From: Sinohyriopsis cumingii
Lineage: Eukaryota > Mollusca > Bivalvia > Unionida > Unionidae
Length of the DNA: 64,000 bases
Assembly: GCA_028554795.2 (NCBI GenBank)
Contig: CM068826.1
Location: forward strand, 105,500,602-105,564,601
Direction: 5' to 3'
A program made the translations under genes and the position numbers. Shown here in pieces: positions 1-64,000 of the stretch (its first letter is position 1; every line of letters begins with the position of its first letter). The notes below the pieces were generated by a model. The model ran no database searches. It saw nothing but the letters and a program-made list of their open reading frames with translations, and was not told the DNA's origin.

Positions 1-2788
1 AATAATGTAAGACCACAGCGCTGGAACAGTCTATTCCGATATTGATTCGAGGTAGTGAAGACATCAACAGCAGCAGCAGCAGTGGACGTAGTCAAGAATG
101 ATCGGTCCTTTAGAGAGTCTCGTATATGGAGTATAATAAAATCGGCAAATTCTGAACCTCAATCTGAGTGTGCTTTCATTGATTTTAGTATGCGCATCAC
201 TTTACCCATTGGTGGCTTAGACAAAAGTAAATAATTTAATAATCAAACATTTCTGATGCTATTTAGAATGCAGATTTCTTCTGGTTTAAGTAATGATGGT
301 CAAAATCGGACACGTAACCCCCCGCCCCGTCATTCACAGAAAAGTGCATTAAAATCTGAAATAGAAAACCTGTGAATCTGTTGAATGGCTTTAAATGTCT
401 ATTATTAATTTTAAAAAAATCACATAAAATAAGTTCCTGGTAATTGCTGATCCATTCCCGAAAACATATATTTTCGTCGGTGTTATCTTTTAAGCGAACT
501 GCATCATTTCATTGAAGTATTGGAAGAGGAATAAGGCACGATTCTTCCAGAGAAGTGTAAGTTAGAGCAAAGAACATTATCTGCATCAAATTCTTTACGA
601 ACTCAATCCTTAGCAAATCACGTCGTGGTTGATCATTGAATTAATACTTTATATTATGAAGAGCTTAACGTCAGCAACAAACATAACGATGCCACAAGAG
701 AAGTTACGAACATCCAGGAGCCAGATATTAACTCACAAGAAGACGGTGTATTTGAGACGAAGCAACTAAATATCATATCATATATTATATTTACTAGAAA
801 TTCTAAACAATGTAATAGGGATAGAAACTCTAACGTTTTATTGAAAAACTAAATCCACTAGAGACAAAGTATTTTTCAGATGCCTAAAAAGCATATACAC
901 CTAAATGAATAAGTAATCCTAATACTATATTGTGGATAACGAAAACGATCGTAAAGATCTCGTTTTTATGAAAACTTTACCTTTCCTGAAACAGCAGCAT
1001 CGAATACAACAGCTTCAGTTACGTAAAGCGCTGAAGATAGATGGTTTTCAAAACGAACATATGATGTCAAGAAAGTGATAGAAATCATTACCAGTCTATT
1101 CAATACGATACCAACATTCCTGTTTATATATCTTGTGACTAGAGAATCGGCAAATTGTACCAATCTACAAAGGTGATGGAATGTGTACATATTACCCTGA
1201 CAGCTACAGTGTTGTTTCTTTGCTACCAGTTTAGTACAAATTATTTGAAATAAATATTATATGGAAAAGATTTAATACGTAGTGCAAAACGAAAATTCAG
1301 ACTTTCCCAGCCACTCAACAATAAGGCATCCATAAGGAACTGAATTGCATCTCGGCATAATTAATTTACATAAAGCTATCTTAGCCTATCATGAATTAGA
1401 AGCAAACGTTTATGCTACATTTTGGACATAAGGAAAGCGTTTTGCATCGCATGGCATCATGGATGTTTCATAAAGCTTTCCCGATTAGGAATTACTGGGA
1501 CACACTTCACTGTAATAAGAGAATCACAGTTTAATATCGAAGTTGTTTCAATGGCATATTTTCAAAACGACTGAGACTGAACTATTTGTGGAAATGAAGA
1601 ACTTCTGTGTTTTCATGTCTTGTGTCAGAACTTTGCCAAACATAATTATAAATTTACTTGGTTACGACTGGATTTTAATTGAAATGGAAACTTAATACTT
1701 CTGGATCCTTTTTGGGACGCATCAGATGCTGTTTTTTGAAAAACAAATACCGAAATCATTACCAGTCTTGAACATTTAACCAAGATGTCATTTGCTTGGA
1801 GAGCTTTGCCTATTCTAATTAAATTGCACTTGCTATCATAATGTGTTTATTTTGCAAATTTCGAGTTTGATATTAAATCTTCCCTGAAGCTCAATACAAA
1901 TTTTAATCATATTAAAGAAATTCCACCAAACTTTTTATATACGAAAATGCATTAATTTTAAAAAACTTAGTTTGAGTCTTATTTTAGAAACTAAGTGATG
2001 AACATATATGATTTATTCACATTTAGAAAGCACGTTTGAAGCATGTTTTATGTGAACTTATCAATAAAAGAAACATTTTAAAACTAATATTACAAAACAG
2101 GAGCAGCTTCTCGAAAACAAAATCATATTCCCAAATGTCATTACGTCGGTCATGTCTTTCATCACCTCCTTCTTGGAGCTATTTGTCACTTTTCCATTCA
2201 TTGAATTGCTTTTTTCTCTTTCATCGTCTTTTTGATATCCTTTCTCAGATTCTTTGCAACCTTTCTAATGTCGTGTTGTCACTGCTTCGTTGTCTTCATG
2301 CCATTTTTTTCTTCAGTTTTTGCCCATTACAAATCCATGCTCATCATACACTAATCACTGTTTATGATTCCACTTTTCCTCTAAGTGTGCTCTGTAGTTC
2401 TAAATCAATACATTTAATCCGTTTTTGCCATTAGTTTCAGTGTATATATCATAATCTTTATAATTCCTTCCTTTGTGTGATGCTTGAAATAGTCTTCTTA
2501 ATATTTTTTTGCATTTTATAAAATGCTTTCAATCTTAAAAACCATGGGCGTAAAATTCCTTTATCATGTTAAACACGTGAGTGCACATATGTCTCAGTGT
2601 AACTAATGTCTGCATGGATTCCGCCAGTATTAGACGATAAGACGTTCCTCTTGAGGAACGACTTTAAATGTCATAAGATTCAGCACGTTGTAAAGCCCGT
2701 GCTTGCATGTAGGTGTTGCATTAATAATCAGTATTGCTCTTTAATGATATAACTTCACATTTCGTCTCATGACATGATATAATATCTC
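1..2788. other. Intergenic, no gene seen
   Basis: AT-rich sequence. The longest open frames (for example 132 codons at 2036-2434) have low-complexity Phe/Ser/Leu-rich translations with no recognisable domain, so I treat them as chance frames. A short CAG run lies near position 70. I see no other structure. Confidence 0.6.
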
Positions 2789-2790
2789 AC

Positions 2791-3141
2791 CACTTCGGTG
2801 GCCTAAGTGGTTAGAACGTTCGATTCGGATGTGGGAGGTCGGGGGTTTGAACCCCGGCCGAGTCATACCAAAGAGATTTACGAATGGTACTAGCAGCTGC
2901 CTCACTTGGCGCTCAGCATTAAGAGGTTAGTGTTAGGACTGGTCGGCCTGGTGTCAGGATAATGTGACTGGGTAAGACATGATGCCACGTGTCTGCAGCA
3001 TGATGCCCCAGTGCTAGACATCACTATAAACGGCCACACTGCAGACATCGTAGTGATGTGGTTCAGATTATTAAAGCTATGTTAAACATTCAACACACAC
3101 ACAGTGTCATACAGACATACGCACGCACGCACACACACACA
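2791..3141 (+). repeat. tRNA-derived SINE, copy 1
   Basis: A tRNA-like head has an A box (cctaagtggttagaacg) and a B box (ggtttgaaccc), with an anticodon-arm-like hairpin between them. It is followed by a conserved body containing ggcgctcagcattaagagg and tgtcaggataatgtgactgg, and by a (CA)n-rich tail. The same body occurs at 15380-15709 and, reversed, at 32653-33001 and 37235-37564. This copy is somewhat diverged and I found no clear target-site duplication. Confidence 0.85.
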
Positions 3142-3452
3142 CATTATTTCGAGGAAATAACATTTCATCCAATGAACTAAGCCTATCGAGAATATGAAAC
3201 CGAGCATCAAAATGTCTAAATTTAGAAGAAAGGAAGTTATGCCTATCTATATGTCTATCAGCTGTAACGTAGAAAAGAGACTCAATTTCGTTTTTTAAAT
3301 CCGTGAATAACGAATATTTTTAATTATATTAGATGTTAAAGTAACTAGGGTGACCGCATTAAATGTTATTTCTAGGAAATCGCCTGTTTACTCCTACACC
3401 GCCAAAATATATTCCAACGAGTAATTTTCAGTGTAGAGTATTTATATCTCTA

Positions 3453-3830
3453 TCGATGTTTATCTACTCCCACCGACCGTCATACGCAAATTAACAGATG
3501 TGTATCTACTATCACCGATCGTCACGTACATATAAGCAGATGTTTATCTACTCCCACTGACCGTCACATGCAAAATTAGCAGATGTTTATTTACTCCCAC
3601 CGAACGTAACATGCAAATTAGCAGATGTTTATCTACTCCCAACGACTGTCACGTGCAAACCAGCAGATGTTTACCTACTCCCACCGACCGTCACATGCAA
3701 ATTAGCGGATGTTTATCTACTCCCAACGATCGTCACGGGCAAATTAGCAGATATTTTATCTACTCCAACCAAATGTCACGAGCAAATAAGAAGATTGTTT
3801 TCTAAGTCCACCGAACTTCACATGCAAATC
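3453..3830. repeat. 42-bp minisatellite, about 9 copies
   Basis: Tandem units of about 42 bp carry the core gatgtttatctactcccacc followed by gaccgtcacatgcaaattag. Copies differ by a few substitutions and indels. Frames running through it have no coding signal of their own. Confidence 0.85.
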
Positions 3831-4101
3831 TTGACAGAGTTTCTGGCCTACTGTATCAGTCACGCAAACAGATGCTAGAAGTGTCATATCTTAATCATGA
3901 CGTAAACTACGACGTCAATAGTGTTAATTGGAAAGCCACGTCCAGTATGTGGACAATATAATCGATGACGTCAATAGCTACTTCATTACAATTTTGGATA
4001 GACACATTGAGTGATTATGACATATTTTTTAACATTACAATTAACGAAACTGGAGAATTAATGCATTTTGAGGATAAATAAATATATATTTGCTTGATAT
4101 T

Positions 4102-4103
<2 letters not shown>

Positions 4104-4185
<82 letters not shown>

Positions 4186-4211
4186 GTGTGTGTGTGCGTG
4201 TGTGTGTGTCA
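4104..4211. repeat. (TA)n/(TG)n microsatellite
   Basis: About 80 bp of pure (TA)n is followed by (TG)n with single interruptions. Open frames on both strands here translate to Tyr-Ile repeats and are artefacts of the dinucleotide. Confidence 0.95.
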
Positions 4212-4382
4212 GTGTTCATGTTGTGAGGAAAATTTGCTGATGCTTCATGATTCATGTTGTACACATATTTTCTTATAGTTAATTCGTGCTTAAGAACACC
4301 TGGAATAATGTCAATACGTATTATGTAATATTACGACTATAGACCGATTCAAATAGAAATATACGAGCAGATAGAGACGCCT

Positions 4383-5534
4383 TTGTTTGTTTTGCAAAAC
4401 GTCAGTGATGTCACAACCGGCTTGGAGCAAGTTCGCGCTATTCGGGACCAGATAAGTGCTAAATTACCCCAAGGCAGTTTTCAAAGAGACCAGACCGTAT
4501 CTAATCGAGACTCAAATCTAGGGCGGAGTCTCAATAAGCAATTTGTTCGGACTAAGTCCATTTTTCCGTTAGGACATTTTGAACGTCTTTAGAGGCGGGT
4601 CACAGAGAAGTTGGGAGACATTAGACTGTAACCTGAGTGCCGAAGTTGTGCGCTCGTTAAAAGGCCAATACGAAGGAAAATCAAGAAGAGAACAATAGAG
4701 ATTCATATATCCGATATTCCAATGGAGATTCTCCTAGAGGCGACAGTCAAGTGCTTTGAGGAAAAGCTGAAAATAAAAGTAATACATGCAAAAATGGACA
4801 TTATTCCCCTCACCCCCATAAAGAATGGAACGAGGCTTCAAGAAATAGAAAAAAAATGAAGTAACCAAGATAAAACCAGTTTTTTTCTTCATGGATTTCT
4901 GGTCAAGTCATGGTATAAAGGGTGTATATACCATCGTAAATGCAAACGATGTGGAAACACGGGGCATACACCTCACAAATGCCTGAACAAAAATGAAGAA
5001 GGGTCTGAGAAGAACAAGAGACAACACTTAAATACACAACAAAAGCAACAACCGCAAAGGAAAAACCAGAAAGAAACAATAATCACAATGATAGCTCAGG
5101 AACGCAGACAAGAAGAAGAGGAAGTACAGTTAAACATGGCATTACAATGTACAACAGCAATAACAAAAAATAATAAAGCTACTAAAACAACAACTACGGA
5201 ATTAAGCGTAACCCCAATATTATCAACTTCACCCACAACGACACCCACTTGCGAAAGAAGAGTATCCTATACAAGAGCAGTACTAGAGACGATAGAAAAA
5301 CCAATGCCAACACCAAGAAGGGAAAAGAAAACCAACAAAGAAGAATTGAAACCAGTAGAAATGACTATCCAAGCAAAAGAAACAAGCACATCACCACAAT
5401 CTGAAAGAGGGAAAGGGAACAAAACACTGAGCGAAAAAGGGAAAGGAAAAGAAGACAAGATGAGAGAAAAAGCACAAAAAGAGAGAGAAAGAGACGCAGG
5501 AAACAGAGCTATCTTCTTGAAGATGATGAATACT
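4383..5534 (+). mobile_element. Non-LTR retroelement ORF1/gag-like remnant with CCHC knuckle
   Basis: The open frame in the last part runs from about 4863 to the stop at 5534 and has no obvious start codon. It contains a zinc knuckle at 4941-4982 (CKRCGNTGHTPHKC, the C-x2-C-x4-H-x4-C pattern), preceded by an aromatic stretch and followed by a long Lys/Glu/Thr-rich tail. Upstream, around 4700-4850, a frame encodes an RRM-like segment (HISDIPMEILLEATVKCFEE) typical of LINE ORF1 or gag-like nucleic-acid-binding proteins. The reading frame is interrupted and no reverse transcriptase follows, so this is a decayed fragment. A retroviral-type gag origin cannot be excluded. The weak part is the family assignment, not the knuckle. 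Confidence 0.55.
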
Positions 5535-6404
5535 TAGAATAAATAATTATAAAAAAAAATATTTAAAAAAATAACAAAAATATATAATAAACAAACAAAT
5601 ACTATTATATTAACAAACAGTATACATATAGCAACACATACAGTAACAGCAGAAAATGACATTAAGCTTTGGCATCCATACAAGTAGGGCAAGGGGGACT
5701 CCCGTACTGGTCTAAGAAGATCAAATAAGGGAGAATTCTCCCCACAAAAGAAAACAAAAGTTGAAAGGCGGGAAGGAATTCTAATGAAATTCTAAGTTTG
5801 GACTGCGAACAAAGGATTCTTGAGTAACTTATCTTCGCCAGAATCTGTCTCATTTTCATAACTAGGCATTGTAAGATTGATCAATTATTATATACATTTA
5901 ATTTATTAGAAATGGAATCCTCCATGTAACGCTAAATTATCAACATATCGGAACGTAACGTATCGCGAATTATTCACATGCAATATTAATGTATGTAGAT
6001 TGATGGATTGTGTAATTTACTATGTTGCGTTGTAATGTGTAACTAAACGTTTTAGTGAATTGTGTTAGAGCTTGTACTTGTTTGATTAGTATATGAATAT
6101 ATAGATTGGGAATTATGCAGAGTTAGTCATTATAGGACTTGTGCACATATAACTGTATGTGTTTTTTTATAATTCGTAGGGTAGAAAACGCATATGATTA
6201 TTGTTGATGATGATAGTTTAATATATCGAGAATTTAACAATTAGGGATAAGTATGCATATATCAAAAGTCGAAGACAATATGTTTATTTTTATGGCACAA
6301 TTATTGTAGAAACAAGCGTTTATGGAATATCTAGATGTGAGTGTGTGAGTTGATCTGATAATTTATTCGCCATTATTCTTAGGAAAGGCCTGTTAGAGCG
6401 TGTT
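5535..6404. other. AT-rich intergenic sequence
   Basis: An A/T-rich run directly follows the ORF1-like remnant and could be its 3' tail region. The rest shows no gene, and short frames such as 5662-5859 on the minus strand have no recognisable domain. Confidence 0.5.
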
Positions 6405-7461
6405 TGTGAAGTGTCGAATTTTGAATTGCAGAAAATTTTAAAGTTGAATGCATTTAACAATTAAAGTCTTGTCGCAGTTAAGACAGACAGGTCTTTGTGA
6501 AAGGTCACTTCGAACTTTCTTCGTTCCTCTTCCCTTATGTCAATGTAAACTTCAAAGGAACAATATTTCCGACCCAGTGAAATTGACCGGGGTATCTTAA
6601 CACGGTCCATACAAAGTAAACATTTGAGCTACCAACCCTAACCGCTTGGTAGGAACTTATGTCCACTTATCATATTTTCAAAGGAAAATTGTCACGCACT
6701 GTCGTACGCAGATTCTGAGCTGTCTAAATAAATTAGGGAGTACACTTTAGAGCAATCTGACTTTAAAGTGACGACCCTGGTCGAAATTCTTTAGTCTGGA
6801 AATTTCCTAGAAGAGGAAACTTAATCGTCTTCGTGGAAGCCTAACGGTTAGTGCTTTTCTCGTGAAACAATAAAAGGGACCAGTTGTTCGTCGTGTAAAA
6901 AGAAAGGCATGTTTAGTGCTAGGACGCACAAGTCCTAAAGGAAGGAGAAAAAATACAGCGACAAGTTTCTGAGAGGAAAACGAGACAGTCCGAAGACAGG
7001 AGTACGGGGAAAGAAAGGAAGAAGGACGAGGTCAGAATAAAAGGACCAGGAAGTCCATGAAGGGGCAGAACCTAGAGTTTAGGAAGGATGAACAAGGAGA
7101 CGTTGATATACGGTCAAAGTGAATAAAGGTGATGCAGTCAATCGTGGACATTGCGCTCCTTTCACCTCTCGTTAAGATGATGTAATAAATCCAAATTGGA
7201 CACACCTGTTAAATTCTACTTATATATAATCTAACTTGAATTTGAATTGCCGGTATTAATTTGTTCTGATTAAATTTGTTATTTTCTTGTCAAAGGGGAC
7301 TCGTATTGTTTTATTTCTTCCCAGTATTCTCGCTCAGTTCTCTGTTGAAATTCCATTCTTATTTCACTCTCGCCGGGCTATAATATCGAGGGAGGTCATC
7401 CTCTGGCTAACGCCAGCCAAACCCAAATAACCACTCCTCTTTCTAAGAGGGCGACGTTACA
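6405..7461 (+). mobile_element. LTR copy 1 (shortened LTR of an LTR retrotransposon)
   Basis: It starts TGTGAAGTGTCGAATTTTGA and ends GGCGACGTTACA, the TG...CA form of an LTR. It aligns along its length with 10289-11994 and with the reverse complement of 18420-20076, but lacks about 0.6 kb of their middle. The flanking pentamers are gtgtt and gtggt, a 4/5 match that would fit a 5-bp target duplication. The following bases (gtggttaattctcc) could be a primer-binding site, so a little internal leader may remain. The superfamily is unknown. This is a fossil copy. Confidence 0.65.
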
Positions 7462-9187
<1,726 letters not shown>

Positions 9188-9485
9188 CAAAGCAAAATTT
9201 ATCAGTATAGCTTGGAATATCGAGAGGACGGTGCACTGTTTTTTTCTTCTTTGAATGTGTATGTTTAATTTTGCCCATTTAAAGAGTTATCACAGTTAAA
9301 AGCATCATCTTCAGCTGTACGTGCGTGATGCTTAAATGTACACTAATATGCATAGCTGCTTCATTTTTCTAACCCCTGCCCCTCCAATCCAAATCTCACA
9401 AAAGTTAATAAATTACAAATGAAATGAAAGTGGAAAGTATTATTTAAAAATCAGTGTTGATTTATGTTACGTTTTGAAATCATTG

Positions 9486-9745
9486 TACCACAATGTGTTA
9501 CATTGTATTGAATTGTTTTGCATTACATTACATTACATTGCACTGCACTGTACTTCACTGATCTGTCCTGTACTGTATTGTGCTGTGCTGTGCTATACTC
9601 TACTATACTGTAATGTATTGTACAGACGTTATTGAAGTGTATTGTATTGTACAATGCACTGTACAATGCTGTACTTTACTGTATTTTATTGTATTGTATT
9701 GTACTATTTTGTATTGTACTATATTGTGTTGTATTGTACTGTAAA
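9486..9745. repeat. Degenerate pentanucleotide repeat
   Basis: A 260-bp tract is built from variants of tacat, tgtac, tgtat and attgt in register. It looks like an old ATTGT/TGTAC-type microsatellite that has diverged by point changes. Confidence 0.7.
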
Positions 9746-10288
9746 GCTCAATTGTCATAGCTGCTAACCATTCGCGAAGGTATTTAAATTATGTTTTCAG
9801 TAATTTCTGGTTCATATTTTATGAAAGTATGTACATTGGAAATAAATTCTCCAAATTTAATAACTTATATTCATATATCATTAGATCTCAGCAGAGTAGT
9901 TTATCCTGATGGTTGTAAACTAAACTAAATAGAACCAAACAATTTGATCATTTTAAAAGCATGTTTCATTGAACTTTACTCTAAATAAAGCTAAGAACGT
10001 GTGAAAATTAAAATAAAAAATTTAAATAATGTCAGGTTTACTGACTTTGCAATAAAAGTACAAACTTGGGTATGCATATTTTTCAATGTTTAAACTTAAT
10101 ATCATCTCGTTTTGTATGCATCTAACACAACTATATGAACATAAAAGGAATCATTATTAGGAATAATAGTAACCACGTGTTTTCTGTGAGTGATTTAGTA
10201 TAATAACTAGAACGAGCATTACAATCCCATGCTTGTCACATAATGATCTTGAAACCCAAAATTTAGAGAAACTATGTTGTATGTCGCG
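9746..10288. other. Intergenic, nothing seen
   Basis: AT-rich, without open frames or repeats that I can identify, up to the start of LTR copy 2. Confidence 0.5.
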
Positions 10289-11994
10289 TGTAAAGTGTCG
10301 AATTTTGAATTGTATTGAACCTTAAAGTTGAATGTATTGATCATTAAAATTTTATCACATTCAAGCCAGAAAAGTCTTTGTGAAGGGTCACTTTCTTCTT
10401 TTCTTCCCCCATGTCAGTGTTAAAACTTGAAAGGCTACAATTTATGACTCATGGAGATTTGCCTGGGCATTGCTACGCTGTCATGATAAAGTAAACATTT
10501 AAGCTACCAACAATAACCGCTTGATAGGAACCCATGTCAAATTATCGTTTTCAAAGGGAAATTGATATGCCCGTACTTCACAGATTCTATGCTGTCTGAG
10601 ATCTGACGGAAGAAAGTATTATCTTGGGATAAGTTAGGAACCGCTGCTTACGACTGGCTAGAGTAAATTAAGGCGTACACTGATAATAACGTGTATTTAA
10701 AGTGACGACCTTAGTAGAAATTCTTTAGTCTTAAAATTCCTGCGAGAGGAAGTGGTTCTCAGGACGGCTAAAAATAATAGTGCTTTCCTCGTTAAACAAG
10801 AAAAGGGGACCAGGTGTCTGTCTTGTAAGAAAAGACAGGGTTTAGTGCAAGGAAACATCATTTCTGAAAGAGAACAGCATTAAGGTACGCAATTTTAAGT
10901 TTCCACGTAATTTTCTATTTTTTTTTATAATTGTTTCATGCAAATGTGGTTGATATGACTAGGATTCATATTATGTATTGTTTATTCAATTCCATGAAAA
11001 TCCGTTAATGGTTGAGTTGTTAAGCAATTTATCTCTTTAATTTTACAGTTACTAGTTCATTGATAGAACTGATATTGCATGTTATCCAAGTTTTAATGTG
11101 TAGGATGTCAGAGCATTATATGAAATAATTATCTTTGTCTGCTAGAACGATACTGATTATCGTGAGTTAACGATAATCGCATATTTATAACTGATTTTGT
11201 AATGTTTAAATAATCTTGTAAGTTAGGGTTTGCTGTGAACTAGAATTTGTGAATTTTATGCAATAGTAATCGAGCATGTGGTAGCGTAGGTAAAGAGATA
11301 CGGTAACGTGATATATAATATCGCTAATGTGTTAATTATGGCCTGTCGCTGTGAAGCGAGGGTGATGTTCTATATGATTAGTTGGAACTTATGCAGTGCG
11401 GATAGCTTGTATGCTTCTGAGTAATGTAAGTGAGGGAATTTTATGTACATGTAGAAAGTGGTACATACAGAGGTTTAGGGGTAATTACATCCTTTAAGGA
11501 ACAGCTTTCTGGGGAGAGACGGGACAGTCCGAAGACGGAAGTCCGAAGAAAAAGGAGTTACGAGTGCAGAATAAAGGACTAGGAAGTCCAGGAAGAGACG
11601 TATAATAGAGAATAGGAAGGCGAGGAGACAGAAAGAATTGATATACGGTCAAGGGAAGGAAGGTGATACAAATCAGTCGTGGATATTGCGCTCTTTTCAC
11701 CACTCATTATTATGATGAAATAAATCCAAATTGGATACTGCTATTGAATTATGTTGACGTAATTTAGATTCAATTGGAATTACCACTCTTAATTCGTTTT
11801 GATTAAATTTGTTATTTTTCTTGTCTAAGGGGGCTCATATTGCTTATTTCTTCCCAATATTCTTGTTTAGTTCTCTGTTGAAATTTTATTCTTTTTTCAC
11901 TCCCACCGGGGTATCCCGTCAAGTGAGGTCATCCTCTAGATAACGCCAGCCAAATCCAATCGACCACCTATCTTACTAATAAGGAGACGTTACA
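10289..11994 (+). mobile_element. LTR copy 2 (solo LTR, 1.7 kb)
   Basis: It starts TGTAAAGTGTCGAATTTTGA and ends GGAGACGTTACA. It is homologous to 6405-7461 and, in reverse, to 18420-20076. The flanking pentamers tcgcg (left) and tcacg (right) match at four of five positions, as expected for an old solo LTR with a 5-bp target duplication. There is no internal coding region. Short frames inside, such as 11494-11703 on the minus strand, have a counterpart in copy 3 only because the LTR itself is repeated. Confidence 0.7.
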
Positions 11995-14646
11995 TCACGT
12001 GAAATTAAAGCAAACGGACTCTAGTCCTTAATAAAATGAGTTGTCTCCTATTCTTCCTGGAGATTTCACCGACCTGTAAAAAGTATTACTTGTATTCAAC
12101 AGAAACCATTATTGTCTCAATAGAACATACAGTGTAAACTGACTTTTGTGTAGGATGAGAAAGCAAACAGGTCTGATTCGACCGGTTCCGGAAAAGTCAT
12201 TTACATTAAAAATGAAACGACATCTCCTTGAAATGCAACAGTTTCCACAAAATTCAACAAAACTATGCTGATTTTGATATGTTGTGTGCAAATACATGTA
12301 AGATAGCCTTATGCATCTGAATGGACAAGCAATACACTAAAAATTTGGTTAAAATTTTGAAAAATGGTTTAAATATATAAGAAATTCAAATAATCCAATG
12401 ATGCCCTAAAAGAATTAATCGAAACAAAAATAATAGTGAACACATGTTATGGTAATTAAAAGTCCTGTATATATTAATAAATAAATGACTTTTGTATGTA
12501 AATTAAATAAATAAATCATTTAATTGGCGCACATTTCAGGAAAGCAGGGCTGAAAAATAAATATTTGTCCTTTCTGCATGTGAGAGGCATCATATTTAGA
12601 ATTTGTAACAGGAGTGTATAGCTTTAAATTTATTTGAAACTTTATGCAGATGGAAACAAAACATTTCATAGCTCTTTTTCTAAAGTGCTTTCTTCACCCT
12701 TGGGTTACTGCTATATTATTTATAGATTACACGCAGTTGGTTCGGTACTTTAAAACTGGGCCATGCTAATTGTGTTTCATACTCTGACAACATAGCTGGG
12801 GTAATGTTTAGTCTGTGTTGACAAGAAGTATGAATTCATATATTTCTGGATCATTTTCTGTAAAAGAGCTTCATTTTTACATTCATTGTTACAAAAAGAG
12901 CTATGACGAAATGTTATGTATATTTAATTTGTGATGTGTGCTTGACTATTGTCCATGATTGAGGATATAGTTTTGAAGTGTACCTGCGTTTTAGCATCTT
13001 TGCAAGTTCTAAATAGGTTGTTTACTGATATCGGAGTTCAAGGTCTAGTTTTTATATACCAACTTAGAATGTTCTGGAGATAAATTTATGACAAATATCC
13101 TGGTCATTTCATGGTGTCTAAGGCTTTTATACAAGGTTGTTGTCAACAAAATTATTTATTCACTATTTAAGTTCAGTCTGTATAATTACTTACGTTCGTT
13201 TTCAGATATAATTTGAGAGGAATCATTTGTTCAAAATTATTCTTTGGAATTGCAATGTGTCCATTATCATATTTGGACTAGATCACTATTTTGGAATTAT
13301 TGTTAATTCATTCATGGCCATTCTGGATTATATCATTGTGATAAACCAAAACTATTTGTACATCAACCTATTCAAGAAAATTAGTACAACAGCACATTCA
13401 CTATTAAAATATATTTCAAATACTCTTTACTTTTGGGCTATTGATATAACATTTATGATTTTTGGGATTTAACTCGCAATACTGTAAGTTCATCTTACAT
13501 TTTTACTTTTGGAACTTACAAAAATTGATTTATTTGTTGATTTTTACTAAACTTGTTGGTTTCTCTTCTTCCTGTTACTTAATTTAAGACGATAGTGTCG
13601 TTACACAAAGTATATCCTGGAACTTCTGTTTAAGTCATTTGTGCGTAATATACAAAAATTTAAAATTCAGGTGTCATGAAATAGTTTGCAATTAAGAAGC
13701 AAATGAGTTTGTGACACTTATTTTGATTTCAGGGTGTTTATGCGAATGTTTGGGTAACTATTATGCAGTTTTCTCGGTCCCAAAATGACCCATGGATCTA
13801 ACTACTTTTCATAGTTTAGTTTAGACACATACAATTAATTCACTATCTCCAGAGAAATTAGAAGCACTATGGAAGAAAACACATGGGAGGAAATTTTGGT
13901 CAACAATAGTTACATTATTTCGTTTGCTAAAAAAGCTGAATATTTTTTCAATAAACCACTACTATTTAAGAAAATACATGTCATTCTAAATCAAACAGTG
14001 ATTCATTGGTAGAAGTATATTTTCAAAATAACAAAAGAAGCATCGTTTTCATGAGTAAGACATGAGCGTTCTTGTTTTTGGACCTTACAGCAGTCTTCTG
14101 TGATGCCATGAAAGACTTCATATAGACCTCTCTTGCTAGATAAATCCTACTCCTGAACAAACCCCATTAGAGCACATGCAAGCAAACTTCACTGTTATGA
14201 TTTATAGACTACTCATATTATCGTTAGCATTTTCTCTGGTTTATTTCCAGGAGAGTTGCTGACTAAAGAAACAATTTCTGGCGTTGAATAGAAGCAGCAG
14301 ATAATAAAATGTTTCAGTTCAGCTTCTTGATTTTGTGGGTAGGCGTGTAACAGGTATAATGCTTGTGTTTCTGAAATGTAACTTGCCTTGAACATATGTT
14401 ATTTCTTTAAAATGCGGGTATTTCCAGAAAACGAGATTTGCAATATGATTATTTTTATATGTTGTGCCAAACACTAGTAACATATTTTTATGCACTGGAT
14501 ATGATACACAATGTAGAAAAATGGCATACATAAAGAAATCGATCAGTATAGTGACACCCGTACTCGTACCTTACAATTAAAATATAATTTTGTCCCCATT
14601 TATGAAATTAAGTCCTTATGCAATTGGTAATAATGCTTCCTTTCGC
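11995..14646. other. Intergenic, no gene seen
   Basis: AT-rich and featureless at this resolution. Frames of 60-81 codons (13227-13472, 14213-14531) have hydrophobic low-complexity translations without motifs, so I do not call them. Confidence 0.5.
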
Positions 14647-14687
<41 letters not shown>

Positions 14688-14690
14688 TTA

Positions 14691-14721
<31 letters not shown>
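14647..14721. repeat. (AAT)n followed by (ATT)n
   Basis: About 36 bp of (AAT)n is joined through atattatc to about 36 bp of (ATT)n. The two halves are complementary, so the tract is a near-perfect inverted repeat able to fold into a long AT hairpin. Confidence 0.9.
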
Positions 14722-14722
<1 letters not shown>

Positions 14723-15001
14723 GTGGTCTTTTAAGTAATGCTATGTTACGACTGAATATTGCATAAACTGGTAGGTTACCTTATGTTTTCAAACAAAAGA
14801 ATGGAACGAGCTTTCAAGTACATAAAAATATATTTTTGCTTGATTCCAAAATTCATTTTTCCGCACTATAATCTGAAAAAACAACAAGTGCCTGATACAT
14901 GTTTTAGTGATGTTTCGAATACACATCCTGAGAATAAAGATATTTGATTGGCTATAAATATTTCGCATGATCAGATGTATACATCTAAGTTTCGAGAGTG
15001 T

Positions 15002-15146
15002 CTGCACGTTCTAGTGCCATATATGAACGGATACCAAAACATCATTTTTGGTGATGTGGAGGTGGCCGTGGTAGTATGGGCACTAGAACGTGCAGGCAGG
15101 CGATAGTTGTCGTATCTCACATAAAGAGGTCCTAGGTTCGATACCA
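15002..15146 (+). repeat. Hairpin with 17-bp arms plus tRNA-like B box
   Basis: The arms ctgcacgttctagtgcc (15002-15018) and ggcactagaacgtgcag (15079-15095) are perfect inverted repeats around a 60-nt loop. The right arm is followed by a B-box-like ggttcgatacc at about 15136-15146, and an A-box-like tggccgtggtag lies just before that arm. This could be a tRNA-derived SINE head or a small foldback element. No second copy was seen in the window. Confidence 0.4.
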
Positions 15147-15379
15147 AGCAGAAACCCGGTATGGAGCGAATTACTGAAATTGCTTGTTTAGCGTTAGGGT
15201 GTCAATATTTGTAGTAATATTTGTAGTAATCAATGTCCCTAGATTCGTCAACCATAGGGATTTTAATATAAGTATATAGTCTTAAGAGTAATTCCACTTA
15301 GGTCAGTGCTTGGAGTAATGCTGCATTACTCCCTTATATAAATAAAACCTAATCCAGGCTTAACATTGATAATATAGGT

Positions 15380-15709
15380 ACCGCTCCGGTGGCCTAGAGG
15401 TTAGAGCGTCCGCCTCGGATGCGGGAGGTCGTGGGTTCGATCCCTGGCCGAGTCATACCAAAGACTTACAAAAATGGTACTAACAGCTGCTTCGCTTGGC
15501 GCTCAGCATTAAGAAGTTAGTGTTAGGACTGGTCGGCCCGGTGTCAGGATAATGTGACTGGGTGGGACATCATGCTACATGTCTGCGACATGATGCCCCA
15601 GTGCTAGACATCACTATAAACTGCCACATTGCAGACATCGTAGCGATATGACTGAAAAATTGTTAAAGCTACGTTAAAAATCAAAATCACATCACATCAC
15701 ATCACATCA
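15380..15709 (+). repeat. tRNA-derived SINE, copy 2, complete with TSD
   Basis: This is the best-preserved copy. The tRNA-like head has A box ggcctagaggttagagcg and B box gggttcgatccc. The anticodon arm can be drawn as tccgc-CTCGGAT-gcggg, giving anticodon CGG, so the head is probably from tRNA-Pro. The conserved body is followed by a (CATCA)n tail. A perfect 12-bp target duplication, gataatataggt, lies at 15368-15379 and 15710-15721, so the ends are exact and the insertion is fairly young. Confidence 0.92.
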
Positions 15710-15721
15710 GATAATATAGGT

Positions 15722-16289
15722 TACACCAACTTTATCCTTCAGACTCGTTGATAGCATTTCGGAAGTTACTTTTCTTCTAATCATTAAGTATTCTGCTGTC
15801 GTTTTAATTTAGTTAACATAAATCCGATTTATTGGGGTCTGGTGGATTCTTGACATTCTCCTCGTCACACAATGATAGCAAGCAAACACCAGGACTGTAA
15901 GTAAAAATATGCAGAATACAGAATATATAATACACATTTAATATTCATGATAAAATGGAGAAATAGTAAGATAGAGAGATATAGTTGGCGGTGGTCTTTG
16001 TCTGCTTATAAATTTTGGGCGAACAATATTTATATCTGGAGTAGATTGAAAGCCATTATTCCACTATCCTGCTGAAACAGAGTTCACAAGAATAAAGGAA
16101 ATGATAATATTAAAGAAGAGTGAAAAACTATGGGTAATCTCAATATTGTCTTCAGGCCCGTGACCTTGTACAATAATGGCTCTGGTTTTGCTTTTTATAT
16201 TTATATAAACAATATTTGCCTGAGGACTGTCAGCTCAGAAAATATATAACAGATATAAAAATCGAGAATTTGTAACTTCTGGATCAGGC
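15722..16289. other. Intergenic, nothing seen
   Basis: AT-rich sequence between SINE copy 2 and the LINE remnant, with no frame or repeat I can identify. Confidence 0.5.
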
Positions 16290-17960
16290 GACCAGACATC
16301 CATGGTAACTCATGGATCTCAAACGAAGTTCAATCTGCAAGGAACTTGGTCACATTCTTGTGAACGACAAGTGGAAGGCAGTCTCATATTATTGGATCTT
16401 AAGCTCGTTTGAATTCGACTCCGACCGCTCACCTGTCGTTGCCATGTTGAACAAATTGGTGTACTGCCGAAAGAAATTCACAAAATCCGTGAAATATGAT
16501 GCTACCAGTCTGATAGATCCATATGTGACGCATGGGTAAGCAGACAAAATTCGAAGCCGTTCTGCAGAGGGACAATGCTGTGAGTGTTTGCATGATACGA
16601 TGATCCACACTACCAAACTACATCTGGGTCACGCGAAGAGTGTAATAAAAGGCCTGGATCTCAGACAAAACACTGGATGTCATTATGTCCAGAAAGGCTA
16701 CCAAACTCCAAGGTGACTTAGCAGCATATTGCAATCTCAGTACAATTAGGAAGAAACAGCATAGGATAAGAAAAAGTGGGCTGATACCAAAGCTGCAGAT
16801 GCAGAGGATCACATAAGCTTGTGGCGCCGCCAAGCTTGGCATACATACACATATCATACATGTTGGTCAAACCACGGAGACTGAGATAGACCCCAACATT
16901 ATCCGGCTATATGTGCCGGAGATGCCATTCGCCATTAATCATCATCTATCCAACATAAAGAAACGCTTACGGAACCGCGCAGGAAAGAACAGAATGGTTT
17001 TACAACAGGAAGATCAACCAACGACCGCTCAACACAATGATACAAACCAATACCTGCAAAGCATTCGTTGACCTAAAAGCTGTTGTTGACCTGGTTGCTC
17101 TCTCGCTTCTACTCAGTTGCATATGACTCGCAGACAAGGTTGTTAACACAATGCAATACCTGTATTCTCACACAATTGGTTCCATTAGAGTCAATGGTGA
17201 ATCCTCGCAGTAGTTAATGGTTTCTTATCAACAGCGGCGTTCGACAGGGATGCACCACTTTTGCTTTTCTACCACCAGTAGAAGTTACACCTTGGTACAA
17301 CTATTAGTTTATTCCTGATTGGTTTCATCATGCAGTATGGTCTGTAGAATTCTCATGCAGAAGAAAGCAAAACGTTTTGTCTCGAGATCAACATAAGCAA
17401 GACCTAAATCCAAACGAACAGTTCACAAGCCATCATGACAAGAAAAACACAACAGGGGTACGAGGTCAAGGTACTGGACTCGTTTACATATCTTGGCTGT
17501 TTACTTCACAGCTCAGGTAGTAACGAATCAACTATTAAGCGCCGAATCTTAATCGCTTGTAGCTGAATGAAACCAATCCATCAAAATGTCAAGTTGCTCA
17601 AAATATCGGCATGTTACAAAGTTTCGGCAATATAATGCATACATTCCACCAGTCTTGCTTTAAAGACAGGACACATAAAAGCTTAAAACATCAGACCAAT
17701 GTTGCCTCCGCAGCATTCTCAGTGTCATATATACAAATATACCACGAATGCAGGGATCATAGATTAAATGAAGCAAATGCCGGTCACAAACACCATCAGG
17801 ATTATCCGTTTACAGCGCTTTAGCAACATTGCCACTGACCCCACTTCCATATGGACCACGACCACAATCGTGCACTTAATGCTGCAGTTGGGCAACCAGC
17901 GTGCAGGGGTGGGTGAAAGCGCCAATGAGAAGATTGAGAAGCAACGGTAGATGATCGGTC
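16290..17960 (+). mobile_element. Decayed LINE (endonuclease and reverse-transcriptase remnant)
   Basis: Fragments of a LINE polyprotein lie in order on the plus strand in shifting frames. Near 16340-16460 the peptides GHILVNDKWKAV and FEFDSDRSPVVA resemble the C-terminal part of an APE endonuclease. Near 16990-17080 come QNGFTTGRSTND and AFVDLKAVVD (reverse-transcriptase fingers and the motif A region). Near 17160-17260 come GSIRVNGESS and INSGVRQGC. Near 17460-17560 come EVKVLDSFTYLGCLLHSSGS and TIKRRI, and near 17700 CLRSILSV. Many stops and frameshifts separate the pieces and the catalytic YxDD region is not recognisable, so this is an old, dead copy. The order and motifs fit an APE-type LINE. 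The clade is not determined. Confidence 0.75.
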
Positions 17961-18419
17961 AGGTCTTTAACGATTTCAACCTCCAAAAGGCACAAGATCT
18001 AATCTGTCACGTTAATGGCGACGGTTTTTTTCAGGTGGCATTTGAGCACCTAACTTTTTACATAGTTATTGCAGTGGTGCTAATCCATCTGCAAGCTGGA
18101 AACTCACTGTAATGGTGTGATGGGTGGCAACAATAGAGTGTATATGTGGTAGGCACTAGGACCAAACAATTACATTAGAAAGGTTACTTTGATTTTATTC
18201 AAAAGATCATAATGAATCTCTGTGCATGTGGATTGACATATTTTGTTGCTTGTTGAAAGTGAAATCAGTTTGTCGTTATCATGCGTTCAAAAGACTTCTG
18301 GAATATTCTTTCAGTACCTCTGTTTGGTTCTAAAAATAGTTTTAGCACATATCCTTGGTCTCTAAATGAGAAAAGAAAGGCTTGTTGAATTTGTTACATA
18401 ATTGATTTTCATGACATGG
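17961..18419. other. Intergenic, nothing seen
   Basis: There is no recognisable frame or repeat between the LINE remnant and LTR copy 3. It may include unrecognised LINE 3' sequence. Confidence 0.45.
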
Positions 18420-20076
18420 TATAACATCGCCCTCTTAGTAAGAGAGGTGGTTAATTAGATTTGGCTGGCGTTATCTGGAGGATGACCTCCCTCGACATTA
18501 TAGCCCGGCGGGAGTCAAAGAAGAATAGAATTTCAACAGAAAACTGAGCGAGAATACTGGGAGTAAATAAGCAATACGAGACCCCTTTTGACAAGAAAAT
18601 AACAAATTTAATCAGAACAAATTAATAACGGCAATTCCAATTCAAGTTAGATTATATCAATAGAATTTATCAGGTGTGTCGAATTTCGATTTATTTCATC
18701 ATCATAACGAGAGGTGAAAAGAGGGCAATGTCCACGATTGATGTGCATCACCTTCCTCCCCTTTGACCGTATATCAACGTCTCCTAGTTCATCCTTCCTA
18801 AGCTCTATGCTTTTCCTCCTTCATGGACTACCTGGTCCTTTTATTCTGACTTCGTCCTGCTTTTCCTCGGACTTCTGTCTTCAGACTGTCCCGTCCCTCT
18901 ATCTCTCTCCCAGAAAGCTGTTCTCTAAAGGGCAAAATTACCCCATAATTTCTGTATACCCCACTTTTTAGAGGTACATAAAATTCACTCACGTTATTCA
19001 GACCATGTTGGCTATCCACACACTGCGTAAATGCTGACTTAGTACGGTAGGACATTGACATCGCTTCCAGTGGCAGGTCTTAAATTACCACGTGAGCGTC
19101 TATCGAATATTACTGTATTTTGTACATGCTACTACATGTTCGATTACTATTGTGAGAAATTCACAAATTGTAACTCACAGCAATCCTTAACCTACAAGAT
19201 TATTCAAACATTACAAAATCAGATATAATTAGGTAATTATCGTTAACTCATGATAGTTTGTATCGTCCTAACAAACAAAGGAGGTTATTTTCATATAACC
19301 CTATTAAATCCTACACATATGAACATTTGGATCGCATGCAATCAATTCTAACAATGAACTAATAACTGTAAAATTAAGAGGTAAATTGCATAACAATTCT
19401 AGTATCAACACATTCCATGAAATTAAATAAAAATAAATTGCATAATAACTCTAGCATCAACACATTTCCATGAAATTGAATAAACGATACATAATATGGA
19501 AACCTAGTCATAGCAAACACATTTGCATAAAACAAACAATCAAATAATATAAAATTACGTGAAACTAAAATTGCGTACCTTATTGCTGTTCTCTTTCGAC
19601 TATGTTTCCTCTTCCAGGAAATTTTCAGACTAAAGAATTTCGACTAAGGTTGTCAAACTAAAGTCTGATTGCTCTAAAGTGTACGCCTTAACTTATTCTG
19701 CCCAATCGTAGGCAGCGGTCCCTAATTTGTCCCAAATAAATAATTCCTTTCATCAGCTTTAGACAGCTCGGAATCTGTGAACGACAGTGCGTAACAATTT
19801 CCCTTGGAAAAAATGATAAGAGGAGGTTCCTACCAGGCGGTTAGGGTTGGTAGCTCAAATGTTTACTTTCTAAGGACCGTGCTAAGATACCCCGGTAAAT
19901 TTCAGTGAGTTGGAATACTGCCCCTTTGAAGTTTACACTGACATGGGGGGGGTATGAACGAAGAAAGGTCGAAGTGACCCTTCACAAAGATTTGTCTGGC
20001 TTAAATGCGATAACATTGTAATCCTCAATGCATTCAACTTTAAAGTTCACTGCAATTCAAAATTCGACACTTCACA
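18420..20076 (-). mobile_element. LTR copy 3 (solo LTR, reverse orientation)
   Basis: Its reverse complement starts TGTGAAGTGTCGAATTTTGA and ends near ...GGGCGATGTTATA, aligning with 10289-11994 over its whole length. The flanks catgg (left) and catga (right) match at four of five positions and look like a decayed 5-bp target duplication. No internal region or second LTR is present. This is an old fossil copy of the same family as the two plus-strand copies. Confidence 0.7.
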
Positions 20077-22540
20077 CATGATATAAATATTAAAACTTCA
20101 TTAAGCACCAACAAATATCTGTATAACTGAGCATATAACGTTAATTTCACGCAAACACATGGTCGGTAAATGAACTCAGCTTTTGCACCACGTACTGAAT
20201 GGAAACTGAATTTGATTTATATGATGACAAAAGTGAAAATTCCGTTAGAATTGTATTTAGGTAAAACTTGTGTTACAAAGTACATCGTGTTGTACCCGTT
20301 TACTACCATCTCGAAAAAAGAAACATAATTGATAAAAAAAGGAGTCAAGCCGAGAGACACTCGTAGTCTCCTGGCCAATATCAGTGGTTTATTTTCATAG
20401 GGCTCAATGCAAAGTTGAACGTAATAACAGAAACCTACTGGAGTTGCCGCCTTAGATCTTTGAGACCGGGCGAATTGAATGAAGAAGATTAGAAGTCGGT
20501 GAATAAAATATTTCTCTGAACTAGAGCTACCTGTGGACTCAGATAAATATTTGAGCCATAACGGGATGAATTAGCGATCGAGAATTGACGGAGTGGGGTG
20601 TTCCTTATGTCATAGAGATAATGGAGGAAACTCGCCAGAACGGCGTTCGTATCACCGCTGTATTCAAAAGCCCTTTCCGATCTAAATAAAAAAATCCTTC
20701 ATAGACATAAGATACATCGACGGATTCGTTTCACAGCTAGCCAATGGTATATTCCTGCCGTTTAAAAATTTCAATTCTTGTCTACAAAGTTTAATATTTG
20801 TTTCTTAGCAACCAATATTGACCTGTGATATGCAAGTTCGATATAAGCAGCACCTATGTTCAGCCCACAGCTAATTGTAATTGTCGGTATCAGCGTTTAA
20901 ACAGTATTTTGCAATTTTTTCTATTGACAATCGCCAACGAAAGTTTTTAAAAGTCATATATTTGATCATATTATTTTAAATACTTCGTCTTTCTTTTGCT
21001 CTTTTGGTATAAAAGCTATTATTACAACGTGCTTACTTTGTAAATAGAGTGATTATGGAAGTCCAAAAAAGTGAAACATTTAGCTAACGAAATGAAGGGA
21101 AATATGAATTAAGCTTAATTTTTAACTATTTGTCGTATTTACCTATTTATTTTATAAACATAAACAATTGAGGAGAATCGCACCAAGAATTTACAAGAAT
21201 GATTTCATTTTGGAAGACTTAAAACGGCTTCGTTTAGTTACAGCCATATTACAAACATGGAGAAATGTCCTTCGCCTCGTTTTTAATAGTCTTGCGAGAC
21301 GCCTGGTTCGACCTCGTTCGGTACTTTTTCAAAAGGTTAATATAATACAGAAACTCCATATCAATATCTTTGAAAAGTATATATTTAAAATGTCTCAAAC
21401 AAAACTCCATCGGACCAGTTAACAGCTGTTTGAATTTGTAATTTTACGATTTCTCTAATTCATATGTGAAATGAGCCTGTTGCCCAAGTTAGATGAACAG
21501 GGTCAACGACTTAATGTAACTCTTTCAAACAGGGACATTTTGGCAGTCTCTGACAATATAATATGAAATATAATAGACATTATTCATTATTTGCCTTATT
21601 GTTTAACTGACATGGACATAATATATTCAACCTTCTTAATACAACTGATAATAAATATGTAATCTACTGAAAAGGAAACCTTACTAATTGCTCATCTTCT
21701 CGTAAAAGGCAATTAAAATACAGTGTTCTTTAGCAACATAAACGGGAAATACAATCAACATTCACTGATAGTGATTTGTTTCTGTAGAGTGCTATTTGGA
21801 TAGAATCTCTAAGTAATAACATACATTACGCATTTGACTGTCGTGAAGATAATTGACATCTCCAATGGTCGCAAATTGGATAGCCAACCAGATCAGTCCA
21901 GATCGTTGCCTCGTTGGGAAAGATATTTAGCTTTCATTTCCTCAGCACAATATACTGAAATAAACTCCCTAAATTGTCTTTAAAAGCCAACCAGCATTAA
22001 CAACTATATCAAATAACTGTAAAACCGCTGTTAAAGTCCAGGAAAATAAATTGTATCCAATACTGTCAAACCTCCCTTAAAGGCTAGTAGCTAGTAGCAT
22101 TAACAATATATAAAATGCTACATAAAATGCGGTATAACATACCTTTCAGAACAACATTAATAACAGTGTCAAACACTGTCAAAGTTTCCTTAAAAATCAA
22201 TTCCATTAATTAAAAAAACAGTCTTAAATAGCTATTTTTTCTACCCTGTAACTAAACCCATTATAGACATTTACATCTGAATTCTCACTTCCCATGGGTG
22301 ATTACCTAAGATTGGTTTAACGGTAATGACCCATATACTTTGTCATGCCCATATATTTGTAACCGCTACTTAATCATCGCTTTCTTTAGCTCTATTTCCT
22401 TGTGGATTTCTGCTAACAACATGTCTTTCTGTACACATGTAGACGGAATAGTTTCTCAGTAATAACGGGATACAGGCAGTATAACGTTGATATGCATGTA
22501 TAAGTCTCATATATCTCACTTAGACAATTGATGAAGTATA
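20077..22540. other. Intergenic, mostly featureless
   Basis: Apart from the short peptide remnant at 20421-20492 I see no gene. The frame at 21168-21422 (84 codons, Arg/Leu-rich) has no recognisable domain. Confidence 0.45.
20421..20492 (+). pseudogene. C-terminal tail remnant of a retroelement-like protein, copy A
   Basis: The frame TETYWSCRLRSLRPGELNEE ends in D and then TAG. The same tail, with Tyr-Trp, Arg-Leu-Arg, Leu-x-Pro, Gly, Asn, Glu-Asp and the stop all conserved, occurs at 34015-34089. The pattern E-x-YWI-x-x-L-x-T-L-x-P-x-G-x-N resembles the extreme C-terminus of GIY-YIG-bearing retroelement proteins (Penelope-like elements and relatives). Only the tail is recognisable here, so the family is tentative. 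Confidence 0.4.
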
Positions 22541-22544
22541 CAGG

Positions 22545-23745
22545 AAAACATCTACATTTCATGATATGTGATTAAAGCCAAGGCCTTAGCAAGTGATTTA
22601 TGCAAACTACTAAGACATTATCAGATGTGATATAGATAGAAAGCCAAGACTTTATCAGGTGATATTGTCAAGACAAAAATCTAAGACTAATTCAAATATA
22701 ATATTGGTAGAAAACTAAGATATTCGCAGATGTGAAATAATATAGATAGAAATTACTACTTTAGCAGATGTTAAATAGGGAAAAAACTGAGACTTTAGCA
22801 GATGTGATATGGGCAGAAAACTATTACTAACTTAGATGTGGTAACGGTAGAAAACTAAGACTTTAGCAGATGTGATATAACCATAAAATGTAACAGATGT
22901 GACATAGAAAACTTAAGACTACAGCAGATGTGACATAGGTAGGAAAGCGAAGGCTTTATCAGACGTTGTATTATATAGCCGACGCTATATTGGTATAAAG
23001 GGTAACGACTTCAGCAGATGTGATATGGGTAAAAAATAAACTAAGTCTGTATTAGACGGGGTATAGGAATAAAAACTGAGACTTTAGCAGAGGTGACATA
23101 GGCATAAATATTTCGACTTTGTCAGATGTGATATACGGAATAACTAAGATTTCAGGTGTGATATAGGAAGATAAATTAAGACTTTAGGAGCTGTGACACT
23201 GGGAAACACAAATAATTTAGCAGATGTGATATTGGTAGAAACAACTAATACATTAGCATTTGTGATATGGATAAAAACATACGACTTCAGATACATAGAA
23301 AAGCTAATACTTCAGCAGTTTGATGTAGGGAAACACAAAGACTTTAGCTGATGTTACATAGGTAAGAAATCCAAAGACTTCATTATAAATCATACAGAGA
23401 AAAATTAAGACATCAACATATGTGTTACAGGTTGAAAAACCATGACTTGAACAGATGTGACATAGGTAAAAACACCAATAAAACTATGTCAGATGTGATA
23501 TAGGTAAAAAGACAATTAAGACTACGTCAGATAGGTAGCAAACCTAAGACTTCATTAGATGTTATATAAGAAAACACTAAAACTTTAGTAGTTGTGATAA
23601 ACAATATACGTTAATAACTAATATTTCAACAGATTTGATATAGGTAGAAACACTAAGCTTTTGGCAGATATGATATAGATAGAGAAAAATAGACTTCCTT
23701 AGATGTGATACAGAGAAAACTAAGACTTCAGCAGATGTGATATAG
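22545..23745. repeat. Degenerate minisatellite, 34-42 bp unit, about 30 copies
   Basis: Units are built around agactttagcagatgtgata followed by taggtagaaaacta, repeated with substitutions, indels and variable spacing over 1.2 kb. The heterogeneity suggests an old array without recent homogenisation. Confidence 0.8.
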
Positions 23746-24467
23746 GAATGAAAATACGTTATCACTAAACAGAAAGGCACGAAAACGATGATTTCTAAAG
23801 CTTTCTGCGAAAATCATTCGTTCATTATGTTTGGAGCCTATGTGCAACACAACCAACAAACAAATGAACGAACAAACAAAAAGCATGAGAGTTGTAAAGA
23901 CAGGCAGACAGATAGAGAGCTTTTCGAAAAGCAAAAGTCTCTGATTAAATTAATTACACTTAGAACTTCATACAGTGTTTATGATGACCCCAGAAAAAGA
24001 ATATAAGACAGTAAACAACACTTCATTACAGTGGAACGTTGTTCAATGACAGTCAACTAACATATTAAACGGATTTCTTACAAAGGTTTCATTTAATGTT
24101 GTGTTATAAGAGATTCTAGGTTATCCGTCACTGCCTCTTTTCCAATTAAAAGTAGAAACAAGCTTGAAGGGTTTTCTGTTTTCTACACAATTTAGCACAC
24201 GGAGTATTATTCGAGTCGAATAAAAAGAAGACCGTCCAAGAAGTCTTTTGTATTCAGTAAGTGCTGTTATCGAACTTTAGCGACCCAGCTTTCGCAGCAA
24301 TTCCATGATCAATCAAACCGAGCAAGGGTTGCACACAAAAAAAACGAAAGAAATTCAAACGATAAAGACTGATTAGAATTTGCTTGCGTGATATTTGTGA
24401 TCAAAATATGAATTATAATTCAACAGTGAAATCATTACTGACTTGAAAAGGCCCTAATCTGTAGTAT

Positions 24468-24521
24468 TTTGGTGTGCCGAACACGAATATAACCGTGAAA
24501 AATTTGTATTGGCTCTCGTTT
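24468..24521 (+). repeat. Left inverted repeat of the 562-aa element
   Basis: The sequence around ggtgtgccgaacacgaatat and ttggctctcg matches the reverse complement of 26696-26749 (gtgctgaacacgaatatgac, ttggctctag). Matching falls off quickly on both sides, so this may be a subterminal repeat. Confidence 0.6.
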
Positions 24522-24672
24522 TGAAGATATTCATATACCTCATTTTCTATGTTTCACTGTGTAAATTTCTCCAGTAGGACTGCAGCAACATCCGGAATAA
24601 TGATGTAACATTGCATAATACCATCATGCTCACATCATCCACAGTTGATTGCATCATTTTCTGATGCAATGC

Positions 24673-24794
24673 AATACTAATGCCATGCGGCTGCTGAAGT
24701 AAGTTGACGTCAGCAGTGTACTATACATGTGTAGGCCTATTATACTAATGCCAGGCGGCTGCTGAAGCTGACGTAAGCAGTGTACTATATAAAG
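24673..24794 (+). promoter_or_regulatory. Duplicated promoter segment with CRE-like site and TATA box
   Basis: A block of about 50 bp (atactaatgccatgcggctg, then tgacgtcagcagtgtactata) occurs twice, at about 24673-24724 and 24742-24790. The first copy has a perfect CRE palindrome TGACGTCA (24705-24712) and the second has TGACGTAA (24769-24776). The second copy runs directly into TATATAAAG (24786-24794), a good TATA box about 115 bp before the ATG at 24908. It probably drives the 562-aa gene. Confidence 0.6.
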
Positions 24795-24907
24795 CCCAAT
24801 CAGATAGGTTCAGCATTTAAAATATTTTAGACGTTGTGCGAGACAGTTCAAGCTACTGTTACGTAAAACTTATTATTTTATCCATTTACGTACAATAAAG
24901 AACAGTA

Positions 24908-26596
24908 ATGCCTCGAAAGTGTGTTAATACCGCGGACAATTTTTGCTATATTTGTGGGGAAGTGACATTTGCCAACCAGAAGAAAAGTATCAATTCTCAA
25001 GTGAAGAAGGCATATCATCTTTACTTCGGATGCAAGGTTGGTGACCAAGACAAGCCTTGGGCTCCGCATATATGCTGTGCTACATGTACAACACAGCTTT
25101 CACAGTGGTTGAATTGCAAAAGGTCATCAATGCCGTTTGCAGTCCCAATGGTGTGGAGAGAGCCAAGCAACCACCTAAATGACTGTTACTTCTGCTTGGT
25201 TCCTCCTCTTTCCGGCGGAACAACGAAGCGAAAGAAGTCGAGAATAGTCTACCCAAACATTCCGTCTGCATTGAGACCAGTTCCACATGGTGAGGGACTT
25301 CCTATTCCAGAACCTCCAGCAGAATATTCTCTTGATTCATCTGACGAAGACAAAGGTGAGTCGACCTGTTCTTCTCCTGGTCCATCAGCATGCAGTGATC
25401 CAGATTTTCACTGTGGTGCATCATCAACCCCACACAGAATAACACAGGAAGAACTAAATGACCTGATTCGTGATTTGGACTTATCAAAGAACAAGGCAGA
25501 ATTGCTAGGATCAAGACTCCAACAATGGAATCTTCTAGAAGAAGATGTCACAATTACTGCATATCGAAAGCGCCACCAGCAATTGGAGCCTTTCTTCAGA
25601 AAGGAAAGTAATCTGATATTCTGTTCCGATATTGAGGGCCTCATGAATGCTTTAAAAATCACTCATGACCCACAAGAATGGAGACTATTTGTGGACTCTT
25701 CGAAACTGAGTCTCAAGGCTGTGCTTTTGCACAATGGAAACATTCTTCCATCTATTCCAGTAGCGTATGCTGTCCACATGAAAGAGACATACGATAACTT
25801 AAGGCAGCTACTGAATTCCATTAAGTATAACAAGTACAGCTGGCACCTCTGTGGTGATTTGAAGGTAGTTGCCCTTTTAATGGGACTGCAGCAAGGATAT
25901 ACAAAATACATGTGTTTCTTATGCGAGTGGGATAGCCGAGCAAGGGAAATGCACTACATGAGGAAGGAATGGACTCACAGGCAGAATGTAGCCATTGGAG
26001 AGAAGAATATCCAACACCCAGCTCTGGTTGAGGCTCAGAAAATCTTGCTACCACCCCTTCACATCAAACTAGGTTTGATGAAGAACTTCGTGAAAGCCAT
26101 TGACCGGACTTTGCCAGCATTCCGATACCTGCATGAAAAATTCCCTCGACTCAGCGAAGCAAAGATTAAAGAGGGAGTTTTTGTGGGTCCTCAGATTCGA
26201 GAGCTTTTCAAAGATGACCGGTTCAACAACTTGCTGGAAGGTGACGCGAAACAAGCATGGAATGCTTTTCGCCTAGTTTCTACAAACTTCCTCGGAAATG
26301 TTAGGGCAGAAAACTATAAGGAACTAGTAGAAGACATGTTGATGAAGTATAAGAAACTTGGCTGCAATATGTCTCTAAAGATTCACTTCCTTCATTCCCA
26401 TTTGGATTTCTTTTCTAGCAACTGTGGTATTGTTAGTGATGAACACGGCGAACGTTTTCATCAAGATATCGCAACAATGGAACAAAGATACCAGGGAAAA
26501 TGGTCCACTACAATGCTAGCTGACTACTGCTGGACACTCCTCAGAGATGCTCCCGAACAGCTGTACAAGAGACAGGCGAAGAAATCTAAGATGTAG
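24908..26596 (+). CDS. 562-aa intronless protein of a multicopy invertebrate family; candidate DDE transposase
   Basis: The frame is open and complete from ATG to TAG. The N-terminus has two zinc-binding-like clusters, C13-x2-C16 with C57-x2-C60 (ZAD-like spacing with HICCATC) and C93-x2-C96 (DCYFC), followed by an acidic Ser-rich linker at about residues 120-150. The C-terminal two thirds contain D263 (FVDSSKLSLK), D317 (CGDLKVV), a CFLCEWDSR motif (C336, C339, D342) and DEHGERFHQD (D511, E512, E515). I recognise the family (the MPRKCVN... N-terminus and the GERFHQDI C-terminus) as a repeated, uncharacterised protein found in arthropods, cephalopods and other invertebrates. The ordered acidic residues and flanking inverted repeats suggest an RNase-H-fold (DDE) transposase. 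That function is an inference. No stop or frameshift was seen, so the copy may be recent. Confidence 0.85.
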   Translation: MPRKCVNTADNFCYICGEVTFANQKKSINSQVKKAYHLYFGCKVGDQDKPWAPHICCATCTTQLSQWLNCKRSSMPFAVPMVWREPSNHLNDCYFCLVPPLSGGTTKRKKSRIVYPNIPSALRPVPHGEGLPIPEPPAEYSLDSSDEDKGESTCSSPGPSACSDPDFHCGASSTPHRITQEELNDLIRDLDLSKNKAELLGSRLQQWNLLEEDVTITAYRKRHQQLEPFFRKESNLIFCSDIEGLMNALKITHDPQEWRLFVDSSKLSLKAVLLHNGNILPSIPVAYAVHMKETYDNLRQLLNSIKYNKYSWHLCGDLKVVALLMGLQQGYTKYMCFLCEWDSRAREMHYMRKEWTHRQNVAIGEKNIQHPALVEAQKILLPPLHIKLGLMKNFVKAIDRTLPAFRYLHEKFPRLSEAKIKEGVFVGPQIRELFKDDRFNNLLEGDAKQAWNAFRLVSTNFLGNVRAENYKELVEDMLMKYKKLGCNMSLKIHFLHSHLDFFSSNCGIVSDEHGERFHQDIATMEQRYQGKWSTTMLADYCWTLLRDAPEQLYKRQAKKSKM

Positions 26597-26695
26597 TCAA
26601 TGACTTGATTTTTTATAGGTAGGCTATTACAGTTGACCTTTTACTATTGGAATGCATTTCGTTATGTAAACATTAATTTCTTGCAGATTACAAAA

Positions 26696-26749
26696 AAACT
26701 AGAGCCAATTTTGCAATTTGACTGTCATATTCGTGTTCAGCACATAAAA
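26696..26749 (-). repeat. Right inverted repeat of the 562-aa element
   Basis: The reverse complement reads gtgctgaacacgaatatgac and ends ttggctctag, pairing with 24468-24521. It lies 100 bp after the stop codon of the ORF. Confidence 0.6.
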
Positions 26750-28849
26750 ATTGATAAGAATTGACTAATTTTATTTCAGTAACATGACTTTTATAAAAAT
26801 TTGTTGTCCAGTGTTACTTGCAATGGTTTTAACGTGAGCGATATTTGTGATCACAACGTGGATTGTTTGCAACGGTTTTGACGTGCTTATGGAAGTAGAC
26901 AACTAAATAATAGTTTGCCAGGTACAATCTAGGCTTTGAACAAAATTCATATTGACGGTTTCTTGTTAGTTCTGGAAAGATTTTCACAATATTCTTTCTT
27001 CTGGTGAATTAAAGTTAGGAATATCTCTCATCCATTTGAGTATGTTGTGTAGGTCTCTGATGTCGATATGATTTCAGTTAAGCTGAACGTAAAGACTCAA
27101 TAAAATAAGATAAAAGTCAGTTGTGTAATGATAAGATTTAAGAACTATTTACATATTAGATGCCACAATCATTGTGGGAGTGATCAATCTTCTAAACGTT
27201 ATAAGGATGTATAGGAGAATAGTTACAATATGCAGTTATTATCACATCAAGATTCGTCCGTCAGCCATACAAAGTTGAAATCCTACATTTCGGCTTCTAC
27301 CTAAATAAATCTTAAATGCAGCCAGATGGGAAAAAAAATCCAGAAATTTCAAGAAAATAAAGAACAGTCTGATTAAAAATAGCTTGTAAATCTCCTATGG
27401 AATATACATTTCTCAGACCGTAATCGGGGCTTTACAATCCCTTTCTGATAGCAGTTGTTTACGTGTTCTTTGTTATTATATGAACCGCTATTTGTCTTGC
27501 TCCTCGTTGTTGGTTACATGGCAGATTTTAGATAAATTGTATCAGTTGTTCCTTTATTATCTTTATAATAATGAATCCTACCTGCTGTGTGAAACGGCAG
27601 TTTATGTCACATTGAAGATTCGACAACACCAAACCTCAAATAGATTACCAGTTCTGTTAAATTCAGTTTATTTGTAATTTGGCCATAAAATGGCATACAT
27701 ATACAAAGTCAAAACGAATAATGTAACAGAGATTATAAATCAGCGTTTAATATATCTTTGAATATTGTATCATATTAATTTAAGAGAAGTGCTTCGTGTT
27801 ATTAACTTCAAAGCAAGCATTCATATAATCCGTAAGGTTCTGGATTATGTGCTTATTTTCAAATAATAAAGCCAAATTATTTTATTCTCAGGTTTTAGTT
27901 TATTAAATTTGATATTTGTTTTATTTGCAAGACTGTTATACTGCTCATTTACTTATAGCTGACAATATATAAGGAACTTAACTGAATATTTGACTTCTCT
28001 TTTCAATAAGTAATGACATATTTGGTCTTCGACTTTAAGACTATTATATCTTGTTGTCCCAATAGCTAGCTGGATGATGGAATTCATGCGTGCTTATAAT
28101 CCATGAATACTGCAATATCGACTCCATCTGAAACACCGTTATTATGGTTATCAAGCATCCGTTCTTTCATTCAAACACTGGGGATAACATTGGGAATAAT
28201 CCATATTTTCATAAAACAGAATCTTTTTTAAGAAATCCATGGTCAAGCCAATGTGCAATTAGTACTGACAACCTGTCTCAGAAGATGTCTATAAACAGCT
28301 TTTGAAATTACTATCAAAACTTTTCACTTAGATTTTGTCTTACAGCCAAATGTTTAAAGACTGTAATCTTAACCTATGAGGTAATCGATTCTTGTTTAAA
28401 TATTCAAGGAATGTGTTGCGTGATCCAGCACAATTCCTAATAGGGATACATGTGGTATTGTAACAATGAGAAATATCAGCACGAAGTCCTGTGCCACATA
28501 AGGTGTATGGCAGAAAGGGTGAATTGTATCAGAAAAATCTCCATATTGCTGTAATACCATGTCTGAGACTATATTTCTTTTAAAAAAAACATACAGGAAA
28601 AGAATCAATTTTTAATTTCTTAAATATTATTTCATATGCAATCTAATTTTAACAATGTTTCAGAAGTTTAATAAACAACTATTCTGAATTATAAATGAAA
28701 TATAAGGAGTATTTGAAAAGTTCTGAATATTTTGTTATAACTTCTTTGTTTCTTTGAACAGGTTAATAAAGTTATTTCCTATCTAAAACAAAATAACATT
28801 CTATAAAATGACTTGCAGCTGTATCTACAATACGCCAGGTGTAGAGGGT

Positions 28850-29290
28850 GTAACGTGAGGTGTCTACAAGGGAAGGTCATGCGAAATAGGGTCCAAATAT
28901 TCCAGGTGCATACGGGAAACTTAGCAAAGGAGCCGTCTTGAAAGTTATTTTGTAGCAGTATAGCATGAGGTGGCGGTCTCTACTCGAACGGAAATACCAT
29001 ATGTGAGTTTGTTTATATAACAGTGTTGCGTATGTTTGACAGAGAATGTGAATTTGGTTTACCCTCTAAATGAAATACTGTACGAGAATCATGTGCTAAA
29101 TATGGTTCAAAGATTACAGGAATAAACAGGAAATTCACATGGGAAATTGACTTTTGAAAGTTAAGTTTATAGGGACAAAAAGGGTGGGTCGAAATTTTAA
29201 GATTACAAACAGGTAATTGAGAGGAAGCCACCTTGCTGAAAGGTGTGTTTTAACAGTGTAACATTAGATAACGGTATGTTTTATAACGAC
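28850..29290. repeat. Degenerate tandem repeat, unit about 130-190 bp
   Basis: Three loosely similar blocks share the order 'caaa-att-aggt/ggaat, ggaaac/ggaaat, ctt-gaaagt, aacagtgt-gc/aac, gaggtggcggt/agataacggt'. The similarity is weak and was judged by eye only. Confidence 0.3.
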
Positions 29291-30127
29291 ATTCGTTTCC
29301 CACGAGGAGTCGTTTGTTTTGGACATGTTGGTCCTTTTTTGGAGAGAAATATAAGTTTGTTGACAGGGAAAATCATCCCTCTTACAAATAACGTTAAAAT
29401 ATTGAGCTCCTTTCATAATGTCACTAACCCCTATTTTAAGCAAAACTGCTGTCCTATTCAGTACGGTATGGTAAATAATTGGTATCAAATAGAATTTAAA
29501 TCACATCTAAAAAAAATTGGTATCACTATCCGTAATACCCCTGTATGATCTATCATATCATTATATTACTAAAACTTATGGTCTCTTCTCCAATGGCATT
29601 TTGTTACTTCCCTTAATAATATTCTGAAACGCCCCTATTCTCCAGTTTCAAACAAGACTACTAACCTATTTGAGACTATCTATTTGTTATATTTTTGTTG
29701 CAAAAATAATAGTTTACGCTCAATCAAAATTATATTACAATATTCTTCTAGCCCCATCCGTCTCCCCATCCCTGTTTGGCTTCCGAACTGGTGTGTGTCA
29801 ACGGGTATTATTAAATATATGTTTCAATATTCTGCTGGAAAATCACTTTGGAGTGTTCCATATCTTAAATATGTTACAATTCTGCAAGCGTACTGCGATC
29901 AAAGTTCCGTTCATCAAATTAAGACACCATCTTAGAGTGATAAATACACTGACCGACTTTGTTTTATCCCCAAGACAACTATAGTTGTGACAGTTGGAGG
30001 TTTATTGTTCTATATCGAGACAGCGTGTTTAATCAATAATGTAATGTGCTGAAATCGATTTTGGTTTACCGATGTTTAAAATCATCACACTAAGGCATGT
30101 CAGTATGTGCGCTCGCGCACTCGCCCG

Positions 30128-30133
30128 TGTGTA

Positions 30134-30189
<56 letters not shown>
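30128..30189. repeat. (GT)n(GA)n microsatellite
   Basis: About 26 bp of (GT)n is followed by about 35 bp of (GA)n, preceded by a short cgctcgcgcactcgcc GC-rich patch. A separate (ATT)n tract lies at about 30399-30429. Confidence 0.95.
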
Positions 30190-30192
<3 letters not shown>

Positions 30193-30395
30193 AGGTCAGA
30201 GGAAATAATTTAAGCGAATGATATAATTTTTTTCCAAAAAAATACTTTGCTGAAATTTTCAATTCAGAATTTATGTGTGTGAAATAGATTCTCAAGCTCT
30301 TTATTTATTTCAAGTTTGCATAGTCACAATGATTTTCGTAAAATATGGCTATCAAAAATTGAAAACGTGTATCATCTCTTTTCGTTTTATTGAGA

Positions 30396-30429
<34 letters not shown>

Positions 30430-31107
30430 TCGTTCTTACTGTCGTTCATGAGATGAATGGATTTTAATTTGTTTTTTATAACCAATTATTCATGATATAA
30501 ACGACAGATGACAGTTTCATATGTGTGCCAAGGGAAGAAAATATGTTTTAAATCCTGCATAAATATTTTCCAGCGTCACAATGAAGAATTAATTTTATCA
30601 ACTTTCACTCAGTGATTTATTGTAATAGTTTATTAATAAACATTTCTGCACCAAATATTTCATGTAAGTTGTGTTTAGATATTATTTGAAAATGTTTCCA
30701 TTGAAAATAGTTCAACCTTTTGGTCTAATGACTATTTCTTTCTTTGTTTTTCTTTACATTGAGAAAAACAATTTGCTTAGCTTGATGAAACGAATATCAC
30801 CATGTTGTTAGAAAAGCAGTTGACATGGCAATAGGAACATGTCACTTAGAATAAAACAGGATCAGCAATTAAGAAAACTAGAAAACTGAAAGAATATTGT
30901 TGCCAGGTTACCATTTACTTATCTCAAGCTTCATCATATATCCAACCGCTCTACGTTGTGAATTTAGATTCGTTTGTCTGTCTTTCGTTCCAGACGTTAT
31001 ATGATAAGTGCCTGTGTTTTTTTTGGGGAGAAGATAAATGCTTTTAGATTAAACAGATACAGCAGTTAAATTTCTTACACATCCATCCATCCATACATAC
31101 ATACAAT

Positions 31108-32595
<1,488 letters not shown>

Positions 32596-32650
32596 ATAAT
32601 AATAATAATAATAATAATAATAAGAAGAAGAAGAAGAAGAAGAAGAATAA

Positions 32651-32652
<2 letters not shown>
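32596..32652. repeat. (AAT)n(AAG)n microsatellite
   Basis: About 26 bp of (AAT)n followed by (AAG)n. A second (AAT)n tract continues at 33005-33041, on the other side of the SINE, so the SINE inserted into or beside a pre-existing AAT microsatellite. Confidence 0.9.
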
Positions 32653-32699
<47 letters not shown>

Positions 32700-33001
32700 A
32701 GATGCTTAATGTAGCTTTAACAATTTTTCTGTCATATCACTACGTTGTCTTCAGTGTGACAGTTGATAGTGATGTCTAGCACTGTGGCATCATACCAAAG
32801 ACATGTACCATCATGTCCCACCCAATCATATTATCCTGACACCAGGCCTACTAATCCTAAAACTAACCTCTTAATTATAAGCGCCAAGTGAGGCAGCTGT
32901 TAGTACCATTTTTGTAAGTCTTTGGTATGACTCGGCTGGGGTTCGAACCCGCGACCTCCCGTTATCCGAGGCGGACGCTCTAACCACTTAAGCCAAGTGG
33001 T
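32653..33001 (-). repeat. tRNA-derived SINE, copy 3
   Basis: This is a reverse-oriented copy. The head at the right end carries the B box (gggttcgaacccgcg on the plus strand) and an A-box region (gctctaaccacttaagcc). The conserved body follows, and a (GT)n tract of about 45 bp forms the tail on the left. It is more diverged in the body than copy 2. Confidence 0.85.
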
Positions 33002-33005
33002 GATG

Positions 33006-35967
<2,962 letters not shown>

Positions 35968-36595
35968 GTATCAGGATGAAATCTATGCTAAAAGCCAATC
36001 TGACAACGTATCAAGATGAAATCGATATTAAATACCAATCTGACAACGTATCAAGATGCAATCTATATTAAATACCAATCTGACAACGTATCAAGATGCA
36101 ATCTATATTAAATGCCAATCTGACAACGTATCAAGATGCAATCTATATTAAATATCAATCTGACAACGTATCAAGATGCAATCTATATTAAATACCAATC
36201 TGACAACGTATCAAGATGCAATCTATATTAAATACCAATCTGACAACGTATCAAGATGCAATCTATATTAAATATCAATCTGACAACGTATCAAGATGCA
36301 ATCTATATTAAATATCAATCTGACAACGTATCAAGATGCAATCTATATTAAATACCAATCTGACAACGTATCACGATGAAATCGATATTAAATACCAATC
36401 TAACAACGTATCAGGATGAAATCGATATTAAATACCAATCTGACAAAGTATCAGGATGAAATCGATACTAAGTACCAATCTGTCAACTTATCAGGATGAA
36501 ATCGATATTAAATACCAATCTCACAGCATATCAGGATGAAATCGATACTAAATACCAATCTGACAACGTATCGGGATTAAAACGATGCTATCGTT
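35968..36595. repeat. 40-bp minisatellite, about 15-16 copies
   Basis: The unit is gtatcaagatgcaatctata plus ttaaataccaatctgacaac, exactly 40 bp and in strict register. The central copies (about 36048-36370) are almost identical and carry gcaatctata. The outer copies carry gaaatcgata and more substitutions. This is the expected pattern of homogenisation in the middle of an array. Confidence 0.93.
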
Positions 36596-37234
36596 GTCAA
36601 CCATCCGTAATGTCAATACTTTACCTGATATGACCATTGTACTTGAATTCTCCCTTTGTAGCAATGCGGATGCAGCAAGATCACTTTTTTGCTCAGAAAA
36701 GCGTTTTGAGAAGTTTGAACAATACCATCCAGTCTTTAATGAGTGCAGATAGCAACACTGATGAAACTTGTATCACATTCCAGCCATCCAAATGGAGTAT
36801 TCAGAGCAGCAACGTCTGCAGTTCTAAGTTAATGATGTACTCCACCGTCCCCACCCCCCAAAAAAAAAAAATTAAAAAAAAAAAAACGGTGACAATTAGA
36901 ACAAAATCATACGCGACGAAATGTGGATGTTGAATTCTGTATTTTTTAAATAATGTTTTAATGACAGAAACTGTGTGCATGTTATGCCTCTCAACAAAGT
37001 GTAGGGAAATATAACATTAGCCTTGTCGGTCAATTACACTTTGGTTAAGTGTTTGTGTTCAGGTAATTTTGGCACTGTGGTTGGGAATTCGTGCTTTGTG
37101 AGTGTTTATGTGTTGTGAATGTGCGTGTATGTATGTGCGTGTGTTTATGTGGATGTGAGAGAGAAGGAGAGAAAGAAAGGTGACGATATATGAATATACT
37201 AAGTCTATAAGCGTCTTCTGCTTCAAAGTATATT
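36596..37234. other. Intergenic, nothing seen
   Basis: Contains an A-rich run near 36859-36886. The frame at 36637-36933 reads into this run and has no recognisable domain. Confidence 0.45.
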
Positions 37235-37280
<46 letters not shown>

Positions 37281-37564
37281 TTAGGATTTTTAACAACTTT
37301 TCAGTCATATCGCTACGATGTCTGTAGTAGCGGTTTATCGTGATGTCTAGCACTGAGGCATCATGCCGCAGACATGTAGTATCATGTCCCACCCAGTCAC
37401 ATCATCCTGGCACCAGGCCGACGAGTCCTAACACTAACCTCTTAATGCTGAGCGCCTAGCGAGGCAGATGTTAGTACCATTTTTGTAAGTCTTTGGTATG
37501 ACTCGGCCGGGGATCGAACCCACGATCTCCCGCTTCCGAGGCGAACGCTCTAACTACTAGGGAA
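37235..37564 (-). repeat. tRNA-derived SINE, copy 4, with TSD
   Basis: Reverse orientation. The B box region reads ggggatcgaacccacga on the plus strand, and the left end is a (GT)n tail of about 44 bp. A perfect 13-bp target duplication, ttcaaagtatatt, flanks it at 37222-37234 and 37565-37577, which fixes both ends. Confidence 0.93.
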
Positions 37565-37577
37565 TTCAAAGTATATT

Positions 37578-38375
37578 AAAATTCTTCCAAGAAAAGACGT
37601 ATTTTATTTTGTTTATCCTAATTTTGAACTTCTGGTTATTTTCTATGGGCTTGTGCGTGTAGATAATTTATTCTGAATTCTACAACGTTTTTTTACACGA
37701 GTTACGTCCGCATACCTCCCCAGTTACCACAAGACCTACTTTTTCATTCTCATCCACTCCCCACCGCCACCATTATCAGGATGGTTGGCAGGTATGACTC
37801 TTACATACAAATTAATATTTAATGTTTTGATAAAAAAATCAATAGTCGGTCAGTTGTCAAGATAAATGAATGTGATATGTTTGGCATTATTTGACACTGA
37901 ATGAATTTCCACTGTTTATAGACTATTGGCTTATAAAGTATTCTGATTTAAATTTGGTTCATTTTAGTGTCAAATTTGCATCTGGAATTTAAAATTTCAT
38001 TCAGTTTTCAGAGTTGAGGAGTTAAGGTTTACTGATGTAACGTTTACTGAAACTAGAACAAGAAAATTGTGCGATCTGAAATATGATTTAGTTTCAAACA
38101 AATTTCAAGGTTGTTTTTATTTCTTCAGAGGTTACACTGTATTTATTTTCACTAAAATCGCCCTGCATCATCACTTTGTATAAATAATGGAACCTTGGAA
38201 CTTTTGAATAGATACATGTTCATTTTTAGATAATAATATCTCGTACATTATGAAATACGGTAAATGATTCAACTAAAGTAAACATAACAACTTTCACAAT
38301 TCTAAAGAATAATAGTTTTATTCCATTTTCTAACCAATATTATCCCCGAACAAACTTTCCAGTCATCCTTCAATT
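37578..38375. other. Intergenic, nothing seen
   Basis: AT-rich sequence up to the target duplication of the Polinton. Confidence 0.5.
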
Positions 38376-38381
38376 GCTTTA

Positions 38382-38771
38382 AGTAGTAAAGTGGGATACT
38401 ATAGCCTCAATGGGAATTAGCATTACAGACCCCCCTTGGGAACATATAGCCTCAATGGAAATTTAACATGGAGAAAAATCGTGGGAACATATAGCCTCAA
38501 GGGAATTTAACATGGAGAAAAATCGTGGGAACATATAGCCTCAAGGGAATTTAACATGGAGAAAAATCGTGGGACGATATAGCCTCAAGAGGAATTGAAC
38601 ATGGGAATAGGGACTGTATAGCGTCAAAGGAATTTAAACAGGGTGGGACTGTATAGCGTCAAGGGAAATTGAACATGGGATTTTTTTTTTTTAAATTTAA
38701 AAAAAAGGGGTAGGCAATTGAAAGTCATTCTCTTTTCGAGAAATGTGGGTGGCCCTGAAAAGGGCCTTTGG
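38382..38771 (+). repeat. Polinton left terminal inverted repeat
   Basis: 390 bp, pairing with 57779-58168. It contains six to seven imperfect tandem units of 34-45 bp built on gggaacatatagcctcaagg followed by aatttaacatgg, then an A/T homopolymer region and the histone-type stem-loop used by the first minus-strand gene. The inner boundary falls just after the stem-loop. Confidence 0.95.
38729..38771 (-). terminator. Histone-type mRNA 3' stem-loop 1 (inside left TIR)
   Basis: The minus strand reads CCAAAGGCCCTTTTCAGGGC, completing the stem with C, then ACCCACA and TCTCGAAAAGAGAATGAC. This is a 6-bp stem with a TTTC loop and the CCAAA/ACCCA flanks of metazoan replication-dependent histone mRNAs. 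A purine-rich block sits where the U7-binding downstream element lies. The stem begins 51 nt after the stop of the gene at 38818-39360. Confidence 0.85.
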
Positions 38772-38817
38772 CTTTCTTCTATTTCCTCCATTTTCTCAAC
38801 CAGCCCCTAATCTTTCC

Positions 38818-39360
38818 TCAAATTCCTTTGTTCTTCTTCTTTTCATTTTCCGGTATCCAGTCCGGGTGACCCATGGCTCGGAACTTCTGTTGGATTTTTA
38901 TCCAGTTATTGTTCAGTCTCTCATATTCTTCTTTTTTCTTTCTATTCTCTTCTTCTTTTCTATCTTTTGCCCATCTGTCCTTAATTTTCTGCACTTCTTC
39001 CTCTATTATCTTTTTCATCTTTTCTTCCGCTTTCTTTAGTTGTTCACTGCCCCTTTTCACAAACTTCCACTCTGACCATTTCTCTAGCTCTTCTAAATAA
39101 CATCTCACTGCTTTTACCTTGTCCATAGACTCTTTTATTGTCCCCACTCTTACATACTCTGGTTGAATCAATCCTCTCAATCTCTTAACTTCTTCCTCTA
39201 TCATCTCCTCTATCATCTTCCTGGCTAATTTCAGTTCATTGACATAGTCAAGACTTTTTCTCAATCTCCATTCTCTTTCTATCCTTTCAATAGTATATTC
39301 TCCATCCATCATCCAAAAGTAAACATTTCTTAAATCATTAAACAACGCCGACACTTCCAT
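38818..39360 (-). CDS. Polinton terminal gene 1: coiled-coil protein, unknown function
   Basis: 180 residues, with no recognisable domain and no membrane segment. The sequence is highly charged and predicted helical by eye. It contains an internal duplication: the segment at about residues 25-65 (KLARKMIEEMIEEEVKRLR) is echoed at about 88-128 (LKKAEEKMKKIIEEEVQKIK). The gene at 40619-40984 has one copy of the same unit (IEELFREEVNREKEEW), so the two are probably paralogues. The ATG at 39360 follows a TATA-like ttcgtataaga (39410-39420) and a conserved promoter motif 63 nt upstream. The mRNA appears to end at a histone-type stem-loop within the TIR rather than at a poly(A) signal. The frame is open. 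The function is unknown. Confidence 0.75.
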   Translation of the reverse strand: MEVSALFNDLRNVYFWMMDGEYTIERIEREWRLRKSLDYVNELKLARKMIEEMIEEEVKRLRGLIQPEYVRVGTIKESMDKVKAVRCYLEELEKWSEWKFVKRGSEQLKKAEEKMKKIIEEEVQKIKDRWAKDRKEEENRKKKEEYERLNNNWIKIQQKFRAMGHPDWIPENEKKKNKGI

Positions 39361-39422
39361 CTTGTATCTGTTATTCCGTAGAATGGTGCGAACGACGAAC
39401 GTTGTGGGGTCTTATACGAAAA

Positions 39423-39515
39423 GCGCAGACGTGAAGGAAAACATCCCCCTAAGACATAAAATTGATATTACCTAGTTCATCACTTAAAACGCGCGGACGT
39501 GAAGGAAAACATCCC
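39423..39515 (-). promoter_or_regulatory. Promoter motif of terminal gene 1 (two copies)
   Basis: Plus-strand GACGTGAAGGAAAACATCCC occurs twice, within 39423-39447 and 39491-39515, each preceded by gcgc. The inner copy ends 63 nt from the ATG, with a TATA-like site in between. The same motif lies 64 and 67 nt upstream of the next two genes. Confidence 0.6.
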
Positions 39516-39579
39516 ATAGTTTCTCATTTCATATAATAAAATCCTAACTATACTCTTCACACACGCTAAGAAACAATAA

Positions 39580-39721
39580 ACGAACCCATAATCTACTATT
39601 CACACAAACTTACGTGAGCTTTTACAAACACAAACACATACACATACACTCACACTATGAAAAAAAGAGTTAGTGTTTATATTCACACTACTCTACCTAC
39701 ACACATTGGCAAATTGATGGT
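39580..39721. repeat. Spacer duplication, copy 1
   Basis: The sequence cacatacactcacactatga through ctacctacacacattggcaa and on into the stem-loop at 39722 is repeated nearly exactly at about 40420-40551. Together with the shared promoter motif this shows that gene cassettes were copied in tandem. Confidence 0.8.
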
Positions 39722-39766
39722 TATTTCTTTTCTAGAGTATTGGGTAGCCCTGAAAAGGGCTGTTTT
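39722..39766 (-). terminator. Histone-type mRNA 3' stem-loop 2
   Basis: The minus strand reads AGCCCTTTTCAGGGCT, ACCC, then CTAGAAAAGAAAT as the purine-rich element. The 6-bp stem and TTTC loop are kept, with A-T as the first pair instead of G-C. The stem begins 32 nt after the stop of the gene at 39794-40108. Confidence 0.8.
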
Positions 39767-39793
39767 TTTTTTTTGAACTTCATGGACACCTGG

Positions 39794-40108
39794 TTAATGA
39801 TGGCACCTTCCAGGCCTGGCGCCACATACACATCTTGTTCTCCAGTTGCTTTTTACTTTTCTTGGGGAGAGAGCAGAGGCGGGATAAATAGCTTCAGAAT
39901 CCCAATTTTCTGTCTCTGGGATTCTGAAATTTCTTCTCTCCTCTTCCTCTTCTTTGTATCTTCTCTCCTCTTCTTTGTTTCTTCTTTCCTCCTCCTCTCT
40001 CATCCTTCCCTCTTCGACAATGGCTTCCGCGGGCAGTTCGTTCAACAGGCGCCTGGAATATTCCAGATGTACATGAAGTTCCAACAGTTTCGCTAGTCTG
40101 GTGTTCAT
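39794..40108 (-). CDS. Polinton terminal gene 2: small charged protein, unknown function
   Basis: 104 residues from the ATG at 40108 (MNTRLAKLLELHVHLEYSRR). I chose this start because the frame extends to 40159 only through a non-ATG codon, and because the promoter motif then lies 64 nt upstream, as in genes 1 and 3. The N-terminal helix (LAKLLE-HV-L) resembles that of gene 3 (LAKLNEAYVNLHRVRHS). A Glu/Arg block (EEERRNKEEERRYKEEEE) follows, and the Cys/His-containing C-terminus reads CVCGARPGRCHH. No known domain was recognised. Confidence 0.65.
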   Translation of the reverse strand: MNTRLAKLLELHVHLEYSRRLLNELPAEAIVEEGRMREEEERRNKEEERRYKEEEEERRNFRIPETENWDSEAIYPASALSPRKVKSNWRTRCVCGARPGRCHH

Positions 40109-40171
40109 TCTGGTGTTGATCAATGAACAAGGGTAGCTGGACTGCCGAACGAGTTTCAATTAATACTAAAA

Positions 40172-40262
40172 GTGCGGACGTGAAGGAAAAGATCCCCCTA
40201 AAAACATAAAATTGATCTTACCTAGATCATGACCAAAAAACAACGCGCGGACCTAAAAGAAA
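40172..40262 (-). promoter_or_regulatory. Promoter motif of terminal gene 2
   Basis: Plus-strand GACGTGAAGGAAAAGATCCC lies within 40172-40196, with a diverged partial copy (gcgcggacctaaaagaaac) near 40244-40262. The surrounding sequence (ccctaaaaacataaaattga) also matches the gene 1 upstream region, so the whole promoter block is duplicated. Confidence 0.6.
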
Positions 40263-40419
40263 CACTCACTCACTTTTTTATACTACCCATCACTATTCTA
40301 AAAAAATCTTTTTCATTAATCACTTCAATATACTATTCACATACGCAAAGCAATCCAATCAAACCCCCAAATCTACTCTCCCTACACCTCAAACAGCCAA
40401 ACAAAATACATGATCTTAA

Positions 40420-40551
40420 TCTACTATCCATACCAACGTACGTGAGCTGTTACAAACACAAACACACAAACACATACACTCGCACTATTAAAAAAAAGAA
40501 TTAGTGTTTATATTCACACTACTCTACCTACACACATTGGCAAATTGATGG
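40420..40551. repeat. Spacer duplication, copy 2
   Basis: Near-identical to about 39580-39721. Shared phrases include ttagtgtttatattcacact, actctacctacacacattgg and caaattgatggtcatttctt. Confidence 0.8.
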
Positions 40552-40599
40552 TCATTTCTTTTCTAGAGTATTGGGGTAGCCCTGAAAAGGGCTGTTTTT
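40552..40599 (-). terminator. Histone-type mRNA 3' stem-loop 3
   Basis: The minus strand reads AGCCCTTTTCAGGGCT, ACCCC, then CTAGAAAAGAAATGAC. The stem starts 25 nt after the stop of the gene ending at 40619. It is nearly identical to stem-loop 2, in keeping with cassette duplication. Confidence 0.8.
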
Positions 40600-40618
40600 T
40601 GTTTGCTATGGCAATCTT

Positions 40619-40984
40619 TTAGTTTCTAAGAATGCGATGTCCTCTGAGGATAGACTTTCTGGAGATAGGTCTGCTTCTTCGGAAAGAGAAGAAGAACTCT
40701 TTGGTGTCGATACGACAATCGACAAAGCCTCTGTCAGGTTCAGGTTGCTGCTGCTGCTGTTGTTGTTGTTGTTGTTGTTGTTCCTGCTGTCTCTGAAGTC
40801 TGTACTTCTCTGTCCATTCTTCTTTCTCCCTGTTCACTTCTTCTCTGAAGAGCTCTTCTATCAGGTCTTCAGTGACTTTTAGCATTCTCACATTCTCTAT
40901 CTCTTCTGGCTTCGGTATCACACTGTGTCTGACCCTATGCAAATTCACGTAGGCTTCGTTTAGCTTAGCTAGTTTGGAGCACAT
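40619..40984 (-). CDS. Polinton terminal gene 3: poly-Gln coiled-coil protein, unknown function
   Basis: 121 residues from the ATG at 40984 (MCSKLAKLNEAYVNLHRVRH). The frame could start at 41113, but that extension would translate the promoter motif, so I prefer the downstream ATG. A helical segment (VTEDLIEELFREEVNREKEE) is related to the unit duplicated in gene 1. It is followed by an uninterrupted run of about 12 Gln and a basic Ser/Arg tail. The poly-Gln is encoded largely by CAA and CAG and may vary in length. The product has no recognised domain. Confidence 0.7.
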   Translation of the reverse strand: MCSKLAKLNEAYVNLHRVRHSVIPKPEEIENVRMLKVTEDLIEELFREEVNREKEEWTEKYRLQRQQEQQQQQQQQQQQQPEPDRGFVDCRIDTKEFFFSFRRSRPISRKSILRGHRILRN

Positions 40985-41038
40985 CTTCGTAGGATGACGA
41001 GTCGACAATGGATGGTTAGACTGGAAACTGCCCCGGTT

Positions 41039-41075
41039 CTTAAAGTCAAAGCGCGGACGTGAAGGAAAACATCCC
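41039..41075 (-). promoter_or_regulatory. Promoter motif and TATA-like site of terminal gene 3
   Basis: Plus-strand GACGTGAAGGAAAACATCCC lies within 41051-41075, 67 nt from the ATG at 40984. Next to it, on the gene side, is ctttaaga (minus strand), a weak TATA-like site about 55 nt from the ATG. Confidence 0.55.
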
Positions 41076-41202
41076 TCCACGGTTTTCGAGTCGCAACGTT
41101 CAATGAGTATCATGAGAGGGATAGTAAGAAGTTAAAGAGCATGAATCAACATTCTTATAGCCAAACAAAAGACAAAGGCATTTGTTTCAAAACACAACAT
41201 TT

Positions 41203-41208
41203 TTTATT
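41203..41208 (-). terminator. Poly(A) signal AATAAA
   Basis: AATAAA on the minus strand in an A/T-rich region about 130 nt after the protease gene. It is the first such signal after the structural gene group and probably ends the transcripts from 49.1 to 41.3 kb. Confidence 0.6.
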
Positions 41209-41335
41209 CAAAAATCACTTAACACTAACCAACAACTCTAACATTTTTAACAATAATCCAACAATATAACATCAAACAATTTTTCAAATCTCTAACAATT
41301 TTTTCAAATCACAAACATTTTTTTCAATTTACACT

Positions 41336-41896
41336 CTACTTTAAACAGGGCTGACAACGTTGTGAATGAAATTGTGATTTCCACTGTTGGAAATCATTAG
41401 GCCATTGATGGACACTACGTTTCCTAGCTTGAGACAAAAGATAAGCATAATGGTCACAAAACCATAGATCTACTTTCACATCGTTTCTAGAAGATGAAGG
41501 AGGATCAAAATGAGTCACTAAATGTTCTAAGGAATAGCCCAGGCTGCGATGATGCAGAAAATACACACAATATTGTCCACACACCAAGGAATCTGTGCCT
41601 TATAATTTCACATTATTGAATCGGGTGGTCTGAGCATTTCTTCTCATAAAGTCGATGATATCGTCTTCCAAAGGGGGCAATCCGTACGAATCGAAATATT
41701 CCACACATCCTTCTTGAGGAAAGTAAACGGCTACCCAGTGGGTTCCTGGGAGATGACTGTCGTCCGTGTTGATCACGTAAGCTAGATGGTCTTGAGGTTT
41801 GCGATGAGGGAGTTCATCTTTAGCACAGACGACAGGATTCCAAGAAGACGTATACGAACTGTGGTTCAAAAGGTAATAAAGTTCCCAGGTATCCAT
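41336..41896 (-). pseudogene. Adenovirus-type cysteine protease (PRO), broken
   Basis: Recognisable by HLPGTHWVAVYF and the following EYFDSYGLPP, the His and acidic catalytic segments of the adenain/Ulp1-like protease of Polintons and adenoviruses. A CGQYCVYFL segment with the nucleophile-type Cys lies nearer the 3' end. In the family this enzyme matures capsid precursors. The ATG at 41896 comes 20 nt after the stop of the upstream gene. The region is interrupted, so the copy is broken. Confidence 0.8.
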
Positions 41897-41916
41897 TTGT
41901 GTTGTTTTTTTCTTCT

Positions 41917-42399
41917 TCACAGGTAATAATAAGTCATCAATTCGATCCTGACTTTTTGCTTGAAAATGTCTGACAAATAACCGTTTCTTCGTTTCGTCTC
42001 CTCACTTTGATTCAGGAGAGCTTCGATGCGATCGATCTCTTGAGTGGTTAATGTTGGACAAGAATGTTCACGCAAGTCTTTATACCACTGGTGCAACACG
42101 TCTTCGTCCGAGATGAGACTCCAAGCATCGTCCAGATACTCGTCCAATTTTTCTTCTTGACTCAGCATCAGGCATTTATCGTGTTGAATTTGACTGGGAT
42201 GATCGTTTTGACATCCATAGCAATCTTTCTTGATCAATTCCGTCATTTTTTCGACCAAGTGTTTGGCAAAACAGGAGACTAAATGGTCTTTTTGTTCTGG
42301 CCATCTTGACTTCATCATGATAACTTCTTTTTCCATGGTCTCCTCACATTTCATCTCCAAAGTTTCTCCACTAGGTAAAGAGGGATAACAGTCTTCCAT
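41917..42399 (-). CDS. Conserved Polinton protein with C-x2-C...H-x4-C motif
   Basis: 160 residues and an open frame. The central segment CYGCQNDHPSQIQHDKCLM has a Cys-x2-Cys-x2-Asp-His-Pro-Ser-Gln...Cys pattern that I recognise from other animal Polinton proteins of unknown function, where it may bind zinc. The flanks are acidic and helical. It sits between the capsid and protease genes with very short gaps, so it is probably expressed with the structural group. No enzymatic role can be read from the sequence. Confidence 0.65.
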   Translation of the reverse strand: MEDCYPSLPSGETLEMKCEETMEKEVIMMKSRWPEQKDHLVSCFAKHLVEKMTELIKKDCYGCQNDHPSQIQHDKCLMLSQEEKLDEYLDDAWSLISDEDVLHQWYKDLREHSCPTLTTQEIDRIEALLNQSEETKRRNGYLSDIFKQKVRIELMTYYYL

Positions 42400-42404
42400 A
42401 GCTT

Positions 42405-43336
42405 CTAATAGTCTAGAATGACTTCTCTCAAACTGTTGATTTCTATGGTATTATCGAATTCTGCATACAGGATGACGTTCACCGTGTCTGGTAGAGCATT
42501 AGTAAACTGAAGTTCCACACGAATCTGGCCGGATTTTATAGGGTAGAAATGTCCCTCGTCGCTGCCTTGGTCTGGAGTGAAATCGAAAGCCCACAAGCAT
42601 AACCTCCTGCGTAATCGTCGTACGTAATGCCGTGACTGTTGTTGGTCCCTAATTGTCCAGTGGCTTCATACAGGGACAAGTACGATCTCAAGTAATTCTT
42701 CTTGGTAAAGTCAGGTTCGAAAGGTCGGGTACACAAGGTCTTGCCATCGCGACTGACTTCGATCTTGGACACGTCAAAGTGTCGAAAGTGGAAAGGATTT
42801 TCAGCGAAAGCTCCGTTGAAGGCTGAATTCTCGACCATACCAAGGATTAAACGTTTGGGTAACTGTCCTTGAAACAGATGATCTTCGATCATGGATCGCT
42901 GTCCCTTGGGAATGGTGAAGGTTTTCACTTCCACGCGACGGATCGGATACTTGGCGGTCGTTCTGCTCAACGTCTGACTGATGTCGTTTCCCACTTTGGG
43001 TAACACTTCCACGCGTCGTACGTAGAGTTTGGCCTCCTCGATTTTGCTTTTAGGAGTGTCAGCAGCAGTATCAGCCAACAAATGGAAAGCGGCACTGCTG
43101 CGATTCAGTCTCAAGCGAACATTTACCCCGTTCAGCAAATATTTCTCTTGCAACCACATGTCCAAATGCAAACAATCCATCAGTTTGATTTTGAACTCGA
43201 TGGGAGCGGAATCCGTCAAAGAGTACACGGGGTGAAATTCCACCCATTGGGATTCTTGCATCGTCATCATCGTGGGGGGCATGGCAAACAGGTCCAGTTC
43301 CGTCTTGGAACAAGCGCAAGATTCTCGGTGCATCAT
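42405..43336 (-). pseudogene. Major capsid protein (double jelly roll), broken
   Basis: Diagnostic segments include HFRHFDVSKIEVSRDGKTLC, RSYLSLYEATGQLGT and GITYDDYAGGY, the C-terminal jelly-roll signature of the Polinton major capsid protein. Upstream are the N-terminal strands (WVEFHPVYSLTDSAPIEFKI). The ATG at 43336 lies 15 nt after the stop of the preceding basic-protein gene; the longer frame to 43354 begins at a non-ATG codon. The length fits a somewhat short family member. The region is interrupted. Confidence 0.85.
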
Positions 43337-43350
43337 TTTTTCTCTGTGTC

Positions 43351-43776
43351 TCAATAATCGAAAACGTCTAAGTCTCGAACGGTTCTTCTTTTCTTTGTCT
43401 TTCTCGCTTTAGACGTGTGAAGTCTGGTGAAAGGGTGTTTTCTTCGTCGTCTCTTTCTGCCTTGTCCTTGCTGAATGCCTGACTCGGTAGCGTGCAGGGC
43501 ATTTATAGGTGTTTCTCGGCGACCCAAAATGTCTTTGCCCGTTTGCAGCAAGACATTTTTGCTAGCCCTCATGAAGGCTTCTTTAGGGTTTTGTTTGTCG
43601 ATGATGACATTTTGGAGAAATTCTTTGCCTTGCGTCAGTGCCGCATCTTTCAAGGCGTGCAATCCGCGTGTCACCATCGGTTTCAACACCGGGGCCACCG
43701 AACGAAAGGCCGATTTTAACATATCTCCTAAACCGTGTCCTCGCTGTCGAGCAACCCCTCGGTACACTGGATACAT
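43351..43776 (-). CDS. Basic virion protein, adenovirus pX/pVI-like
   Basis: 141 residues, open. It begins MYPVYRGVARQRGHGLGDML, with a Gly-rich stretch that looks like an adenain cleavage region, followed by an amphipathic helix (LKSAFRSVAPVLKPMVTRGL). The C-terminus is very basic (GRKRRRRKHPF, KARKTKKRR). Polintons and adintoviruses usually carry a protein of this type between the two capsid genes. By analogy with adenovirus pVI/pX it may line the virion interior or bind DNA. The assignment rests on composition, position and the N-terminal motif. Confidence 0.7.
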   Translation of the reverse strand: MYPVYRGVARQRGHGLGDMLKSAFRSVAPVLKPMVTRGLHALKDAALTQGKEFLQNVIIDKQNPKEAFMRASKNVLLQTGKDILGRRETPINALHATESGIQQGQGRKRRRRKHPFTRLHTSKARKTKKRRTVRDLDVFDY

Positions 43777-43779
43777 GAC

Positions 43780-44706
43780 TTACGAATCGTGAGAGAACAG
43801 TTTTCGAAAATGGAGTTTCACCGTGACTTTTCCTTTGGTGAATGGAATATTTTGTCCCAAATCTCCTTTTATAGTAATGTTGACCGTGTCCAAATACGAT
43901 TTGCTGACAGGCAAATAGTGAGGATGTACAAATTCGCGGTGGACGTGATAAGTGTTTCCACCTTCCTCGTCAGCGATCGTGGCAGAATCCACTTTGAAAG
44001 GAATGACACGCAGTAACGGCACAGAGGTGTGTCCCACCACGTTGTACTCCACCACATCGGAATACACGAAGATCAAATTCAGTCCTTGGTTCAGTTCTAC
44101 CGGGGTACGAAATAACTTGATAAAAGAATCGTTGTCGTAAATGATTGGTAATTCGTTTTTCTTCATCATGGCCATTCTCATGTTCATGTCTCCGCCCAAC
44201 ATGTCAAACAATTCAGGACAAAATAAAATGGACAGGATTTTACTCCCGTCAAATCTCATCGAGAAGCGACGAGCTGCTTTGTGGTATTCCATGGTGACAC
44301 TTTTTCTGACACTCTCCAAAGCTTTAAGAAACAAGCTATTAAACCTGGTGGCTATGGTGCTGACCAAATGTTGACCACTAAAATAATAGCCTGGGAAAAT
44401 GAACAAGTGGTAGGTAAAATTTTGATTTTGTGTACGGGTTTTCTTGTCATATTTGACATTCTTATCCAAGTACTCTTGCACTTGCTCGTCATGAACTTCC
44501 ACATCAAAAAAAGTTTGATTGGGAAGGACATTGAGGACTTGGGTCGGGTGAATGATTTCCACTAAAGCCACTTCCCAATGGGCTTCGTGATCTAAGGGGA
44601 TGGCCTGAGGTAATTTGGCCGTGTAACAGCACGACGTGTTGTGGGGAAACACCTCCATGGAACTGTCACTGGGTAAGGTTAAGTAAAATTGGTTTTGGTG
44701 ACTCAT
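43780..44706 (-). CDS. Minor capsid (penton-like) protein, F54H12.2-like
   Basis: 308 residues with an open, full-length frame. The N-terminus FYLTLPSDSSMEVFPHNTSC and the C-terminus VHPHYLPVSKSYLDTVNI followed by GKVTVKLHFRK are the hallmarks of the family annotated in animals as F54H12.2-like. It is the Polinton minor capsid, or penton, single-jelly-roll protein. WEVALVEIIHP early in the protein also matches the family. It would occupy vertices of the predicted icosahedral shell. The gene abuts the downstream basic-protein gene (3-nt gap) and the upstream membrane-protein gene (4-nt overlap), as expected for a packed structural operon-like block. Confidence 0.85.
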   Translation of the reverse strand: MSHQNQFYLTLPSDSSMEVFPHNTSCCYTAKLPQAIPLDHEAHWEVALVEIIHPTQVLNVLPNQTFFDVEVHDEQVQEYLDKNVKYDKKTRTQNQNFTYHLFIFPGYYFSGQHLVSTIATRFNSLFLKALESVRKSVTMEYHKAARRFSMRFDGSKILSILFCPELFDMLGGDMNMRMAMMKKNELPIIYDNDSFIKLFRTPVELNQGLNLIFVYSDVVEYNVVGHTSVPLLRVIPFKVDSATIADEEGGNTYHVHREFVHPHYLPVSKSYLDTVNITIKGDLGQNIPFTKGKVTVKLHFRKLFSHDS

Positions 44707-45113
44707 AATTCCAGAGTTCTGTGGCTGTCCGAGGGGTTACTGGACGTCAGAGGCGTGTCTCCGCCCAAAATGGGGTTCTGCTTGTTCTTGGAGTGGTGAC
44801 TGGCACTGGCACTGGACACAAGGTTCCCGTGGTTCCCGTTCGATGAGAATTTCAAGGAGGGATTGGGAAGCAGGTAACCGATGCAACTGCTCAATAAAAT
44901 GGTCCACAATTGTTTGTCTCCTTGTTGCAAACTCAAATTGGCGATGGCTGCCCCGATGACACAATACACCACGAAGATTTGGCAGAAAAAGACGATTTGC
45001 GTTTTAGGCACACGTTCTCCGCACCACACCCACAAGGGTTGTTTTTGTAAATCTTGCACAGAAGAACTGGGTGAAGGAGTGGTCGACGTAACTGCGTCTG
45101 TGTGAAAAGGCAT
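44703..45113 (-). CDS. Conserved Polinton two-helix membrane protein
   Basis: 136 residues from the ATG at 45113; the frame extends to 45122 only by a GTG codon. A proline/serine-rich N-terminus is followed by two hydrophobic segments, IVFFCQIFVVYCVIGAAIAN and LWTILLSSCIGYLLP, then NPSLK and a Ser-rich tail. The sequence VPKTQIVFFCQI...IGYLLPNPSLK is characteristic of a small membrane protein found beside the penton gene in many animal Polintons. The role is unknown; a virion membrane or assembly factor is possible. A TATA-like cgactataaaaa (45126-45137) lies just upstream. Confidence 0.75.
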   Translation of the reverse strand: MPFHTDAVTSTTPSPSSSVQDLQKQPLWVWCGERVPKTQIVFFCQIFVVYCVIGAAIANLSLQQGDKQLWTILLSSCIGYLLPNPSLKFSSNGNHGNLVSSASASHHSKNKQNPILGGDTPLTSSNPSDSHRTLEL

Positions 45114-45119
45114 AATGGT

Positions 45120-46233
45120 CACTTCTTTTTATAGTCGATGACTTGCGAAGCGTCGATCCAAGAATCAAAACTGGGTGGATATCCTATCCTTTCCAACGTA
45201 CTTTGACTTCTTTGACACGTCGTTTGCCCACTTTACGGGTTCTGCGTTCGAGAATGCTTTCGATGTCGTACACGTCGTCTTCTTTTTTGGTGACACGTTG
45301 TAACTCGGGCAAATAAAACGTTCCTTTGAGCACTTCTTCGTTCATGTCTTCCAATTTATAGACGGCAGGATGACGACCATGCACTCGTCCAGTGATGCCA
45401 AATAATTCGGTCGTCCAGTTAGGTAAGTAACCTTTGTCGAAAGTGCGTTTGGTTTTACCAATGCGCACCCAATCTCCTACGGCCAACTCTCCACTTTTCT
45501 TGGGGACAGCAATCGTCGGGGACGTACCAAACAGGCGCTCAAACACCAACACTTCGTTGTCGGGAGTCACGTCTTGCGAGGCACGTCCGATGCTTCGATG
45601 GTAAGATTGGTTGTACGCTTGCACCAGGTGCGGTAAGATGTCGATGTACTTCAGAGTGTGGTGATGCGTAAAATATTTCCACATGCGTTCTTTCAAAGTG
45701 CGTTGAAAACGTTCCACGATGCTGGCTTTGGTTTCGGGATTCTCGGTGGTAAAAAAATGAATGTCACGTTTCTTTAATTCTTTTTGGAAAGCTTGGTTCA
45801 GAAATTAGGTACCTTTGTCCGTTTGCCATCGAAGAGGGTGACGACCGCTTTGTTTCAACACCCGTTGCAGGGCTCGCACTAACTCGCTGCTCGATTTGGA
45901 AGTCAAGGGTACGACCCAGGCAAATTTGGAAAAGACGTCGATGACACAAAACAAATATTTGTAGCCGCGATTGTAGCTGGCGAAATGAGAGACATCGGCT
46001 AAATCGGCTTGCCATTGATGATCGATGCCTTCCACTCGGGTGCGACTTCTGGCAAACTTGCGTCGAATGGGTTTGTGTAAAGTGTAGGTAGCTTGTTCTT
46101 GTAACCATCGTTGCACTTGAGGTAAACGGAGACTTTTCAGTCGAGTTTTGGTAGCACGATACAATTTTTGAACTCCTGCGTAACCTGCAGGATGGGAGGG
46201 ATCGTAGTAAATGCTGGCTAAGACTTTTTCCAT
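45120..46233 (-). pseudogene. Retroviral-type integrase with chromodomain-like tail, broken
   Basis: The rve-fold core is recognisable by WQADLADVSHFASYNRGYKY (first Asp), LFCVIDVFSKFAWVVPL, RWQTDKGT (second Asp) and the helix with YNQSYHRSIG. The N-terminal segment YYDPSHPAGYAGVQKLYRAT is typical of Polinton integrases. Near the C-terminus RKVGKRRVKEVKVRWKG looks like the start of a chromodomain, which in related integrases steers insertion toward certain chromatin. Translation probably starts at the ATG at 46233, 16 nt after the upstream stop. The region is interrupted. Confidence 0.88.
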
Positions 46234-46249
46234 TTTTTGTGTTTGTGTG

Positions 46250-46882
46250 TTAATAAGGCACCCACTCTTGGAAGATGCTACTCTTTTTCTCTTGGGGTAC
46301 TTTCTTGGATTGCAGTGCTTTGCGTGTGCGACCGGCAATAGGTGTCGAGGAGGATGTCTGAGCGGGGAATATCGGTTCTTGTTTCACTTCTGTCTTCACT
46401 TCTGTCTTCACTTTCTTTTTCTCTTGTGATGAAGAAGGGGTGGCCATCATCTTTTTAATCCATCCAATTCTGGACGTAGGTGGTGTTGTTAACTTGTGTA
46501 CTTTTTCTGGTGGAGTTTGAAACCCTTCTTCTTCTTCTTCTTTTCCTTTTTTTGTCCTGGTCACTGGTAGTGGTGGTACTGGTACTGGTGATGGTGCTGG
46601 ACTTTTCATCAAGGTCTTAAAATCTTTCAGAGTGATTAGAGCTGTTTCGTCTAAAGCTTTCTGGTGAAAGAGTTGCAGTCGTTGCAAGAGTTGACCGTAC
46701 TTTTGCGATTTTTCTGTTTCGGACAAATCTTGGTGATCCATCAAGGACTGCAATTCGTGTTGCAACTGGGACATCTCGCTCAAATTGGGATTGGGAGGTA
46801 AATGCGAGGTGCGTTGTTCTTGCCAACGATGGTATTCCATCCATCGTTTGTGAGGCACTAAAGCCAGTTTTCGTCCTTCCAT
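46250..46882 (-). CDS. Polinton accessory protein, unknown function
   Basis: 210 residues, open. The N-terminal part (KLALVPHKRWMEYHRWQEQR) resembles the 'LVP...' start seen in an uncharacterised Polinton protein. The middle is helical with Gln-rich heptads (LQHELQSLMDHQDLSETEKS). The C-terminal half is low-complexity, rich in Pro, Glu and Lys, with repeats of KVKTEV. A TATA-like aagataaaaag (46928-46938) lies about 45 nt upstream of the ATG. It directly precedes the integrase gene. No function can be assigned. Confidence 0.65.
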   Translation of the reverse strand: MEGRKLALVPHKRWMEYHRWQEQRTSHLPPNPNLSEMSQLQHELQSLMDHQDLSETEKSQKYGQLLQRLQLFHQKALDETALITLKDFKTLMKSPAPSPVPVPPLPVTRTKKGKEEEEEGFQTPPEKVHKLTTPPTSRIGWIKKMMATPSSSQEKKKVKTEVKTEVKQEPIFPAQTSSSTPIAGRTRKALQSKKVPQEKKSSIFQEWVPY

Positions 46883-46924
46883 GGGGTTGTCAGGGATCGA
46901 TTCTGAGATCTTGGGACTTCCGAA

Positions 46925-47318
46925 GGCCTTTTTATCTTGCTCCCACCAGTCCTCCCAACATGGTTCCCAAGACTCCTTTCAGTAAGGGGCCTAACAAGAG
47001 AGGTAAAATGCCTCCACGTTGGACCAACATCTTCTTCTTTTGACGAATGGGAATTTTCTTTTGAACCATTTGGCGAAGAACGTGACGATGTTTGCCTTAG
47101 CATTGTTTCTGGTGTTTGGACAAAGGGATCGTGCCTTTCAAGACGTTCAAACAACATTCGCACACGGTATCGATGACCTCTTTGGAGGCCGATTGAATGA
47201 GCTTTTTTCGTAGGGGTGGAGAAGCTTTGGACAGGACAGATAACATGTCCCCATCTTTGACTAAACGAGGAGGCAGTCCTTTCCTTTTCTTTCCTTGGGG
47301 TTTTCTGGAGGGTGACAT
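46925..47318 (-). pseudogene. Conserved small Polinton protein, broken
   Basis: The N-terminal part has KASPPLRKKLIQSASKEVID followed by TVCECCLNVLKGTIPLSKHQ, a signature I recognise from animal Polintons: a short helical protein that usually ends in a Gly/Leu-rich hydrophobic stretch. The ATG is at 47318, preceded by a TATA box at 47361-47376 (ccagtataaaaaagg on the minus strand). The family function is unknown. The region is interrupted. Confidence 0.6.
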
Positions 47319-47367
47319 CTTCAGGAGCACCAAAACACTGATACCCCGACTTGGTCACAGGCCTTTT

Positions 47368-48318
47368 TTATACTGGAACGCATCGCCACCGATTGTCTTT
47401 ACGTCGTATTAGTTTGAGGACAGGCATGACACGTCGTGCAGGGGTACGTAACGGACTAAATCCAGCCAGTTCTTGCTTGGACATATCCAGTAAACTTTGT
47501 AACATACCCGATCTTTCTTGGACTTTGATTTTGGGAGAAGGTACTTTGTGATCAGCAGCCACTGCCACTAAATTGGAGGGTCCTGCCACTGGGGAAGTTC
47601 TTTTTGGGGTCATCAACGGAGAAGTTCTTGGTGTGATCAACGTCTCCCAGTACTCTTCAGTTCTTGGTGTCATCAGCGGAGAAGTGGATGAACGTGAGGA
47701 TGCCGGAGACGCAGTCACTGCCGTGGCAGATCGTGGTTTGCGAGTGTAAGGTTGAGTCCTGGCCGAAGTGCCTCTCTTGCGACTAGTTTTCTTCTGTGGG
47801 CTTTTCTTTTTCTGGGGACTTTTTCTCTGTTTCTTTTTCTGGGGGCTTCTTTTCTTTTTCTGGGGTGGTGTCTGGTAAGAGGAGGGTCCCGCCACTGGAG
47901 AAGTTCTCCTTGGGGACCTGGTCTTTTTCTTCTTCTTCTTGGGGCTTCGTTGGACTTTTTTCTTGGGGAGAAGTTTGGGGGCATTAGGATCCCATCTTAA
48001 GAGTGAGCGAATGATGACGCCTCCTAGAGTACCGCTCCCTCCAGGTTTCAAAATGATTTGTTTTTTGGTTTGAGTGTCGATGCGGGGATCGGCCAGTTGG
48101 ACCAAAGCGACTTTGTTTCGATCAAAAAAGCGTTTAGTTTGATGAGGAATCTGAATGATTCCTTGGAGTAATTGACGTGCCGTCACCGTGAACCATCGTA
48201 AGACTTCTTTGAGACTAGCTTCTAAGACACGAGCTCGTATTTGTGGATTTTTTTCTCGACTGATGCCATACAAGGCACGAATCAACTTGACGGGAAGATG
48301 CGACTGAAGGGACGTCAT
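47368..48318 (-). CDS. SPKK-rich basic protein, possible DNA-condensing core protein
   Basis: 316 residues, open. Residues 1-120 form a helical, probably globular segment (LIRALYGISREKNPQIRARV). From about 120 to 190 the chain is extremely Lys-rich with many Ser-Pro-Lys/Arg and Ser-Pro-Gln-Lys-Lys units (RSPKKKKKKTRSPRR, SPQKKKQRKSPQKKKSPQKK). The remainder is rich in Ser/Thr-Pro, with TSPVAGPS and TSPLMTP repeated. SPKK units bind the minor groove in histone H1 and sperm H2B, so I infer a role in genome condensation comparable with adenovirus core proteins. A TATA box (tctataaaaac) lies at 48356-48366, 38 nt upstream. Its neighbours are the ATPase and the structural genes. Confidence 0.6.
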   Translation of the reverse strand: MTSLQSHLPVKLIRALYGISREKNPQIRARVLEASLKEVLRWFTVTARQLLQGIIQIPHQTKRFFDRNKVALVQLADPRIDTQTKKQIILKPGGSGTLGGVIIRSLLRWDPNAPKLLPKKKVQRSPKKKKKKTRSPRRTSPVAGPSSYQTPPQKKKRSPQKKKQRKSPQKKKSPQKKTSRKRGTSARTQPYTRKPRSATAVTASPASSRSSTSPLMTPRTEEYWETLITPRTSPLMTPKRTSPVAGPSNLVAVAADHKVPSPKIKVQERSGMLQSLLDMSKQELAGFSPLRTPARRVMPVLKLIRRKDNRWRCVPV

Positions 48319-48385
48319 GTTGACGTTGTGTGAGACAGACGAAAAGGGTCTGAGGTTTTTATAGATTTTTTTATGTGGAGTGAAA

Positions 48386-49114
48386 TTAAGTCGAGGACGG
48401 AGACGTGTACAGGACAGGCCCTCCGTCTTGGCACCAGTGGTGAAACAAGTGGGTACGAAATCGCAAATCCTCGGGGGTCGTAGGTTTCAAATCGACGAGT
48501 AAATAGGCGTGTGGAGTTTGAGTGGCATCGTCGTAAGCCTGAGTCAGCCAAGGTGTTCCTAACTGTTTGGCTAAGACTTGCACTTGCGATTTATCTCGAG
48601 GGCTTTTAAACAAGACCACGTAATGTGCATTGAGACTGATGGTGCGATGGGCTTTACTTTGTTGAAACAAATTTTGGGTGATGTAAACGACACTGGCATT
48701 ACGGTGATGCCCTTTGCGCGTGAACCACAGTTTAATTTCTTCTTCGTCTTCTCCTAACATGTCGTCAAAAATGACCAGATGGGTTTGACGGGAGTCAGAG
48801 ACGATGCCGTCGTCTTCTTTAGGAATGCCTTCCACAAACACGATGGAATCGCCTTGACTTTCTCGCAAGAGGCTGTACGCCGATTGCCACTCTTTGTAAC
48901 ACCACACGATCCGTTGAGGTGGCCGATCGATCAAATGATGTTTATGTTCGATCAAACGTTTGACGAATTCGGTTTTGCCTGAACCACTAGGTCCAGCAAT
49001 GACCATGTTAAAAGGATGGCGAAGATACAAAGCCTCCCAACTGGCACGATCTAAGTGTTCGTCGATGACTTTGACAGTAGAGGAAGAGGGAGCAGAGACA
49101 GCAGAGGGAGCCAT
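48386..49114 (-). CDS. Genome-packaging ATPase (A32/FtsK-HerA type)
   Basis: 242 residues, open and of normal length. Walker A is GPSGSGKT at residues 41-48. Walker B is THLVIFDDML at 111-120, with the acidic pair D117-D118. The sensor-like segment ASVVYITQNLF follows at 140-150. This is the packaging ATPase shared by Polintons, adintoviruses, virophages and large DNA viruses, and it would drive DNA into the capsid. The ATG at 49114 is preceded by a TATA box at 49160-49169. It is the first gene of the structural group that ends at the poly(A) signal near 41.2 kb. Confidence 0.93.
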   Translation of the reverse strand: MAPSAVSAPSSSTVKVIDEHLDRASWEALYLRHPFNMVIAGPSGSGKTEFVKRLIEHKHHLIDRPPQRIVWCYKEWQSAYSLLRESQGDSIVFVEGIPKEDDGIVSDSRQTHLVIFDDMLGEDEEEIKLWFTRKGHHRNASVVYITQNLFQQSKAHRTISLNAHYVVLFKSPRDKSQVQVLAKQLGTPWLTQAYDDATQTPHAYLLVDLKPTTPEDLRFRTHLFHHWCQDGGPVLYTSPSST

Positions 49115-49159
49115 AGTGTTAGAAATGTCACTTGTGACACGAAAACAAACAAGACAAGA

Positions 49160-49190
49160 GTTTATATACTTTTTTCAGAACACGTTTATT
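49160..49190 (-). promoter_or_regulatory. Back-to-back AATAAA and TATA box
   Basis: On the minus strand AATAAA (49185-49190) is followed within 15 nt by GTATATAAAC (49160-49169). The first would end the upstream group (55.8-49.2 kb) and the second would start the ATPase transcript, so one transcription unit gives way to the next within about 30 bp. Confidence 0.65.
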
Positions 49191-49241
49191 GAATGTTTCA
49201 AATATGAATACGAAAGACAAAACTACATAAAAGCCAAAGGC

Positions 49242-49913
49242 TTAAGTACAAGGATAAAAGGCACATGATAACCAATAAAAACAAGTGTCTGTACAGCATG
49301 TTTTGGGTAATGTTCTAACCAGTTCTATAGTAGGGGGTAAGGTCACACAAGTGTCCTCCCGAAAGGGTCTTTCAGGCCTGTCCACGACAGTCCTGTCCTG
49401 GGTGACGGGTTCTTCTGGCACCGTCACTAACACGGGTTGTAAAGTAACTTTTTTTCTTGAACAACTCTCGTGCATACTGGGCCACTTCTTGGGTCCAAGC
49501 CTCAAAATCCCATTCTTTCCAGGCACGGACATCTGTCCAATGGGGATGTAAGTCACAAGCTACACACACATCGTCATACACGTCTTGGGTAGCTAAAAGT
49601 TGACGAATCTTTTTTTCCTGTTGAGGTCGAGAAGTATCCAGATGAAAACGCAAGGCTTTGAGCAAAAGGAGTTTTTCGTGGCCATTTAAGGCCATGGGGG
49701 ATGTGGTAAGTACTGATCGTAAAGAGTCCACAAAGAATCGGCTGGTAAACGAAATCCCAGAAAACAAGTCACTAAGACACACACCACTTGTCGACCCAAA
49801 TTGAATGGATACAGTTCCTGTAATAATCGATGGTAATGATCCACGGTTTGAATATGGTCATTGAGTTCCTTCCATGGAATCTGTTCAATAATATGTGACA
49901 TAATCCGTGGCAT
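49242..49913 (-). pseudogene. Unrecognised Polinton gene, broken
   Basis: Starts at the ATG at 49913 (MPRIMSHIIEQIPWKELNDH), with a TATA box (gactataaaatc, 49922-49934) immediately upstream. The conserved-looking segment GHEKLLLLKALRFHLDTSRP is followed by a Trp-rich part with paired Cys (VCVACDLHPHW) and a Pro/Thr/Val-rich tail. I do not recognise a family. The region is interrupted, so the true product is uncertain. Confidence 0.45.
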
Positions 49914-50003
49914 GGCAGCCTGATTTTATAGTCTCTTTGTTTCGGAAGCAATAAAGGTAATTTCTAACTAGACATGTTCGTTCTCCAGTAGGGAATTTAA
50001 ATG

Positions 50004-50375
50004 TTACATACTGTAACCGAAACGAGTTTGTCTAGATGTTTCGTCTTCCGCTAAGCAGATTCCACGTAACAAATGTTGGCGATCCTTTAACTCGTCTTCC
50101 TCAATACGTTGCAGTAGGTGTATCTCGAAGTAACCAAAATTACGAACGTCTAGTTCATCATTCACAAACTGAAAGTGTTCAACAAGGTCTGACCACTGAA
50201 AGAATTTCTGACGAATCAGTTCTCTTATACCATTCAGGTACCAGTGGTTAAAGATCTGGTGACGTAACGGATGCAATTGTTCTTTACGTTTGACTTGTAT
50301 TTTCACCAGCTCTCGGTAAATCCTTTCTCTCAACTCCTCAGGCAAGCCCAAAATGTTCTCTTGTAAAGTATCCAT
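50004..50375 (-). CDS. Tandem small gene A (F-box-like N-terminus)
   Basis: About 123 residues from the ATG at 50375 (MDTLQENILGLPEELRERIY). The same start (MDTL, ENI, LP-ELRERIYREL, KIQVKRK) is found in the two genes to the right, so this is one of three tandem paralogues. The pattern Leu-Pro-x-Glu-Leu-x-x-x-Ile-Tyr-x-x-Leu resembles the first helix of F-box proteins, but the rest is not recognisable. The body also shares HPLRH...FNHWYLNGI with gene C. Confidence 0.6.
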   Translation of the reverse strand: MDTLQENILGLPEELRERIYRELVKIQVKRKEQLHPLRHQIFNHWYLNGIRELIRQKFFQWSDLVEHFQFVNDELDVRNFGYFEIHLLQRIEEDELKDRQHLLRGICLAEDETSRQTRFGYSM

Positions 50376-50610
50376 AAGTATATACACTGTTTTTGGAATC
50401 CTTGGGTGGTGGCCAATAGCCTCGTTTACCTTTGTGCCTGATGTAATATCCACTCATAATCAGTCTTCTTATACTTTGAAACAGAGCATAATTTAAAAAC
50501 GGTTCAATAACTTCGCGTTTGCGTTTCACTTGTATTTTGATCAGTTCTCGGTAAATGCGTTCTCTCAACTCCACAGGCAAAGCAAGAATGTTCTCTAGCA
50601 AAGTATCCAT
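50338..50610 (-). CDS. Tandem small gene B (F-box-like N-terminus)
   Basis: 90 residues (MDTLLENILALPVELRERIY), the shortest of the three, diverging after residue 30 into LNYALFQSIRRLIMSGYYIR. Its 3' end overlaps the start of gene A by 38 nt in a different frame. The function is unknown. Confidence 0.5.
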   Translation of the reverse strand: MDTLLENILALPVELRERIYRELIKIQVKRKREVIEPFLNYALFQSIRRLIMSGYYIRHKGKRGYWPPPKDSKNSVYTYGYFTREHFGLA

Positions 50611-50622
50611 GAATAGGTCATA

Positions 50623-51077
50623 CTAAATCCTCTTTGGTCTGACACAAGAAATGTACCGCTTGCGCAGACATGGTTTTACTTCAGTGTCGAATTTAAATCG
50701 TTTAGTTTCTAATTTACACATTTCAATTCGTTCAGAAGTTTCCTCTTTCACTAAGTTGACATTGTGAACAAGATGTTGGTAATTCGTTAACTCTTCCTCT
50801 GGAATTCGATGCAGTACGTTTACATTGTAGTAGATAGAATCATCCAGAGCAAACCAATCCTTTTTAAAACTAGGGGATCGTTGATCAATGTCTGTCCAAT
50901 GGAACACTTTCAACTGAATCAGTCCTTTTATAGCATTCAAGTACCAGTGGTTCAAACACCGGTGACGTAACGGATGCAATTGTTCTTTACGTTTCACTTG
51001 TATTTTGACCAGCTCTCGGTAAATGCGTTCTCTCAACTCCACTTCAAAGCACGAATGTTCTCATGTAAAGTATCCAT
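50623..51077 (-). pseudogene. Tandem small gene C (F-box-like N-terminus), probably broken
   Basis: The longest member. The body ELRERIYRELVKIQVKRKEQ followed by LHPLRHRCLNHWYLNAIKGL matches gene A closely, then a unique Lys/Arg/Glu-rich C-terminus follows. The 5' end carries the shared MDTL start, but the frame is interrupted near there. These three copies arose by local duplication inside the Polinton. Confidence 0.5.
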
Positions 51078-51099
51078 GAACAGATTATGGTAAGTTACT

Positions 51100-51738
51100 T
51101 CAATGTCTCAGTCCCACTAAGGGTAAGTAATGACAATTCGGTGACCATCGAGCATGTTCTACGTAGGCCGAATCTTGCGGTTCCCAGTGGTGAAGTGACA
51201 CACCGCAACTGAAGCACTTGACTTTATCTCCTTCGCCCAAGTAGAAAAATCCGGCTCTGGCTAATTCTTCGGGGGTCGGTCCTCCCAGACACTTAGGCCA
51301 TTTTCCTTTGAACGATTGAAGACGATTTTCAAAGTCGCAGTATTCCGACAAACGCACAGGAAACGAATATTCGTCTTTCACAGGTTCGTTTCGATGAGGG
51401 TTGGGTGACATGAACAGGAGTTTGCTCAGGGCTGGATGACATCCGTAGGGGGGTAGACGTGAAGGTGAACATTCCCCTTTAAAACGAAACCCAGTAAAAT
51501 GTCCAAGAGGACGAGCGGCATCACTTTCGCATCCCTCAGGCTTGACACGCACAGCATCACTTTCCATGATAGGGGTAGTGACACTAAAGTTCCCATGATG
51601 CTTTACGGCATCGCTAAGGTCACAACGCACAGCATCGTACCCATCGCAAGGCTCACAATCGCATTCCACTTCAGAAGCCTCACACTTGAATTGTGCCTTT
51701 CTAAACAACTTGTTTTGTGTTTCTCTGAAAGTATTCAT
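51100..51738 (-). CDS. BIR-domain (IAP-like) protein
   Basis: 212 residues, open from the ATG at 51738. Residues about 139-205 form a complete BIR zinc fold: RLQSFKGKWPKC at the start, then GFFYLGEGDKVKCFSCGVSL, with zinc ligands C175, C178, H195 and C202 in the exact C-x2-C-x16-H-x6-C spacing. BIR proteins of the IAP family bind caspases or related partners and block cell death; baculoviruses and other large viruses carry them. There is no RING. The N-terminal half holds short DAV/DAA repeats with many Cys and may be a later addition; an alternative ATG at 51411 would give a compact BIR-only protein of about 103 residues. A TATA box lies at 51794-51805. Anti-apoptotic function is an inference. 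Confidence 0.85.
   Translation of the reverse strand: MNTFRETQNKLFRKAQFKCEASEVECDCEPCDGYDAVRCDLSDAVKHHGNFSVTTPIMESDAVRVKPEGCESDAARPLGHFTGFRFKGECSPSRLPPYGCHPALSKLLFMSPNPHRNEPVKDEYSFPVRLSEYCDFENRLQSFKGKWPKCLGGPTPEELARAGFFYLGEGDKVKCFSCGVSLHHWEPQDSAYVEHARWSPNCHYLPLVGLRH
51452..51476 (-). promoter_or_regulatory. Diverged copy of the terminal-gene promoter motif
   Basis: Plus-strand GACGTGAAGGTGAACATTCC matches the motif of genes 1-3 at most positions and lies 41 nt before the alternative BIR start at 51411. It could be an internal promoter, or it could be coding sequence that matches by descent or chance. Confidence 0.35.
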
Positions 51739-51793
51739 CTTGTTCGCTTGGTCTTGGTAGTCACAATGAACTATCGATCTTACCTAGGGGTTC

Positions 51794-51805
51794 CTTTTTA
51801 TATAC
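51794..51805 (-). promoter_or_regulatory. TATA box of the BIR gene
   Basis: gtatataaaaag on the minus strand, about 56 nt upstream of the ATG at 51738, in the short gap after the polymerase gene. Confidence 0.6.
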
Positions 51806-51831
51806 AGACCAATAACGACGTGTCCATACGG

Positions 51832-54800
51832 TCAGGTGAAATGATTGGGAAGTCGAACTCGCTTCTGGTACACGATTTGATAGACTTTTTCCAAGGGCCG
51901 ACTGACGATGTGGTGAGTGGGTAAACGTACAATCTTGTTAGGTTGATAGGTGGTCACTTTAAAGTTTCCATCCTCTCCCGATTGCAAGGCTTCTTTAAAT
52001 ACTCCAAAGTTGACCACACGACTGGTACGATGATTCAGAGTCAGTCCTTTCCATTTGCACGTCATGTGCACTTCTCCTTGTGGGTCCCGGTATTCGTAGC
52101 CGTAATTTTTGGGACCGCCACTGACGAAACTTAGAATCTTGTCGTCGGGATGCTTGTCTGTCCAGGCTCCTAAACGGTCTCCTTCGATGTCAGGGTGCTG
52201 TTGACTCGGGTGATGGATGTAAATGCAACTGTCCGTGTCAAAGTACAGGACGCGTTCCCCTAACAGTTCTAAAGCTTCGTACAATTTTAAGCGAGCATGA
52301 GCTGTCACGTAAGCCGCAATGATGACATTTCCAAAAGGGTCGTCTTGTACAAAGTCCAGATCTTCTTCGTAATTGACCAAGATCAAATCCTCTCGAACGA
52401 CGTCCACGTGTTTCATGAGTTTGGTTTTGTCGTGAATCATCTGGAAGTAGCGGGAAGGTTCTGTCAAATATTCCGTCTTGGGTAAACACGGTCGTTGTGC
52501 CATTTTACCCCACAAGCAGTTTAACATCACTTTGGCAAACGATCGCCTGCCTTCGTTTTTCTCGATGTGGTCTAAAGAGATGCCTTCTTGTTCATAGTAT
52601 TTCCCTTTGAATTGTATTTGGTCTTCGGGAGTGTGACACCAGGAAGGATAGCCGCTGGCTTCTTGTTTCAGTTTCAAAAAGGCATCCACGTAGTCAGCGA
52701 AAATGCCTTTCTCACTGGGATCACCCTTGTGGTATTGTTGTGTCTTGGGAAAGTGGCAAATTTCGTACACTTCTAACAGTTCGTATCCCATGTCCAGAGC
52801 TTTGAACAATTCTACGCTGACCCAGGTTCCCGTCAAGGCCCCTTCTTCCTGGGTGTGCTGACAAGGTTGGTCTTGGTTGCACGTTTCGGCACAAGTACAG
52901 CACAATGGAAACATCAGTTTGCCTTGACAATGGTGAGGTAACACGGGATGATACAAGTCCGTGGGAGGCAAAACTTTACACTTGATCAAGCCTTCGTATT
53001 GTCGAATGTTTTTCAGGTCGATGTGTTCCGTGAACAATTGCGGGTGCCCTACAGGAAAGCGACAATATTTGCACACGTAGGGATACAGCGAACACACGTC
53101 CAAGTATTTGATTTCTTCTCCTTTCTCTTCGTCGGCTTGGTACAGCAAACAGGTGGCATTGGTCCTTCCTCCGTACAAACTATCCCTCCGGTTCAGTGGG
53201 TCCATGAACTGGTAACTTTCCACGAGGCGTTTAAACTCGGGATCGGTTTTCATACGGTGATCGTACTCGTGTTCCCACATTTCCACCACTTGGTATCCTT
53301 GCTGTTCTAACTTTAGGCGTCGCTGACAAGTGTCCTGGTACAAGGCTTCCATGGTTCGTTGTAAAAACTGATTTTTAGTGTCGCGGTCAGTGTAACAGAC
53401 GGGACATCCGTGAAATAAGCAACCGTTAAACTTGTATACGATCTTGGGTTTTCTAAGTCCCAGCCATCTACCGAATACGTTCCGATGGTCTTTTCACCCC
53501 CTCCGTTGCGAGCATGCTGAATCCACTTGTCTTTCTTGTCGCACAAGTAATTTAACCAACGTAGGGCTTTGACCGAGTATTGACGTTTGACATAGTGGGT
53601 CGTTTGAGGACTGATGACAGCTACGGTGTTTTCAGGCATGAATCGTTGCCGGTACACTAAGGAACACGCTTTGGCAATGGTGCAAGCTTCTTTCAAATGA
53701 TCGACCCCTCCGTGTTCCATGAACAGTTCTCGAAATTTTCCACAGCAACGCCGTAAAATGTCCACGTCGGAACGACAATACTTTAACATTTCTTCCTGAA
53801 AGTCGAAAGGGTCCGAGGCGTGAGCCTGGTACCAAGCGTAGAAAGCTTCTCGTTGTTCGGTACGCATGTTGTCGGGGTCGTAATAGTGAGCCTCAGGTAA
53901 ATGGGGTAGAACGGCGTGTTGATTGGCTTCCGTATTGAAAAAGTGTGCAAAGTACCCTTTAGCCATTTCTGTCATTCCAAACGTTTTATGCATTCAGCTC
54001 AAAGGCATGGCCAAATAGCTCATCGAATCTTTAAACTGTACTTGTCCCACTTGCATGAAAATGATTTTGGCTTCGTTCAAAGTCACTTTAGGACGCTCGG
54101 TGCCTTGTTCCGTATAGTATCTCAAAAGTAACTGTCCATCGTATCCGGAAAAATTGTGAGCCATCACCGTGGCATGACGATGACAATCTCCGTAACGTTC
54201 GATGTCCTCTTGGCTCCACGTCTTGTCGATGGGGTCTAAAACCCATTGGGCAAAATCGGCTAACGTGTTCGGTCCTCGACAATTTTTTTCACGCCCTCCA
54301 GGAATCTTGCTGCAGTGAGGGCAATGACTGAAAATAGGTTCTTGAATGCACTTCTCGCACGCTCAATGAGCCACGCAGAAATTAGGAATGTGAATGCCGG
54401 TCTCTTGCATGCACTCGAAATCGAAAAAGATGAAGTTGCCTTTCTTCTTGTGACCGTCCTCTTTCTCTGGTGGGGGTTGGTATTTTTGCCCGTAGCATTG
54501 GTGTTCCAAGTCCACGATGTGGTGAGAAATGTGACATTTTTTCTTTCCTCGACATACGTGTGCCTTGGCATTATTGGTAAGTATGCCTTGTCCACAGGTA
54601 GGGCACAATCTCAGGAGTTGACAAGCACATTTCTGCTGTGAACCTTGCGTCTTCAGATGTTGTTGGTAACAGGTAGGGCTGACAAACGTGCGCAGACAAG
54701 TTGAACAAGGCACTGGTCCTTCGCTCAGACAGGGTGGAGAGGCCAAACATCCTGAGCATTTCAATCCGCAATGTTTGTGTTGCTCTCGATTATTATAACC

Positions 54801-55832
54801 ATGGTCACATTTCTCACAGTAATAACCGTATCCCAGGAATCCAGTGGTGCTGGTAATGGTATCGAAATGGTCATCGTGATAATAGACATGAATGTATTTT
54901 CCGTCCTTAAAGTCTTGGCCTCGAAACAACAGAGGTCCGCGCACTTCTTGAGGGTGCACTTTCAAGGTGTAGCGTGGAGCTAGGGCATCTTGCAATTTTT
55001 GCATCACAGGAATGCCACAGGGTGTGTCTTTGGATAGGTCAGCTTGTTGCATCAGGAGTTCTGCTTCGTTTCGTTGTTTGGCTCGGTGCAATTGTCGAAT
55101 AGTTTTCCAGGCTCTTTTCCATTCTGTCGTGTCGTTCTTGTTCGCATAGGTTCGTCCCACCACGATGGCTCGGGCTAAACACATCTGGTCTTGAGGGTTG
55201 TGACTTTGGACGAGGCTACGCTTAATGCTGCGAAGCTCGTTCACCAATAACATCTTTTTGCGTCCGGTCCCTTGAGGAGAAGAGACGTGAGTCATATCCA
55301 GTGTGGCTTTTCCATCGGTGATGTCAAACTGGTCATTGGATTGTTGCACGTGTTGAATCTTGTCCATGACTTTGGAAGCGGTCAATTCTGCAGGGGTGCT
55401 AAACTCGATCCAAACAGGGGATTTCAAACCGTCGTGTTGTATGGAAAGTCTCAAGCGATCGTGTTCTTTGGGTTGACATTGTCGCTTGAGTGCGGTGAGC
55501 AAAGAATCCCACAACCCAGTGATGAACCCTTCTGCTTTCTCTAACGGTACTTCAGCCTTGAAATCTTTAAACTTCACCGTGTATTTGTAAGCCGTGGTTC
55601 TAAATTTTCTAGAGGAGCGCTTTTCCGTCTCTCGAATGGAATAGCATTTTTCAGGGTTGACTAAGGGTGGTGAACTTGGTTTAGAGGGATCGGATTCTGG
55701 TTCACTCATGTCCTCTTCAAAATCACTGGCATGAATTTGTGCCAAGACTTCAGCTCTGGTACGAGGCGATAGATCACGTTTCTGCCTCTTACTTTCTTCT
55801 TCTTTCTTCTCGAATGAATAGGATCGTTTCAT
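51832..55832 (-). pseudogene. Protein-primed family B DNA polymerase (pPolB), broken
   Basis: The 4-kb region encodes the Polinton polymerase. The N-terminal part (from the ATG at 55832) has a long charged segment and several Cys/His-rich zinc-binding patches (CEKCDHGYNNREQHKHCGLK, CPTCGQGI). The 3'-5' exonuclease motif FIFFDFEC lies near 54.4 kb. The polymerase palm is marked by YLDVCSLYPYV near 53.1 kb, KVMLNCLWGKM near 52.5 kb and YFDTDSCIY near 52.2 kb, matching motifs A, B and C. In the family this enzyme replicates the element using a terminal-protein primer. The start lies about 50 nt after a TATA box in a divergent promoter. The region is interrupted in more than one place. Confidence 0.93.
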
Positions 55833-55966
55833 CTTGAGTGAAAAACGTCAAATGACTCAAGTTTAAACACCATGGACTAATTTATAGACATGGCAGACCA
55901 GCGTATATAAAAGGGTGTGTGTCTTGTTCTTTCACTATTCATTTCACTCTCTAACCGAGCACAACG
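55833..55966. promoter_or_regulatory. Divergent promoter between polymerase and zinc-knuckle genes
   Basis: On the plus strand GTATATAAAAGGG (55903-55914) lies about 55 nt before the ATG at 55967. On the minus strand GTCTATAAATT (55880-55889) lies about 50 nt before the polymerase ATG. The two TATA boxes are about 20 bp apart and face away from each other. Confidence 0.75.
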
Positions 55967-56425
55967 ATGGAAGAGTCTAGCCAAATCGAACGTTTCATCA
56001 GAGCTTTGCGAGGGGTCATTAGAAAATTCTCTTCAGACCAGCCCACGGACTACTCTCCTTCCTTTCGAGATAAAAGTCAAGATACTTGCTATATCTGTCA
56101 GAAGAAAGGGCATTGGTCTTCAGAGTGTCCAGACCGTCACAAAAGAAAAAAGGGGCTAAAAAAGACAGAAGTCAAGATACCTGTTATTATTATCAAGAAA
56201 AAGGACATTGGACTCCAGATTGCCCAAAAAAGAAACAAGAGGAGTCAGAAGAAAAGAGGGATTCTTCAGAAGAAGAGAGGGATTCTTCAGAGGAAGAGAG
56301 GGATTCTTCAGAGGAAGAAGAGGAAGAAAGAAGACAATTCTATTTACAAGAGGCAAAGAAAAAGAAACAGGAGAAGAAAAGAAGAAGGGAAGAAAGTTAG
56401 GAGGAAGAAGAGGAAAAGACGGTGA
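55967..56425 (+). pseudogene. Zinc-knuckle protein with charged tail, probably broken
   Basis: One of two plus-strand genes in the element. It begins MEESSQIERFIRALRGVIRK, a short helical N-terminus, and then has a good CCHC knuckle (CYICQKKGHWSSEC) at about residues 41-54, the nucleic-acid-binding motif of retroviral nucleocapsid and CNBP-like proteins. A related knuckle-like sequence and a 5-fold Asp/Ser/Glu or Lys/Arg repeat tract follow, so the tail is highly charged in any frame. The intended frame of the tail is uncertain. AATAAA at 56533-56538 can end its mRNA. Confidence 0.6.
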
Positions 56426-56532
56426 AGAAATTGAAAAAACAGAGAGAGTAAACAAGGAGACAGAAGAAGTTAATGAACTTTTTAAAGTGTTCTGTTGTGA
56501 ATTGTGAATTGGATTGTAACAATGGATAAAAG

Positions 56533-56538
56533 AATAAA
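56533..56538 (+). terminator. Poly(A) signal AATAAA
   Basis: AATAAA on the plus strand about 110 nt after the zinc-knuckle frame, in an A/T-rich context. This plus-strand gene therefore seems to use normal polyadenylation, unlike the plus-strand gene at 57524. Confidence 0.55.
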
Positions 56539-56668
56539 TTAATTATATAAGGTAAGTGTCTTTGAGTTTTGATTTTAAAATAAGAACGTACACTCACGCA
56601 CTCATACACAGACACGTACTATAGGGGTAAAATGGGTTTTTTTTGAGTTATTGGCAAATGAAATTGTA

Positions 56669-56712
56669 TCTCTTTTCGAGAAATGTGGGTGGCCCTGAAA
56701 AGGGCCTTTCTT
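56669..56712 (-). terminator. Histone-type mRNA 3' stem-loop 4
   Basis: The minus strand reads AAAGGCCCTTTTCAGGGCCA, then CCCACA and TCTCGAAAAGAGAT. It is identical to the TIR stem-loop through the core but lies outside the TIR. The stem starts 22 nt after the stop of the gene at 56729-57304. Confidence 0.85.
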
Positions 56713-56728
56713 TGGTGTAGGGGTGAGT

Positions 56729-57304
56729 TTAAGCAATCAACTTTAACTGTCTTAAGCCTTTGCCACGGCCAAGGCCTACTTCTGGACTGCGTAATGTTGA
56801 TGATGATGATGATTGGGTTGAAATCACTAAGGGTGGTACGGTAGGCTTAGTCACAGGGTTGACGTGTTTAGCTCGGGAAGGTCGTATTCTCTTCGGTCGT
56901 AATAAAGAAGTCTGATACATTTGTTTCAGACTCCTTAACTCCGCTAAAATGTCCAACAGTACCGTGACCGTTTGATTTTCACCCTCTTGTTTCTTTGCTG
57001 CTACTTCTTGTTGTTGTTGTTTTTTTTTTCTTACCTCTTCTTCTTGCTGCTGTTGCTGTAGGATAAAAGCTTGTTCCGCTTCCTTTTGTCGTTGTATAAA
57101 TTTCTCCAATTCTTCTTTCTGTCTCTGTCTAAAATTCTCCACTTGCGGTAATGAAGAAGGTAACGCAGGTTCCGGAAGAAATTCTTGCGAAGTAAGAAAA
57201 TCCACAAAATCCCAATTTACCTCTTCTGAAAGTAAGTCCGGGTTCCCTTGGGCGGTCTCCCCTGCTGGTGCACCCCAATGGATCGTTTTCTGAATTTCCG
57301 TCAT
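56729..57304 (-). CDS. Polinton terminal gene 4: Gln/Glu coiled-coil protein, unknown function
   Basis: 191 residues, open, from the ATG at 57304. An acidic N-terminus (MTEIQKTIHWGAPAGETAQG) is followed by a long Gln/Glu/Lys coiled coil (residues about 60-105, with poly-Gln runs). Then come a hydrophobic heptad segment (VTVLLDILAELRSLKQMYQT) and a basic Ser-rich tail with RPKRIRPSRAK. It shares with gene 3 the coiled-coil plus poly-Gln layout and with genes 1-3 and 5 the histone-type 3' end. No known domain was recognised. It diverges from the gene at 57524 across a shared promoter region. Confidence 0.75.
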   Translation of the reverse strand: MTEIQKTIHWGAPAGETAQGNPDLLSEEVNWDFVDFLTSQEFLPEPALPSSLPQVENFRQRQKEELEKFIQRQKEAEQAFILQQQQQEEEVRKKKQQQQEVAAKKQEGENQTVTVLLDILAELRSLKQMYQTSLLRPKRIRPSRAKHVNPVTKPTVPPLVISTQSSSSSTLRSPEVGLGRGKGLRQLKLIA

Positions 57305-57523
57305 GTTGAATCACTGTCGCATAGACAGACTGCACACAGGCGCTAGCGAATCTGTATAGACCACGTGACGTCACAAACTGCTCTCTTCGGATTGGATGCG
57401 GGCTAACTGAATTTTGTAACGCGTAATCGGATTGGTGAATGAACTCAATCCGTTTCAATTATTCCTCTACCTATAAATAAGCGCAGTTCACTGCATTGAT
57501 TCACCTGTTCTCGTCGCCTCACG
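57305..57523. promoter_or_regulatory. Divergent promoter with paired CCAAT boxes and CRE/E-box
   Basis: On the plus strand CTATAAATAAG (57471-57481) is a TATA box for the gene at 57524. A weaker TATA-like ggtctatacag lies at about 57352-57362 on the minus strand. Between them are two cggattgg sites (57390-57397 and 57427-57434), which are CCAAT boxes on the minus strand, and ccacgtgacgtcac (57361-57374) with an E-box and a CRE. Paired CCAAT boxes in a short divergent promoter are also typical of animal histone gene pairs. Confidence 0.6.
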
Positions 57524-57757
57524 ATGTGGACCACAGTCGAATCATGCACCCTTGTGTCTTCAATGATGTTTAGGACGGACATGCTCATGTATGTCCGGTC
57601 CAAGTGGACTGTTGTTGATAGGACAGATACTAGTCTATGGATGAGAAGAGTTTACATAGAAAGACAAGGATGTCTCAAGAGAGTACTTGTGTATGGACCT
57701 GCAGTTAGAAGGAGTTTAAGAAGAAGAAGAAGATGTGACAGATGCCATCTATGTTAA
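57524..57757 (+). CDS. Polinton terminal gene 5: small Arg-rich protein, unknown function
   Basis: 77 residues, open. The first half is Met/Thr/Val-rich without a clear hydrophobic segment. The C-terminus is strongly basic with paired Cys (RRSLRRRRRCDRCHLC), which could bind nucleic acid or zinc. The stop codon falls inside a 24-bp perfect palindrome, and a histone-type stem-loop follows 24 nt later, within the right TIR. The promoter is well formed, which supports expression in spite of the small size. No family was recognised. Confidence 0.6.
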   Translation: MWTTVESCTLVSSMMFRTDMLMYVRSKWTVVDRTDTSLWMRRVYIERQGCLKRVLVYGPAVRRSLRRRRRCDRCHLC

Positions 57758-57773
57758 TATTAATATTAACATA
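57750..57773. repeat. 24-bp perfect palindrome
   Basis: TATGTTAATATT followed by its exact complement AATATTAACATA. It overlaps the last codons and the stop of gene 5 and immediately precedes the histone-type stem-loop and the inner edge of the right TIR. Confidence 0.85.
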
Positions 57774-57775
57774 AA

Positions 57776-57823
57776 CCCAAAGGCCCTTTTCAGGGCCACC
57801 CACATTTCTCGAAAAGAGAATGA
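57776..57823 (+). terminator. Histone-type mRNA 3' stem-loop 5 (inside right TIR)
   Basis: The plus strand reads CCAAAGGCCCTTTTCAGGGC, then C, ACCCACA and TCTCGAAAAGAGAATGAC. This is the mirror copy of stem-loop 1, now used by the plus-strand gene 5. Both outermost genes of the element therefore end inside the TIRs with the same signal. Confidence 0.85.
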
Positions 57824-58168
57824 CTTTCAATTGCCTACCCCTTTTTTTTAAAAAATTTAAAAAAAAAAAATCCCATGTTCAATTTCCCTTGACGCTATAC
57901 AGTCCCACCCTGTTTAAATTCCTTTGACGCTATACAGTCCCTATTCCCATGTTCAATTCCTCTTGAGGCTATATCGTCCCACGATTTTTCTCCATGTTAA
58001 ATTCCCTTGAGGCTATATGTTCCCACGATTTTTCTCCATGTTAAATTCCCTTGAGGCTATATGTTCCCACGATTTTTCTCCATGTTAAGTTTCCATTGAG
58101 GCTATATGTTCCCAAGGTAGTCTGTAATGCTAATTCCCATTGAGGCTATAGTATCCCACTTTACTTCT
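57779..58168 (-). repeat. Polinton right terminal inverted repeat
   Basis: 390 bp, the reverse complement of 38382-38771 with only a few differences (one short indel near the outer end, a homopolymer-length difference and isolated substitutions). It is followed directly by the 6-bp target duplication gcttta at 58169-58174. Confidence 0.95.
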
Positions 58169-58174
58169 GCTTTA

Positions 58175-59683
58175 TATTTACAGTTTTCATTTTTTATAAA
58201 TCATACAGCTAGATTTATCTTTCAGCTGCTTTATGTAAATGCAGGCTTCATCAACAGAGCTTGTTTTCATCACGTGGACATTACTCGTGATAAAATATAA
58301 ACATACAATGGTTTTTGCAAGCATTGACATGAAGTCTCTGTTTTCTGTCCATTTCTTGTTGGTAAACGAGAAACACCTGAGCTAAAAGACTGTTTCAGTG
58401 AATATATTGATGTACATGCACGTGATGGGAATGTTATCATTTTGTTGTGTTGGCTCGAGAAACGATTTTCAACAATATCACTAAATATTCAAAGTAGTAT
58501 TTTTAAAAAATGTTCTCTTCTAGCAAAAGGAACGTACCGTGCTGAAATAGACAATACATACCGTGTTAAAATAGGTACGCATTTTCTTTTCCAATATTCA
58601 CATTAAGCTGAAAGACATCTCATGTCTTTCCTTGTTCTGATCAATAGATATTTGCTCGATCAACACGCTATCGATAATTAAATGACTGTGCAATTTCGCC
58701 CACCACCGATTCGTTTTGTCGCCTAATATGGATAATTTGTCACATTTTCTACCAAGAATTAGCTACAGATTTATTTCCAAGCTTCAGTTGACCAAGCGGC
58801 GTATATTTTAGCTTTCTGAATAAGGAAGTACTTAAAGAGGATACTAAGAGAAATTTCAAATCATGTATTTCATTTTGCTAAGGTAGGCCAGAATCATTAT
58901 TCTGTTTGAATGCTGGAACCTTCAAATGTATTCGTCCTCAAATTTACTATAGTATAATATGTAAACTTTACGTGACTGGGTATTTAGCATGTAGAACGAA
59001 ATAAATACTGTATATGATAAATATAATAAAGGCATGGTTTGGAATGGTTCTTTCTTTCTCACGTTCTGAGCACTATCACCTTAGTTCAAAATTTACAATA
59101 AAACTTAAAAATAAAAATAAAAATCTTTCATCGTGTCAGAATTGCGTGGTGAATTATCTACCAACATAAGTACCGAGTGGAAGCATAGAGCTATAACAGA
59201 TTTAACACTATTATCTATCCGATCAGTCTTAAAAACAAAATAAAGAACTATCTGCGTAGATTGTTATTTATTCCGAATGCGGAAATTTGGGAAATCAATC
59301 GCAAACATCATAAAAAGCTACGGTTAAAAGCTTGTTTCATGTCCGTAATTTGAGTACAAAATAAATAAGATAGCCGAAATTAGTCACTGTATTCTGTCTT
59401 CTTCGAACAAGGAACTCTACCCAAGGATCCAAATTACACACAAACACATTGTCAGGTTCAATATAAATAATCGAAAATAGCGACAAATCCCATAATTTTA
59501 TCACGGGAATGCGCAAACTAAGAAATTATATCACAGGATTAAAACTGACAGGCTCCCGAAATGGATCTTCTTATAATTCCTAAAGGGACCATACATATTT
59601 TTTCAGCCATCAAAGTTGAAGACAGGGTCTGAAGGTCTGGGTTTTAAACACACCTGAAGGATTCGGCGAACTTTTGACATCAG

Positions 59684-59716
<33 letters not shown>

Positions 59717-61391
59717 TTCTACGAAAGAAAATAAAAAGGAACTTTTCAGATAGAATTTAAAGTTACCATAGTGAAGGTATCAATACCCAATACTTTTGCC
59801 TTTTCTGACTTGTTAATAGACGTGAGAACCTCGTAAGACTGAACACTTTGAAGATCGGTTGAGCATTAACTCCTTCAGCATACTATCTGTTATTTCTGAT
59901 GAAAAAAGCATTTAATACGTGTTGATAGGTAATTACGTGAAACTGCACAAATCTTGAACATTATTTTCATTCATACGCAAATGAGAATACACACAAATTA
60001 CTATACAGAAGACGGGTTATTAATCTCTTTTGCTTGCATCGTTTATGTTTCTTCTACCTTTTCTGAGCGAATAATATGCTTTAGAAAAGCAGTACATTTT
60101 CTTTTGTCTGGTTGCAAAAGTGATATCGTCTGCATCTTTACATCTAATACACACAGTATGCGGGATGCTGAGGTATGTATTTTGGGTACCGACAAGACAA
60201 AAAGGAATAAACAGAAGATCTCATGAATCTGAGTAAATGATAAGCATTAGGGGGAAAAAGCACATCTTATTTTTCTGCGTTCTGTAGAAAACAAATAAAT
60301 GAATAAATAGGGCAATAAACTAGGCTATCAATGCCAAATGAAATCTGATTTTGATACATGCATACTTCCAAATTCCTATAGCTCGTCCAACAACGATGCG
60401 CACGCATTTGAATGCAGCAATGCGCAGTATAATATATAATTAATTTGATTGCGTGCTAATTTTTCCATCCCTTCCTTCTTTCTTTCTTTCATTCCAAAGA
60501 ATCACAGTTCTTCAGAAAAGTTAACATTAATAATCGTGAGTCTCCAACACTTGCTTAGTCCTATTTTCCAATTGAAATCAATATCAACACGTAATAAGGC
60601 AAACGAAGAAAGAGTATTTCACATTGCAAATCAGCATTACCATCGCTGTGATTTCATTAGAATGTTTGTTGCGTAGGAATATTGTATAACATGTGTAACG
60701 TTGATGTACTTTAACTAGGTAGATCCAAATTCTCATCATTAATGGGTATAACTTTTGTTGTGTGTAAGAAAAGACGTGGTTATTGCTGATAATCATCGTT
60801 TAGTATACGAACCGCCAACTATATCTGTTTCCAGTTAATTCATTATGTTTTGTGATACTGTTGGAAATAACATGGGTATCCTGTGTTTTGCATAAATTCA
60901 ACACAGTTGCTGTGAAATTAATCAGGGAACATTTAAGTCGATTCCAGTTCATAAATCTGTTTTAAAAAAAGTATTGCATTGGTTAGCAGCGTATCGGTCA
61001 AAATATTTACCCGATTTGTTTTGAGCATATCGATAAACATTTTTAACCGATTTGTTATTAGCATATCGATAAACATTCTTTACTCGAAAGTTGAGAGCAG
61101 AATACGAGAAAACTTTTATGTCAAATGCTCAATAACATCTTTACACTGCAGTTGCTAAAATCACTTAGAGTAGTTTTCAGAGACGTCTAATTGGTTTTTG
61201 GACTAGATTATATTTATCCTCAAACACGCCTCGATTTATAATACTGCATAACTGAAACCTTTTGAATAATGTATTTCCATGATAACCTTTTGTCCTACGA
61301 TATCATCTGGTATTATTGAAAACTACTCGCACCTTGAAATTTCATAGTCGGTCACGGTAAAAATGAATAATACATTTTGAACACGGCAATC
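58175..61391. other. Intergenic, no gene seen
   Basis: AT-rich. A (AC)n tract of about 30 bp lies at 59684-59714. Frames of 70-90 codons (59954-60226, 60449-60676) have no recognisable domain. Confidence 0.5.
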
Positions 61392-62486
61392 GTATCAGAT
61401 ATATATATTTCTATTAGTTTGTTGCTCATTAGACATCAATCATCCTTCAAAAATGCTAATGTTATTAGTGTCTCGCTAGTCAGACATCAACCAGCCATCA
61501 AAATTGCTAATGTTATTAGTGTGTCGCTAGTCAGGCATCAATCGTCCTTTAAAAATGCTAATGATATTAAAGTGTCGTTAGTCAGACATCAATCATCCTT
61601 CAATAATGATAATGGTATTAGTGTGTCGCTAGTCAGACATCAATCAGCCTTCAAAAATGATAATGATATTAGCGTGTCGCTAGTCAGACATCAATCAGCC
61701 TTCAAAAATGATAATGATGTTAGTGTGTCTCTAGTCAGACATCAGTCATCCTTCAAAAATGCTAATGGTATTAGTGTGTCACTACTCAGACATCAATCAG
61801 CCTTCAAAAATGCTAATGATATTAGCGTGTCGCTAGTCAAACATCAATCATCCTTCAAAAATGCTAATGATGTTAGCGTGTCGCTAGTCAGACATCAATC
61901 ATCCTTCAAAAATGCTAATGGTATTAGTGTGTCGCTACTCAGACATCAATCAGCCTTCAAAAATGATAATGATGTTAACGTGTCGTTAGTCAGACATCAA
62001 TCATCCTTCAATAATGCTAATGATATTAGTGTGTCGCTAGTCAGACATCAATCATCCTTCAAAAATGCTAATGGTATTAGTGTCGCTACTCAGACATTAA
62101 TCATCATTCAAAAATGCTAATGATATTAGTGTGTCGCTAGTCAGACGTCAATCATCATTCAAAAATGCTAATGATATTAACGTGTCGTTAGTCAAACATC
62201 AATCATCCTTCAAAAATGCTAATGATGTTAGCGTGTCGCTAGTCAGACATCAATCATCCTTCAAAAATGCTAATGTTATTAGTGTGTCGCTAGTCAGACG
62301 TCAATCATCCTTCAAAAATGCTAATGATGTTAGTGTGTCGCTAGTCAGACATCAATCATCCTTCAAAAATGCTAATGTTATTAGTGTGTCGCTAGTCAGT
62401 CGTCAATCATCCTTCAAAAATGCTAATGATGTTAGCGTGTCGCTAGTCAGACATCAATCATCCTTCAAAAATGCTAATGTTGTGTA
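61392..62486. repeat. 51-bp minisatellite, about 21 copies
   Basis: The unit is ttagtgtgtcgctagtcaga followed by catcaatcatccttcaaaaa and tgctaatgata, 51 bp. Because 51 is a multiple of three, long frames run through it and translate to 17-residue repeats (SVSLVRHQSSFKNANDI). Toward the right end (about 62170-62480) copies alternate in pairs (atgatgtt/atgttatt, acatcaatc/acgtcaatc), a 102-bp higher-order unit. Confidence 0.93.
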
Positions 62487-63828
<1,342 letters not shown>

Positions 63829-64000
63829 GAATTTAACACACTGGTCAAAGGCTAGTAAGATACAATTCGCAAATGAAGGTAACATGAAACAAGGTAACAT
63901 GAAACAATGTGATGTTGCATACGTAAAACACATTTGTGTTCGAGAATACAAATGCTTAATGTGTTGCATATAAACATAACACATAAAACAATTACACATA

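Follow-up and report, generated by a model that had tools for sequence, protein, structure and literature searches.

To our knowledge, histone mRNAs are regarded as the only users of the route formed by the histone hairpin, SLBP and U7. Polintons are related to virophages, and the 3′ hairpins of mimivirus and virophages are variable in sequence and polyadenylated. The Polinton analyzed here has in common with these hairpin-marked 3′ ends a hairpin past the stop codon, whereas it has one near-fixed hairpin sequence and a downstream block. Five of its genes (A–E) share the hairpin, the AC flank, the U7-type downstream block and a short uninterrupted ORF with metazoan replication-dependent histone genes, and genes A, B and C also share an upstream element of the host H2B, H1 and H4 genes. 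Unlike histone genes, however, A–E encode non-histone products and are scattered through the genome, outside the histone repeat. No earlier report of Polinton genes with histone-gene 3′ ends or promoter elements was found among open-licence PMC papers.

The element lies in a 64-kb stretch of DNA, hereafter the window, and was analyzed together with its copies in the host genome. It shares with Polinton/Maverick elements and adintoviruses a 6-bp TSD (GCTTTA, at 38376-38381 and 58169-58174), long TIRs of ~390 nt that start with AG, a type B polymerase (PolB, PF03175), a retroviral-type rve integrase (PF00665) and an A32-type packaging ATPase (Pox_A32 match, E 1.5e-8), and on these features it belongs to Polinton/Maverick. 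The polymerase and the integrase are each broken into several ORFs in this copy. For the capsid proteins and the cysteine protease, suitably placed ORFs were present, and the Pfam search gave no match for them. In contrast to the known elements, small terminal genes here carry histone-gene 3′ ends, and three of them carry histone-gene promoter elements (Table 1).

Table 1. Features of the Polinton and its terminal genes, in window coordinates (3′ end, hairpin plus downstream block)
Feature	Position	Strand	Description
Complete Polinton/Maverick element	38382..58168	.	19,787 bp; ends 5′-AG; TSD, TIRs, PolB, rve, A32-type ATPase
Left TIR	38382..38775	+	gene A hairpin at inner end
Gene A 3′ end	38726..38771	-	RF00032 40.8 bits, E 1.4e-8
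Gene A	38818..39360	-	180 aa, charged, no family; no Pfam match over cut-off; dN/dS median 0.16, 4 copies
Proximal host-histone-type promoter element of A	39422..39445	-	2 mismatches to host H2B 24-mer
Distal host-histone-type promoter element of A	39490..39513	-	2 mismatches to host H2B 24-mer
Gene B 3′ end	39721..39766	-	RF00032 31.0 bits, E 6.4e-5, below gathering score; block CUCUAGAAAAGA, same as host H2B
Gene B	39794..40108	-	104 aa; no Pfam match; dN/dS median 0.18, 7 copies
Host-histone-type promoter element of B	40171..40194	-	3 mismatches to host H2B 24-mer
Second element of B	40242..40262	-	21/21 nt identical to host H4 promoter (L062:2201-2221)
Gene C 3′ end	40553..40598	-	RF00032 29.8 bits, E 1.8e-4, below gathering score
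Gene C	40619..40984	-	ORF open to 41113; start at 40984 inferred from promoter-element position
Host-histone-type promoter element of C	41050..41073	-	1 mismatch to host H2B 24-mer
Gene D 3′ end	56667..56711	-	RF00032 38.8 bits, E 7.7e-8
Gene D	56729..57304	-	191 aa; dN/dS median 0.45, 11 copies
Bidirectional D/E intergenic region	57305..57523	.	conserved TGACGTCA, two CCAAT-type boxes, TATAAATA
Gene E	57524..57757	+	77 aa, basic C-terminus; dN/dS median 0.11, 17 copies
Right TIR	57773..58168	-	gene E hairpin at inner end
Gene E 3′ end	57777..57822	+	RF00032 40.8 bits, E 1.4e-8

The original prediction had placed histone-type hairpins behind five ORFs. All five were found where claimed, on the coding strand and 22-51 nt past the stop codons (51, 32, 25, 22 and 24 nt from stop codon to hairpin start for A, B, C, D and E). 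The whole window was scanned with the Histone3 model (RF00032, gathering score 34 bits) and with all of Rfam. The five sites matched above background level, belonging here to mobile-element genes that do not encode histones; the gathering score was reached at A, D and E and missed at B and C, where E was 6e-5 and 2e-4, and no further Histone3 match was listed at E up to 5 in the 64 kb. While all five hairpins are real, they amount to only about three independent instances, because 38726 and 57777 mark a single TIR-borne hairpin present twice, and a 114-nt duplication (87% identical) accounts for the pair at 39721 and 40553. The purine-rich block was present after ACCC, but its GAAAAG start lies 9-10 nt past ACCC, compared with the 8-12 nt first stated. 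The five products had been described as unlike histones, and indeed Pfam gave no histone match for any of them. Other genes of the element had been credited with AATAAA signals; this was true of four of the 24 ORFs examined (A itself and the 41600, 49372 and CCHC ORFs, within 600 nt downstream), with ATTAAA alone in two more, but most ORFs had no such signal. The polymerase, integrase and ATPase genes of this copy had neither a histone-type hairpin nor a histone promoter element.

The 3′ ends were compared with those of the host histone genes, whose products seem to resemble histones of molluscs or annelids. At the tandem locus L062, the H3, H4, H2B, H2A and H1 genes carry the same hairpin, 27-38 nt past the stop codon, followed by the block CUAGAAAAGA (H3, H4, H2B and H1) or CCGAAAAGG (H2A), and a host-type, U7-type block at the host's spacing was found behind the Polinton hairpins. 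RF00032 scores were 35.0-39.4 bits for the L062 genes and up to 45.6 bits for Polinton copies. The hairpin flank differed, being ACCC in the Polinton versus ACAC, AUAC, ACAA or ACUU in the L062 histones. The downstream blocks CUCGAAAAGAGA and CUCUAGAAAAGA are candidate pairing targets of U7.

The likeness extends to the 5′ side of A, B and C, which goes beyond the original prediction and makes the finding larger than reported. Upstream of these genes the host H2B 24-mer was matched four times at 1-3 mismatches against 0.00 expected, the word having been picked after the match was noticed; the same 24-mer is exact in five other loci (L002, L005, L006, L009 and L023). In contig C1 (first 6.43 Mb), the exact promoter pattern preceded 49/60 exact AGCCC-type hairpins by 412-501 nt on the strand of the hairpin, whereas on the opposite strand within 700 nt it accompanied 0/60. 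HINFP (HiNF-P) is a candidate for binding the ACGTCCGC element. HiNF-P activates histone genes according to PMC5706932 and PMC11208570, and PMC2880410 only cites it; a HiNF-P binding consensus for comparison was found neither in passages of the three papers nor in literature searches. The S-phase coupling proposed for the element gains independent support, at the sequence level, from the host histone promoter elements upstream of A, B and C. For D and E, the H2B/H1-type promoter element was absent at up to 5 mismatches in 20/20 right-end stretches. Their intergenic region was itself conserved, with at least 90% conservation at 81% of its positions across 37 sequences. A similarity of this region to host H3 came to two common 9-mers, which is near chance, and no claim is made.

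These genes, A–C at the left end and D–E at the right end, are probably expressed as histone-type units, with the 3′ likeness in all of them and the 5′ likeness in part; we put the probability of this reading at roughly 80%. The stronger version, that the transposon mimics histone genes at both unit ends and relies on the histone locus body machinery to transcribe and process its terminal genes, solely during host replication, we regard as evenly balanced between true and false. The dN/dS values indicate that ORFs A, B, D and E are under purifying selection, the lowest value among them being that of gene E; gene C had no full-length copy in the copy set. A structure model of the gene E product was of low confidence (pLDDT 44), and no reading rests on it. 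Polinton copies number in the thousands in the host genome, and ten thousand or more by our estimate, with 33,189 genome-wide occurrences of the hairpin pattern RGCCCTTTTCAGGGCYACCC and 33,738 of the exact promoter pattern. Such numbers would suit a decoy, abundant Polinton transcripts binding SLBP, U7 or histone transcription factors and disturbing the host histone supply. Since purifying selection acts on the ORF inside four of the five units, protein expression matters, and a decoy role would come on top of it; as the explanation of the hairpins we consider it improbable.

The position of the hairpins directly past stop codons, and the kinship of Polintons with virophages, would also fit generic viral terminators or hairpin polyadenylation marks of the mimivirus and virophage kind, whose histone likeness would come from shortness alone. 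However, the sequence matches the host histone hairpin and comes with the AC flank and a downstream block at the host's distance, the hairpin is confined to the five terminal genes, and three of these (A, B and C) have histone promoter elements as well, leaving this explanation a slim chance. The strict hairpin pattern had no match in viral_contigs. A looser pattern gave one match there (21.3 bits), apparently phage coding sequence and thus attributed to chance. PolB and the ATPase had no relatives in viral_contigs in a search that catches close relatives only, and in phage records PolB matches were distant only (6 records, Methanosarcina viruses and faecal phages).

Histone-type expression of the terminal genes was further examined by conservation. 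Twenty copies were picked by PolB, independently of the hairpin. The gene D hairpin was present in 17/17 stretches covering its site, with all six pairs kept, and the gene E hairpin in 19/19, of which 17 kept all six pairs and two had lost one; the expectation that related Polintons keep the hairpin is thus borne out among copies of this one genome. The test is limited by the close similarity of the 85 scored PolB copies (95-100% identity). At the B and C 3′ ends, the hairpin and downstream block showed a mean pairwise identity of 0.95, whereas the sequence upstream had 0.61-0.69 and the spacer 0.75-0.79; since a second block 60-100 nt past the hairpin also reached 0.95, this conservation is not specific to the hairpin. 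Compensatory changes (G-C to A-U, C-G to U-A) were seen in the hairpin alignment, and two of five measures were not clearly higher than in shuffles (46/500 and 458/500 shuffles as high). When the whole element was compared as 2-kb pieces with the host histone repeat by blastn, the matches listed at E up to 0.001 comprised all five 3′ ends, the promoter elements at 39422, 39490, 40242 and 41050 but not the fifth, a CAG-type microsatellite and nothing else. The 3′ ends and promoters could be fossils, once acquired from histone genes by recombination and now unused, as the identity to host elements over 21-24 nt in places might suggest. Yet the match is limited to short functional words, with no flanking histone DNA, and hairpin and block are kept amid changing surroundings and in every PolB-chosen copy covering the D and E sites, so that we give a fossil origin little credence. 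That the hairpin is a TIR DNA element for replication or integration, its histone likeness being incidental, is scarcely credible, as only two of the five lie at inner TIR ends while those of B, C and D are not within the TIRs but past stops on the coding strand, and the downstream block is kept.

Trans-acting partners were searched for in the host genome. RF00066 gave three U7 matches (29.3, 23.9 and 23.4 bits), all under the cut-off of 34 and unlike U7 genes on inspection. A pattern joining the complement of the downstream block to a U7-type Sm site occurred at 15 places, versus 5 for a reversed control; none of the 14 inspected was convincing, and the fifteenth shares its core with two of these. 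The most U7-like candidate (L092) is a decayed Polinton gene B 3′ end read in antisense, both L094 and L095 resemble integrase coding sequence, and the other inspected candidates had no convincing hairpin directly after the Sm-like site. Four candidates scanned with Rfam gave no match. A search of the host for SLBP found no match; for a spliced gene this outcome carries no information.

The proposal that the element uses the host histone 3′-end machinery is thus supported by sequence evidence, namely the same hairpin and block as in the host tandem histone genes, kept in copies, behind ORFs under purifying selection. Host SLBP and U7 snRNP would cleave A–E transcripts past the hairpin, and the resulting mRNAs would lack poly(A) and be stable and translated mainly during host DNA replication. 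Transcription of A, B and C would in addition be timed to S phase by the transcription factors of histone genes, perhaps within the histone locus body. If this is true, the histone route can be captured by unrelated genes of a mobile element, and a DNA element that replicates would have a direct reason for S-phase-coupled expression. It gives a handle on the expression timing of Polintons, which are mostly known as sequences, and the thousands of natural variants could serve to dissect recognition by SLBP and U7. At the estimated copy number, the histone expression route would be a shared and contested resource between host and element.

The original prediction of five histone-type hairpins held for position, as all five were found at the places described. 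Each follows the stop codon of one of five small terminal genes of a Polinton, A, B and C at the left end and D and E at the right end. The window was scanned with the Rfam Histone3 covariance model (RF00032), and all five sites matched, A, D and E above the gathering score of 34 bits and B and C below it. When all of Rfam was searched against the whole window, no sixth Histone3 site was listed at E values up to 5. Sites A and E represent a single sequence, present once in each TIR, and sites B and C lie inside a 114-nt repeat that is 87% identical. Because of this sharing, the five sites are real but amount to only about three independent instances. The element carries PolB (type B DNA polymerase), an integrase, an A32-type ATPase, a BIR-domain protein and a CCHC zinc knuckle ORF; PolB and the integrase of the window copy are each broken into several ORFs. 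BIR-domain proteins also occur in some insect DNA viruses.

Features of the Polinton and its surroundings in the window
Feature	Position	Strand	Remarks
Full Polinton	38382-58168		TSD GCTTTA on both sides; TIRs ~390 nt, starting AG
Site A hairpin	38726-38771	minus	Histone3 40.8 bits
Site B hairpin	39721-39766	minus	Histone3 31.0 bits, E 6.4e-5
Site C hairpin	40553-40598	minus	Histone3 29.8 bits, E 1.8e-4
Site D hairpin	56667-56711	minus	Histone3 38.8 bits
Site E hairpin	57777-57822	plus	Histone3 40.8 bits
GTAGGTAGAGTAGTGTGAATATAAACACT conserved block	~39661-39704, ~40493-40535	minus	3′ of B and C hairpins
Second promoter element of B	40242-40262		21 nt identical to host H4 promoter, L062:2201-2221
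BIR (inhibitor of apoptosis) domain protein	51100-51738	minus	PF00653, E 1.1e-23
Three related small ORFs or remnants	50004-51055	minus	Within Polinton, in tandem
TIR subrepeats	38412-38680, 57871-58168		Several, imperfect, ~44 nt each
562-aa ORF	24908-26596	plus	Outside Polinton; Cys-rich N-terminus; no Pfam match; may be a transposon-derived protein
Predicted tRNA-Pro (CGG)	15383-15455	plus	30.3 bits; possible gene or SINE head

The histone genes of the host (assembly size, 2.90 Gb) lie in tandem repeats with a unit of ~8.27-8.29 kb, and one unit at locus L062, containing H3, H4, H2B, H2A and H1, was used as the yardstick. Its hairpins begin 27-38 nt past the stop codon and scored 35.0-39.4 bits with RF00032; by comparison, sites A and E scored above all of them, D inside the range and B and C below. 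The hairpin flank is ACCC in the Polinton, whereas it is ACAC, AUAC, ACAA or ACUU in the L062 histone genes. The block downstream of the host hairpin is CUAGAAAAGA in H3, H4, H2B and H1 and CCGAAAAGG in H2A. That of Polinton genes B and C, CUCUAGAAAAGA, is the block of host H2B, and genes A, D and E have CUCGAAAAGAGA.

When the upstream regions of A-E and of the host histone genes were compared, histone promoter elements emerged upstream of Polinton genes, which the original prediction did not include. The element GATGTTTTCCATCACGTCCGCGCT lies upstream of host H2B, the same element with one change upstream of H1, and a reverse-orientation copy with 4 mismatches upstream of H2A. Four matches with 1-3 mismatches were found in the window (expected 0.00), all on the coding strand, two upstream of A and one each upstream of B and C; none was found at up to 6 mismatches at positions 41201-57200. 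In other copies (n = 8) the H2B-type element lies 59-71 nt ahead of the B start, and the exact host H2B 24-mer is present in five loci of the genome (L002, L005, L006, L009 and L023). The exact H4-type 21-nt element of B is also present in L002, L007 and L023. ACGTCCGC probably resembles the published site of HINFP, an activator of H4 genes. The right-end stretches, which hold genes D and E, had the H2B/H1-type element in 0 of 20 cases. Between D and E there is instead, in an alignment of 37 sequences, a conserved TGACGTCA together with a TATA box and two boxes of CCAAT type. When the entire Polinton was compared by open blastn, in 2-kb pieces, with the host histone repeat, the matches at a printed E ≤0.001 covered all five 3′ ends and four of the five promoter elements, missing the H2B-type element of B, and the sole other match was a CAG-type microsatellite.

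The median dN/dS was 0.16 for ORF A (4 copies, using 4 of 6 pairs), 0.18 for B (7 copies, 21 of 21), 0.45 for D (11 copies, 55 of 55) and 0.11 for E (17 copies, 124 of 136), indicating purifying selection on these four ORFs; the values for A, B and E are rough, their dS being close to 1 or higher. The calculation excluded pairs with dS ≤0.03 or not computable, as well as ORFs that spanned under 75-95% of the window's (cut-off by gene); gene C had zero full-length copies among the sequences taken. Among 14 gene-B/C 3′ ends, mean pairwise identity was 0.95 for the hairpin and 0.95 for the downstream block, 0.87 for the 5 nt preceding the hairpin, 0.75-0.79 for the spacer, 0.83 just past the block, 0.57 at 100-140 nt, and 0.61 and 0.69 in the upstream regions. 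The gene-D set (identity 0.82-0.97) is too alike for such contrast. The GTAGGTAGAGTAGTGTGAATATAAACACT block, 60-100 nt 3′ of the B/C hairpins, equals the hairpin in identity (0.95, n = 14). Covariation was measured in 19 aligned hairpins, some of them picked because they carried variants. A-U replaces G-C at pair 1, and U-A replaces C-G at pair 3, the second of these replacements being that of host H1. The fraction of pairing cells was 93.9% (3 of 500 shuffles as high) and the covariation score 0.176 (2 of 500); these 19 hairpins were not outstanding in how many pairs show double changes (46 of 500) or in how many further pair types occur (458 of 500).

The genome search with RF00032 gave 589,472 first-look candidates, among which 75 were scored, all above the gathering score. 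Relatives of genes A/B/C or D/E were present in each of the first 30 of these 75 loci (the other 45 were left out), and a second hairpin with ≤2 mismatches over 20 nt was found at another gene of the same 3-kb locus in 29 of them. Those 30 loci were selected by hairpin score; two samples were selected otherwise, namely the second hairpins just described and a PolB-chosen set. The PolB-chosen set consisted of one row in four of the PolB table (20 of 84 copies, the window's own excluded), with 1.5 kb each at the expected right-end position; L063 is without an element end, and L075 and L078 cover E only. The D hairpin was present in 17 of 17 covering stretches, 16 exact over 20 nt, with six pairs in all. 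The E hairpin was present in 19 of 19 at ≤2 mismatches, 4 of them matching exactly across 20 nt, with changes mostly within the ACCC flank and all six pairs kept in 17 (pairs were read by eye). All 85 scored PolB places of the genome were 95-100% identical to the window's, and 35 fell within open frames of 1,335-1,362 aa (counted by eye).

The exact hairpin pattern RGCCCTTTTCAGGGCYACCC occurs 33,189 times in the genome and the exact promoter pattern GATGTTTTCNNTCACGTCCGC 33,738 times, a count that includes the H2B and H1 copies of the histone repeats; both reversed-pattern controls gave 0. The 100 hairpin and 100 promoter matches that were listed span the initial 6.43 Mb of contig C1. Among these, 49 of 60 AGCCC-type hairpins were preceded on their own strand, at a distance of 412-501 nt, by the promoter pattern; on the opposite strand, 0 of 60 had it within 700 nt. 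For GGCCC-type hairpins the pattern was found in 0 of 40 within 700 nt upstream and 3 of 40 within 1,200 nt, and 31 of 40 had it on the same strand 12-22 kb downstream, which is the layout of the whole element. If the start of C1 is typical, extrapolation gives an estimate of ~14,000 Polintons in the genome. The Polinton expansion in this assembly is very large.

Histone 3′ processing by SLBP and U7 snRNP, S-phase histone transcription driven by NPAT and binding of H4 promoters by HiNF-P are described in one published account (PMC5706932). Judged from the sequence comparisons, the simplest account is that the host histone 3′-end machinery would process the transcripts of the terminal genes and that transcription of A, B and C would also be under histone-gene control. 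The original prediction knew of no published case, and none was found in the full texts of open-licence papers, a scope that excludes most subscription papers and preprints. In the window copy the core genes carry no histone-type signals, perhaps because it is A-E that act early and face the host. Use of the histone machinery would tie the expression of the terminal genes to host DNA replication, which could be used by an element that itself replicates and integrates.
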